A stretch of DNA of 64,000 bases from Selaginella tamariscina. Lineage: Eukaryota; Streptophyta; Lycopodiopsida; Selaginellales; Selaginellaceae. The notes under the pieces were generated by a model. The model saw only the letters and a program-made list of their open reading frames with translations. It was not told the DNA's origin and did not search any database. Every line of letters begins with the position of its first letter. Positions within the stretch are counted from its first letter, which is position 1. Of this stretch, positions 1 to 64,000 are shown in pieces. A program made the position numbers and the translations under genes. Location of the stretch: contig PUQB01000033.1 of the NCBI GenBank assembly GCA_003024785.1, forward strand, positions 651,170-715,169, given 5' to 3'.

Positions 1-1079
1 TTAGTATGAAAGTTTGTACCTTATTAAATAACCAAATGTTGATTTATGATTCTTCTTACTTAAACAGTTCTTCAAAATTGAAAGTAACATTTTGTTCCAT
101 TTCAAAATTGAAGTTTAGTTCATATTACAATGTTTGCATTTCAATGAATTTATACATTCATATACTTATGTCTGTTAAATATAACAACATGTCAGTAAAC
201 TCAAGATTTGAAGGTTAGGTAATTATTATTAGTTCAAATGTATTAATATCAAAAGTACAATTGTTCTTAGAATGGGAACTAGTTTAAAGGTATTTGTCAA
301 ACATGAATCATTTGAATTAGTGCAAACATTTATGTAATCAATTTGAGAGTTGAAAATAGATATAATGTTATAAAGATGTGCAGTATTACAAGTTCATGGA
401 AACTCTTATTGTGAAAATTAAGTTTTAAAATTCAATATATAAACTTAGTAAAATAAGGAGTTAGAAATTATTAAATGAATTTAGTTATTGTGTTATGAGA
501 AATGAGTACAATGAGAATGTAACAATTGAGACACTTGATATTTTAAGATCACCAATTGAGGCGATATAGGTTGGGTTTTCATATCGGTTTGTTAAAAATG
601 TATATTAACTTATATATACTCCCTAAATTGGTAAGTGTTGTGAAAGAGTACAAAGCTAGTTGAGAATGACAGTGTTATGACACTTGGTAGTAAATTTGAC
701 CTAAATTTGATTTTTAGTATAAATAAATTTATGTCAATGACACACCAAGTGGATGGGTTAATTTCATGTTGACGGGATCTTGTTGTATACATGTATACAA
801 CCATACTTGGGATCACCTTTGACCAAATTAACATGTTTACAAAGAACAGAGTTTCAAGAATAATATTCTTATATTGAAAAACACTTGAGCTTGGTTCTAA
901 TATAAGTCTCATATCTAGTCTGGTGTAACTATACACTAACAAGGGATAAGTATAGTAACAAACCCTTATGTAAGAGGTGATGAGAAACACCAAGGGAGGC
1001 ATAAGTGTAATGATGGTGTAAGAACCATTGAAAAATTAATAAAAAAAGCACAAAAGCATTAAGTTAAACATTTGAGATG
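1..1079. other. AT-rich stretch without a recognisable gene
   Basis: No reading frame here resembles a known protein and none has a convincing splice structure. It lies directly upstream of the decayed chromovirus 3' end, so part of it could be eroded internal sequence of that element, but I could not match it to the intact copy. Confidence 0.4.
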
Positions 1080-1880
1080 GTCTCAAAGTGTTTGTTGTGA
1101 GCTTGACAATAATTGTCAATGGCATTTATTATTAAGAAATAAAGCAAGTTTTATTTCTTGTTAACTAAGGGGTCAACAATCGACATTAACTAAAAAGCTC
1201 CAATATAAATTTTAATTAAGTAAAAAATTTATCGTTATGCTATTTGCATTTAGGCGACAAACTTTGTAGACATGCAAAGGTCTTTAAGTGACTTCATGTC
1301 ACAAGTAGTGCTTCTAGCAATTGAGTTTACGACTTAATCAATGATGATTTTTGTAACATTATTTAGTCTTAAAGTTAGACATCAATGAGGATGTTAACAT
1401 TTTCAAAGGCAAATAATGTGTCATAGTTTTTATTATAATTGCTCTTTATTTTAGAAATTAATTGTTGTTATTTATCGAACTATATTTTCAAAAATTAGGT
1501 GTTGAGGAACATGCTCACTTAGTGCACTTGGGTATTTAGTAATGGTCCATCTAGGTGTCATTAAGTATTTATAAGAAACTTTAGGCAAAGCTAGCACTTC
1601 CATTTAAAAAACTCTCCCCTCATTTAACATCCCAATTGATGAGTTCGGTGTGTCTAATATGACTCAAAACACCCTTAAAGTTTATCTAACCCTAAGGTTT
1701 CCCTAACCCCATGTCCTAAACCCCTCAATTAGGGTTTAGGGGTTGGTAGGTTGTTAGGTTAAATTCACTAAGTATAATTCATGATTTCGTACTAGCCCAC
1801 TTTACAAAACAAGAACAAGGGGAGAGAGGGGAGGGCTCTGTCACATATATTAAGTAGGAGAAGTGTGGAAAAAGCATGCT
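1080..1880 (+). mobile_element. Decayed 3' end of a Ty3/gypsy chromovirus (post-pol region, PPT, partial LTR)
   Basis: This stretch aligns by eye to the reverse complement of the intact chromovirus at 45506-52834. The non-coding tail after pol is recognisable (around 1140-1410), then the region before the polypurine tract (a shared run TTGACATTTTCAAAGG, here TTAACATTTTCAAAGG), then an LTR beginning TGTCATAGTTTTTA at 1419. LTR similarity includes the run TAGTGCACTTGGGTAT near 1520 and CTAGCACTTCCATTTA near 1590, and fades after about 1870. Most differences look like C-to-T or G-to-A changes, the pattern expected from methylated cytosine decay. The element would run on the plus strand, opposite to the intact copy. 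Confidence 0.75.
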
Positions 1881-3525
1881 AAAGATTGAGAAGTGCATAG
1901 TTCCTTTCTAGGGCACATATGTGTCCTTATTTAATTGTGGGTGTGGGATCTTAGTTGACATGTTCTTTTTACCATGCCTAAGGGTTCACAAAGGGGTTCT
2001 AGAGTTGAAGATGTGATACTAGGCTAAATGACACATGGTATAAATTATGATGCACGCCCTTTAGGGTTGTCTCATGAGCTTAACACCAAGGGGTTGGATA
2101 TTCTAGAAAGCAGGCTTGCTCATGCTTGCATTAAGGTGCTAAGCCTTAGGCAGCTACTCAAGAAAGGTTAAGTTTTGTAACTAGGTGTGTTATAGGCACA
2201 CTTGGCTAGGGGGGTGATCCAAGAGTTGACAACCTAGCTCATTAGCAAAAGCCCTTTTATAAGGCACTCGCAAGGTTGTGTACTTAAGGTTATTTAAACC
2301 TAACCTTAGGAAGTTTACTTAACAAAACACTCATGTTCACCTACAACACACACTCATGTCCTTATAAAGTATTAGCTCTTGGCCACTCAACCCTTAAGGG
2401 TTAGTCATGGTTCAGGGTACCCCTTATCGACCTAAAGAGGTACTCCCGGATGAGGGTGATGCCTTAAGAGGTATCTTGTGGCAAGGTCCTAAAGTTTACT
2501 TGGGTTATCCTTTGGGATTTGGGGGATAATCATTTTAGGGAACTTAGGGTAGAACCTTATATCTAAATCAAACTTTCAAGATTATCTTGAAATATTTAGT
2601 GTTGTTCACATAGAGTGTTAACACTAGATGGTCACTTGACACCCATGTGTTGTCGTATGTTGGTCCTTCGGGTTAAACTTTAACAAACAAACTATTGTTC
2701 AAGGAAGAATGCATTGGTTCTAAGTCTTTTAGGAGGTCAAGGATTACTAAGTTGAAACCATACTCACATGCCTCTTTTGGAAATCATGTATGAGAATATG
2801 CAATGTGGCATTCCATCACTAGATCTCGCAACATGTTGTGTGTCTCTTGTTGCTCCACACCTACTCATCTCCTCAATGTCACATACGGCCAAGTCATACT
2901 TCCCCAATGTTAAAAAAGGCTGGCCTTGATATCCAAGGTGCTTGAAATCAGTAATACCTTTTGAAAGCCAGACGATGGAGCAAGAGAAGGAAAATCCAAC
3001 GTGCTACCAACTTTATACAAGGAACCACCAGCCTTTGTTGGAGGTGCAATCTGTTTCTTGGCCTTTGCTCTTAAAAATGTCTCCACTTCCTGTCATAACA
3101 ATGATGGTAAATCATCCATGTATTACTTATGCAAACCCGCCTTTCATATTAGAATTTCTCCCTTTGGAAAGTCCAATTAGAATGGCATGTATTGTCACTC
3201 GATTGGGGTCATCAAAGACGTCCTCTTGCTTCACATATGAAAGAACTCATGTGGTCCATTTAGAGTTTCATTGTGGTGTTAAGAGAAACTTTCTTTGCCA
3301 ATGCAAATTTATAGCGGGAGTTAGAATATCTGAGTATCAAAAACTACATCGTACATCCAAAATCATCCTCCTAACAAACTTGTTGCACTCGATGGAGAAT
3401 GTGAAGCGGATACACACTAGAACATAGATGTACACCTAGCTCTCATCTCGTTAAACCAATTGCAAAAGTCTTTATTTGTTTTGAGGTTGTTACCATCTTA
3501 ATGAAGGTTCTTTAAGGCATCCATA
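1881..3525. other. Unassigned sequence
   Basis: Moderate GC, many short runs related to CCTAACCCT and AAGGGTT, and no gene I can support. The first part may be the eroded remainder of the LTR that starts at 1419. A 161-codon open frame at 2942-3427 (+) has no recognisable domain or plausible codon pattern and is not called. Confidence 0.35.
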
Positions 3526-3553
3526 GATGCAAGTTGTAACTAAAATGGGCATG
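3526..3553 (+). repeat. Left terminal inverted repeat, copy 1
   Basis: The 20-base core TTGTAACTAAAATGGGCATG (3534-3553) matches the reverse complement of 18245-18264 with one A/G difference. The eight outer bases GATGCAAG resemble TATGCATG found outside the core at two other ends, so the repeat may be 28 bp long. Confidence 0.85.
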
Positions 3554-4033
3554 GCTATAGTCCCATTTCCTAATAATTAGCAATTTTAGCTATTTAATTA
3601 GCATTTTCTAATATTAAAGGAATATTCTTTAGAATATATGTTTGAAAAGAGAATATTCTTTAGAATATTCTATTTTGTATTCTACCCTTTAATAAATTAT
3701 AGCATTCATTGAACAAAAATTAATAACATTATAAAAGTAGAATGTATTAAATTATATAATATATTGCCTAATATAACAATTAAGGAAGAGCATAAGAGGT
3801 ACATTATATAAATATTGATGTTGTTATTAAAATATTAATATTTAAATATAACATTATTAATTAAAAATTTGTAGTAGTAATAATATATATATAAAATCCT
3901 ATAATAATATAGTCAATCTTCCATATCATTTTTTAAATTTATATAGTTAAGTATACAATTTGGTACTATTATTAAAGAGTTTATAATAATTATGAATATT
4001 AAATATATGATATTTTATAATTTTGTAATTGCT

Positions 4034-7000
4034 TTAAGCTTCAGAAAACATACATTCCCTTGCAGTTTTGTTAATCGTGACTTTATCAACGCTTCTTGAC
4101 ATCCACCCATATCGAATGGATTTAACATTTATAAAACATGCTGGGTCTTTTTGATTGGGAGACCATGTTTTCTCTAGGCATCCATTATATCTTTCGCTCT
4201 CCTTCTCGTGTCGCCTTTTTTGTGGTTTGAACCATGCAACCTTAACAATACTATTTTTTGTGATTACTTCAGGTGTGTCGATAATTTGACCCATCCAAAT
4301 AGGCTGATTATATGACGCATCTGGAGTAATGAGAACCATCATTAGTTTTTGAAGATCCTTGCAGCAATCAAAGTATGCTTTAGGTTTTTGGTTCCTTTGT
4401 CCAACAAAGTGTGGGGTTTGCACTTCCACATCACTACTGGCTTCTATGTCGTCTATGCTCAGTGATGTCATTTCAATCTCCTCTCGCCACCTTGTTTTAG
4501 GCCAGAAAGGGTGTTGCAATTCTGTACTTGTGACAGTAGGCCCTTCCAACTCTCGAACAACAGTCTCCCAATAGTTGACCACATGCTTATATAGTTCTGA
4601 GTAACCAGTTGCCTTATCAGAATTCTTTGGCATCGATTTTTGAACCCATGCCACATATTTTTTGATGCCATCAATAATAACCTCTTGTTCCTTGAGCTGG
4701 GCACTCAATGGAATAGGGTCTGGTTGTCCTTCTGGGAGAAGTGGCTTTCCATCCTCTCCACTTTTGAAGAGCATTAAGCCCTCTTTCGGTAACCACTCCT
4801 GCTCTGATGGCCGTAACTTGTACTGCATAATAGGTATACCATCTCGTATGGAGAAAAAGAATTGTAGCGGCACAAGGTGACCAACTAAAGAATCACTCCC
4901 TCTTTTATATACTCCTTGAGAAATTTTTTGAAGTCTGGCACCTCAGTCACAAGCAAAGCACAACTTTTTTTGGAGATGCAATTTTCAAAAAGATTCATCA
5001 TATGCGGTAAGGTAAGTGCACTTGTCCTTTTTTGTAGAGTTGGAGACCTTGCTGAAGAACGCATCAATATCTTCATGAGTGTGACCAACCATAAGGAAAC
5101 TGAGCGTGATTGTTTCAAACACACCTTTGGCAACAAGCATTGACAAGTATGCTAGCACATATCTAGAAAATAAAAGTAAGTATGAGCTTGAGAAACCCTT
5201 AAGTAAAATGATTTACCTATTTTTGTTCTCGCCTGCACAATTATCCATCTGTAAAAGCAAATGACGAGGAAGCTTATTTGATGTTGAGGACACATGTACA
5301 CTATTTGAGCTAGATCCCTCCACTGAACCTGAACTCTCAACAGGGCCATCTTTTTTTGTGCAGGTTGCTGACAATGCCTCTCATATTCCCAAGTAGCCTC
5401 AAGTGCAGACGTGTTCATGAGAGCATTATGTAAAGGTTGAAGGTGTTGTTTCTTCACTTTGAGATCACTGATAGGACTTGTCTGTGAGTGGGCTTCAAGG
5501 TTTCTGAAACACATGGCTAACGACCCAATAGTGAAATTGGAGTCGCTAGACCAATGTGGAAGTGAAAAGTGTCCATATGACTCACAACCGTGTCCATGTG
5601 TTAGCACACCTGTCAATGAAATCGGAAGTTTCATGACATTTCCAAGGCACTTTGGTGTTGCAAAGAGCTTTGGAATGCTGGTCTTTGAATGATCCATCTT
5701 GTCATGGATCAAGCACAGGTACTCTGATGGGCGTGACACAGAAAGCATGCGGTGTGCATAGTACTGAGACCGCAAGTTTGTTGTGCAATCATGTGGGCCT
5801 CCATCTTCCTTTGAATGGTAGTGATCTCCACCAAGGTTTTTGCACAAGCCTCTGCAGCCTTCAATGATGTACAAGTGTCACACTTAGAAAAGCTAGAGTG
5901 TTTTGCAATCTCCACATCCTTAAAATGAGTATTCCATATGTTGTTGAAGGTACCAGTGCAGATTGCTTGGAGCCCCATCAAACTGAGGCACTTGTTCACA
6001 TGTTCACACAGTTTCAATTGAGTGTAGATTGAAGGTAAAACCTTGAGATTTTCCCTGACCCCTGCATTTGTGGTTCGGCATTTGTGAGGCATCCTGTCTG
6101 CATTTGCTTCCACAAAAGCCTTGAGTATCTCTATGGCTGCCATGATGTGAGAGCGGGTTTTGACCAAGCGAGTGTTCCCATGAACTGAGGTTCGCGCTCC
6201 ATCTAGCCACTCATCCCTCCGACGGTAGAACGTGGTCTTTGGGATCCCGTATATACTGTACCAAGCTTTGAAGCAGATGGCCACCTTATTAAATACCATG
6301 GATGTACTCTGATAACCTGTGTCCGAGGCCATTCCATCAATACACCCAGTTAGTGCAGCATATACAAACTCATGCCTTTGCTTTTGGGTGAGCATACGAA
6401 AGACATGTCTACATTGGGTAATTTCATTCCGGTCTGCCATCTGACAACACTTCTTCTTGCAACAGTCAATCGTGGAAATGCTCGTAACACTTTCGGAAGA
6501 TGTAGGATCCATCTTTACCCTCTTGCTGAAACTTGCAGGGGAAGATCTACAACCCATGAATCGCCTTTTTCTTACAATAGGACCAATGCAAGGAACCTCT
6601 TCAAATATGAGTTGTTCTTCCGGGTTGTTATTATTGAAATCCAACCCAGAATATGTTGAACCATCTTGCCGTCTTAATTCAGATGTTCGCCACCTCACGA
6701 GGGATCCAGGATACAATGTGCCATTAGGTGAAACCTCTGTCACAACTACACCCACGAAGTCGGACCCTAGTTTCTCTTCTGACACTGCTTCCATTGGATT
6801 TATAGCTGTGATGATGCCTCTTCCGACTTCAATCTCACGAAGAAAGAGAATCACCTCATCCATCACAGCAGGCAAGCCATCATCTGGTAAACTCGTGCTA
6901 CTATTTGTTTGTGACTCTGCATATTCTGTGTCAGCCTTGACTTCATCCAAATTCCACAATACAGGAGAACCCTCCTCAAATTCCATTCCCAGAACCTCAA

Positions 7001-7151
7001 CATGCTTGTAAATGGTGTTCACCCATACGTACACACAAGATCCTTGGGCAATATTGTGACATGATGCATTATTATCTCGAACTTCCACAGTTCCAGTGCC
7101 AACTATCTCGTTGTTCCGAAGAAGACATACTTTATCTCCAGTATTAAACAT
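4034..7151 (-). CDS. DUF7869-type transposase/integrase-like protein, copy 1 (frameshifted as read)
   Basis: Two coding exons are joined over a short intron at 5163-5216 (donor GTAAAT, acceptor TTCTAG). The ATG at 7151 is the first in frame; a TGTGCAG acceptor just before it suggests an upstream non-coding exon. The N-terminal part (codons GDKVCLLRNNEIVG) looks like a small beta-rich domain. The middle carries an HTH-like stretch near YGIPKTTFYRRRDEW and Cys pairs (CCKKKCC; KCDTC). The C-terminal half has the hallmarks of DUF7869 proteins: IHDKMDHSK, then MDNCAGENKNR split by the intron, then VGHTHEDIDAFFSKV, acidic residues spaced as in an RNase-H-like nuclease. Two single-base shifts near 5355 and 5770 interrupt the frame; copy 2 (28914-32017) reads differently at these points. 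The family link to DUF7869 is from memory of its motifs; the nuclease role is inferred. Confidence 0.75.
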
Positions 7152-7304
7152 ATTGTCCTGCACATAAATAATTGTATTATTTATGATATCTGTTTATGCA
7201 ATATTTTAAGAAATCTGAATTACGGTTACTTAATAATATGCATATGCAATAATACATAATTATGTTTAGAGATAATATCTCATGTTTGATTAATACAACT
7301 GATG

Positions 7305-8177
7305 GGCGGGATTAATCCCGCCCACGAATCCCTCCGACGAGGAACGGCGGGATTAATCCCGCCGCCGACTCAACCCCTTCGGAGAGAGTCGGCGGGATTA
7401 ATCCCGCCTTGGACTCCCTCCGACAAGGAAGAGCCGGCGGGATTAATCCCGCCGACTCTCTCCGGGAGTCCGGCGGGATTAATCCCGCCGACTCAACCCC
7501 TTCGAGAGAGTCGGCGGGATTAATCCCGCCGACTCCCCGACAAGGAAGAGCCGGCGGGATTAATCCCGCCGCCTCTTCCTCCGGGGAGTCCGGCGGGATT
7601 AATCCCGCCTCTTCTCCGACGGGGGAGTCCGGCGGGATTAATCCCGCCGACTCTCTCGAGAGAGTCCGGCGGGATTAATCCCGCCGACTCCCCCGGAGAG
7701 AGCGGCGGATTAATCCCGCCGGACTCCCCGAGGAGGAAGAGGCGGCGGGATTAATCCCGCCGGCTCTTCCTTGTCGGAGGGAGTCCAAGGCGGGATTAAT
7801 CCCGCCCACAATTCTTACGACGGGGAATGGGTGGCGGGATTAAACCCGCACATAACTCTCTCCAAAACTATGATTTCAAAGAGATCTCGGGATAAATCCT
7901 GTCCCCAAATCTTTAAAACAGGAAGTGGTGGCGAGATTAATCCCGCCACCCCTTCCCTGCCTCCTAAAATGGTTGGCGGGATTAATCCCGCCGACAACTC
8001 TTTCTAATAAATTCTGGTAACTCTTCATCAGTTGAGAAGGTTATCGCGGGATTAATCCCGCCACTCTTTTTCAGTGGCGGAGAAGCATTGCCCGAGAGAT
8101 GGTGGCGGGATTAATCCCGCCACCTCTTCGAAGAGGCGAAAAAGAAATGGCCGGATTAATCCCGCCGCCCCGGTTAA
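7305..8177. repeat. Palindrome array A, copy 1 (about 19 units)
   Basis: About 19 exact or near copies of the 18-bp palindrome GGCGGGATTAATCCCGCC, separated by 15-60 bases. Spacers are rich in GACTC/GAGTC blocks and are themselves often inverted repeats, for example GACTCTCTCGAGAGAGTC near 7650, so long hairpins can form. The array starts about 150 bases upstream of the ATG of the leftward transposase-like gene and would overlap its promoter. Units near the right end are more diverged (CGAGATTAATCC, GATTAAACC). Confidence 0.95.
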
Positions 8178-9750
8178 CCTAGAATATTAAGTTAAAAGGA
8201 TATTTAAACGGGATAAATCCCTAACGGAATATATTATAATCCTAATGCATTCCTAAACCCCTAAATTGTAATTTTAAGAGAGAATGTAAGAGAGTGAATC
8301 TTTATAAGTATTTTTAAATTTGTTTATAATACTTACTTGTAAACAGCACTGAAGGCGCCGTGCTTTCCTATAAAGAATAGCACCCAATTTAATCTCGCTC
8401 CTGAGATGATCACTATGAAGAAAAAAGAAGATCTAAAGAGTGAAAAATACAGAAATGAAGAAACCCTTGCCGGAGAAAGAACCAGATCTGAATTTGAGTG
8501 GGAAATTAAATGCATTTTCAAATTTACATGTCAGACCGACAATACATATGTCAGAAATTCAAATTTTTTAAAAAGAACAGAAAATAAAATTTAAGATGAG
8601 TTGACACAAATATCCGACACTCTGACATATATACTCTCCAGTTCCAATGAGTATTTTAAAATTGCATTTAATGTTATTCAAGTGATTCAAGCTGTTTAAT
8701 ATTACGAAATTTTAGACTATATTCTACATTCTTAGTATTCAAGTATATTTATATTATATATATATATAATATATACTTATACAATAAATAAATTGATATA
8801 TTATTATGTATCATTTAAAATATATTCATAGTCTGTTTATTATTATTATTTTCTTAATTACTCGAGTATTTAGTTTTCATTTCCTAGTATCAATGGGATA
8901 TTCTTTAATATTTTATTAATATTTGAAGAATATTCTAATATTAAACCTGATTATCATAATTAAATTAGTCTTGTTCTTAATTATTGCAGTAATTATTCTA
9001 CATTTGTATATATTAATGGGATTTTCTCAATTAATTTGTTATTATTTCAAGAATATTCATGTGTTAAACCTTATTATCAATATTAAATTAATACACACTA
9101 TGAACATATTTTAAATTATACATAATAATACATCATTTTATCTAATATATAGTCATAATAGTTTTAATAATATATATATTAATATCATTTCCTTAATTAC
9201 TTGAGTAATTAATCTTCTTTATATTAATGGGATATTCTTTATTATTTTCTTATTATTCCAAGAATATTCCAATATTAAACATGATTATGATAATTAATTT
9301 AGTTAATTATTTGAGTACTTAATTTACATTTGTATATATTAATGGGATTTTCTCAATTAATTTCTTATTATTTCAAGAATATTTCAATGTTAAACCTTTT
9401 TATCAATATTAAATTAATATATATTATTAAAACTATATATGGCTATATATTAGATAAAATCATATATTATTATGTATAATTTAAAATATGTTCTAGTGTG
9501 TTTATTAATATTATTTTCTTAATTATTCGATGTTTGTTTTGCACACATATATAAACACAATCATAAATTTACACACGCATTACAAGAACTTACAAAAACA
9601 CATATGCACACACATGCACAACCCTAAACCAAACTGAAGAAATATGTTGCTTCTTTATTGAAAACATCATGTTCAACGCATGTATGATATATGTACTCAA
9701 TCTGTGTATGTAACACATTGAATTTACATGTGTAATATTTATATTAAGCT
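8178..9750. other. AT-rich part of the element core
   Basis: No gene is seen. From about 8880 a loose repeat of 130-190 bases recurs (ATTAATGGGATATTCTTTA or ATTAATGGGATTTTCTCAA followed by TTTCAAGAATATTC and a run containing ATTAAACCTTATTATCA). The same pattern is present in copy 2 at about 33660-33960. Confidence 0.6.
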
Positions 9751-9761
9751 TGTTGGGAGCA

Positions 9762-9788
9762 AACCCTAAACCCTAAACCCTAAACCCT
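9762..9788. repeat. Interstitial plant telomere repeat
   Basis: Almost four tandem units of CCCTAAA, the plant-type telomere repeat, lie in the core of the large element. Confidence 0.9.
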
Positions 9789-9851
9789 GTGTATACATGT
9801 GTGTACAAAAATAATTTTTCAACACTCTCTCTTCACACCATGCATGATCCA

Positions 9852-9878
9852 TCCTAAACCCTAAACCCTAAACCCTAA
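9852..9878. repeat. Interstitial plant telomere repeat
   Basis: Three to four tandem CCCTAAA units follow a CATGCATGATCCAT block. Confidence 0.9.
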
Positions 9879-9984
9879 TATGTAACACAATGAATTTACT
9901 CATGTAATATGTATGTATGTCTGTGTGTATACACGTGTGCATGTATATATGTGTACTCTGTATGTATATATGTGTACTTTCTGT

Positions 9985-10300
9985 CTTCTCTCATACATAC
10001 ACACCATGCATGATCCATGTTAATATGTACTGTCTCTCTTCTCTCAAACATACACACCATGCATGATCTATAATATGTACTCGGTCTCTCAATATTATGT
10101 ACTAATATGTATGTATGTCTGTGTGTATAATACACACCATGCATGATCCATAATATGTACTGTCTCTCTTCTCTCATATACTATGTATGTATATCTGTGT
10201 ATAATATGTGTAAGTATATATGTGTACTAATATATGCAATGTGTACAAAAATAATTTTTCAACACTCTCTCTTCTCTCATACATACACACCATGCATGAT
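9985..10300. repeat. Minisatellite with CATACACACCATGCATGATC units
   Basis: Irregular tandem units of about 55-130 bases contain TCTCTTCTCTCA, ATACACACCATGCATGATC and ATAATATGTACT. Related units occur in copy 2 at 34330-34815. No protein coding is implied; open frames here are artefacts of simple sequence. Confidence 0.8.
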
Positions 10301-10314
10301 CCATCCTAAATCCA

Positions 10315-10342
10315 AAACCCTAAACCCTAAACCCTAAACCCA
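10315..10342. repeat. Interstitial plant telomere repeat
   Basis: Almost four CCCTAAA units end the minisatellite block. Confidence 0.9.
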
Positions 10343-10724
10343 TGTAATATGTATGTATGTCTGTGTGTATACACGTGTGTATGTATATATTATGTGTATT
10401 AATATATGCAATGTGTATGTATGTATTGATACACATGAAACTTTAACACTCTCATGGACACACACATGTTAAATCCCTGCATGATTTATATTTTTGGGGT
10501 GTATGTGATACACCCACGCACACGCACGCGCTAATAATATAATGAAAGAATATTCGTTTAGGGCGAATCTATATTTTATTCTTTTTAGGGTTTAAGTATA
10601 TTCTCAGAAGGAATATTCTATTAGGGTTAATATATATATTTAATTCCTTTAGGGTTTAGGTATATTCTTAGGGTTTCAAGAGGCGGCGGCTGTGAAATCG
10701 GCGGCGGCTGTGCACACAGGTGAG

Positions 10725-10725
10725 A

Positions 10726-10766
<41 letters not shown>

Positions 10767-11033
10767 ATATGTATAGGAGTGTGCGTATAAATTTATTTAT
10801 TAGTTTTATCTCTCGCACACACACGCACACTCCTGTGTATGTATATGTGTGTGTGGGTGTGTGTTTGTTTATCTGTATGATTTTATTTGTTTCGCTCACA
10901 CACGCATACACACGATATACATATACACATATATATATATACCTATATACATATATACATACATATATTATGTGTACCAGTATCTGTAAATTTTTTTTTA
11001 TTGATCTATCTCTCCCACACACACGCACACTGC

Positions 11034-11077
<44 letters not shown>

Positions 11078-11712
11078 ATCAATGCATATTAACAAATAGT
11101 ATACAACACTAGTTTATATATATGCTTATATATTCATATGGGTTATATATCTATATACACACATATATATATGTGTGTGTTTATCTGTATAATTTTATTT
11201 ATTTATTAGTTTTATCTCTCGCACACACACGCACACTCCTGTGTATGTATATGTGTGTGTGTGTGTGTGTTTGTTTATCTGTATGATTTTATTTGTTTCG
11301 CTCACACACGCATACACACAATATACATATACACATATATATATACCTATATACATATATACATACATACAACACTAGTTATATATATGCTTATATATTC
11401 ACAGACTCTTCTCTTTCTCTATGGATTATATATCTATATACACACATATATATGTGTGTGTTTATCTGTATAATTTTATTTATTTATTAGTTTTATCTTT
11501 CGCACACACACGCACACTCCTGTGTATATATATGTGTGTGTGTGTGTTTGTTTATCTGTATGATTTTATTTGTTTCGCTCACACGCATACACACGATATA
11601 CATATACACACATATATATACCTATGTACACACATATATTATGTGTACCAGTACTGTATAATTTTATTTATTTATCTATCTCTTGCACACACACGTACAC
11701 TCCTATACATAC

Positions 11713-11755
<43 letters not shown>

Positions 11756-11820
11756 TATATATGTGTGTTTTTTATCTGTATAATTTTTTTATTTATTAAT
11801 TTTATCTCTCGCACACACGC
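10725..11820. repeat. TG/TA/CA microsatellite block with a tandem 280-410 bp higher-order unit
   Basis: Runs of TG, CA and TA are organised into a larger unit. The marker TTTTATCTCTCGCACACACA recurs near 10805, 11210, 11488 (with CTTTCG) and partly near 11800, each time followed by GCACACTCCTGTGTAT and a TTTGTTTATCTGTATGATTTT segment. Copy 2 keeps only a shortened version (about 35165-35535), which explains most of the length difference between the two copies. Confidence 0.8.
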
Positions 11821-11833
11821 TAAGCCCCTCGAG

Positions 11834-13109
11834 CGGCGGGATTAATCCCGCCGCTATAGGTTTATGGCCTCGGCGGCGGATTAATCCCGCGCTATAGGTT
11901 GGGGCCATGGCGGCGGGATTAATCCCGCCGCTCACCCATGCCCTGCGCGGAATGCGGGGATTTATCTCGCCGGCAATGGCCTGTGTGAAGGCCCTAATGG
12001 GCGGATTAATCCCGCCGGATTCGCGCAGGGCATTTACAGGGGATGGGCGGCGGGATTAATCCCGCCGCTCATGAGGCTAACCGAAGAGCCTGCATGAAAG
12101 ATCCTGCACGGAAGGCTAACCGAAGAGCCTGCATGACATGTCCTGCGCGTAAGGCGGCGGGATTAATCCCGCCCAGGGAATTCACGCAGGACATGAACGG
12201 CGGGATTAATCCGGCCCCACGCTCATGCCCTTCGCGGAGGGCGGCGGGATTAATCCCGCCGCTCAGGCACTTCCGCAGGATATAAGCGGCGGGATTAATC
12301 CCGCCCCCACCCATCCCTGTTCAAAATGCCGCAACAATATATATGTGTAGCGCATGATTTACGAGAGGGCGGCGGGATTAGTCTCTCCGAACCTTCATTA
12401 CCCGGTGGCGGGATTAATCCCCCACCCTTTTTTTTCCTCCATTGGTATGTTGAATCAATCCCGACTAACTCTGTCTGAGACGGAGAAGGTTTACAAAATA
12501 CCAATGGAGGGAACTGAGAAGTGGTGGGATTAATTTCACCATCCCTTACATGGTGGGCGGGATTAATCCCGCCGCGTACGCATGCCCTGGCGGAATCGGG
12601 TGGGATTTATCCCGCCGCCATTGGCCTGCCTGAAGTGCCTAGGCGGCGGGATTAATCCCGCCCGTTCCGCACAGGGAATTGGCGTCCGCGGGATTAATCC
12701 CGCCGCATAGGGACCGAGTGAAAGCCCTGGGCGGGATTAATCCGCCGAGTCTTCAATGCCTGTTGGAGGAATGAATCCCGCCACCCTTCCTTTGTTTTCT
12801 ACATTGGTGAGTCAAACCAATCCCAAACGTTTCTGTCTGAGACGTAGAAGGTTTTCAACATACCAATGGAGAGATGGAAGGGTGGGGAAATTCATTTAAC
12901 CAACTTACATGGTGGGCGAGATTAATCCCGCCCCCTTTCTGGAGTCACTGAAGGGGTGTGAGAAATAAATCCTGCCCAGTTCTCTCTGAGACCGAGAAGG
13001 GTGGCAAGAAATTCCGCACTCCCGTTCAAGGCCTCCAGAAAGGTGGCGAGATTAATCCCGCCCACTCTTTCAGGAGGCATTGAAGGGGTGGCGAGATTAA
13101 TCCTGCCGC
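11834..13109. repeat. Palindrome array B, copy 1
   Basis: More than a dozen units of the same 18-bp palindrome as array A, with variants such as GGCGGGATTTATCCCGCC and GGCGAGATTAATCCCGCC. The spacers are unlike those of array A: they contain ATGCCCTGCGCGGAAT, CCTGCCTGAAGGGCCTAGG and CCGAGTGAAGGGCC. Pairs of spacers are complementary across a unit (ATGCCCTGCGCGGAAT against ATTCCGCACAGGGCAT), giving longer imperfect palindromes. The array ends about 340 bases upstream of the ATG of the rightward ParB/methyltransferase-like gene. Confidence 0.95.
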
Positions 13110-13220
13110 ACCTTCCATGTGAATATATATGTGTATTAGTATATATAAGTTGCATATCTCATTTATTTACTTTTATCATCTTATCATAATATTTCGAGTA
13201 AAAGCTAGGAATCTATGTAA

Positions 13221-13306
13221 AACTGTCCAGAGCTCACATTTGTGGTGTTCTAAAACGAAATGTTATCTTTCTTTTGCACTAACACAAATGTGAGCTTCGG
13301 ACAGTT
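13221..13306. repeat. 86-bp hairpin upstream of the ParB/methylase-like gene
   Basis: The arms 13221-13244 and 13283-13306 pair at 22 of 24 positions (AACTGTCC, two mismatches, then GCTCACATTTGTG). It lies between array B and the gene start. Copy 2 has the same structure at 36779-36864. It may be a transcript or promoter hairpin, or a very small inserted inverted-repeat element. Confidence 0.8.
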
Positions 13307-13446
13307 AATTACGTCTACTTCTCTCTGTGTATTATTTTTGTATATTTGGGTTTATACAAGTGTGTGTGCGTTTTTATATAATTTATATTTATAGTGTATT
13401 TTTGCAGAAGGACGATTTGATCAAACAAGGAGATCGAGTCATTAGT

Positions 13447-16400
13447 ATGGAGTCGTTGTCAAATTCTGGGTAAGAATTAAAATAAAATCTGTTATACTCG
13501 GATACTTGAATTAATCATTTTTGTATTCAGATGTGGAATTGAGGGTGACATTAAAGACAAGAGCAGGGAGAAGAGATGGGCAGGGGGATTCTGGAATCAA
13601 CTTGGCCATATTTAAGATAAATGGGAAGCGCATTGGAGCAACCATGGCTGCTGTCAAATTAACCTCTGTCACATCCATGGACAAGCAAAACAATGGAAAG
13701 TAGATTCGCTAGTCAAGCACCCGAAAGCAGGCTGCGAACCCAGATTGGACGATGCTCGACACATATGCCTTGTTCCATCCAATGTCACGTTCTCGGATCC
13801 AGAGGTCGTCAGTTACAACATTAATTTCGGGTGGTTTTGTCGACTTGTGGATAATGACGTTCACGTGTTCACTAATGATGTTGACCTTGGAGTTCTTCTT
13901 CAACTCAACGAAAGCCCATCTATGGAGGGGATCCATCTGGATGTCTACTTCGAAGATCTTCAGACTCATCGAGTAGGTGTATTGTCAGGAGATATTGCTT
14001 CACAATACAGAAAATCAGCAAGTGGAGCAATCTTCCCTCTTCACATTGAAGAAGAACACAGCGACATCATAAGGAGATTGAGAGGTGGCTCGGTCTCAGG
14101 TTCTCTACAGATCACGTTCAATTTGCTTAGGAAGCTTTGGGAGCTGGAAGAGTGTGCCGAGAACACTAGAACAGCTGCAGTCGGGGATCACACATGTTGA
14201 TTCGGATCGCAAAAGAAAATCATCAATCGTTTTGTCAGCTGCACCTGTGGCATCTCATGCTGCAATAAGTCACAAGGAAATGATGTTGGATGATAAGATT
14301 TATCCTTGTAGGGTTAAATATTGCAGCGTCAACCCAAACTTCAATTACAGGCCACTCAACCAGGAACGTGTAGCTGAGCTCATGGAGAAGATGAAGGACG
14401 ACAATTCTTATACCGTTCCACATAATGCTGTTTTGTGTCCATACTATGAAAGAAGAAGGGCGCTGACAAAGTCTGGATCACAACACCAGAACAACTCATG
14501 AAGATTCAGACGGAGAATAAAAATCTATCAAGTACTACATCATTAGTGGCCAGCACACAATAACGGCAGCCCAACGACTTCTCGAGAACACAACAAAGGA
14601 ACGATGGCAACAAAACTTTCCGAGCATACCCGTGAGAAGCTGACAAAAAGATCGGCGTTTTTAGCTAAGCCGAATCTCACAATCGAGCAGTACCATAAGT
14701 TATCGGCGGAATGGGACGCTGCCGACACCAACCACTACAACAGCAAAATATGGGAGAAGTTTAAACACACGCGAGCCGTGTGGGAATCTCTTCAGCGACC
14801 ACAAAGAGCTACCGCAGGGAATACACAATCTGCGGAATACCGGGTAAGCAAATTGTTTGGGCGGGATTTATCTCGCCGGTATATTAATCTGTCTTTTTCC
14901 TCAGAGAGTTGAAGAAATTGCAGCAGTTGATTTTGCCCAGGTGGGCGGGAAGGAAACATCCTTTCTGATGATGTTGATTTCTTGCCCCGAAGATAGGATC
15001 TTTGCCAAATGGTTGGGGATTATGGAATCCTTTTCAAAAGGAACACTGAAGAAGAAGCAGACAAGTGAAGGGGAGCCCTCAGAAAAGTCTGCAAAGAAAC
15101 CCAGTAAGACGCCGAAGGCTAAGTCTGTTCAATCTACAAAGGATGTAGACAACGATTTCAAGCTCACATGGTTGAAGCCTTTAAATGGAACAACGATGGA
15201 GGAGATGGAAGTCTTGGCTGATTTGGTGATCGATGGCAAACTACAAATTAATAACAGCAGCCCAACCTCTCCTTTTCATCTCAAGGCAATGGAGTTGAAG
15301 ACGGTCAGGCATTTCAAGGAGTGGTTGGGAATACACTGCCACAAACTGGGTTGGACCTCGACTTCAACATATGAAGAGGTCAGCAAATATTTGCATGTGA
15401 CGAACGATGATATGCTTGTCGAATGGGTGAACCAATCGGAAGATCTAGGCAAGAATCTATTGCACGCCAACGCCAAAAAGGAGAACATTGGGATGACGCC
15501 TTCTCTTATGGCAGTCCTTCAGCAGCGGAGAACCGAATTGAACCTTATAAAGGAGGATGCTACGAATCACGACAAGCCCTACAGATGTTTGTTGTTAGAT
15601 TCGGAGACTTTATGGGGTAACATCACTGCTTGTAGGAAACCGTTTCAATTGTTCGTGATGGATCGGCGGGTGTCAAAAAATCTTTCGACAGATAGGGCAC
15701 TAGAGGATCTGGTGGAGAAACTTAGCCGTGCAAGCATATACATAGAAGGTATTTATTATTGAATTCATGCTTGCGCTCTTCACTGATACCTACTTTTTCA
15801 GGTATTTATTTCTTGATTCTTGCTCATGTCACCGATACTTTTGCCTTCGCCTTCGCCAAGAAGAATAGACATCGTTGGACAGGATTTTATATGAACGATG
15901 CTAATCCCAAGTGCATTGATACTTGTTCACTTGGTTGTTAGGAATGCGCCAAACAATTTCAAGCTTCCAAATGACTGGCCAGGCATCTGTTTGCACTCCA
16001 ACGGCCCTGAACCTCCATCCGATACACCGATAGGTATGAGTGACGTATTCGGCAATGTACGTTATCCAAACATTACAAGTCAAGCGGCACGGAGCATCGT
16101 CAACTTGATCAGGGGTCCTCACAGTGATGCGTGGGTTTTTGACTACTGCACTAGGGGGTCCGTCTTGAAGGAGTGTTACCTTCGGCATACATGTGTGTTT
16201 GCCGTTGAAAGGATAAGACCATGGTTGAGGACCTGAACAAGTGGATAGATTGGGTCTCAACTGAGTACCCCAACGATTCCATAAAGGCGTATTTGAGAAA
16301 GTTCCCTCCAGATAAGTGCGATAGCTCTGAAGGTGAATCTGGTTCAATCTCGGAGTCTGAGAACGAACTTCAATCAGATATTAGACCGGAAGTTATCTCG

Positions 16401-16544
16401 AGGAGTACAGAACATTCGCACACTCCAGGACCCATGGAAACATCAATAGAAGATGCAGAAGATCTTGAACCATCTCACAAGCGGCTTAGACCTTCTTCGC
16501 CTCACTCAGAAGGTAATAGCGAAGAAGAATTGATAATGAATTGA
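13447..16544 (+). CDS. ParB-like domain plus DNA-methyltransferase-like protein, copy 1 (frameshifted as read)
   Basis: Exons visible: 13447-13469, 13531-14843, 14905-15748, 15802-16544, all with GT-AG borders. After an unrecognised N-terminal domain comes a ParB/sulfiredoxin-like region: VNPNFNYRPLNQERVAEL (14330-14380), then YYIISGQHTITAAQRLL near 14535-14585, equivalent to box II of ParB. A helical, Lys-rich middle (KKKQ, KTPKAK) follows. The C-terminal part resembles a beta-class amino-MTase in order: LLLDSETLWGNI where the DPP(Y/W) motif is expected, a strand block ending RWTGFYMNDA, NITSQAARSIVNLIR (motif X-like), and WVFDYCTRGSVL..FAVE (motif I-like). The tail is acidic with Ser/Glu clusters and KRLRPSSPH. 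Single-base losses near 14455, 14640, 15925 and 16210 break the frame; copy 2 is intact at the last two. The ParB-MTase reading rests on motifs only. Confidence 0.6.
14860..14877. repeat. Single palindrome unit inside the methylase-like gene's intron
   Basis: GGCGGGATTTATCTCGCC is a variant of the array palindrome and sits in the intron 14844-14904, far from either array. Copy 2 keeps a similar unit at 38415-38431. Confidence 0.8.
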
Positions 16545-16816
16545 TAGAGTGACGAATAGTTGTAAATGAGTGTAACATAAGGCATTTTTGTATATTTCTT
16601 TTATATTTGTACAGAAAATAAATTCTCAAGGATTAATGAAGCTTTTAGTTCAAACATGGGTCACACATTAACAAGGTAAATAATATACCTTGATAATTTT
16701 AAGGTCAGCTAATTATCATTTTGCAGATGTAATGAAATAATTGAGAACATGGATTTTCAGCATTGCCATGAGGTAAGAGAGGGGTTTGGCGACAATTTCT
16801 TGTGCCACATGTCAGA

Positions 16817-17983
16817 ATGACAGAGTTCATGCAGGAAATGGATAATAATGCAGCTCAAAACATCGTTACCATGGGGGCCACTTCATCATCATTTTTATTG
16901 GCTTCAGTTCCGAAATCAATTTCTTCAGCGCATGCAATATCTGAATCTTGTAAGGATGATGTACAATTAAATGATGAAGGGATAGGCAACGAGATAGTGG
17001 CAACGGATAAATGTGAAAGGGAGCAAACAAGTGATTTGCAAAGTATTCAAGAGGCAACGCTATCTCATGTTACTCATGGCCATATTGTGTTGTTGGATGT
17101 CAATGGTGTTCTGCTTCATCGACAAAGGCCCGAGGATAGAAAAACAGAAATCAAACAAGGAGATTTCATTCCTTGTCATGGTAAATTTCGATATGATATT
17201 ATTTTTCGTCCAGGGTTGGATCGTCTCTTTCAAAAGCTTAAGGAGATGGGTGCGCTTGTGGGGATTTGGTCATGCATGCAGATTCATAACTTAACACCGC
17301 TGTTGAGTTTACTTAAGAAACATTGTAGTGTTGCAGAAGAGGTGATTCGTAAAGATTGGATTTTTGACCAGCGAATGTGTCATAAACCTCTCGAATTTCA
17401 CAATATAAGAAAGGAAAGCAAGCCATACTTCTTCAAGAATGAAAGAATAATTGGGACTCATGGGGAGATCAGTCGCTTAAGGATAATGAAGAATGCACAT
17501 ATGTTAGTAGTAGACGACTCTCCTCAGAAGGCTATGCTCAACCAAAACATTGCTTGTATTCATCCAATCACTTTCGATCCATATTCTGATACCGATATCA
17601 TGGATGAGCTAGTGAACTACTTGGATACGTGCCTCAGAAAGAAGAATCTCGAAAATTTTTGTGAGCAGTATCCACCGTATCATACATTTCCTGAAGCTTT
17701 TCTTTCTCGTGATATTGAATTTTATAAAATGAAGGATAGCAACCGGGCGCTTTATAATATTATTCTTAAGGAACGTCAGTTTTTAGATGAGCCTTTATGC
17801 AGACCTTCTCTTATCACATCTTATGTATTAACAAGGATGGCAACTCCCAATTGCATTCGTGAGAGTGTTAAGTGGTGGCAACAACATCAAGATATTGACC
17901 AAAATGATTTGATTAATCCGGAGAGTGATGATTTAGACAAAATGAAAAGATTTCTTTGTATGATAGAAAGAAAGTATTTATAA
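16817..17983 (+). CDS. FCP1-like HAD-family phosphatase, copy 1 (388 aa)
   Basis: One open coding exon whose first ATG lies two bases after a CATGTCAG acceptor; 5' non-coding exons are likely between 16680 and 16800. The N-terminal 85 residues are low complexity and acidic. The HAD catalytic loop VLLDVNGVLLH is at residues 91-101, with the nucleophile candidate Asp94. The usual second Asp of DxDxT is Asn, as in plant FCP1-like proteins with DLNG loops. Then come FRPGLDRLFQKL, the strand GIWSCMQ, KDWIFDQRMC, and the acidic pair VVDDSPQKA near residue 230. FCP1/NLI-type enzymes act on phosphoserine of RNA polymerase II tails and similar targets; substrate and activity here are unknown. Being inside both element copies suggests a captured host gene. 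It is the least damaged gene of the element. Confidence 0.8.
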   Translation: MTEFMQEMDNNAAQNIVTMGATSSSFLLASVPKSISSAHAISESCKDDVQLNDEGIGNEIVATDKCEREQTSDLQSIQEATLSHVTHGHIVLLDVNGVLLHRQRPEDRKTEIKQGDFIPCHGKFRYDIIFRPGLDRLFQKLKEMGALVGIWSCMQIHNLTPLLSLLKKHCSVAEEVIRKDWIFDQRMCHKPLEFHNIRKESKPYFFKNERIIGTHGEISRLRIMKNAHMLVVDDSPQKAMLNQNIACIHPITFDPYSDTDIMDELVNYLDTCLRKKNLENFCEQYPPYHTFPEAFLSRDIEFYKMKDSNRALYNIILKERQFLDEPLCRPSLITSYVLTRMATPNCIRESVKWWQQHQDIDQNDLINPESDDLDKMKRFLCMIERKYL

Positions 17984-18244
17984 AAAATTAACATGTTGAT
18001 AAGAAAATGATTTCATTTGTAATTATGTTTGATAGTATTTCTTCATTATTGTAAACTATTTTTAGAATAATATGAATATTCTAAGATATTTTAGGAATAT
18101 TCCTTACTAAGTAAGGTTATTGAAGGATTAATTAATTAATTAATTAATATTTAAGGCTTAATTACATATTAATTAAATGATTAATTAATAATTAAAACTT
18201 AAGTATTAATTAGTAATTTATTTTATATTCCCATTTTCACGTAT

Positions 18245-18272
18245 CATGCCCACTTTAGTTACAACATGCATA
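18245..18272 (-). repeat. Right terminal inverted repeat, copy 1
   Basis: The reverse complement reads TATGCATG followed by the core TTGTAACTAAAGTGGGCATG, matching the left end at 3526-3553. Confidence 0.85.
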
Positions 18273-20327
18273 TAGCATCGTCTTGCATTGCTCTCCAATA
18301 GAGATCAATGGTGAACCACTTTAACTACTCCTTGTCTTGAACTCCAAGAATCTAAGGCTCATCCTTCTTGTCAAGACAACCAAACTTGTTCGAGTACCAT
18401 ATTTGCACTTTGTTAATGTTCCTCACCTTTGACATAATTGCATATAGTTTCTCCAACCCCATCCACCAACAATGCCTAAGAGAGATGTTAGAGACCTTGT
18501 GAAACCAATCTTCACCCATTGATTATAAAGAGAAACTTCATCATCGCTTTTTGTAGACATTTGTCTTGCTTTGGCCTCCACTCGAGCATTCTTCTTTGAC
18601 TGTTTCACAACTCTTTTGAGGTCTTCGTCCATATCATTATGTAAAAGGCCATGTGTTAGGAACAAGTTAAAAGAACAACAAAGTGAGTACATTGAACATT
18701 ATCTTTGCACAAATCAAGTTTAACAATGGATGTTAAATTGATTTCCATGTTGCACTTTCCTTCCATAGGCAAATATTGCATGATTGCTCTCTCTAAGAGA
18801 AGCTAGAGTCTTTGTTGTCCCTTCCATTCTTGCACAACATGCTTTGACCGCCAACAATAGTGGATGAACTCTAATATAGAAATTAGTTCACATCAATTCT
18901 AAATAGTATAACCATTTACATGTTAATCTGCTTAGACATAGTAACCAGCTAAAGATCATCCGCATCTAATTTATGAATGAAACTAGTTTGTACTTGAATT
19001 GCCCCACATTTTTCATCCTCTTCCTTCCCATTCCTGGAACTTAAGTTCTACAAGCTCCTCTTTGAACAAACTCCTCTTTGAATGCCTCATGTAAAGCAGG
19101 CATCCTTCACCAGCTCTGCCAAGTCCTGATCTGTCATGACCCTACTACTCAAGAGGATGAACTTGGTGGTGTTGCAAAAGAATCCAATTGCCTGCTTAAG
19201 CTTGTCATCAACTTGTTCATGTCCTTTGAGTTACATAGCAAATGACCTTGTTTGATAGTAGGTAGCACAATAGAATGTTGGGTGGATCTCCCAAATCATT
19301 TATGTAGATCTGTTGCAATTGCCTTGTTAAACTCTCCATGTGTAGGCTTGTTGGAATGCTATATACCTTCTTTTCCTCCTTAGCTCCACTTTTGCCTTTT
19401 TTTCTTCAATACCTCCCCTTCCTGCTTCTTTCTATGGCATGTCTTCTTCCCAATTGTTCAACTTGAGATGCCGTAACTTCATTTAAATCAATACCGCTCT
19501 CACGCTTCTGCATTATACTTGTCAATTCCACTTTGAACTGTTATATTTGTCAATTCCACTTCAATATATATTTTTGATCCAATGGCAGCAGTGAGAGGTT
19601 TGTATTTATACAGGGAATTTGTATATTTGTATGTATATTATTTAATGTATCCCAAACTGGGATTTTTTTTAATTTTTTTTCTTCTGATTATTTATATAGT
19701 GTTCTCTCAGATATGCCAGTATATACTGTATAATAGGTTAACATATTATATAGTATAATGAACCTTGAAATAAAGATTTATTTATTTTTATTTATAAATG
19801 TTTTCTCATCCCTAACAGATGTTCTTTATTATTTAATAATTATATTTGTAGACTTTTTATCTTGAAATATACATGGCACATAATTAAATTTTAAACAATA
19901 TTTGTTATTCTATTTTAATGATTAATTTTATAAATTGTATAACACTGCTGTTACTCCTAGTGTGTAGCTACATGCATATGTACGTATACATTCATGTATA
20001 ACAATATGTATTCACAATTCAGCCCCTCTTAATCACAGTTATTTAAGTTAACTATTTTAGTGATTTTATATGTATTTAGAAAGACCTTTAAGACTTAGTA
20101 TATATAAGTTTTCTTTAAATACATGTTTATTTATTTAATATTTTAATATTTATTAATTAATTAAATTTTAATTTATTACTAATCCAAAAGGAGGGTTGGA
20201 CTCTTCATTAAAAAAATTTATATGCATATATGTCAAACTTTTCAAATGACATAAAGTTGACCTATCCCTAGAACAGGGGAGTTTAAATTTAGGATTTAAT
20301 TTTAGGGTTCTTGCAAATAAGGGGTCG
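18273..20327. other. Spacer with an unidentified minus-strand coding relic
   Basis: Between about 18400 and 19550 the minus strand has short stretches with coding-like composition: SIMQKRESGIDLNEVTASQ near 19500, a Lys-rich KEEKK stretch near 19380, MDEDLKRVVKQSKKNARVEA near 18590. They lie in different frames with stops between. I do not recognise the protein; a decayed gene or transposon gene is likely. 19550-20327 is AT-rich and would hold the promoter of the next gene. Confidence 0.4.
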
Positions 20328-20705
20328 ATGGCGGATCCGCAGCAGTTTCCGAAATGGTTTACCCCCGCCAGGTGCGTAATAATTAGTAACATTATGAATT
20401 AACAGATTAATTAGTAATTTTTAACATTATTTGAAAATACATATTATATTTTGTTGTACTCCATAAATCTAATGTAGCTATATAATCATTGATAATGTAA
20501 GATTTTCAGAACTCTAGTCATTTTATTTATATATATTAAACTTATGGGATAATGTAGATATACATGTCAATATATGTGGTGATTTCAGGCTACTTGTGTT
20601 ATTTTGTGTGGTAAACCTGTTGAACTATTTTGACCGTGGGATTATAGCAAGTAATGGTGTCAATGGTGTCCCTGGCAAAAAATCTGGAATACAGTAAGCT
20701 TTTTC

Positions 20706-20737
<32 letters not shown>

Positions 20738-23083
20738 TTATAATTGCATTATTGTATATACATATACTTGTGTATATGATTTCCTAAAATTGGTTTTATA
20801 CAGGGGAGATTTTAAACTTACAAATTTCCAAGATGGTGTTTTATCGTCAGCCTTCATGGGAGGACTTTTGGTATCCTCTCCTATCTTTGCCGAGTTAACA
20901 AAAACGTAAGAAAACTTCTATGTGATTATACCTTATATAAATATATTAGATATTATTGATGTTTTTCTAAATATATGCAGTTGGAACCCGTTTAGATTGA
21001 TTGGAGTTGGTCTTTCTGTATGGACAATTGCAACAGCGGGTTGTGGTTTCTCTTTTGGCTTTTGGTCCATAACACTCTTTAGAACGTAAGTTTAAACACA
21101 CACATTCACTCACACACGCACGCGAGCACACACACGTGCGCATGTACAAGTGAAACCGTTTTGTCTAGTTATTTAGCACTAGCAGGGAATCAATAAATTC
21201 ATTAATTAGTATATAAATTCATCATAACAATGTTTTACTACAGTTTGGTGGGCGTTGGTGAGGCTTCTTTTGTCAGTTTAGCAGCTCCTTTTATTGAAGG
21301 ATATGCTCCCAAGGAAAAGGTATACATGACCCCTCTCCGCCTCTCTCTCTCTCTATGTGTGTGTGTGTGCCCGCGCACGCGCGCTATATACATCATCGTA
21401 TATTCTAATATATGGCTGCAGAGAAGCACGTGGATTGCTTACTTCTACATGTGTATGCCAGCTGGAGTGGCATTGGGCTATATTTTTGGTGGTTTGGTAA
21501 GATTTACCACGTAGAACTCACACACACACAACTATGTTTGTACTTTAGAAATAAAATGATTATATGCTCATAAATATAAAATGATAGCTATTTATTAAGA
21601 AAAACTTAATAATTTACAGATTGGAACCTCTCTTCATTGGAGAGCAGCATTCTTGTTAGAAGCGTTATTCATGCTTCCATTTGCTATTGGTGGATTCTTA
21701 TCTGATCCTCTGGATATTCCCGAGACCCCGAGGAGGATGGTAAGTATATGTCTATACGCATGTATAAATACATCTATATACATGTTCACATACATGTATA
21801 TAGCTGTACTCTGCTTTGAGTGTAAGTCTTGGAGTTTTATTTACTAGAATCAGGATATATGCATCTGTCAGATATGGAAGCTGGAAAGAACACAGGGGAC
21901 ACAACGGAGCAACATCAGCAAGATCAGCACGATGGGTATAAGCTTATAATTAAACGTGTGTGTGAGAGAGACAGGGGGCGGGAGAGAGGGAGAGAGGGAG
22001 AGTCCTTAATTTTGGTTTACAGGGCTATTAAGGGCGTTTACAAAGATTTCAAGGAGCTGTTCAGGAGTAAAGTCTACATTCTAAATGTTCTAGGTACAAT
22101 ATCTGTAAACACGTATATGCATACTAGTAAAACTTTCTCCATTGAACAGGGTATATTGCGTTCAATTTTGTTCTTGGTGCATATTCATACTGGGGTCCGA
22201 AAGCAGGAGAAGCAATTTATCACATGGTTTGTCTTAGATACATCTACATATGCACACATATGTATGTTTGTTTATATACTAAGTTCCTAACTATGTTTGT
22301 TTTGTTCAGGCAAGCGCAGATATAATGTTTGGTGCCGTCACTATAGTATGTGGAATTGCTGGTACCTTTGCAGGCGGGAAAATACACGATTATATCGGAT
22401 CCACAAGCAGAAACGCATTTAAGGTTCTCTTTCTCACACACACAGACTTGTATACTGTATATAGACACACATTCATACACACTATGTGAATCCAAACTAA
22501 CAATAAATTAATATTCCAGATCCTTGCAACAGCAACATTTGTTGGAGGAGTTGCATGCTTCTTTGCCTTTCTATCAAAGAGCTTGGTTTTATTTATAATC
22601 TTATTTGCTATTGGGGAGCTCTTTCTCTTTGCAACGCAGGTATGTTCTATATATGTATGTATGTATGTATATAGAACACATACATATATACATGTTTGTG
22701 TGTACACGCTGACTTTTGTAACGCAGGGGCCGGTGAACCAAGTTAACCTTAACAGCTTCCCCAAAAAACTCAAGCCCTTAGCAATGGCAGCTTGTACAGT
22801 TTTAATACACATTCTTGGAGACGTTCCTTCCTCCCCTCTTGTTGGACTTTTGGAGGTTACTAGTGTGTGTGTGTGTGTGTGAACTTATGTATAAGTTGTT
22901 TATATTCAGGATAAGATACATAATTGGAGGACAACGGCACTTATACTCACTTCTATATATCTTTTGGCGGCATTATTATGGTTATGTGGTTACTTGCTGT
23001 TCTTATGTGTTATGGTTACGAAAAAGAACCTGTGCAAGACAATAAAGAAGCTGTGCGACCTAGATCGGACGAGGAGCATTTGA
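20328..23083 (+). CDS. Spinster-like major facilitator transporter (SPNS family)
   Basis: A membrane transporter gene of about 14 exons with GT-AG introns full of TG/TA repeats. Exons seen: 20328-20371, 20589-20693, 20814-20905, 20981-21085, 21244-21319, 21422-21496, 21620-21739, one near 21850-21935, 22023-22093, 22150-22225, 22310-22423, 22520-22639, 22727-22855, 22910-23083. The protein starts MADPQQFPKWFTPARLLVLF. MFS/Spinster signatures include VNLLNYFDRGIIA in TM1, FQDGVLSSAFMGGLL in TM2, GVGEASFVSLAAPFI and a run of hydrophobic segments to the C terminus. Spinster proteins export lysolipids or sphingolipids, often from lysosome-like compartments; the plant substrate is not known. The exon near 21850 does not join in phase as read (a one-base problem), and the last exon has an alternative frame ending at 23099 with an acidic DEEHLI tail. 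The ATG follows a plausible leader and precedes a good donor. Confidence 0.85.
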
Positions 23084-24141
23084 TCCAAGGGCAGCAGTGA
23101 AAACTGCGTATAAAGTTTGTAATTGTACAGGGAACTCGTATATTTATATGTATTTTATTTAATCTATTGGATGTGTTTTATTTATGGGTGGATGTATCTT
23201 TTCAATAATTTAAATATTTTCACACGCAAGCAAGAAGAAATACAGACGTATTCATTTTGATAAATACAATTTTAAATTTCAAAAGATAGTGTATCTTTTT
23301 ATTTTAAATGACAGGTTTAATTTTAAATATTATAAATTATATTGTATAAACATATTACAAATTACACATTCTTAAATATATGAAAAATGACATTGCTGAT
23401 TTGAATTAAATTTAGTATAGTATATATTTCACCAAACAGTCAATGTTCAATCTTAACATTTAAAATATAATGAATTTTGAATTAAAGTTTTGTGATGTGT
23501 ATATATATATAATAATATATGTAAATTTAAAACTTTCCAAAGATATGTACATTTAAAATATGACAAATTTCAACAATATGTATATGTAATTTTTCTAAAG
23601 CAGCATGCTCAGTTCTATAACTTTACACAATGTATGTATGTTTAGGTACAAAACGCATACATATGTAACGTATTTATTTATGTATATACATTTCAATATT
23701 ACACTGTGCATTGTTAGGTCTATTAATCAAACACCATTATATAAATAAGTATACTCAGTGTAAATATATATGAGATCTATAGATATATATTTATATACAC
23801 CTTTTCATTTTAACATATATTATGTTTAAAAATAGAAAAAATGAGGCAATTTTAATAAATATATTAAATATCAATAAATATGAAATCGCATCCAAGATTT
23901 TTTTAAGAAAATAATTTAAATTCAATTCATTTTAAATCTTAGCACAAGAGGTTTTAATAAAATAAAACGTAGGATTTCACTACACATGCACACGCACACA
24001 CACGTGTGTATGTGTGGCTTCACAGGTTTAAAACTGTTGGACTTCCAGGGAAGAAGGAAAGCCATATGCAAAGAGACCTTTCATATATACAAGAGCAATA
24101 TATATAATGCCCTTATTAAGGGCTAAACACTTCCCATAATC
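23084..24141. other. AT-rich intergenic region
   Basis: No gene seen. The last 100 bases contain TATATATA-like sequence at about 24100, a plausible promoter position for the tetraspanin gene. Confidence 0.5.
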
Positions 24142-24773
24142 ATGAGGCTAAGTAATCTTCTCATGGGAACTCTCAACTTCATTACATTGGCACTAAGCAT
24201 CCCAATCATCATAATTGGGGTGTGGTTAGCCACTAATCAAGATTCTGAATGTATGCATTTTCTTCAGCAGCCAACTATTGTCATTGGAGCAATTATTCTC
24301 TTATTATCCGTGGTATATATATGTGTATATATATACATACATTGTCTATATACACATACACAAATGGTAATGGTGTGTGTGTGACGAAAAGTAGCAACAT
24401 ATTAAATATTTCATTTAGTGTATAGAGAGAGAGGTAAACGGTAAATTAGCAATTGCTCCAAACACGCATACATACATTACAGTCAATGAACTTTTATATA
24501 TAATAAGCTAATATGCACATATATACACAAGCATAGACGTGTCTCTGTACCTATATATAATATATATACATACCTGTGGGTGTAGATCGGATTTTTGGGA
24601 TCCTGCTACAGAATAGCGTGGATGCTGTGGATATACCTCTTCTGCATGTTGGCTCTCATATGTGTTCTTCTTTTCTTCACTGTCTTCACCTTCATTGTCT
24701 CTAATCCTGGTGCTAGCCACGTTGTTGCTAACACCATAAAGTTCCACGAATACAGGTATGTATGTGTGTGCGA

Positions 24774-24810
<37 letters not shown>

Positions 24811-24873
24811 GCACAAACAAAAGAACACAAACATCCCCATACACACATGCGCACGGGTGTATTGTGTGTGCGA

Positions 24874-24907
<34 letters not shown>

Positions 24908-25817
24908 AACAAAAGAACACAAACATCCACATACACACAGGTGTGTGTGTGTGTGTGTGACTCTCTCTCTCACACACACACGCACACGCACACGCACGCG
25001 CACACAAAAAAGAACACAAACATCACATACACACAAGCACACACAAATGAATGGTATACAGGATGGAAGATTTTTCGGGCTGGTTACAGAAGAAAGTAAG
25101 AAATCCCCATAACTGGAGAAAGATTAAGGGCTGCCTTAAAGACTCTAATGTCTGTGGTGGTATGTACAAGTATAACAATGCAACCGACCTTGTACAGGCC
25201 ACTCTTTCACCTTTTGAGGTGTGCGTGCGTGCGTGCGTGCGTGCGACGTGTGTGTGTATGTGAAATACATCTGTACAAATATTATTAAACTTAAACAAGT
25301 AATTACATGCATATGCATATGTATATATTCATAAAAAGTTTGCGTTTTAAATATTTAATTCTTTTGAGCAGTCTGGTTGCTGTAAACCACCAATATTATG
25401 TAAATTTAGTATGGAGAATGCAACTCTTTGGGAGAAGGATGATTACGAAGGAGGCCCCATTGACCCAGTAAGTATACACACACACACACACACACATCTT
25501 ATGCTTCACGTACATCTCTCTCTCTCTCTCTCAATAGATATATATAAACCCATATATAATAGGGAGAATATGTATTATTAAGGGTTTTTCAAATTAAATA
25601 GGATTGTAGAAAATGGAGCAATAATCAAGAAGAGCTATGCTACGAGTGTAACTCATGTAGGGCGGGGCTTTTGGCAAACATAAAAAGGGATTGGCACAAG
25701 GTGGCTATTGTAAACCTTGTTGTGTTACTATTCCTCATTCTGGTATTTTCCATAGGCTGCAGTGCATTTCACAATGCCAGAAAGAATGGGTATTATAATC
25801 GTCACTGGTTATGCTAA
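24142..25817 (+). CDS. Plant tetraspanin
   Basis: Five exons: 24142-24312, 24586-24755, 25062-25218, 25372-25467, 25602-25817, all in phase with GT-AG borders, giving an uninterrupted four-pass membrane protein of about 270 residues. TM1 is near residues 10-30, TM2 and TM3 in exons 1-2, TM4 ([19 protein letters not shown]) in the last exon. The large extracellular loop carries [11 protein letters not shown], the plant hallmark [10 protein letters not shown], and further Cys pairs (DCRKW, CYECNSC). Plant tetraspanins organise membrane microdomains and some mark exosome-like vesicles. It ends RHWLC. It faces the L17 gene tail to tail with about 370 bases between stops. The introns carry very long CA/TG and CT runs. 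Confidence 0.93.
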
Positions 25818-25974
25818 TTATGTCTTGATTCTTAAAACATTACTTAATACATATATATACATAACCATGCATGGAAAACATACATAGACATGTATATAAA
25901 CAAACATACGTATATAAAACTTCAGAAAATATATATAACATAACAGGTGGTTTAGAACAAAGGCTAAAATACAA

Positions 25975-26018
<44 letters not shown>

Positions 26019-26188
26019 GCTTATAGTATATATGTATGTCTGTATGCATGTAAATAGCTACTTCCGACGTTTGAGTGATAAATACAGAAGTGGACATGAA
26101 GCACATACGTATACCACGGATACACACACAACACATGAGATTACCAAAATCACTGTTTTTTTTATATAAAATGAGAGGCAAACCTTGT

Positions 26189-27497
26189 TTAAGAGGTTGA
26201 ACTTGAAGATGTTTGAGTATCAGCAGCCTCCTTAGCAGCCTGTTTAGCAGCTTTAGCTTGTTTCTGTGTAACCCTGCGTTTACGGGGTTTCTTCTTAAGC
26301 TCGTGTTTAACGTCCCAGGCAGGCTTCTGTGATCGTGGTATACCAGGCGGGACAGTGATCCTTGCAAGCTTTGATTTAATCCATGGTTCCATTGGCTCTC
26401 TTGGTGGAGGTGGTGTTGTTGGTGGTCTCGCAGGCCTCAGTTCTCCAGGCCTATCCACAAATCTGCACAGAATACACCACTTGGTATGCTATATACTTGT
26501 ATACGTGTGTATGTATATGTTAAACATATCATATCTATGCGTGCGGCAGGCTCTGTGTGTGTGTGCGTGTAAACATATCAATGTGCGAATAAACATGAGG
26601 GGTGCATAATTCTCCAGGTCTATCACCAAATATTGAATCTTCCTGTATTTATATGTTTATATACCTTTATACTTGTATTTATGTATAATATGTATATATA
26701 ACCATAGATATAAATGGCATAATACATGTTGCTTACTCTATGAAGGCCATCATAGATGCGTCCCCTAATCTGTGACGTGTTTGTACTACTCTTGTGTAAC
26801 CACCATGGCGATCCCTACATCAATAAACCAATAACTATATATAACATTACACACGCGCACACACATACACATACACACACAGAGTCAGTACTTACGCATA
26901 ACGAGGTGCTAATTTGTAGAAAACCTTGTGGATGGTTTCATCTGTACGCAAGACCGCACCCGCTTGCTTCATTGCCGATAAAGTTCCCTACAATATGTAA
27001 CTGTATACGTGTGTCCATATCCGTGTGCATGTGTATGTATGCGTGTTTATATAATAAATGCACATACATATATATACAGAATAGCTGACATATATGATTA
27101 ACCTCTTTCCCCAGGGTGACCATCTTATCAGCAAGTCTCCGAAGCTCCTTGGCCTGAATGCATAATGTTAATGAAATACTTGTGTGTGTGTGTGTGTTGT
27201 ATATATGAATACCTTTGCAATGGTGGTTTCGATCCGCTCGTGATGAATAAGCTGAGAGACCATGGTTCTGCAAAAATAAACAAATAAAACAACAAATGCA
27301 AATAATATAAAACCCATTTTCCAAAATGCTATACATTTCTATATTGAAGTAAATACAAAATCAGACTGAAAATGAATCATAAAACAGGAATTATATACAG
27401 GATTAGTGATCACTTAGTGAAATGGACTATACCTGAGCATTGCCCATCGGTGCTCTGAGGCTCGGCCGAGCTTCCGGAACTCCTCCCTGTGCCTCAT
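26189..27497 (-). CDS. Ribosomal protein L17 (bL17), organelle type
   Basis: Six exons on the minus strand: 27433-27497, 27213-27267, 27103-27163, 26896-26987, 26737-26814, 26189-26462, all in phase. The protein begins MRHREEFRKLGRASEHRWAM and continues MVSQLIHHERIETTIAKAKE, RRLADKMVTLGKEG, KVFYKLAPRYADRHGGYTRV and RLGDASMMAFIEFVDRP, the standard bL17 order. The C-terminal extension of about 85 residues is Pro-rich, then Lys/Ala-rich (KKPRKRRVTQKQAKAAKQAA). bL17 sits near the exit tunnel of the 50S-type ribosome. There is no obvious N-terminal transit peptide, as is common for the mitochondrial plant paralogue, so I favour mitochondria over chloroplast. Confidence 0.93.
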
Positions 27498-28410
27498 TTG
27501 AGAATTAGGGTTTTAGTCGCTGATTCTTCGAATATACCAGTATTCTAGAATATTTTTAATTATCAAATTAAAATACTCTAAATATTCATCCATTATATAT
27601 TTTAATTACACACATGTATTCTAATTAAAATTTAAAATAATGAAAAATAAATTTCATTTCAAGACACTTACATTATATATTTTATGTTTCAGATGCAAAC
27701 ACTAATCACACTTTATATATCTAAAGATATTTTATATTTATAATAAAGTACATACATGTATATTAATATTAAAAATTTAAATGGTGAAACATTTGCTTTT
27801 ATATATAACAACTGTAATATGTTATTTAAATTACATAAAACTAATATATATTTGTATTATAAAAGAATATATGTTTGTATGCTTATATTATTGATATAGT
27901 ATGATATTATACAATTATTATTTCTTTAACAGATTATGTATATTTAAAGCAATATGGGTAGATTTGACTTGCACTTATACTTAGAGATAAGAGCAAAAGT
28001 GCAGTTAAATTGCTCTGCATATGTATTTAAGAGATAAGGGCGGCCATTAAGTTAAATTTTAAGTGTGAAAAATTTAAGGTTGTTTTTCCACACCTATTTT
28101 AAATTTAATGGTGTAACCCTTAAAATTTAAGTGTTTCAGAAAGAAAAAAATTAACCACCTTGGAAGGTGATCTTAGGGCCGTGTCACATGTGGGCTCTTT
28201 AGCCAGGTTGGCCACATTGGACACGTCTCTGGCGAGTGTCACATGTACTTGCCAACGGTTCAAATTGGTTGATTCGGCTAGATTTTTCACACCCTCCGTA
28301 GATGCCTACATGGCTTTACCAACAATAGGTTATTGCCATGTGGCAAACCTAAACTCAGATTTTTTTTTCTTGTTCGACTGTATCACTCTGCCGAAGGAGA
28401 CTTGCACAAG
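27498..28410. other. Intergenic region, AT-rich then mixed
   Basis: 27540-27950 is AT-rich with no gene. 27970-28138 shares two short blocks with 54553-54750 and may be an old dispersed repeat. 28160-28410 has higher GC and an open frame with no recognisable domain. Confidence 0.4.
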
Positions 28411-28437
28411 TATGCATGTTGTAACTAAATGGGCATG
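28411..28437 (+). repeat. Left terminal inverted repeat, copy 2
   Basis: TATGCATG followed by TTGTAACTAAATGGGCATG, one A shorter than in copy 1. Confidence 0.85.
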
Positions 28438-28913
28438 GCTATAGTCCCATTTCTTAATAGCAATTTTAGCTATTTAATTAGCATTTTCTAATATTAAAGG
28501 AATATTCTTTAGAATATATGTTTGAAAATAGAATATTCTTTAGAATATTCTATTTTGTATTCTACCCTTTAATAAATTATAGCATTCATTGAACAAAAAT
28601 TAATAACATTATAAAAGTAGAAGGTATTAAATTATATAATATATTGCCTAATATAACAATTAAGGAAGAGCATAAGAGGTACATTATATAAATATTGATG
28701 TTGTTATTAAAATATTAATATTTAAATATAACATTATTAATTAAAAATTTGTAGTAGTAATAATATATATATAAAATCCTATAATAATATAGTCAATCTT
28801 CCATATCATTTTTTAAATTTATATAGTTAAGTAAACAATTTGGTACTATTATTAAAGAGTTTATAATAATTATGAATATTAAATATATGATATTTTATAA
28901 TTTTGTAATTGCT

Positions 28914-31900
28914 TTAAGCTTCAGAAAACATACATTCCCTTGCAGTTTTGTTAATCGTGACTTTATCAACGCTTCTTGACATCCACCCATATCGAATGGA
29001 TTTAACATTTATAAAACATGCTGGGTCTTTTTGATTGGGAGACCATGTTTTCTCTAGGCATCCATTATATCTTTCGCTCTCCTTCTCGTGTCGCCTTTTT
29101 TGTGGTTTGAACCATGCAACCTTAACAATACTATTTTTTGTGATTACTTCAGGTGTGTCGATAATTTGACCCATCCAAATAGGCTGATTATATGACGCAT
29201 CTGGAGTAATGAGAACCATCATTAGTTTTTGAAGATCCTGGCAGCAATCAAAGTATGCTTTAGGTTTTTGGTTCCTTTGTCCAACAAAGTGTGGGGTTTG
29301 CACTTCCACATCACTACTGGCTTCTATGTCGTCTGTGCTCAGTGATGTCATTTCAATCTCCTCTCGCCACCTTGTTTAGGCCAAAAAGGGTGTTGCAATT
29401 CTGTACTTGTGACAGTAGGCCCTTCCAACTCTCGAACAACAGTCTCCCAATAGTCAACTGCTTATATAGTTCTGAGTAACCAGTTGCCTTATCAGAATTC
29501 TTTGGCATCGATTTTTGAACCCATGCCACATATTTTTTGATGCCATCAATAATAACCTCTTGTTCCTTGAGCTGGGCACTCAATGGAATAGGGTCTGGTT
29601 GTCCTTCTGGGAGAAGTGGCTTTCCATTCTCTCCACTTTTGAAGAGCATTAACCCCTCTTTCGGTAACCACTCCTGCTCTGATGGCCGTAACTTGTACTG
29701 CATAATAGGTATACCATCTCGTATGGAGAAAAAGAATTGTAGCGGCACAAGGTGACCAACTAAAGAATCACTCCCCTCTTTTATATACTCCTTGAGAAAT
29801 TTTTTGAAGTCTGGCACCTCAGTCACAAGCAAAGCACAACTTTTTTTGGAGATGCAATTTTCAAAAAGATTCATCATATGCGGTAAGGTAAGTGCACTTG
29901 TCCTTTTTGTAGAGTTGGAGACCTTGCTGAAGAACGCATCAATATCTTCATGAGTGTGACCAACCATAAGAAAACTGAGCGTGATTGTTTCAAACACACC
30001 TTTGGCAACAAGCATTGACAAGTATGCTAGCACATATCTAGAAAATAAAAGTAAGTATGAGCTTGAGAAACCCTTAAGTAAAATGATTTACCTATTTTTG
30101 TTCTCGCCTGCACAATTATCCATCTGTAAAAGCAAATGACGAGGAAGCTTATTTGATGTTGAGGACACATGTACACTATTTGAGCTAGATCCCTCCACTG
30201 AACCTGAACTCTCAACAGGGCCATCTGTTTTTTGTGCAGGTTGCTGACAATGCCTCTCATATTCCCAAGTAGCCTCAAGTGCAGACGTGTTCATGAGAGC
30301 ATTATGTAAAGGTTGAAGGTGTTGTTTCTTCACTTTGAGATCACCGATAGGACTTGTCTGTGAGTGGGCTTCAAGGTTTCTGAAACACATGGCCAACGAC
30401 CCAATAGTGAAATTGGAGTCGCTAGACCAATGTGGAAGTGAAAAGTGTCCATATGATTCACAACCGTGTCCATGTGTTAGCACACCTGTCAATGAAATCG
30501 GAAGTTTCATGACATTTCCAAGGCACTTTGGTGTTGCAACGAGCTTTGGAATGCTGGTCTTTGAATGATCCATCTTGTCATGGATCAAGCACAGGTACTC
30601 TGATGGGGTGACACAGAAAGCATGCGGTGTGCATAGTACTGAGACCGGCAAGTTTGTTGCGCAATCATGTGGGCCTCCATCTTCTTTTGAATGGCAGTGA
30701 TCTCCACCAAGGTTTTTGCACAAGCCTCTGCAGCCTTCAATGATGTACAAGTGTCACACTTGGAAAAGCTAGAGTGTTTTGCAATCTCCACATCCTTAAA
30801 ATGAGTATTCCATATGTTGTTGAAGGTACCAGTGCAGATTGCTTGCAGCCCCATCAAGCTGAGGCACTTGTTCACATGTTCACACAGCTTCAATTGAGTG
30901 TAGATCGAAGGCAAAACCTTGAGATTTTCCCTGACCCCTGCATTTGTGGTTCGGCATTTGTGAGGCATCCTGTCTGCATTTGCTTCCACAAAAGCCTTGA
31001 GTATCTCTATGGCTGCCATAATGTGAGAGCGGGTTTTGACCAAGCCAGTGTTCCCATGTACTGAGGTTCGCGCTCCATCTAACCACTCATCCCTCCGACG
31101 GTAGAACGTGGTCTTTGGGATCCCATATATACTGTACCAAGCTTTGAAGCAGATGGCCACCTTATTAAATACCATGGATGTACTCTGATAACCTGTGTCC
31201 GAAGCCATTCCATCAATACACCCAGTTAGTGCAGCATATACCTCATTTGCTTTTGGGTGAGCGTACGAAAGACATGTCTACATTGGGTAATTTCATTCCG
31301 GTCTGCCATCTGACAACACTTCTTCTTGCAGCAGTCAATCGTGGAAATGCTCGTAACACTTTCGGAAGATGTAGGATCCATCTTCACCTCTTGCTGAAAC
31401 ATGTAGGGGAAGATCTGCAACCCATGAATCGCCTTTTTCTTACAATAGGACCAATGCAAGGAACCTCTTCAAATATGGTTGTTCTTCCGGGTTGTTATTA
31501 TTGAATCCAACCCAGAATATGTTGAACCATCTTGCCGTCTTAATTCAGATGTTCGCCACCTCACGAGGGATCCAGGATGCAAAGTGCCATTAGGTGAAAC
31601 CTCTGTCACAACTACACCCACGAAGTCGGACCCTAGTTTCTCTTCTGACACTGCTTCCATTGGATTTATAGCTGTGATGATGCCTCTCCCAACCTCAATC
31701 TCATGAAGAAAGAGAATCACCTCATCCATCACAGCAGGCAAGCCATCATCTGGAAAACTCGTGCTACTGTTTGTTTGTGACTCTGTATATTCTGTGTCAG
31801 CCTTGACTTCATCCAAATTCCACAATACAGGAGAACCCTCCTCAAATTCCATTCCAGGAACCTCAACATGCTTGAAAATGGTGTTCACCCATACGTACAC

Positions 31901-32017
31901 ACAAGATCCTTGGGCAATATTGTGACATGATGCATTATCATCTCGAACTTCCACAGTTCCAGTGCCAACTATCTCGTTGTTCCGAAGAAGACATACTTTA
32001 TCTCCAGTATTATACAT
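28914..32017 (-). CDS. DUF7869-type transposase/integrase-like protein, copy 2 (frameshifted as read)
   Basis: This is the homologue of 4034-7151 with the same intron (near 30039-30092) and the same motifs: MDNCAGENKNR, VGHTHEDIDAFFSKV, YGIPKTTFYRRRDEW. The region from MDNCAGENKNR back to the DHSK motif reads in one frame here, where copy 1 is shifted. Damage specific to this copy: a small deletion near 31240, single-base losses near 31480, 31503 and 30605, and a deletion near 29455 that removes several residues. The first in-frame ATG is at 32017. Confidence 0.75.
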
Positions 32018-32167
32018 ATTGTCCTGCACATAAATAATTGTGTTATTTATGATATCTGTTTATGCAATATTTAAGAAATCATAACTGCAGTTGCTTAATA
32101 ATATGCATGTGCAATAATACATAATTATATATAAAATAATATCTCATGCTTTATTAATATAACTGAT

Positions 32168-32962
32168 GGGCGGGATTAATCCCGCCGATCTACCCCTGAG
32201 TGAGTCGGCGGGATTAATCCCGCCGCGACTCTACCCCATCGAGAGAGTCGGCGGGATTAATCCCGCCGCGACTCTACCCCTCGGAGAGAGGCGGCGGGAT
32301 TAATCCCGCGCGCTCCCGCCGACTCCTCCGTCGAGAGAAGCGGCGGGATTAATCCCCGCCGGGCTCCCTCCGACGAGGAAGTAGCGGATTAATCCCGCCG
32401 GGCTCCCTCCGACTAGGAAGTACCGGCGGGATTAATCCGCCGCCGGATCTTCCTCGTCTGTGAGAGTCGGCGGGATTAATCCCGCCGCAAATTCCTCCGG
32501 AGGAAGAGGGGCGGGATTAATCCCGCCCACAACACTGACGACGGAGAATAGGCGGCGGGATTAATCCCGCCCACAACTCTGACGACGGGGAATAAGCGGC
32601 GGGATTAATCCCGCCCACAACTCTCTCCGAAACTATGATTTCAAAGAGATTCGGGATGAATTCTGCCCACAAATATTTAAAACAGGGAAGTAGTGGCGAG
32701 ATTAATCCCGCCACCCCTTCTCTGCCTCCTAAAATGGTTGGCGAGATTAATCCCGCCGACAACTCTTTCTAATAAATTCAAGTAAATCATTATCAGTTGA
32801 GAGAGTTATCGGCGGGATTAATCTCGCCGCTCTTTTTAAGAGGCGGAGAAGCATTGCCCGAACTAATTCTGCCATAGCTATGAAAGAGATGGTGGCGGGA
32901 TTAATCCCGCCACCTCTTCAAAGAGGCGAAAAAAAATGGCCGGATTAATCCCGCCGCCCCGG
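32168..32962. repeat. Palindrome array A, copy 2
   Basis: The same 18-bp palindrome as at 7305-8177, again about 150 bases upstream of the transposase-like gene. The number and spacing of units differ from copy 1, so units are gained and lost, while the right end (TTATCGGCGGGATTAAT and GATGGTGGCGGGATTAAT) is collinear. Confidence 0.95.
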
Positions 32963-35540
32963 CTAACCGAGAATATTAAGTTAAAAGTATATTTAAACGG
33001 GATAAATCCCTAACAGAATATATTGTAATCCTAATGCATTCCTAAATCCCTAAATTCTAAAATTTAAGAGAGAATGTAAGAGAGTGAATCTTTATAAATA
33101 TATCTAAATTTGTTTATAATACTTACTTGTAAACAGCACTGAAGGCGCCGTGCTTTCCTATAAACAATAGCGCACCCAATTTAATGTCGCTCCTGAGCTG
33201 ATCACTAAGAAGAAAAAAGAAAATCTGAAGAGTGAAAATGAAGAAACCCTTGCCGGAGAAAGAACCAGATCTGAATTTGAGTGGGAAATTAAATGTATTT
33301 TCAAATTTACATGTCAGACTGATAATACTTATGTCAGAAATTCAAAATTTTTGAAATAACAGAAAAGAAAATTTAAGATGAGTTGAAACAAATAACCGAC
33401 AGTCTGACATATATACTCTCCAATTCCAATGAGTGTTTTAAAATTGCATTTAATGTCATTCAAGTGCTTCAAGCTGTTTAATATTACGAAATTTTTGTAA
33501 TTATTCTACATTCTTAATATTCAAGTATATATTATTAAGTTTATATTATATATATATATACACTAATACAATAAATAAATTGATATATTATTATGTATCA
33601 TTTAAAATATATTCATAGTCTGTTTATTATTATTATTTTCTTAATTACTCGAGTAATTAATTTACATTTCCTACTATTAATGGGATATTCTTTTTATTTT
33701 CTTAATATTCAAAGAATATTCCAATATTAAACATGATTATCATAATTAAATTAGTCTTATTCTTAATTATCTCAGTAATTATTCTACATTTGTATATATT
33801 ATGGATTTTCTCAATTAATTTGTTATTTTTCAAGAATATTCTAGTGTTAAACCTTATTATCAATATTAAATTAATATATATTATTAAAACTATATATGGC
33901 TATATATTAGATAAAATCATATATTATTATGTATAATTTAAAATATGTTCATAGTGTGTATATTAATATTATTTTCTTAATTATTCGATGTTTGTTTTGC
34001 ACATATTATATATAAACACAATCATAAATTTATATATACATGTGCACACGCATTAGAAGCACTTACAGAGACACATATGCACACACATGCACATTGCCCT
34101 AAACCAAACTTGAGAAATTATATGTTGCTTCTTTATTGAAAAACATCATGTTCAACGCATGTATGATCTATATGTACTCAGTGTGTGTGTATGTAACACA
34201 TTGAATTTACACATGTAATATATATGTATGTCTGTGTGTATACACGTGTGTATGTATATATGTGTACTAATATAATATATGCAATGTGTACGATTTTCAT
34301 TTGTTAACACTCTATCTCTTCTCTCATACATACACAGTGTCACCATGCATAATCCCTTCTCTCATACATACACACCATGCATGATCATGATCCATAATAT
34401 GTAGCCTGTCTCTTCTCTCATACATACACACCATGCATGATCCATAATATGTACTGATGTTACAATATTATGTAATATGTATAATGTATATCTGTGTATA
34501 ACACTCACTCCTCTCATACATAAACACCATGCATGATCCTCCTAACCCTAAACCCTAAACCCTATGAATTGAATTTACACATGTAATATGTATGTATGTC
34601 TGTGTGTATACACGTGTGTATGTATATGTGTGTACTAATATATCCAATGTGTATGAATTTAATTTGTTAACACTCTCACTCTTCTCTCATACATACACAC
34701 CATGCATGATCCATGTAAATATGTACTGTCTCTCTTCTCAAACATACACACCATGCATGATCCATAATATGTATTGTCACTCTTCTCTCATACATACACA
34801 CCATACATGATCTGTACTCTGTCTCTCTAATATTAATATGTACTAATATGTATGTATGTCTATGTGTATAATACTATGTGTGTATATATGTATCGCTGCA
34901 TGTGAAACTTTAACACTCTCATGGACACACACGTGTTAAACCCTGCATGAATTTATTCTTGGGGTGTATGTGATACACCCACGCACACGCACACGCTGAT
35001 AATATAATGAAAGAATATTCGTTTAGGGCGAATCTATAGTTTATTCTTTTTAGGGTTTAAGTATATTCTTAAAGGAATATTCGATTAGGGTTAATATATA
35101 TTCTATTCCTTTTAGGGTTTAAGTATATTCCTAGGGTTTGTAAGGCGGCGGCGCGGCGGCGTGGAAATCTCCTTCTCTCTCTCACACAGGTGAGATCTCT
35201 CTCTCTCTCTCTCACACGCACACTCCTCTGAGTTTATTTTTATTTTTATTCACATATATATTTATATGTGTGTGTATCTTAATAATATAATTTAGATCTC
35301 TATCTCTCGCACACACACGCACACTCGTATACATATATACACAGATATATATATATATATATATATCTTCTCTCTCTCTCTTCTCTATAGATCTCTATCT
35401 CTCGCACACACACGCGCGTATATACATATACATATAGTGTGTGTGTATATGTATAATTTTATCTGATTTGACTATCTCTAGCACACACACGCACTCTCCT
35501 ACACACATATACATATATATATTTGTATGTGTGTGTGTGT
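32963..35540. other. Core of element copy 2 (AT-rich, minisatellite, microsatellite)
   Basis: Counterpart of 8178-11830. No gene. It holds the ATTAATGGGATATTC repeats (33660-33960), a CATACACACCATGCATGATC minisatellite (34330-34815), a telomere repeat and shortened TG/TA/CT tracts (35165-35535). Confidence 0.7.
34543..34564. repeat. Interstitial plant telomere repeat, copy 2
   Basis: About three CCCTAAA units, collinear with one of the three stretches in copy 1. Confidence 0.85.
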
Positions 35541-36668
35541 AGCGGCGGGATTAATCCCGCCGTTATATAATTAGCCACTCGGCGGCGGGATTAATCCCGC
35601 CGCCATTTCAGGTCCGAGTGAAGGGCCTGGGCGGCAGGATTAATCCCTCCGCCTACGCATGCCCTGCGCGGAATTGGGCGGATTTATCCCGCCGCCATTG
35701 GCCTGCCTGAAGGGCCTAGGCGGCGGGATTAATCCTGTTGGATTCCGCACAGGGCATTGGCGTCCGGCGGGATTAATCCCGCCGACTAAGGCCCGAGTGA
35801 AGGGCCTGGGCGGCGGGATTAATCCCGCCGCGTACGCATGCCCTACACGGAATCGGGCGGGATTTATCCCGCCGCCATTGGCCTGCCTGAAGGGCCTAGG
35901 CGGCGGGATTAATCCCACCGGATTTCGCACAGGACATTGGCGTTCGGCGGATTAATCCCGCCGACTAAGGCCCGAGTGAAGGGCATGGGCGGCGAGATTA
36001 ATCCCGCTGGACGCCAATGCCCTGCGCGGAATCGGGCGGGATTTATCCCGCCCGATTTCACGCAGGGCATTGGCGTCGAGCGAGATTAATCCGCCGCCTA
36101 GGGCCCAAGTGAAGGGTGGGGGCGGCGGGATTAATCCCGTTGCCCTATGCGGATCGGCGGGATTAATCCCGCCGCCAAAGGCCTGCCTAAAGGGCCTAGG
36201 CGGCGGGATTAATCCCGCCCGATTTTGAGCAGGAAATTGGCGTCCGGCAGATTAATCCCGCCGCATAGGAACCAAGTGAAAGCCCTGGGCGGCGGGATTA
36301 ATCCCGCCGAGCCTTCAATGCCTGTTGGAGGAATGAATCCCGCCACCCTTCCTTTTTTCTCCCTTGGTGAGTCGGACCAATCCCAAACGATTCTGTCTGA
36401 GACGTAGAAATTTACAACATACCAATGAGAGAACGGGGGGTGGGAAATTCATTTAACCATCCCTTACATGGTGGGCGAGATTAATCCCGCCTCCTTTCTG
36501 GAGTCACTGAAGGGTGTGCCAAATAAATCTTGCCCAGTTCTCTCTGAGACGAGAAGGGTGGCAAGATTAATTCCGCACTCCCGTTCAAGGCCTCCAGAAA
36601 GTGGCGAGATTAATCCCGCCCATTCTTTCAGGAGGCATTGAAGGGGCGGCGAGATTAATCCCGTCGCA
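35541..36668. repeat. Palindrome array B, copy 2
   Basis: Here the higher-order order is clearest: a block of about 180-190 bases (spacers ATGCCCTGCGCGGAAT, CCATTGGCCTGCCTGAAGG, GATTCCGCACAGGGCATTGG, GGCCCGAGTGAAGGGCC, each followed by a palindrome) repeats several times. Around 36020-36075 the arms extend to a palindrome of more than 50 bases centred on GGGCGGGATTTATCCCGCCC. Confidence 0.95.
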
Positions 36669-36778
36669 CCTTCCATGTGAATATATATGTGTATTAGTAT
36701 ATATAAGTTGCATATTTCATTTTATTTACTTTTATCATCTTATCAATAATTTTAAGTAAAAGCTAGGAAACTATGTAA

Positions 36779-36864
36779 AACTGTCCAGAGCTCACGTTTG
36801 TGGTGGTTCTAAAACGAAATGTTTCTTTCTTTTGAACTAGCACAAAGGTGAGCTTTGGACAGTT
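36779..36864. repeat. 86-bp hairpin, copy 2
   Basis: Counterpart of 13221-13306 with the arms AACTGTCCAGAGCTCACG and its complement slightly more diverged; total length unchanged. Confidence 0.75.
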
Positions 36865-37004
36865 AATTCCGTCTACTTCTCTCTGTGTATTATTTTTGTA
36901 TATTCGGGTTTTATACAAGTGTGTGTGCGTTTTTTATGATTTGTATTCATAGTGTATTATTTTGCAGAAGGACGATTTAATTAAACAGGAGACGAGTCAT
37001 TAGT

Positions 37005-40000
37005 ATGGAGTCGTCGTTAAATTCTGGGTAAGAATTAAAATAAAATCTGTTATACTCGGATATATGCTTGAACTAATCATTTTTGTATTCAGATGTGGAA
37101 TTGAGGTGACATTAAAGACGAGAGCAGAAGAAGAGATGGGCAGGGGGATTCTGAAATCAACTTGGCCATATTTCAAAAATAAACGGGAAGCGCATTGGAA
37201 CAACCATGGTTGCTATCAAACTAACCTCTGTCATATCGCATGGACAAGCAAAACAATGGAAAGTGGTGTGCTAGTCAAGCATCCGAAAGCATGCTGTGAA
37301 CCCAGATTGAACGATGCTCGACACTATGCCTCGTTCCATCCAATGTCACGTTCTCGGATCCAGAGGTTGCCAGTTACAACATTAATTTTGGGTGGTTTTG
37401 TCGACTTGTGGATAATGACGTTACGTGTTCACTAATGATGTTGACCGTGGAGTTCTTCTTCAACTCAACGAAAGCCCATCTATGGAGGGGATCCATCTGG
37501 ATGTCTACTTCGAAGATCTTCAGACTCATCGAGTAGGTGTATTGTCAGGAGATATTGCTTCACAATACAAAAAATCCACAAGTGGAGCAATCGTCCCTCT
37601 TCACATTAAAGAGAAAACACTGCGACATCATAAAGGAAATTGAGAGGGTGGCTTGGTCTCAGGTTCTTTACATATCACGTTCAATTTGCTTAGCAAATTT
37701 TGGGAGTTGGAAGAGTGTGCCGGGAACATTAGAACAGCATCAATCGGGGATCACACATGTTGATTCGGATCGTAGAAGAAAATCATTAGTCGTTTTGTCA
37801 GCTGCACTTGTGGCGTCCCATGCTGCAATAAGCCACAAAGAAATGATGTTGGATGATAGGATTTACCAGTGTAGGGTTAAGTATTGCAGCGTCAACCCAA
37901 ACTTCAATTACAGGCCACTGAATCAGGAACGTGTAGCTGAGCTCATGGAGAAGATGAAGGACGACAATTCTTACACCGTTCCACATAATGCTGTTTTGTG
38001 CGCATACTACGAAAGACACAAAGGCGCTGACAAAGTGTGGTCACAACATCGGAACAAATGAGGAAGGTTCAGACGGAGAATAGAAAATCAGTTAAGTACT
38101 ACATCATTAGTGGCCAGCACACAATAACGGCAGCCCAACGACTTCTCAACGAACACAAAAAGGAACGATGGCAACAAAACTTTCTGAGCATACCGTGAGA
38201 AGCTACGAAAAGATCGGCGTTTTTAGCGAAGCCGAATCTCACAATCGAGCAGTACATAAGTTATCGCGGAATGGACGCTGCAGACACCAACCACTACAAC
38301 ATCAAAATATGGGAGAAGTTCAAACACACGCGAGCGTGTGGGAATCTCTTCACAACCACAAAGAGCTACCGCAGGGAATACACAATCTGCAGACTACCGG
38401 TAAGCAAATTGTTTGGCGGGATTTATCTCGCGTATATTAATTGTCTTTTTTTTCCAGAAGAGTTGAAGAAATTGTAGCAGTTGATTTTGCCCAGGTGGGC
38501 GGGAAGGAAACATCCTTTTTGATGATGTTGATTTCTTGTCCCGAGGATAGGATCTTTGCGAAATGGTTGGGGATTATGGAATCCTTTGCAAAAGGAACAC
38601 TGAAGAAGAAGCAGACAAGTGAAGTGGAGCCCTCAGAGAAGTCTGCAAAGAAACCAGTAAGACGCGAAGTCTAAGTCTATTCAATCTATAAAGGATGTAA
38701 CAACGATTTCAAGCTCACATGGTTGAAGCCTTTAAATGGAACAACGATGGAGGAGATGGAAGTCTTGGCTGATTTGGTGATTGATGGCAAATTACAGATT
38801 AACAACAGCAGCCCCACCTCTCCTTTTCATCTCAAGGCAATGGAGTTGAAGACGGTCAGGCACTTCAAGGAGTGGTTGGGAATACACTGCCACAAACTGG
38901 GTTGGATTTCAGCTTCAACATACGAAGAGGTCAACAAATATTTGCATGTGACAAATGATGATATGCTTGTCGAATGGGTGAATCAATCGGAAGATCTGGG
39001 CAAGAATCTATTGCACGCCAACGCCAAAAAGGAGAACATTGCGATGACGCCTTCTCTTATGGCAGTCCTTCAGCAGCAGAGAACCGAGTTGAACCTTATA
39101 AAGGAGGATGCTACGAATCACGACAAGCCCTACAGATGTTTGTTGTTAAATTCGGAGACTTTATGGGGTACCATCACTGCTTGTAGGAAACCGTTTCAAT
39201 TGTTCGTGATGGATCGGCGGGTGTCAAAAAATCCTTCGACAGACAGACACTAGAGGATTTGGTGGAGAAACTTAGCCGTGCAAGCATGTACAAAGAAGGT
39301 ATTTATTATTGAATTCATACTTGCACTCTTACTGATATCTACGTTTTCAGGTATTTATTTCTTGATTCTTGCTCATGTCACCGATACCTTTGCCTTCTCC
39401 TTTGCCAAGAGAATAAACATCGTTGGACAGGATTTTATATGAATGATGCTGATCCGAAGTGCATTGATTCGGTTGTTCACTTGGTTGTTAGGAATGCGCC
39501 AAACAGTTTCAAACTTCCAAATGACTGGCCAGGCATCTGTTTGCACTCCAACGGCCCTGAACCTCCATCCGATACACCGATAGGTGAGAGTGACGTATTC
39601 GGCAATGTACGTTATCCAAACATCACAAGTCAAGCGGCACGGAGCATCGTCAACTTGATCAGGGGTCCTCACAGTGATGCGTGGGTTTTTGACTACTGCA
39701 CTAGGGGGTCCGTCTTGAAGGAGTGTTACCTTCGGCATACATGTGTATTTGCCGTTGAAAAGGATAAGACCATGGTTGAGGACCTGAACAAGTGGATAGA
39801 TAGGTTCTCAACTGAATACCCCAACGAATCCATAAAGGAGTATTTGAGAAAGTTCCCTCCAGATAAGTGCGATAGCTCTGAAGACGAATCTGGTTCAATG
39901 TCGGAGTCTGAGGACGAACTTCAATCAGATATTAGACCGGAAGTTATCTCGAGGAGTACAGAACATTTGCACACTCCATTACCCATGGAAACATCAATAG

Positions 40001-40098
40001 AAGATGCAGAAGATCTTGAACCATCTCACAAGCGGCTTAGACCTTCTTCGCCTCACTCAGAAGGTAATAGCGAAGAAGAATTGTTAATGAATTGTTAG
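37005..40098 (+). CDS. ParB-like plus DNA-methyltransferase-like protein, copy 2 (frameshifted as read)
   Basis: Same exon order as copy 1. The exon after the first intron reads about 80 codons without a stop, longer than in copy 1, giving CGIEVTLKTRAEEEMGRG and YQTNLCHIAWTSKTMES. ParB-like motifs are at about 37880-38140 (VNPNFNYRPLNQERVAEL; the SGQHTITAAQ coding sequence is present but shifted). The methylase-like C-terminal exon is open from about 39439 to the stop at 40098 and shows PNITSQAARSIVNLIR, FDYCTRGSVLKECYL and FAVEKDKTMV in one frame. The tail is acidic with a KRLRPSSPH cluster. Frame breaks: near 38045, 38200, 38660, 39245 and 39410. Confidence 0.6.
38415..38431. repeat. Palindrome-like unit in the methylase-like gene's intron, copy 2
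   Basis: GGCGGGATTTATCTCGC, the counterpart of the unit at 14860-14877. Confidence 0.7.
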
Positions 40099-40367
40099 AG
40101 TGACGAATAGTTGTAAATGAGTGTAACATAAGGCATTTTTGTATATTTCGTTTATATTTGTACAGAAAATAAATTCTCAAGGATTAATGAAGCTTTTAGT
40201 TCAAACATGGGTCACACATTAACAAGGTAAATAATATACCTTGATAATTTTAAGGTCAGCTAATTATCATTTTGCAGATGTAATGAAACAATTGAGAACA
40301 TGGATTTTCAGCATTGGCATGAGGTAAGAGAGGGGTTTGGCGACAATTTCTTGTGCCACATGTCAGA

Positions 40368-41540
40368 ATGACAGAGTTCATGCAGGAAATGGATAATAAT
40401 GCAGCTCAAAACATCGTTACCATGGGGGCCACTTCAGTTTTTTCATCATCATTTTTATTGGCTTCAGTTCCGAAATCAATTTCTTCAGCGCATGCAATAT
40501 CTGAATCTTGTAAGGATGATGTACAATTAAATGATGAAGGGATAGGCAACGAGATAGTGGCAACGGATAAATGTGAAAGGGAGCAAACAAGTGATTTGCA
40601 AAGTATTCAAGAGGCAACGCTATCTCATGTTACTCATGGCCATATTGTGTTGTTGGATGTCAATGGTGTTCTGCTTCATCGACAAAGGCCCGAGGATAGG
40701 AAAAAAGAAATCAAACAAGGAGATTTCATTCCTTGTCATGGTAAATTTCGATATGATATTATTTTTCGTCCAGGGTTGGATCGTCTCTTTCAAAAGCTTA
40801 AGGAGATGGGTGCGCTTGTGGGGATTTGGTCATGCATGCAGATTCATAACTTAACACCGCTGTTGAATTTACTTAAGAAACATTGTAGTGTTGCAGAAGA
40901 GGTGATTCGTAAAGATTGGATTTTTGACCAGCGAATGTGTTATAAACCTCTCGAATTTCACAATATAAGAAAGGAAAGCAAGCCATACTTCTTCAAGAAT
41001 GAAAGAATAATTGGGACTCATGGGGAGATCAGTCGCTTAAGGATAATGAAGAATGCACATATCTTAGTAGTAGACGACTCTCCTCAGAAGGCTATGCTCA
41101 ACCAAAACATTGCTTGTATTCATCCAATCACTTTCGATCCATATTCTGATACCGATATCATGGATGAGCTAGTGAACTACTTGGATACGTGCCTCAGAAA
41201 GAAGAATCTCGAAAATTTTTGTGAGCAGTATCCACCGTATCATACATTTCCTGAAGCTTTTCTTTCTCGTGATTTTGAATTTTATAAAATGAAGGATAGC
41301 AACCGGGCGCTTTATAATATTATTCTTAAGGAACGTCATTTTTAGATGAGCCTTTATGCAGACCTGGTCTTATTACATCTTATGTATTAACAAGGATGGC
41401 AACTCCCAATTGCATTCGTGAGAGTGTTAGGTGGTGGCAACAACATCAATATTGACCAAAATGATTTGATTAATCCGGAGAGTGATGATTTAGACAAAAT
41501 GAGGAGATTTCTCTGTATGGTTAGGAAGAAAGTATTTATA
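40368..41540 (+). CDS. FCP1-like HAD-family phosphatase, copy 2 (C terminus frameshifted)
   Basis: Nearly identical to 16817-17983. It has an extra in-frame 9 bases near residue 22 (adding Val-Phe-Ser). The HAD loop LLDVNGVLLH, FRPGLDRLFQ and VVDDSPQKA are intact. The frame is lost near 41338, where a single base is missing relative to copy 1, so the uninterrupted frame ends at 41345; homology continues to about 41540 with another small deletion near 41450. Confidence 0.8.
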
Positions 41541-41803
41541 AATAAATTAACATGTTGATAAGGAAATGATTTCATTTGTAATTATGTTTGATAGTATTTC
41601 TTCATTATTGTAAACTATTTTTAGAATAATATGAATATTCTAAGATAGTTTAGGAATATTCCTTACTAAGTAAGGTTATTGAAGGATTAATTAATTAATT
41701 AATTAATATTTAAGGCTTAATTACATATTAATTAAATGATTAATTAATAATTAAAACTTAAGTATTAATTAGTAATTTATTTTATATTCCCATTTTCACG
41801 TAT

Positions 41804-41831
41804 CATGCCCACTTTAGTTACAATGTGCATA
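41804..41831 (-). repeat. Right terminal inverted repeat, copy 2
   Basis: The reverse complement reads TATGCACA followed by TTGTAACTAAAGTGGGCATG. Confidence 0.85.
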
Positions 41832-42058
41832 AGTGATTATCTTTAAGTTTACACTCAGGTATATAAAATTTATAAACATTTCTAAAATAAACTTTAACAA
41901 TTTATTTAATTAGGGTCAAGAAATTGATAGGGTTTTTTCCAAATCATCTAGATTCAAAATCAGGTGAGCACATAAATTAAATAAAATTTATTTATGAAGA
42001 AAAGCATTAAATTATTGGATAAAAAATATTTATTATAATTTATTTTATACAGGATATA

Positions 42059-42921
42059 ATGCAACCGTGGAGAGGTTCACAAGATATTACTAATTCACCT
42101 GGTAATATTCCAACAACTCCACCATCAGTTAATTGTTCATTTTGGCATGATAACTTGGATTCTCCTCATATCATGTCAACTCCACATCCTGCACATCCTC
42201 CACATCCTGCACTTCTTCAACAATGGGAATCACTTTCTCCACAGTCATTTCCTATAGAGCAAGCTGCAGCAGCATGGTCCCAATACTTTATGTATCCTCC
42301 ACGGCCTTTTCACCAATCTGTTGCTGCTAAACCAACTCAACCAGCATCTATTGGTAGTCAACCACAAGTACCTGTTCATCAGCAGATGTTCAAGAGATCT
42401 TAGGTATTGAAGTAACATTTAACACAAAGGTTTCTGTTTGGACAGAGGATAAAATGATCAAGCTGCAATATGAGATGCATTTGCAATGAGAGAAAGCTTG
42501 CAAGGTGGAGCACGGAAACAACAAGTACGGATGCAGAAAGGTACAAGGAAATTGGGGAAAAGCTTTGAACCTTGGTGTTCGTAGAACGAACAAGCAAATT
42601 GCAAGCAAATGGGGTGACTTGTGTCGTGACTGGCGAGCTTTATGGGATTTTGTGAATAACGGAGGAAGAAGTGGATGGCTTGATTTTTGGTCTGGAGAAA
42701 TGACTAAAAATCAAAAAGTTGAAGCTAGGTTGCCCAACTCGTTCAACAAAGTTGTTTTTGAAGCGATGGCATTATGGATGCCCGAGTCTCATGCCAATAA
42801 TCCTAGACGCTGTGTCACTTTATCATCCTTTGGAAAGCGGATGTGTCCAGAAACTTCTTCAGAAAACAATCCTGCAGAAAACCCTCCGACGAAGAAGATT
42901 CATGGTATGTGATCCATTTTA

Positions 42922-42958
<37 letters not shown>

Positions 42959-43468
42959 TTTGTGTTTAGGGTCATAACACTATATGTGATGCGTTTTAGA
43001 TACATATATCTATATGTGATGTGTTTTAGATATAGGCATGTGTATTTATGTATAACATAAGTCTTGGACAGGCAATGAGGATGATCCAGATGTAACACTT
43101 GAAGATCTAGATCCCCGTGATGCTAATAGTGCTGATTTAAAGAGAATGTGACGGCAAAAGTTGTTGGGAAAAAGGTTTTATTGCAATTGGGAAGAAAAGG
43201 AAGCGTGTTCCAAGTGGCACTGAAGGTTTTCTTCAACACGCAGAGAAGCTTCAAACAGAGTTTCAAGCCAAACAACTTGAACATTAGACTTTATTGTCCG
43301 AGTGCATTCAACAACTTAACTTTGAAGCGGCAAACAAGAGGTGTATAGAGCAGGTAATTGTGGCAAGAGAAACAAATTCTATTTTACAAGAGGCATCTCA
43401 AGAAGTAATTTCAAGTTTGAAATCATTAAATCTAACTTTAGAAAAGGAACTTGAAAAGCTGTTTAATT
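42059..43468 (+). pseudogene. MYB/trihelix-like DNA-binding protein of the PIF/Harbinger element
   Basis: The first exon encodes a Pro/His/Gln-rich N terminus starting MQPWRGSQD. The helical DNA-binding domain follows at about 42430-42790 (VSVWTEDKMIKL, NKYGCRKVQGNWGKALNL, KQIASKWGDLCRDWRALWDF, NSGWLDFW-like GRSGWLDFW). After an intron with a TA run, an acidic segment (EDDPDVTLEDLDPRDAN) and a coiled-coil tail (IEQVIVARETNSILQEA, LEKELEKLFN) end near 43468. In PIF/Harbinger elements this protein brings the transposase to the DNA ends. Stops and frame changes near 42403, 42487, 43148 and 43290 suggest it is broken. Confidence 0.7.
42927..42955. repeat. TA microsatellite
   Basis: About 14 tandem TA units in the intron of the MYB-like gene. 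Confidence 0.9.
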
Positions 43469-43671
43469 AATTTTAATGAAATTTTAATTTTTTAATAACC
43501 TCTAGCATTGTGTTTTTTTTCTTACATCCATGTGTGTATGTGTGTATGTGCAGATTATTGGACACAGAAAGAAGAGAGAGATAGTTGTTTGGATAGTATA
43601 GTGTTTAATGCATTATGGGTATATCACTAAAGTTGTGTGTGTGCGAGCGAGCGCGTGTATTATAGGTATGG

Positions 43672-43928
43672 AGAGAAGTGTGTATGAGACATTGTACATC
43701 CTTTAGAACTACTATTTCTCTAGATGTATATCAATTCTTGACAGGTGTTTTATACTGGGAATCGGAGAACTGAGAGTTCACTATTCATATGGAGGCCACC
43801 ATGATCTATTTTTAACAGGTACGGCAAAATATATGTAAACTACATACACACGTATGTTTACATGTTATATCTATACAATGTAGTCTTGAGAAGTGTCTAT
43901 GAGACATTGTACATCCTTTAGAACTACT
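43672..43928. repeat. Pair of direct repeats of about 42 bp
   Basis: GAGAAGTGTGTATGAGACAT and the following TGTACATCCTTTAGAACTACT occur at about 43673 and again near 43888 with one change, separated by about 215 bases. No gene is seen between them. Confidence 0.7.
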
Positions 43929-44040
43929 CAGGTTTCATTATGCAGATGTATATGTGCGTCACAGAATGTCATTACACAATGTTCCTTCTTATACCAACAT
44001 AATAATAAAATCCCAGTTATTACCTCGTTTAAAACGTAGG

Positions 44041-44810
44041 TCAGCACCAAACTGAAGTGCGGCTGACGGAGAAACATGTGTTCCATACCGTCACTCGATT
44101 GCCCGTCATGGTGTTTGGCTCACGGTCCGTAAAGGGAAGTGTAGCTCGAAGATGCAACATATACGGTGCTGCCATGCTCACATCTCTATGGCTCACTGAC
44201 ATATATGCCAAGTCCTCACGTCCTAAAAGAATATATGCATCTGATGGCCAATCCGTAGGTGGAGATTCTCGACAATTATTCAGTGCTTGAAAATAATATG
44301 TTGTACTATATATGGCACTACTCAAACACAAATACATACGTACATATATATTGTATGGCACTACTCAAACACAAATATATACGTTCACCAACCATTGCAA
44401 GTATTGTTCGTTGTTCTAACTTTTTTAGCAGTTCCTGTGTAATCATATAAGCGATTATAAATTGAACTACAAAGGCGCTCTTATTATTATTATGATATGT
44501 CTTCTATACATATACATATACACAAATATGAACGTACACACGCACGGACGCATACAAATACATCGTCAACAATGCTGAACAAGTACCTTTTGCTAGTTAA
44601 GCTTGATACCCGAAGGAAGGTTCCTCTGAGTTGCTCCAGGCTTTAGAAGAAGCTCGAAGAACCCTAAACTTTTCCACCAATCGAACATAAACGTTGGCTT
44701 CTTTGCTAAAGAGAGCAGGCAAAATAGACCTCGAGTGTTTGCCTCTCAAAAGCCCTTCAATCCACATGAAATGGTTTATAACTGGATTACTGGTTCTAGG
44801 TCTACACAGA
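44041..44810 (-). pseudogene. Unrecognised minus-strand spliced gene fragment inside the Harbinger element
   Basis: Three exon-like pieces with GT-AG borders lie on the minus strand. One is near 44600-44808 (INHFMWIEGLLRGKHSRSI, LPALFSKEANVYVRLVEKF), after a TGTGTAG acceptor. A 45-base exon near 44394-44438 encodes ELLKKLEQRTILAM. The last, from about 44285 down to a stop at 44041, encodes NCRESPPTDWPSDAYILLG and MSVSHRDVSMAAPYMLHLRA. Coding composition is good but I do not recognise the family. Lying between the two Harbinger genes, it may be a captured host-gene fragment or a host gene into which the element inserted. Confidence 0.4.
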
Positions 44811-45184
44811 AATCAGAACAAATTCATACATATAGTGTGCGTCCCAGATACTATGAAATCTTAAAAGTATGTTTAACATAGGTTTTAATATATTTAGTAA
44901 TTTAATAATATATTTCGATTATATATATATATACATATAGGTAGCATCGTTTATATATACAACCACGTATATACACATATCATCGAGGCATAAAATAAAG
45001 TACAAATTACATAAAATAAAATCGGTACAAGTGTATTCTACTACAATGAAAAAACATTATTCATTTTCTTTTTCCTCCACTGTACAAAACAAATAAATAA
45101 CTTATGTTCCCACCAAATACAACCACACACATATACCTTAAGAGTTGATGTCAATACTTTCGATATACTTTTCTAAGGTGTTTC

Positions 45185-45505
45185 TCATAGCCAAACCATC
45201 CTTGTTCTAGCTCGAGACCTTTGAGGTAAGTAACCTGCATCATGGTTGTAAGGTAATGGATCAAACTCCTCATAAAACCTTTCATTTATATCAATAATGA
45301 TGTTGTGAAGCAAACAACAAGCTTGAACATTATTCAATAAAAAGCTTGGTTTTGACCTGAAAGAACGTCTACAAAGTAATTGCCATTGTGCCTTTAACAA
45401 ACCAAATGCTCGCTCAAACAACAATATGTGTAGATGAATGAAGAAAATTGTATCTTTCTTTTCCACGATACATATGTGGATATGGAACTAGCAAAGGTCT
45501 TGAAC
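45185..45505 (-). pseudogene. HARBI1-type transposase, C-terminal part (left of the insertion)
   Basis: Encodes the end of a PIF/Harbinger nuclease: after the insertion point PLLVPYPHMYRGKERYNF, then ERAFGLLKAQWQLL (the third catalytic region, with Glu), then NNVQACCLLHNIIIDI, all typical of HARBI1. One base is out of frame near 45420. It ends at the stop at 45185. The N-terminal part continues at 52835. Confidence 0.8.
45501..45505. repeat. Target-site duplication TGAAC, left
   Basis: TGAAC directly precedes the left LTR and recurs at 52835-52839, directly after the right LTR. Confidence 0.9.
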
Positions 45506-46484
45506 TGTCAGAGTTTTTACCTGGTGCCACAAAGGCGGCTTGCCAGGTGCCAACCCTGGAATCCCCTCTCTGGAAACCCCACGGAATCTGGTAAAGTAAC
45601 CCGTATTAGGAACCCAACCCTTAGGAACTTAAACCCTAACTGACCAAGTCCACGAACGAGACTCACCTTGTGAATCAGGATGCACGGACTGGCCGAGTTA
45701 TAGGTGTGTGTTCCTAGCTTGGCGTGGTTGAGGCGGCCGGAGCAAGGCCTCAACCACTAGTTCTGCGGAACGTGAACTCGGGCAATACCTTTGAGCTTGC
45801 GAGCAGGTTTTCGGACCAAGGAATCTGGCTAACTCCTTGGAAGTGACGTGCCCTTGTCTCAAAGGCAAGATCCTGCCAACGATAAGGATAGTCTAACCCT
45901 AGGGTGGGTTGTACCCCTGTCGTGTGGAAGTTTGGGCGGCACAACAGAGGGTTGCACCTTGACGACACAAGCTTAGCTTGCACCGGTAGGAGGTTAACGA
46001 GCTCTCTTTTGAACCCAGGAAGCCTCACTACATATACTCTACCTTATTTATGTGACGGACCCCCCCCCCCCTGTTTACCTAAATGAGTAAGTGGGCTGGC
46101 ACGGAAATGCCAGCCCTTAGAGAAAATGGTTGTCCTAACCTAATCCTAAACCTAACCCCTAGGGGGGGGTTTAGGACGTGGGGTTAGGGCAACCCTAGGG
46201 TTAGGTCAACCCTAGGGGTGTCCCTAACCCTTATTTTGACAAGCTATAATGCGAAGAACCCTAACCTGGAACGTCAAAACGGGGGAGGGTTCTCTAAATG
46301 GAAGTGCTAGCTTCGCCTAGAGTTTCTTGCAAATACCTAACGACACCCGGCCGGACCATCACTAGATACCCAAGTGCACTATGCGGGCCTGTTTCTTCTA
46401 CATCTAGGGTTCGTCACATAATCCAGTAGGTAACAACAGTCAAACCCCAAAGTAAAGGGTCGAGTCATAGTAAAAACTATGACA
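45506..46484 (-). repeat. 3' LTR of the chromovirus
   Basis: 979 bp, TGTCAGAG...CTATGACA; contains CCTAACCCTAGGG-type runs and a C homopolymer near 46060. Confidence 0.95.
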
Positions 46485-46500
46485 CACTCCCCGCCTTTGA
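46485..46500 (-). other. Polypurine tract of the chromovirus
   Basis: The minus strand reads TCAAAGGCGGGGAGTG directly before the 3' LTR, the place where plus-strand DNA synthesis is primed. Confidence 0.85.
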
Positions 46501-46861
46501 AAATGTCAACGTCCTCGTTGACGTCTAACTCCAAGACTAGACTAGGTTAGGAAAAATTAACTGAAAACTAACGCTAATCACTCTATGCGGAGTCAGCAAA
46601 AAGTTCACAAGTTTTATTACCCCCCTTGCATTACGCGAAGCCAAATACTTCAGAACCGTCGTTCACTGAGTGAGAACTCAGCTGCCGGAGGTACCACCTG
46701 CGACAAGAAGTCATTTGGAGACCTTTTGCACGTCTGCAAAGTCTGTCACCCGACACAGACAACAAGTTAGTTAATTTTTTTAGTTAACTAGAATTTATAT
46801 CGGAGGCCTCTAGTTAATGTTGTCTGTCGGCCCCTAGGTTAAGAAGAAATAACTTTATTCC

Positions 46862-49570
46862 TTAATTAGTTTGAGACCTTGCCTCAAACTCATTCACCAA
46901 CTCCATCGCGTTTTGTAGATTCTCCAATGGTTCCCATGTCGATTCGCACGCGGATAGCCTTTCCATTTGACGAGATACTCAAACTTACGTTTTCGCGTCC
47001 ATAAACCTTCCTTTTGCCCAATATGGATTCGACTTCGTACTCCGTACCTTCATGAACCAGCTCAGGGGGCGACGTAAGTTGCGGATGTTTCTCATCTTTG
47101 TGGAATGGCTCGAGCAAATTGACATGAAACACATTGTGTATTGTTCCCAACTCCGGAGGAAGATCCAACTCATAAGCCACTTTCCCTACTTGCTTCACCA
47201 CCTTGTATGGACCTATGTAGTGCGATAGAAACTTCCTCGAAAGAGTCATTGGAACCTTCAGGTTTTTGGTACTCAACAATACCATATCCCCAACCTGATA
47301 CTCTACATCCCGCCGATGCTTATCGTACTGCTGACGATACCTTTCCTGTGCTGCAGCCATCGCTTGACGAGCAGCTTCCCATGTTCGATACAATTGTCCC
47401 GTGAACTCTGCTACAGATGGAACTCGATTGCTATCGTCTTTCGGTAACACCATACTCTGAGGAATACCACCCTTATTCCCAGTTAACACTTCCATCGGGC
47501 TACATCCGATTGCAGTGTGCATCGAGTTATTGTAACATATCTCAGCCATATCTAAGTGTTCAGCCCAATCAAGTTGATCACCTTGAACATAGCATCTGAG
47601 ATAGTCCTCGACTTGTCGGTTTACCCTCTCCGTCTGACCATCGTTTGTGGATGATAAGCCGTACTAAACCTCAGCATCGTCCCAAATTGCTTGAACAACG
47701 TTCCCCAAAACTTGCCAGTAAATCGAGGATCCCGTCTGAGATCATCGTTTCCGGTAGCCCTCGCACTCTTACGACTTCGTGGAAGAACAACTTTGCTGCT
47801 TGTTTTGCATTCACTGTCTCTACAGTTGGAATGAAATGAGCAACCTTTGAAAATCGATCGACCACCACCATAAGAGCATTGAAACCACAAGATTTTGGCA
47901 ATCCCATGATAAAGTCCAAAGTAACACTTTGAAATGGCCGCTCTGGAATCGGTATACATTGTAACTTCCCAGCTCGTTTTTGCGAACGACTTTTCACTTG
48001 TTGACATGTGGGGCATGTCTTGACATACTTGGCAACATCGTCTATCATACCCGGCCAATAGAATCCCTGTTTCAACAAAGCCAACGTCTTGTGCCTTCCA
48101 CCATGCCCTGCCAAAGGAACGTCGTGATGCTCTCTTAATAGCCTCTCCCTCCATGTCCCTTCTGGAACATAGAGTCTCTTTTCTTTATAATAAAGAACTC
48201 CATCTCGTACTGCAAAATGGGCCTGTTTGAGTGCATCCATTCGACTTTCTATTCCTGCTGGAATATTACCATCTCTTCGTAATTGATGAACTTGTTTCCT
48301 CTTTGCCACCAGGCTCAAAGCTTCCTTGGCAAACTTGTCCTGAGGATACGCCGTCACAAATTCATCCACCAAAGTTGATGGGTGCTGACATAATACGAAG
48401 ATGACCCTTTCTACTGAGTGCATCAGCTACCACATTGTCCTTTCCCGCCTTATGTCTGATTTCAGGCTGAAATCGTGCCAACTTCTGCTGCCATCTAGCA
48501 TACTTTGGTGATAGCTTCGGCTGCGTTTCAAAATACCTTAGAGTTACACTATCTGTCCAAACCACAGTGCCATGACTTGGAAGATAATGACGCCAATACT
48601 CCAAGGAAGCAACAATAGCATACATCTCCTTTTCGTGAGTAGGCCATCGAGTTTGCGCGGCATCTAACTTCTTCGAGAAAAAGGACACTGGATGTCCTTT
48701 TTGTTGCAATACACCACCAATTGCAAAGTCGGAAGCGTCACATTCTACTTCAAAGGGATCTTCAAAGATGGGCAACTGCAAAACTGGCTCAGAAGAGATA
48801 GCCTCTTTGAGTTTGACGAATGCACGTTGGCACTCTGGAGTCCAATGCCATGGAATGTTCTTCGTAAGATCTGTCAATGGGGCCGCTATTTCGAGTAACC
48901 CTTTATGAATCTTCGGTAATACCCTGTCAGACCAAGAAATGATCTAACTTCATGCACGTCTTTTAAGGTCATCCACTCAGTAATAGCTTGAATTTTCTTT
49001 GGGTCCATGGCAACCTCCCCACCTGAGATCAAGTGTCCCAAGAAATCTATCTTGGTTTGACCAAATGCGCACTTGCTTTCTTTAGCATACAACTGGTTCT
49101 CTCTCAACCTCTGAAACACTTTTTCTAAGTGTTCCACATGTTCTCAATTGTCGAACTGAAAACCAGAATGTCATCAATATACACCACCACGAACTCGTCT
49201 AGATAGTCTCTAAACACATCATCCATCATTGTGCAAAAAGTTGCTGGAGCATTGCACAACCCGAATGGCAAGACTAGAAACTCAAATGATCCATAACGCG
49301 TTCGAAAAGCGGTCTTCTCAATGTCATTCTCTGCTACCCGAATCTGATGGTACCCAGACCTCAAGTCTATTCTTGAAAATACTTTGCTTTGATAGTCTAT
49401 CAAACAAGTCGTCCACTCGCGGAAGAGGATACTTGTTTTTGATAGTTATCGCGTTCAGTGCTCGATAGTCCACACACATTCGCATCGTACCATCCTTTTT
49501 CATTACAAACAAGATCGGTGCACCATATGGTATCGACTAGGTCGAATGTGTCCTCGACCAACCAATTCCG
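46862..49570 (-). pseudogene. Chromovirus pol: reverse transcriptase, RNase H, integrase, chromodomain
   Basis: From right to left: RT begins at [19 protein letters not shown], includes [22 protein letters not shown] and the catalytic [11 protein letters not shown] (about 49510-49140). RNase H follows with VECDASDFAIGGVL and KDNVVADALSRK (about 48770-48430). Integrase has the HHCC zinc finger (HDVPLAGHGG, CPTCQQVK), the core LDFIMGLPKS and DRFSKVAHFIP, and a distal part around 47650-46950 with FLSHYIGPYKVV. The C terminus carries a chromodomain (YEVESILGKR, then in another frame FEYLVKWKGY and STWEPLENLQNAMEL), which targets plant chromoviruses to marked chromatin. Frame changes near 49390, 49140, 48890, 48370, 47720, 47640 and 46960 interrupt the ORF as read. 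Confidence 0.92.
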
Positions 49571-49848
49571 TCAGCTGTCTCTTCAATTCAATCAACTCTT
49601 GAGGATTAACCGATATGGGGCTCTTGCCGGTGGAGACGAACCGGCAAAACCTCTATTCTGTGGTCCACAGCTCGACGTGGAGGTAACTCAGGCGGCAAAT
49701 CTTCGGTAACACATCCTAAACATGTTCAAGACTTCCAAAATAGGTTCGGGAACATGTTCTTGACCATCTCCTATTTTGACTTCACCAGTATCCAAAACCA
49801 TTGCAAGAAACACACGTTCCCGATGTCTAACTGCCTTACGCAACTGAG

Positions 49849-51536
49849 TCAAGGTAAGGAACAATCCCTATCAGTTAGCGTTTCCATTCTGAGCGTCGTT
49901 TTTCTAATGGCTTCTTTATCTGCTGCAAGCGTGATTCGATTATCTCCGGAACCCCTCATTTCGATTACATGTTTATGGAACCATTCCATACCCAGAACAA
50001 AGTCAAACCCCGTCATATTCAAGACAACTAAGTCTAGCTTAGCCTTCCAATCTTTGATTTGGACAGGAACTGCCCTTGCTATATTATTAGTATTTTGAGA
50101 ACCTTTGCCAAAATTGATCTTTATTTCACACATCTTTATTACATCCAAATTCAATCGACGAGCTAGACTAGTCGATATGAAGTTGTATGTTGCTCCAGTA
50201 TCGATCATTCGGACTCGGTCCCCTCGTATCCTTCCTGTCAAATATAGCAAAGGGTCAGTTTTGTCTTGAATAGCGAATAAGGCAGGTTGTGTCTGGCACA
50301 ACATTACCTCTTCTGACTCATCTTCCGGATCTTCAAGCGTTTCTGGTTCAGCAACTTCCTCTTCTACCATCGCCTTGAAATGTCCTGATTGTTGTGAGGG
50401 TGCCGGACACTCTTTAGCAAAATGACCAGGCTTGTTACAATTATAACATTTCACGACCCCGCCTGCGGAACGCGGGGGAGCAGACTTTGGAGCCGATCCT
50501 TTGGTCTGCTGAGGAGGTGGTAACGCCAATGGTTTCCGAAATCCGGTGGGTCTTGATGTGTCCGAAAACTTGGAACTGCCAACAAAGGGACTTGCACTTC
50601 GAATTGATGGCGATTGATCTGGTCGCCTATCAAACCTTCTGAACCCAGACTTTGGAGGAAACCTCCTTGGTTTAGGTTTTGCTTCCTCCCCTTTGTACAA
50701 GTCTTCTAACGACATGCCATAAGCAACCTTTTGAGCTGCCTCTTGACATTCCCGATAGCTTGTGGGCTTGTACCTTAAGATCTCCCTTCGCGTTTCTCAT
50801 TCAAGCTAGCCATGAAGCAACTTCGAGCTTCATCATCGCTCATATTTGGCACCAATCGCCGTACACTTTCGAATCGATAAACGTGGTCCATAGGACTTCC
50901 CCGAACTCCCTGTTGACAAAGTGCCAGGTCAGCACGCAATCGCAAACCGAGATCATCCGGCATATACTGCTTTTTGATCTCCTTTTTCATGTGCTTCCAG
51001 CTGTTTCGGTATCCACGTTCACCTTCAACAATTCGCCACCAAGTCTTAGCTTCTTCTTTAAGAAACTGCTTAGCACATGCAACCTTTTCTGTCTTTCTCA
51101 CGGAAGCAGCCTCGAAATAGCTTTCCATATCATACAACCAGTCATCCAAAACCTTGTAATCCTTTGAACCCATGAAATTCGAAGGCTTTACCGGTTTGAA
51201 TTTACTGGGACCTCCACCAACTACTTCCGTCGAAGAATCTGATTCAGAGGAACCTGACTCTGAGTCATGCTTCTTCTTCTTTTTCCGTGTGTCTGGTTGC
51301 GGAACGTCTGGCACTGCCGTATTCGTTGGAATCCGAACGGCAACATTATCGATTCTGTCATTCAATCCCAAGACATCCCCTCGAAGTTCGTTTAGGGCAT
51401 CCATCATTATTTCACGCCAACCAGGTCGCTGCCTAGCCCTAGGGGGTCGACCTGGATCAGCTTCATCCATCTCCTCATTTTGAGCCTCTGCGACAGCCCT
51501 CTCTGCCTCAGGCTCCGGTTGCTTTCTTTTGCTCAT
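49849..51536 (-). pseudogene. Chromovirus gag, zinc knuckle and protease
   Basis: Starts at MSKRKQPEPEAERAV (ATG 51536). The gag core includes FMGSKDYKVLDDWLYDMESY, AKTWWRIVEGERG and VRRLVPNM. A frame change near 50780 follows. The second part reads CYNCNKPGHFAKEC, a CCHC RNA-binding knuckle, and then the aspartic protease MIDTGATYNFIS with the later FVLGMEWF motif. Gag forms the particle; the protease processes gag-pol. Confidence 0.9.
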
Positions 51537-51844
51537 CGTATTGAACCCTAGTTTCAACACTCGGAGAATATGCTCGGAATATTCCCAATGTTAAGTTGGA
51601 AACACCCTGCACAGGTTGTACACCCACACACATCAGCTTGAAAGCATAAGACTTTCGGACATACCTAGAATCTCACGCCGACTCACTGAGCAAGTGTTCT
51701 CCGAAGTTTGACAACTCACAGGATCAAACTCTCTGCGCAGAATACAGACATGTTAACCAAAGCGATAGAGTAGATCAAGAATTTAGAGTTATCTAAACAT
51801 TGAAACACTCTATGACTTAAGGTAGTCCTACTGACCGCAGAGAA

Positions 51845-51859
51845 CTTGCTCCGATACCA
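51845..51859 (-). other. Primer-binding site, initiator Met tRNA type
   Basis: The minus strand reads TGGTATCGGAGCAAG two bases after the 5' LTR; the usual plant form is TGGTATCAGAGC, complementary to the 3' end of initiator tRNA-Met. Confidence 0.85.
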
Positions 51860-51861
51860 AT

Positions 51862-52834
51862 TGTCAGAGTTTTTACCTGGTGCCACAAAGGCGGCTTGCC
51901 AGGTGCCAACCCTGGAATCCCCTCTCTGGAAACCCCACGGAATCTGGTAAAGTAACCCGTATTAGGAACCCAACCCTTAGGAACTTAAACCCTAACTGAC
52001 CAAGTCCACGAACGAGACTCACCTTGTGAATCAGGATGCACGGACTGCCGAGTTATAGGTGTTGTTCCTAGCTTGGCGTGGTTGAGGCGGCCGGAGCAAG
52101 GCCTCAACCACTAGTTCTGCGGAACGTGAACTCGGGCAATACCTTTGAGCTTGCGAGCAGGTTTTCGGACCAAGGAATCTGGCTAACTCCTTGGAAGTGA
52201 CGTGCCCTTGTCTCAAAGGCAAGATCCTGCCAACGATAAGGATAGTCTAACCCTAGGGTGGGTTGTACCCCTGTCGTGTGGAAGTTTGGGCGGCACAACA
52301 GAGGGTTGCACCTTGACGACACAAGCTTAGCTTGCACCGGTAGGAGGTTAACGAGCTCTCTTTTGAACCCAGGAAGCCTCACTACATATACTCTACCTTA
52401 TTTATGTGACGGACCCCCCCCCCCTGTTTACCTAAATGAGTAAGTGGGCTGGCACGGAAATGCCAGCCCTTAGAGAAAATGGTTGTCCTAACCTAATCCT
52501 AAACCTAACCCCTAGGGGGGGGTTTAGGACGTGGGGTTAGGGCAACCCTAGGGTTAGGTCAACCCTAGGGTGTCCCTAACCCTTATTTTGACAAGCTATA
52601 GCGAAGAACCCTAACCTGGAACGTCAAAACGGGGGAGGGTTCTCTAAATGGAAGTGCTAGCTTCGCCTAGAGTTTCTTGCAAATACCTAACGACACCCGG
52701 CCGGACCATCACTAGATACCCAAGTGCACTATGCGGGCCTGTTTCTTCTACATCTAGGGTTCGTCACATAATCCAGTAGGTAACAACAGTCAAACCCCAA
52801 AGTAAAGGGTCGAGTCATAGTAAAAACTATGACA
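51862..52834 (-). repeat. 5' LTR of the chromovirus
   Basis: 973 bp; differs from the other LTR by a handful of 1-2 base indels and, by eye, by no substitution. Confidence 0.95.
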
Positions 52835-52839
52835 TGAAC
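52835..52839. repeat. Target-site duplication TGAAC, right
   Basis: Directly follows the right LTR and matches 45501-45505. Confidence 0.9.
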
Positions 52840-53520
52840 AATCGTATCCTCCATCAGCAATGATGTATTCAGGGATATCTCCAAAAGGAGTCTGATACAA
52901 CTCACATTTGCATATAATACCGTCTCTCCAAGCACGACAAGCATTTGAGTTGTTCCATATGCGTCTATCAGGTGCAGCTCCTGGCCAACCTACATACACA
53001 TCTAAAAACTTTGCCCGACTATCAACAATAGCCTGCACAACAAAAGTGTAATGTCGCTTTGCCCCAGCATACCAGTCCTTAGGATCACCATTAGGTCATT
53101 CAATGTGTATGTGGGTGCAGTCCATTGCACCAACACAGTTTGGAAACCCTTGCAATTCTTTAAGTTCTCTTCATCTGGCCACTCCAAATGCTTCTCTCCT
53201 CTGTGTAATAAAGATGTCACGAATTTTCGAAGACATTTCTGAGCTGTAGATGTTGCAACTCCAAAGTTTGCTGCAATGGTGCTCCAATGATCTCCAGTTG
53301 CCAAACGTTTAAGTGCAATAGCTACCTGTTTTTCTACCTCATTCTTACGCCCAATAATTTCTAAGACCAAGTGGAGGTTTAGTTTGTAAATCAGGACGTA
53401 CTAGATCACAAATACTGAAATGTTTCATATGAAACCTTGAAAGTCTACTTCCAATAAAGTGGGTCAATGAGAACCATCTCATTTTCATATTGTAACCACC
53501 AATGTAATGACCTTGGCTTA
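52835..53520 (-). pseudogene. HARBI1-type transposase, N-terminal part (right of the insertion)
   Basis: Reading leftward: FHMKHFSICDLVRPDLQTKP, then VAIALKRLATGDHWSTIAAN and FGVATSTAQKCLRKFV (helix-turn-helix region), AIVDSRAKFLDVYVGWPGAA (first catalytic Asp region), DRRIWNNSNACRAW and IIADGGYDCS (second catalytic region). The chromovirus is inserted right after DGGYDCS; joining at the duplicated TGAAC continues the frame into PLLVPYPHMYRG at 45500. Frame changes near 53370, 53080 and 53030 are also present. Confidence 0.85.
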
Positions 53521-53530
53521 ATGTAATAAA

Positions 53531-54039
53531 TGCCTACTCTTTGACCAATTAATTGTTTTCTATTAATAGCTTTAGAAGCAAATGACGAAGCAAGGAGAAA
53601 CATTATCTTATTCATATTACTTGTAAAACCATCAAGTTAAAGTAATAATAAAGAAAGAGACTCTAAATCTTCAACACACATACTAGGTTTAACAAATGCA
53701 AGTTACCACATTTGAAGAAGTGAGAGAATAGCCTTATGAACTCCTCTAATCACCATTAATAAGAACACCAAGAATTGCTTCTTCATTTGATCTTCCATAG
53801 AAGAAATATTAAATTATAGATTAATTTTAGGATTTCTTGAATTTGGTGCCCCGTAGACACTATGACGTGGCAAAAAATAGTGGCAACATCACATGCGATA
53901 TGAACATATTCATTTGTTTTGTCGGTTAGCCCATCCATCCAAAAATGTTACATATGACACCACCCTTAAATTTTAATGGGCACTTATGAATTATTCTAAA
54001 AAGATTCTCATCAAGATTCTTCAAAGGCTAGGTCGAGGG
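53531..54039. other. Spacer, no gene seen
   Basis: AT-rich to 53830, then mixed sequence with no recognisable coding or repeat structure. Confidence 0.4.
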
Positions 54040-54460
54040 TTCGCAACAGCTAGATTTTGACGCTAGATCGACTGATGTCAGGGGTGCAATTACCACCCCA
54101 CGGATAGCAAGGAGGCGGTGATTGGGGATTTAGGGTTTCCAAAGGAAGAGCATGACACTAATCAGGGTGGCAATCAAGGCAGCGATTAGGCGACAAGCGG
54201 GGAGGAGGAGATGGCGTAGACTTTAGGTCTCAATCGAGACCAAGGCCGACTCGGTGCTGGAGGTGGAGCTCAAGGCCCAAGTTTAGGGCATGCCAATCTA
54301 GGAGCTCCACAAGCTCCATGCGGGAATCCCTGAGCTACATGCAGGAATCCCGCACATCCACGAGCTCTTGGAGTTGGGCGTGTGAATCCCACGGCACGCA
54401 AAGTTGAGTGCGGCAATTCTAAACCACCAGCTGTCACCCAAACTCCTCTCTCAAACTTTG
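54040..54460. other. GC-richer island of unknown nature
   Basis: About 400 bases of clearly higher GC than the surroundings, with imperfect repeats of GGAATCCC and CACGAGCTC (GCGGGAATCCCTGAGCT, GCAGGAATCCCGCAC, GTGTGAATCCCACGG). No open frame of a known kind. It may be a relic of an inserted element. Confidence 0.45.
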
Positions 54461-57400
54461 TGCAAATGCTGAATTTGAAAATTTAAATTTGAATTTTAGA
54501 ATTTTAAGTAAAATTTAAAGGTGAAAACATATTCGGAGATGAAAACATTAGCAAAATTTAAGTGTTTCATGTATGAAGAGACATGCATTTAGGGTTAAAA
54601 TTTGAGGACAAATTCACTGTCATGTGCGAACATAACAAGTATTAAAATGTGTAATTAAATCGCAAAAATCACTTTAAAGTTTCTATGTGCGAATGTGCAG
54701 ACCATCAACTTTTTAATTGTTAGCACTTCAAATTTTTAAGTATAAGTGCAGGTGCGAATCGACCTTATAATTAATAAAACTTCAAATGATGAAGTATAAG
54801 CTAGTTATATTTTGAACACAATATAGAAATATTACACCTATATGCATATGTATAGGATTGTATTTTAAACCACCCTTTTCAAAAAAATCACTTAAATGTG
54901 AAATAATACATAATTGTACACATAGAGAGCATATTAAATATAGGGGAACACAAGAAAAATCGTAATTCTTTTAGAAAGATTATATATACAAGACACAACA
55001 AATATTTAAATAAACCTCCTATGCTGCATGAAAGAGAGAAGTGTGTATAACATATGCACGGACATACACACACATATAAGGTATAATATATCAAACCTCT
55101 TTAAATTTAATATAGAATATTATTAAACTATTTAAATATTTTAAGATCTTCATTTTTTAAACAAAGCTTAAAACTAAAAGCCTAGATTACAAAGTATTTT
55201 TATGATATATTATTAAAGCTTCTCACCTTAAGCATAAAATATTATTAGGATGTTTTAGTTTATTGTAAATTTTTTTATGATTATCATTTATTAAATACAA
55301 TTTAAAGTTGAAATAAATTCTAAACTATAGAATTAAAAGAGGTATCTAAACCCCTACCATATTATTAGGATTTTTTTTTTCTTATAATTTATTTTTAAAA
55401 AAATTCAATATTGAAATTAAATTTAAACCATCCAATTAAACATATCCTACCAAGATATTTATAAGATATTTTAATTTATTTATTTTAAAAGAAAATTTAG
55501 AAATTAAAATAAAATAATATATAGTAATATTACTAAAACATTTTAATTTTCTATAATTAAATTAAGTTCAAAACTAAAATAAAACAAATCCTTTTTTTAA
55601 AATAAAATTATTATTAATATATTCTTATCTTATTTCTTAAACATAATTTATACACATATAATATTCATAAAGTTTAAATAACTTAACTCCATTAGAACAT
55701 TATTACAATATTTATATTTCTTATCATATGATTTTTTAACAAAGCTTAAAACTAAAATAACATCTATACTTAGAAATAGAATATTATGAAAACATTTTAA
55801 AGATAAAACTATGACATTTTCAATTTGTATGATTATAATTACTTAAATTTTATTATATTTATTTATTTAAATTATATAATACAATTGCTTCATTATTTTA
55901 TTTTCAAACATGTGTTAAAATAAGAAGGATATGCTTATATAAATGAAAAGATTTTTTATATACATTTGAAATACATATAAATGAAGAAAAGTACCGAGAA
56001 ACATGACATAATGCAAGCTTTATTTGGTGATGCTTAAATATTAATAATAATGTTATTTGTTCAACTAATAAAGTGTTGCTTTTATATTAAAGTATTGTTT
56101 TTTTTTTTTATTTTCATTATTTATATCATAAACATAGTTGTCGATTTCTTTGACATCGTTTGTGTTATAAAGGGAAAAATCAATTCTTTTTTTTATAGGT
56201 TGTTAAAAAATAACAATGTACAATTTTGAAAAATTTATTCTCATAAAAGTTATTTAAAATAAAGTTTTGTTTATTTGTTTGTTCATTTTTTTCTTACTAT
56301 TAAACAAAAACACAATGACAATTCTAAAATAAATTTATAGAGTTATACATATTTTAAAACTTATGTTTTGAATTTCTTATAAGAAAAGAGATTTGTTCTT
56401 TTTATTTATACCCAAATAATGTTAAAAATATTTCATAATGGAGACACATTTTACCCTTCACATATAGTTTATGAATTTTATAATATTTAAAGACAATGCA
56501 AAAGTGAAGCTAGAGCGCATGACATTTTTGTAAATAAAAATAATTTATTCAGTTAAATATATTATTTAATCAAAACAATATTCGCTTCTCATTAGTGATT
56601 TAAAGAACGAAACTTTATTATTTTTATTTAAAAATCACAAAAAATATTTATGAGTGACATAATGCAATTATATATAGCACAATCATTTTTAATTATACAA
56701 TGGCCTATTCAATGTATTAAAACAACATACACAATACAATTTAGAATATCTCATAAAATATTAATTATTATTAAATTATAGTTACGTGCGGATACCTTTG
56801 CGCCATTTGGTGACCGTTTACGGACGTCTTTATTATAAATATGTTTAAATTTAAAAAATTAACAAATTTAATTTTAATTTTTTTGTAAGGTTATCAATAA
56901 GTCAAAATTGCTGATTATGCAAATATAAAAAGTTTATTTACATTTTATTAATAATGAGTTTTTGTGTTTTATTAGTTTTATTTATTGTGATTTGGGTTTT
57001 TTTTTTTGATTATTTGTTTTTGTGATTTTAGTCTTGTTTTCTAATAATAAATAATAAATAATAAATGGTTAAATACACAATTGTGTTCGCACAAATTTAT
57101 AAATGTTTATGGACTATGTTATGGATACCATGAAAATGCAATTTTAAAATATGATTTCAATAATTATTTATATTTTATATATTATTTTTCATAATGAAAA
57201 CAAAATATAAGAAAGAGATGAAGTGGAGTTACAATTATAAGTGCTACTATTTTTTTAAATTTTTTTTTAATAAATAAATAAATTTTGTAGGCTAAACCAA
57301 AAAGCATATGTGCAACAGTCAACAAAAATAAATTAAAGAAAAAAACAAAAACATTTATGCAACAATTAATAAAAATAAGTGACTCACTTTCTTCCCTCTT

Positions 57401-57833
57401 GCCTTTAAATTACACACATGTATTTGTATTAAAGTTTTAAAAAAAAATAATAAATATACAATGTACTTTATTACTAATAAAAATATCTTTAAATATATAA
57501 TGTATGTAGGTGTTTTAAATAAAATTTATATATTAAAAATTTCAATGGTGAAACATTTGATTTTATATAAAACAACTTTAAATTGTTACTTAAATTACAT
57601 AATATCAGTAATATATTTATATATAAGAATTAAATTAATGTATGTTTATATGCTTATAATTTTGTGTATTTATATAAAATTAAATATTATTAATAAAATT
57701 TAATATTATAAATATATTATTTCCTTAAGGAATCTATGTACATGTAACATATTTAAACCACATATATGTCAAATGATGAAGTATAACTTAGTTCTACTTT
57801 TAACACACGTACACATACACATATATATTTAAA

Positions 57834-57918
<85 letters not shown>

Positions 57919-58746
57919 GATAGTATAATATATCAAGCCCTTTACATTTAATATAGAATACTATTAAAATATTTGTAAGATTAACACTTTTTATATAAAG
58001 TTTAAAATTAAAAGTCTAGATTACAACATATATTTTATGGTTAATATAAGAGCTTCTCACCTTAAATATAAATTATTAGGCTACTTTAATTTTTTTAAAG
58101 ATTATAGTTTCTTAAGTTTTTTTTTTATGATTATCATTTTGTACATAAGATTTGAAATTGAAATAAAATCTAAGACATCAAATAAAAATAAGTATTTAGA
58201 TTCTTGTAAGATATTATTAGGATAATTTAATATTTTTATGATTATTATTTATTAATAATTTTAATATTAAAACTAAATTTAAACCATCGAATTAATACAT
58301 ATCTTACCAAAATATTTCAATTTGTTCAATTTAAGATTAAAATAAAATAACATATACTTCATCAATGCCTTTTTTAAATATTAATAAACATTTTATAGTT
58401 AATGAAGTTTAAGAATGAAATAAAATAAACTTTTCTAAAGTTTCATGTTTCACACTTAATTTAAATTATATGTATTTAGACGTTTATAAATATATAAATG
58501 TTTATATCATTTTAAAAATTAAATTATTATTAATATATTTCTTATCTTATGCAATATTAAACATAATTTATTAAAGGGTGAACTGAAGATTTGTTGTGAA
58601 ACAAAAATAAAAGGGAATCATAATTTAGATTTTAACATTCTTTAAATACTTAATTCCATTTTACATACACCCATTTCATATAATATTAAAGATACATTAA
58701 AAATACATAAATTTTAAAGATATATAAAAATACAGTATTTACAATA
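54461..58746. other. AT-rich gene desert
   Basis: Very high A+T with homopolymer runs; no gene, RNA gene or ordered repeat seen apart from the TA tract at 57838-57911. Confidence 0.6.
57838..57911. repeat. Long TA microsatellite
   Basis: More than 30 TA units with one ATTAATA interruption near 57876. Confidence 0.95.
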
Positions 58747-58907
58747 TGTGAGAGCTCGGAATATAGAAATGTATATATCCATTAGTTTAGAAACCCTAAC
58801 TTATATACAAGAGTGAGTAATCCAGATTGAATCCAATCCAACTGTTATCAAAATCCATTATGCTAATAATAGTATGTGCACATGCAACCATACACGTGGA
58901 TCTTACA
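58747..58907 (-). repeat. LTR of the short element (3' side)
   Basis: 161 bp, begins TGTGAGAGCTCGGAATATAG and ends GATCTTACA; about 85-90 % like the partner at 60035-60195 by eye. Confidence 0.88.
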
Positions 58908-58927
58908 TCATCCCTCCTCTCGGAAGG
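58908..58927 (-). other. Polypurine tract of the short LTR element
   Basis: The minus strand reads CCTTCCGAGAGGAGGGATGA directly before the LTR. Confidence 0.7.
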
Positions 58928-58938
58928 GTGTAAGTTGG

Positions 58939-60034
58939 TTAGAGTTCTCTTGTAGATGGGCCCGGATCTGAAGGAACATTAGAAGGAGGCATTGGTGGAT
59001 CTGTAGGCGGCATAACTTGTTCCCATTGCACAAAATGTTTTAATCGTTGTACATGTACAATCTCCAGAGGATCGGGTTGAATGTCATGCCGAACCTCATA
59101 AATCTGTGGCCTACTTGCCGTAGCACTCGATACGGTCCTTTCCACTGAGGAAGGAGACTCTTAGCTAAACCATGTACCGTAAGCTTGGGAAAACGAACCA
59201 ACACCAGTTCATCAACCTTGTACTCTGCAGGAGGACGATGATGCGAGTTGTAGCGTTGTTGTTGTCCTACTTGTACGCGGCCCAAGTGTTTTGTTGACTC
59301 CGCATGAACCAATGAAAGAATGCTTGTCAGATACCAATCCCACGACCTAGCATCAGTAGCTTGCGGTAACCGAAAAGGCAAACCCAACTCTGTTGGCAAT
59401 ACCGGGTCATGAACATACAAGAGCTTATATGGGGAAGTACCAATGAAACTTTGAACTCCAGTGACATAAGCACATCGGAGAAACGACAGATAACCATCCC
59501 AATCCGAATGTTGAAAGTTCACATACTTCGGGATCATCCCCTTGAAGGTTCTGACGAGCCGTTCCACTAAACCATCTGTCTAAAGATGATAAGCACTTGT
59601 GAAAGTGTGGTGTATCCCTAGTCGAAATGTCAAAACGTGAAATGCCTCAGCTATAAATGTAGGACCATTACCGAGAGAATTCGCTCTGGACAAGAATGCT
59701 GAAACACGACCCGATTCAGGAGAAACTGACCAACAGCAAAAGCAGTTGCATTAGCAAGAGCACCAACTTCAATTAGGTAATCAGAAGCAATAATAACGTA
59801 CTCGTTACCAGCAGTTGACTACGGAAAAGGTCCCATTAAATCAAATGTCACCAATTCAAACGGACGAGAAATTGCAATTGACTCCAACCGTCCTTCCGAA
59901 GCACATGGGGGAGTATTACGAGCTTGGCACCACACACAGCTACGCACATACCGAATCACATTTCCTTGCAACTCCAACAAATAGAAAGATCTATGCAGCT
60001 TCTCCTCACCCAACGATGCCCTCACCTCCACCAA
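58939..60034 (-). pseudogene. Gypsy integrase remnant
   Basis: Reading leftward from 60034: SLGEEKLHRSFYLLELQGNV and VWCQARNTPP (end of the integrase zinc finger), FELVTFDLMGPFP (catalytic core start), then after a gap with stops ERLVRTFKGMIPKYV, GTSPYKLLYVHDPVLP, and YKVDELVLVRFPK, LLPQWKGPYRVLRQVG (C-terminal GPY/F-like module). It ends with a Pro-rich tail. Frame changes near 59820, 59640 and 59060 leave it non-functional as read. It belongs to a lineage different from the chromovirus at 45506-52834. Confidence 0.8.
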
Positions 60035-60195
60035 TATGAGATCTCAGAATATAGAAATATATATATCCATTAGTTCAGAAACCCTAACTTATATACAAGA
60101 ACGAGTGGTCCAAATTGAATCCAATCCGACGGCTATCAAAATCCACTACACTAATAATAGTATGTGCATATGCAGCTGTACCCGTGGATATTACA
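60035..60195 (-). repeat. LTR of the short element (5' side)
   Basis: 161 bp, begins TATGAGATCTCAGAATATAG and ends GATATTACA. Confidence 0.88.
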
Positions 60196-61522
60196 AATAC
60201 ATTAATTCTTAATTATAATATTATAAATACACAAAATATAAGAAATTCTCACATATATTTATGCAACTTTAATGTATTATAAATTTTAAATTAAAAGTAC
60301 ATTTCCACCACAAGGCACAATTTTAACACTATATAAAACCTTCAACACATATTATTTTTATAATATTTTACATTTTCCATAATTATCATTTCTTAACAAT
60401 GTTTAAGATTAAAATTAAAGCTATACTTAAAAACACATTAGAACTACGACATTTTAAAGTTTATACGACTACCATTACTTAAATTTTATTTCACACGTGT
60501 GTATGGATGTATATTAATTTAAATTATATATTAAACTGCCTCATTTATTCTATTTTTAAACATGTATTAAAATGAAAAATATACTTTAGCTTTTCTGTAC
60601 ATGTATTTTAATATGCTGAATAATTTGATAAGTTATAAACAAACACACACACACACTCGGACACATGTATGTCTGTATAAATATATATATATTGTATATA
60701 TATGCGCTCAAAAAAATGTGCAACATAAAGTTTTTGAGCTTATTACAATATAAAAAATCAAAAAAAAAAACGTTTGTTTATCAAGCAATGATTAAATCCG
60801 TAGTCTAAAAATGCTATGGAAATGTTTAATTATTAATTTAATTATTAATTTATTAACTATTAATTTAGTTTAATTATTAATCTGTAACATTTTTTTTTAT
60901 TACGGCATATATCATTGTTATCAAGCATTAAAGAGGGTAGAAAAATAAATTTAAATTTTTAATTCTTCTCATTTGACAATATCTTTATCTCAAATTAAAA
61001 GACTACATAGATAAATAATTATAGTCCTTTACATTTATTTATAAATGTGAGGTAGGTTTTGCACGAAAAATAGCCTTTACATTTATTTATAAATATAAAC
61101 ATTGTACACATTGTGTGCGTGTGTGTGTGATATGTACACATTCTTGACCCACACCTCAACGTGGAAGTAACTCAGGTGGTAAGTCCTGTCTTTAAACATG
61201 CAAGTGCATCATATAAGATCTTCCCAGTTGTAGTGTGTCAAGACGTGTGTGTATGCATGTAACTAAAAAACGATATATTTATGTATATAGTACGTCTTTT
61301 ATGTTAAGCTGTTAAGAAGTATATATTATTTAGGTTAATAAGTTAGGGCTGCATAATGCATATATATATATATATATAATTTAGCATGCTATAAGAAAGA
61401 AGTTTAATAGGTGTATAATTTAGAAATATCAATGTATATTATTAATTATTCATTCTTTTTTAAAAATTAAATCTAATTTGTAAATTCAACATTCTGATTT
61501 ATTAGAGAGAGTCACACAGACC

Positions 61523-61553
<31 letters not shown>

Positions 61554-61764
61554 ATGTGTTTATCTGTACAAATTTCTATCTTTATATACATGTATAAGAC
61601 ACATATACATGTATATACATCACCCACATACATGTGATGCATATCTGGAGCAAGGATAGGAAGAATAATGTGGTGTAATATTTCTATATATCTATATCAA
61701 ATATTTAAGCTGAAAATTTAAATATCATATTTATAAAATTATTTATTTAGAATAATATACGTGT
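60196..61764. other. AT-rich spacer with microsatellites
   Basis: No gene. A short chromovirus pol relic lies at 61145-61207; TA and TG tracts lie near 61355 and 61535. Confidence 0.5.
61145..61207. mobile_element. About 60-bp relic of chromovirus pol
   Basis: CTCAACGTGGAAGTAACTCA followed by GGTGGTAAGTCCTG matches 49672-49710 of the intact element (CTCGACGTGGAGGTAACTCA, GGCGGCAAATCTTCG), with mostly transition changes. No LTR is nearby. Confidence 0.6.
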
Positions 61765-61877
61765 TTATACGTATCTCTTAGGTGCTCCATAACCACCACC
61801 TCCAGGTGTCAAAATCCGCAGTACTTCACCACTTTCGACGTGCATAGTATTCTTCCCACCAACATTAACGCACCTGC

Positions 61878-61918
<41 letters not shown>

Positions 61919-63180
61919 CACACACACACACACACACACATTACATTAAACCTTATATGCGATGATATAAACATGTATATATACATATATACTTGAATAA
62001 TAGAATGTTTATGGCAAATATTATGCTAAAATGAGATTACCTCCCATCTTTACGAATTAATAAATTCATCCCTCTTGCTCCATCACAACCTCCTACCATT
62101 CCATGTGGTGCAAGAGCCCTTCTCTCCGATAATATGCTCACTGTCACTGCCTTCCTAAACTCAATCTCCCTATATACACATTGCCCAGGCATGAGTAAAT
62201 TACATACACATTTACACACTCAGCATGTGTGTACATGTGTACGCATGTGTGTACACACATGCGAATGTGTATACGTACCTTATGACGCCGTCTCCTCCAC
62301 GGAACTGTCCATCTCCACCGCTCCCTTCCCGCAGTCCAAAGTGTTTAAAACTACAGGATATCGCTGCTCAAATATCTCAGGATCCGTCATCCTTGTATTC
62401 GTCATGTGGCATTGAACTCCACTTGTCCCATGCCATCTGCCCATCCAGCTCAATCACACACACGCACACACACACACACATGAATGTGTCTTATGAAATC
62501 CGTCTATGCATGTATATATACATGTCTATGCAGCTGTCTATCTATACATCATATACAGAGCAGACATGCATATATATAAAGCCAGTATGTGTCTTATGAA
62601 ATCCGTCTATGCATGTGTGTGTGTGTGTGTATGTTGTCTATCTATACATATTACACATATATGCATACATCTCTCTTTTACACACACACACACACACACA
62701 CACCTTGGTCCGGCACCACTCCCTCCAGCAATAGTCTCATAATACCCAAAACTCTCATCCCCAAAAGTCAAGTTATTCATGCACCCTGTGAGCAAGCACA
62801 CGCCTCAAAAGCCGACAAGACGACATCTGTGACTCGCTGAGAGGTCAGCACATTCCCTCCGACAACCGCTGCCTTGTCGCTGGGAGACAAGAAGCATTCA
62901 GGGGGGATCTTAATGCTCACCGGTGCTAAGCACCCCTGATTTAACGGAATATCTACGTCCACCAGGCACCTTAAGCAGTATATTACGGCTGCTGACGTCA
63001 CTGCTTCCGGTGCATTCCAGTTTCCATACACTTCCGGTCCCGTTCCGTCAAAGTCGAACACGGCCTCCCTACCTCTGGGTCAATCGTTAGGGCTAGTTTT
63101 ATTATCGATCCATCGTCCATATAATCCTCCCCACGTAGTTTCACAGCTGCAAAACATGTGTGTGTGTGTGCACATGCATG

Positions 63181-63221
<41 letters not shown>

Positions 63222-63626
63222 TATAAGATTACGTGTGGAGGGTTTTGCTTGGTGTCTAGCAGCTACGGACTTGAGCATCTCACGAACAGCAGCCTCAGCA
63301 TTCGCCTGTACGTGGTGCATGTACGCTTGTACGACATCAAGGCCGTACTCCTCTATCAGCTCGCCAATAAGCACAATTCCTCGCTGGTTTGCTGCAACCT
63401 GTGCATATGCGTGTGTGTAAGCGTCCATATGTATGTGTGCATATATGTTGTACACATGCATATACACATACACACCATGCATGTGTGTGTATATATGTAT
63501 GCATGTGTATACCTGCGCTCGGAGGTCAGATAAGTTATCCTGTAGCTTCCTTGTGCCGGGAATTTGTTTATGGGATCCATCTAACACCACAACTTCTTCA
63601 GCTTTTAAAATCCGGGATATTCCTTC
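61765..63626 (-). CDS. OXP1: 5-oxoprolinase, C-terminal half (partial; continues beyond the window)
   Basis: Minus-strand exons: 63513-63626, 63233-63398, 62704-63146, 62279-62437, 62041-62169, 61765-61873. They encode the hydantoinase-B half of ATP-dependent 5-oxoprolinase, the glutathione-cycle enzyme that opens 5-oxoproline to glutamate in the cytosol. Motifs in order: [103 protein letters not shown], and the end [13 protein letters not shown]. Three single-base losses break the frame, near 62346, 62782 and 63064, each beside a short homopolymer. These may be assembly errors or show a dying copy. The 5' half lies to the right of 64000. Symbol by homology with the single plant gene. Confidence 0.88.
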
Positions 63627-64000
63627 CTGATAACATCAAGAAAACCATTTAATATCAATTATTACTATCTATCTATAAAAGATATAATTAAATATATGTA
63701 TATATGTATAACGCACATATATACACACACAACACAACACAGATATGGTACTCAACTATATATTTACATTTTATGTAGCATCTATTGTTCTTTGTCCCTT
63801 GATTATTGTAACTAAGTCTTTATATAACTACATTCAGGTGTATCAAACACGCGCGCGTCACATATACGCACAAGATATAGTCTTCAACTATATAGATCTA
63901 TTTTTTGTATTATATATTGTAGTTGACTTATTATTTATAAAAACTACATATTTATCATAACACACACACCGCACATACTATACATACATATATATATGGA
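63627..64000. other. Intron of the 5-oxoprolinase gene
   Basis: AT-rich with CA and TA tracts; no further exon is seen before the window ends. Confidence 0.6.

Follow-up and report, generated by a model that had tools for sequence, protein, structure and literature searches.

The window, that is, the whole stretch of 64,000 nucleotides analysed here, contains two complete copies of one DNA transposon bounded by terminal inverted repeats (TIRs) and 4-bp target-site duplications (TSDs). We consider it probable, at roughly 70%, that this is an autonomous cut-and-paste transposon of a land plant that was recently amplified and that has its own DNA-binding regulator, which would act on palindrome arrays located between two divergent genes.

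Two copies in the window and their distribution in the host genome

Self-BLAST of the window aligned positions 36141-41831 with 12583-18272 (94.4%) and 28412-32571 with 3527-7685 (95.5%). The matches are collinear, with weaker matching blocks between the two strong ones, and no long match beyond the element ends was revealed in this comparison. Together with the exact borders (Table 1), these data agree with the two collinear copies of 14.7 and 13.4 kb reported in the initial annotation, as well as with their common ends and two palindrome arrays per copy. In both copies the TIR is ~27 bp long and reads ATGCA..TTGTAACTAAA, one variable base, then TGGGCATG. Perfect copies of the palindrome GGCGGGATTAATCCCGCC number 37 in the window; none lies outside the two elements, each of which has two arrays of them.

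Table 1. Features of the two transposon copies and their positions in the window.
Feature	Position	Strand	Comment
Transposon copy 1, complete	3527..18271	no strand	14,745 bp
Left TSD, copy 1	3523..3526	no strand	ATAG
Right TSD, copy 1	18272..18275	no strand	ATAG
Left TIR, copy 1	3527..3553	+	
Right TIR, copy 1	18245..18271	-	
DUF7869 transposase gene (predicted), copy 1	4034..7151	-	one 54-bp intron (5163-5216); ~1,021 aa read across single-base gaps
Palindrome array A, copy 1	7305..8166	no strand	GGCGGGATTAATCCCGCC, spacing mostly 36-45 bp; 5' side of transposase gene
Core, copy 1	9761..10341	no strand	AAACCCT telomere-type runs (9761-9788, 9853-9878, 10305-10341) and simple repeats
Palindrome array B, copy 1	11835..13107	no strand	5' side of ParB/methylase-like gene
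ParB/methyltransferase-like gene, copy 1	13408..16544	+	several exons by inspection; single-base assembly gaps; limits approximate
FCP1/NIF-phosphatase-domain gene, copy 1	16817..17983	+	ORF intact
Transposon copy 2, complete	28412..41830	no strand	13,419 bp
Left TSD, copy 2	28408..28411	no strand	AAGT
Right TSD, copy 2	41831..41834	no strand	AAGT
DUF7869 transposase gene (predicted), copy 2	28914..32017	-	broken: single-base gaps and small deletions
Palindrome array A, copy 2	32169..32955	no strand	
Palindrome array B, copy 2	35544..36665	no strand	
ParB/methyltransferase-like gene, copy 2	36968..40098	+	limits approximate
FCP1/NIF-phosphatase-domain gene, copy 2	40368..41545	+	frame broken near its end

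Many further, near-identical copies were found on other contigs, where their flanks differ, and 138/138 scored places of the host genome had the same 281-aa segment of the middle gene with no differences. Exact 4-bp TSDs flank 12 of the 23 copies examined (mismatched controls, 6/506); the duplication is shifted by one base in three others and absent in eight. Copies without a large deletion measure 13.4-15.5 kb. The initial annotation had proposed a mobile element, a reading to be abandoned if no further copies existed; the search revealed many, and the TIRs and TSDs likewise support mobility. Two collinear copies lying 10 kb apart in the same window might also have arisen by segmental duplication of one locus instead of transposition. 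We give this explanation practically no chance: the copies have TIRs, their TSDs differ from one another, and many more lie on other contigs between other flanks. Segmental duplication was thus ruled out by the TSDs and by the many copies elsewhere. In this plant genome of 300 Mb, elements of 15 kb have thus recently multiplied to a high copy number.

The DUF7869 protein and the superfamily of the element

When read through across the assembly gaps, the product of the leftmost gene matches DUF7869 in Pfam with an E value of 9e-47, and its exons are open in two other genomic copies. Pfam classes DUF7869 (PF25273) as a domain of unknown function, and proteins with it occur in Physcomitrium, Riccia, molluscs, corals and others; no paper in the literature collection searched contains this term. 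Among 7998 scored sequences, 100 homologues were revealed at E <= 0.001, and viral contigs scanned with the transposase sequences and with alignment A1 contained no relatives. Three Asp residues are invariant in alignment A1, the first of them being only nearly invariant in alignment A2. The predicted fold is RNase H-like and its structural neighbours agree, with nothing at E <= 0.001 in a Foldseek search of the model against PDB (the best match was Tn5, 1.6e-3). The widespread, unannotated domain DUF7869 can thus, on good evidence, be regarded as a DDD transposase with an RNase H-like fold that is encoded by elements making 4-bp TSDs, its catalysis being predicted from the three conserved Asp residues. 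The enzyme would cut at the TIRs and insert the element with a 4-bp stagger. The initial annotation had regarded the element as something other than a simple cut-and-paste transposon; this part of it was not supported, since TIRs, 4-bp TSDs and a predicted RNase H-like DDD transposase are standard for such transposons.

Compared by description only, the element fits the Sola superfamily in having inverted ends, in duplicating 4 bp of target, and in its DDD residues and its size. In the source text available, Sola elements have TIRs of 11 to 1124 bp, a 4-bp TSD and a DDD transposase, are mostly 2-9 kb and in some cases >15 kb in size, and are known from a moss (PMC10741241). The present element resembles them in the 4-bp TSD of both window copies, the TIR of ~27 bp, the conserved Asp residues with the RNase H-like model, and the size of 13.4-15.5 kb. 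It differs in its gene content, as the same text mentions no ParB/methylase or phosphatase gene (PMC10741241). The DUF7869 elements may instead form a separate DDD superfamily, which we regard as possible yet not likely: the resemblance to Sola is one of described features, namely the length of the TSD, the TIRs, the DDD residues, element size and the range of host taxa, but every testable Sola feature in that text was found here. A Ginger transposon was also considered and rejected, as Pfam gives DUF7869 alone at E up to 10 and no Gypsy-like integrase.

The ParB/methyltransferase-like gene and its probable relatives

The initial annotation listed DUF7869, ParB/methylase-like and phosphatase genes. 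Pfam confirmed DUF7869 and the NIF phosphatase domain but gave no support for ParB or methylase in the middle protein of the window, in which no match to either domain was found. No homologue of this protein was revealed at E <= 0.001 among 4273 candidates, and PDB and PHROGs yielded no useful match to pieces from the window; a ParB alignment retrieved nothing from PDB at E <= 1 and no relatives from the viral contigs scanned. Methylases of the PF01555 type contain DPPY-like and GxG motifs. The window protein lacks a Pfam match to this family, its motif I is DYCTRGS and no DPPY-like motif was seen by eye; the methylase motifs thus look degenerate. The ParB-like part contains a GQHT motif, and its alignment with the corresponding fern-like ORF scored above all 500 shuffles, neither of the two having a Pfam ParB match. 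These modest statistics suggest that it is related to the fern-like genes. The ParB/methylase-like gene has a dN/dS of 0.27.

In the fern-like relatives, whose host we infer to be Azolla, the DUF7869 transposase gene is located back to back with a gene composed of a divergent ParB-like part and N6/N4-methyltransferase exons. Such a divergent pairing of transposase and ParB/methylase was found in 5/5 testable relative loci; on the short moss-like contig L001 no ParB/methylase gene was found. An exon of the fern-like locus L007 matches PF01555 (E 4e-8, above the gathering score). The fern-like methylase matches CcrM in PDB (E 5e-6) and 428 phage records at E <= 0.01, 0 of them over 80% of its length. 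Palindromic repeats are present in the shared intergenic region, at the same place as in the window and with a different sequence. One fern-like element interrupts a retroelement, and its removal restores the retroelement frame.

A second family of ParB/methylase genes was detected in the host genome of the window, at five places with E 0.02-0.08. The two copies tested match PF01555 (E 3e-9 and 9e-7), and upstream there is a DGNHR motif; a match to ddrB-ParB reached only E 0.18. With an alignment score of 89 against a shuffle maximum of 58, the methylase of this family is clearly related to the fern-like one. The similarity of the family to the window protein is weak (10/300 shuffles were as good overall, and 163/300 for the methylase part), and that to the fern-like ParB-like ORF is not significant (42/300). 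No DUF7869 gene was found within ~4 kb upstream of one second-family copy, where there are only matches of 29-32 residues (E 0.002-0.006).

It is unlikely, in our view, that the middle protein of the window is an orphan unrelated to ParB/methyltransferases and resembles the fern-like gene in position only. The lack of homologues and of Pfam matches described above and the non-significant similarity of the methylase part fit this explanation; on the other hand, the best tblastn matches lie at the same place and on the same strand in 5 loci, a collinear alignment of ~300 residues beats all 200 shuffles, and the gene has the same position and orientation as the fern-like gene.

The phosphatase-domain gene, possible regulation and known systems

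The rightmost protein matches the NIF phosphatase family PF03031 in Pfam (E 5e-12; 46 bits against a gathering score of 21.8). Usually FCP1/NIF phosphatases contain a DxDGT catalytic motif; the first motif of the translated ORF is DVNGV, which does not correspond to DxDGT/V, and the phosphatase activity is therefore doubtful. No homologue was found at E <= 0.001 among 2401 candidates and no match in NCBIfam; the gene was not detected in ten relative loci (best tblastn E 3.5) and shows no significant sign of constraint. It is probably a later addition to the element.

Transposons often have pieces of host genes aboard. Accordingly, the middle and right genes might both be passively captured passengers of an ordinary Sola-like transposon, with the palindrome arrays as satellite-like by-products. 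For the FCP1-like gene, its non-detection in the relative loci and the lack of significant constraint are in line with this explanation. As a whole we find it rather improbable, given that in distant relatives, too, a ParB/methylase gene and a transposase gene form a divergent pair, that the ParB/methylase gene has the low dN/dS given above, and that palindromic repeats of another sequence occupy the same place in those relatives.

In the reading we favour, the ParB/methylase-like product of the middle gene would bind the arrays of palindromes that separate the divergent genes, thereby controlling transcription or chromatin state. In the relatives, control might be exerted via added methyl groups, while in the window family, with its degenerate methylase motifs, it might be exerted through binding alone. 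A self-regulating element is plausible because the divergent layout and the palindromic repeats recur in distant fern-like relatives. More tentatively, it can be hypothesized that these elements represent a class of eukaryotic DNA transposons with their own partition/epigenetic module, in which a ParB-like DNA-binding methyltransferase recognises element-specific arrays of palindromes located between divergent genes, marks the element or protects it from silencing by the host, and ties its expression to copy number; the methylase of the window family would now be a binding-only regulator.

According to these data, plant DNA transposons carry ParB/amino-methyltransferase genes of bacterial type. 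Should the protein bind or methylate the arrays, the element would be a transposon equipped with an epigenetic regulator of its own and amenable to experiment, and it might also be a source of 6mA or 4mC in plants. No title among the literature matches listed concerned a DNA transposon with a ParB/methylase gene. The N4CMT of bdelloids also has a bacterial-type N6_N4 methyltransferase domain in a eukaryote; unlike the gene studied here, it is in the available text a host gene fused to a chromodomain that marks transposons for silencing, and it is not described there as transposon-borne (PMC8885841). The retrotransposons of dinoflagellates and charophytes with acquired cytosine methyltransferases are likewise eukaryotic transposable elements with a DNA methyltransferase gene of their own (PMC5890265). 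Those are retrotransposons with C5-cytosine enzymes, whereas the elements described here belong to a DNA transposon family in which a methylase of the N6/N4 type is combined with a ParB-like part.

Structure and borders of the transposon

Self-comparison of the window revealed two sharply bounded collinear blocks, in agreement with the initial annotation, which had described two collinear copies of 14.7 and 13.4 kb. The limits of both units follow from their inverted ends (about 27 bp in each copy) and the flanking 4-bp target-site duplications (TSDs). From left to right, the element is composed of a terminal inverted repeat (TIR), the DUF7869 transposase gene (minus strand), palindrome array A, the core, array B, the ParB/methylase-like and FCP1/NIF-domain genes (plus strand) and the second TIR. 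The core is AT-rich and contains simple sequence and telomere-type AAACCCT runs. The window has 37 perfect GGCGGGATTAATCCCGCC palindromes, every one of them within copy 1 or copy 2, and the motif GAATATTC is present close to both ends in each of the six copies inspected.

It should be added that short AAACCCT runs of the plant telomere type also occur in three further copies (c1022, c471 and c516) and as a pair in copy 2; they were not found in c543, a copy with a deletion. Elsewhere in the window lies a Ty3-type LTR retrotransposon with gag-pol-like ORFs on the minus strand, which is a recent insertion.

Coordinates of the features located in the window
Feature	Position	Property
Copy 1, unit	3527–18271	14,745 bp
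Copy 1, TSD	3523–3526 / 18272–18275	ATAG
Copy 1, AAACCCT runs in core	9761–10341	
Copy 2, unit	28412–41830	13,419 bp
Copy 2, TSD	28408–28411 / 41831–41834	AAGT
Ty3-type retrotransposon	45503–52834	
Ty3-type LTRs	45503–46484 and 51859–52834	99.3% identical
Very AT-rich region	56001–58000	18% GC

Mobility and divergence of the copies in the host genome

The transposon is mobile and recent. Further copies, which the initial annotation had proposed to seek in the host genome (300.7 Mb in 1391 contigs), were indeed found. The counts are lower bounds, scoring having been limited to the best candidates: (i) the left 1 kb of the element matched at least 42 places (1305 first-look candidates, 40 scored), with about the whole query covered at approximately 100% identity in 40 of the 42; (ii) the FCP1-like protein matched at least 107 scored places at 91–100% (7079 candidates); (iii) a 281-aa ParB/methylase-like piece matched at 100% in all 138 scored places (5549 candidates), excluding that of the window itself. 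Elements without a large deletion measured 13.4–15.5 kb; one with an internal deletion was only 8.4 kb long.

TSDs were sampled in 25 copies (19 of 20 chosen via the FCP1-like ORF, the twentieth having no sequence on its left side, four others and the two window copies), two of which had no recognisable end. An exact 4-bp TSD flanked 12 of the remaining 23; in three more it was offset by one base (one of them a 5-bp match), and in eight it was absent, including copy C402, where it would be ATAT if the altered end is read by eye. In the control, flanks of different copies gave a 4-bp match in 6 of 506 pairings.

Between copies 1 and 2, dN/dS was 0.20 for the transposase (717 codons), 0.27 for the ParB/methylase gene (632 codons) and 0.56, not significant, for FCP1 (357 codons), the choice of frame biasing these values toward a coding-like signal. 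Frame-ambiguous or stop-containing stretches (4, 8 and 1, totalling 903, 792 and 53 nt, respectively) were excluded, besides pieces under 30 nt. Divergence between the two copies is mosaic, about 1% at both ends and between the right-hand genes and 9% in one noncoding stretch beside array A; this unevenness suggests conversion or recombination between element copies.

In the ParB/methylase region, single-base gaps are concentrated at positions where the copies differ: 10 of 41 gap columns were variable versus 31 of 3080 others in five copies (p 4e-11), and 16 of 60 versus 188 of 3061 when copy 2 was added (p 7e-7). Because of this coincidence, the gaps point to consensus errors of the assembly in repeats, as if ambiguous bases had been dropped, although real decay is also a possible source. 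Dropped consensus bases can thus mimic frameshifts in young repeats.

The ParB/methylase-like protein and its relatives

Scanning of GTDB contigs with a DUF7869 alignment revealed ten loci on eukaryotic-looking contigs, binned as Synechococcales (L001), Trichormus (L002–L008) and Bacteroidetes (L009, L010); the MAGs holding them are likely contaminated. Seven of the ten come from the single 'Trichormus' MAG. What look like introns, together with Ty3 sequence of the plant type, suggest that these seven derive from a fern (Azolla) and were binned together with its symbiont.

In five of these seven loci the contig extends far enough on the upstream side of the transposase, and all five contain a divergent ParB-like ORF (566–594 aa in four; truncated, 278 aa, in L008). 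A Pfam search of the ParB-like ORF gave no match to a ParB model. An ADIPY motif is found in additional exons of all five, and a DLFSGT motif in all three whose contigs extend that far. One of these exons matches PF01555 (N6_N4_Mtase) above the gathering score (E 4e-8); when the methylase was spliced and compared with the PDB, CcrM ranked first (E 5e-6). In L007 the element occupies 391–8114 with a 4-bp duplication, AACA, and its removal restores an open retroelement frame; therefore its transposase and ParB/methylase genes moved as one unit. L008 and L002 have TIRs without a clear duplication. In the intergenic region that holds the GGCGGGATTAATCCCGCC arrays in the window family, inspection of the fern-like elements revealed that GTCGATGC and its complement recur. 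In L007 and L002 they form inverted pairs around a short spacer, and in L004 and L005 they are seen as 12-mers that occur repeatedly; the perfect-palindrome scan did not list them.

In tblastn the ParB-like part of the window protein maps to the fern-like ORF in five loci with weak E values (0.06–0.5). Its alignment score was 62 versus a shuffle maximum of 54 (n = 500), and that of the whole protein 74 versus 63 (n = 200). For the methylase part alone 77 of 500 shuffles were as good, and for its motif-I piece 3 of 500. With hhalign the ParB part gave E 0.009, yet a probability of 4.4%, and the methylase part aligned unconvincingly. Methylase motif I of the window protein reads DYCTRGS, and no DPPY-like motif was seen in it by eye. 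On these alignment statistics and motifs, we refer to the protein as ParB/methylase-derived; it probably lacks methylase activity.

A second ParB/N6_N4-methylase family was observed in the host genome (L067–L072, L074), with five places at E 0.02–0.08. It has a PF01555 domain (E 3e-9 in L068) and an upstream DGNHR motif in L072 and L074, therefore ParB/methylase genes occur in this host. The roughly 4 kb preceding one copy contained no DUF7869 gene that the search could find. In the L073 and L067 stretches, only about 0.1 kb separates the left end of a transposon copy from an exon recognisable as part of this family; the transposon seems to have landed in the gene or next to it.

A possible mode of action

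In our best reading, excision and insertion of the element are carried out by the transposase through the TIRs with a 4-bp stagger, and the ParB/methylase-like protein would bind the palindromes flanking the divergent transcription units and set their expression. The features tested underlie only the excision and insertion half of this scheme, whereas we infer binding, methylation and regulation. None of the ten GTDB loci yielded an FCP1/NIF-like gene, which the window family has thus probably acquired in addition.
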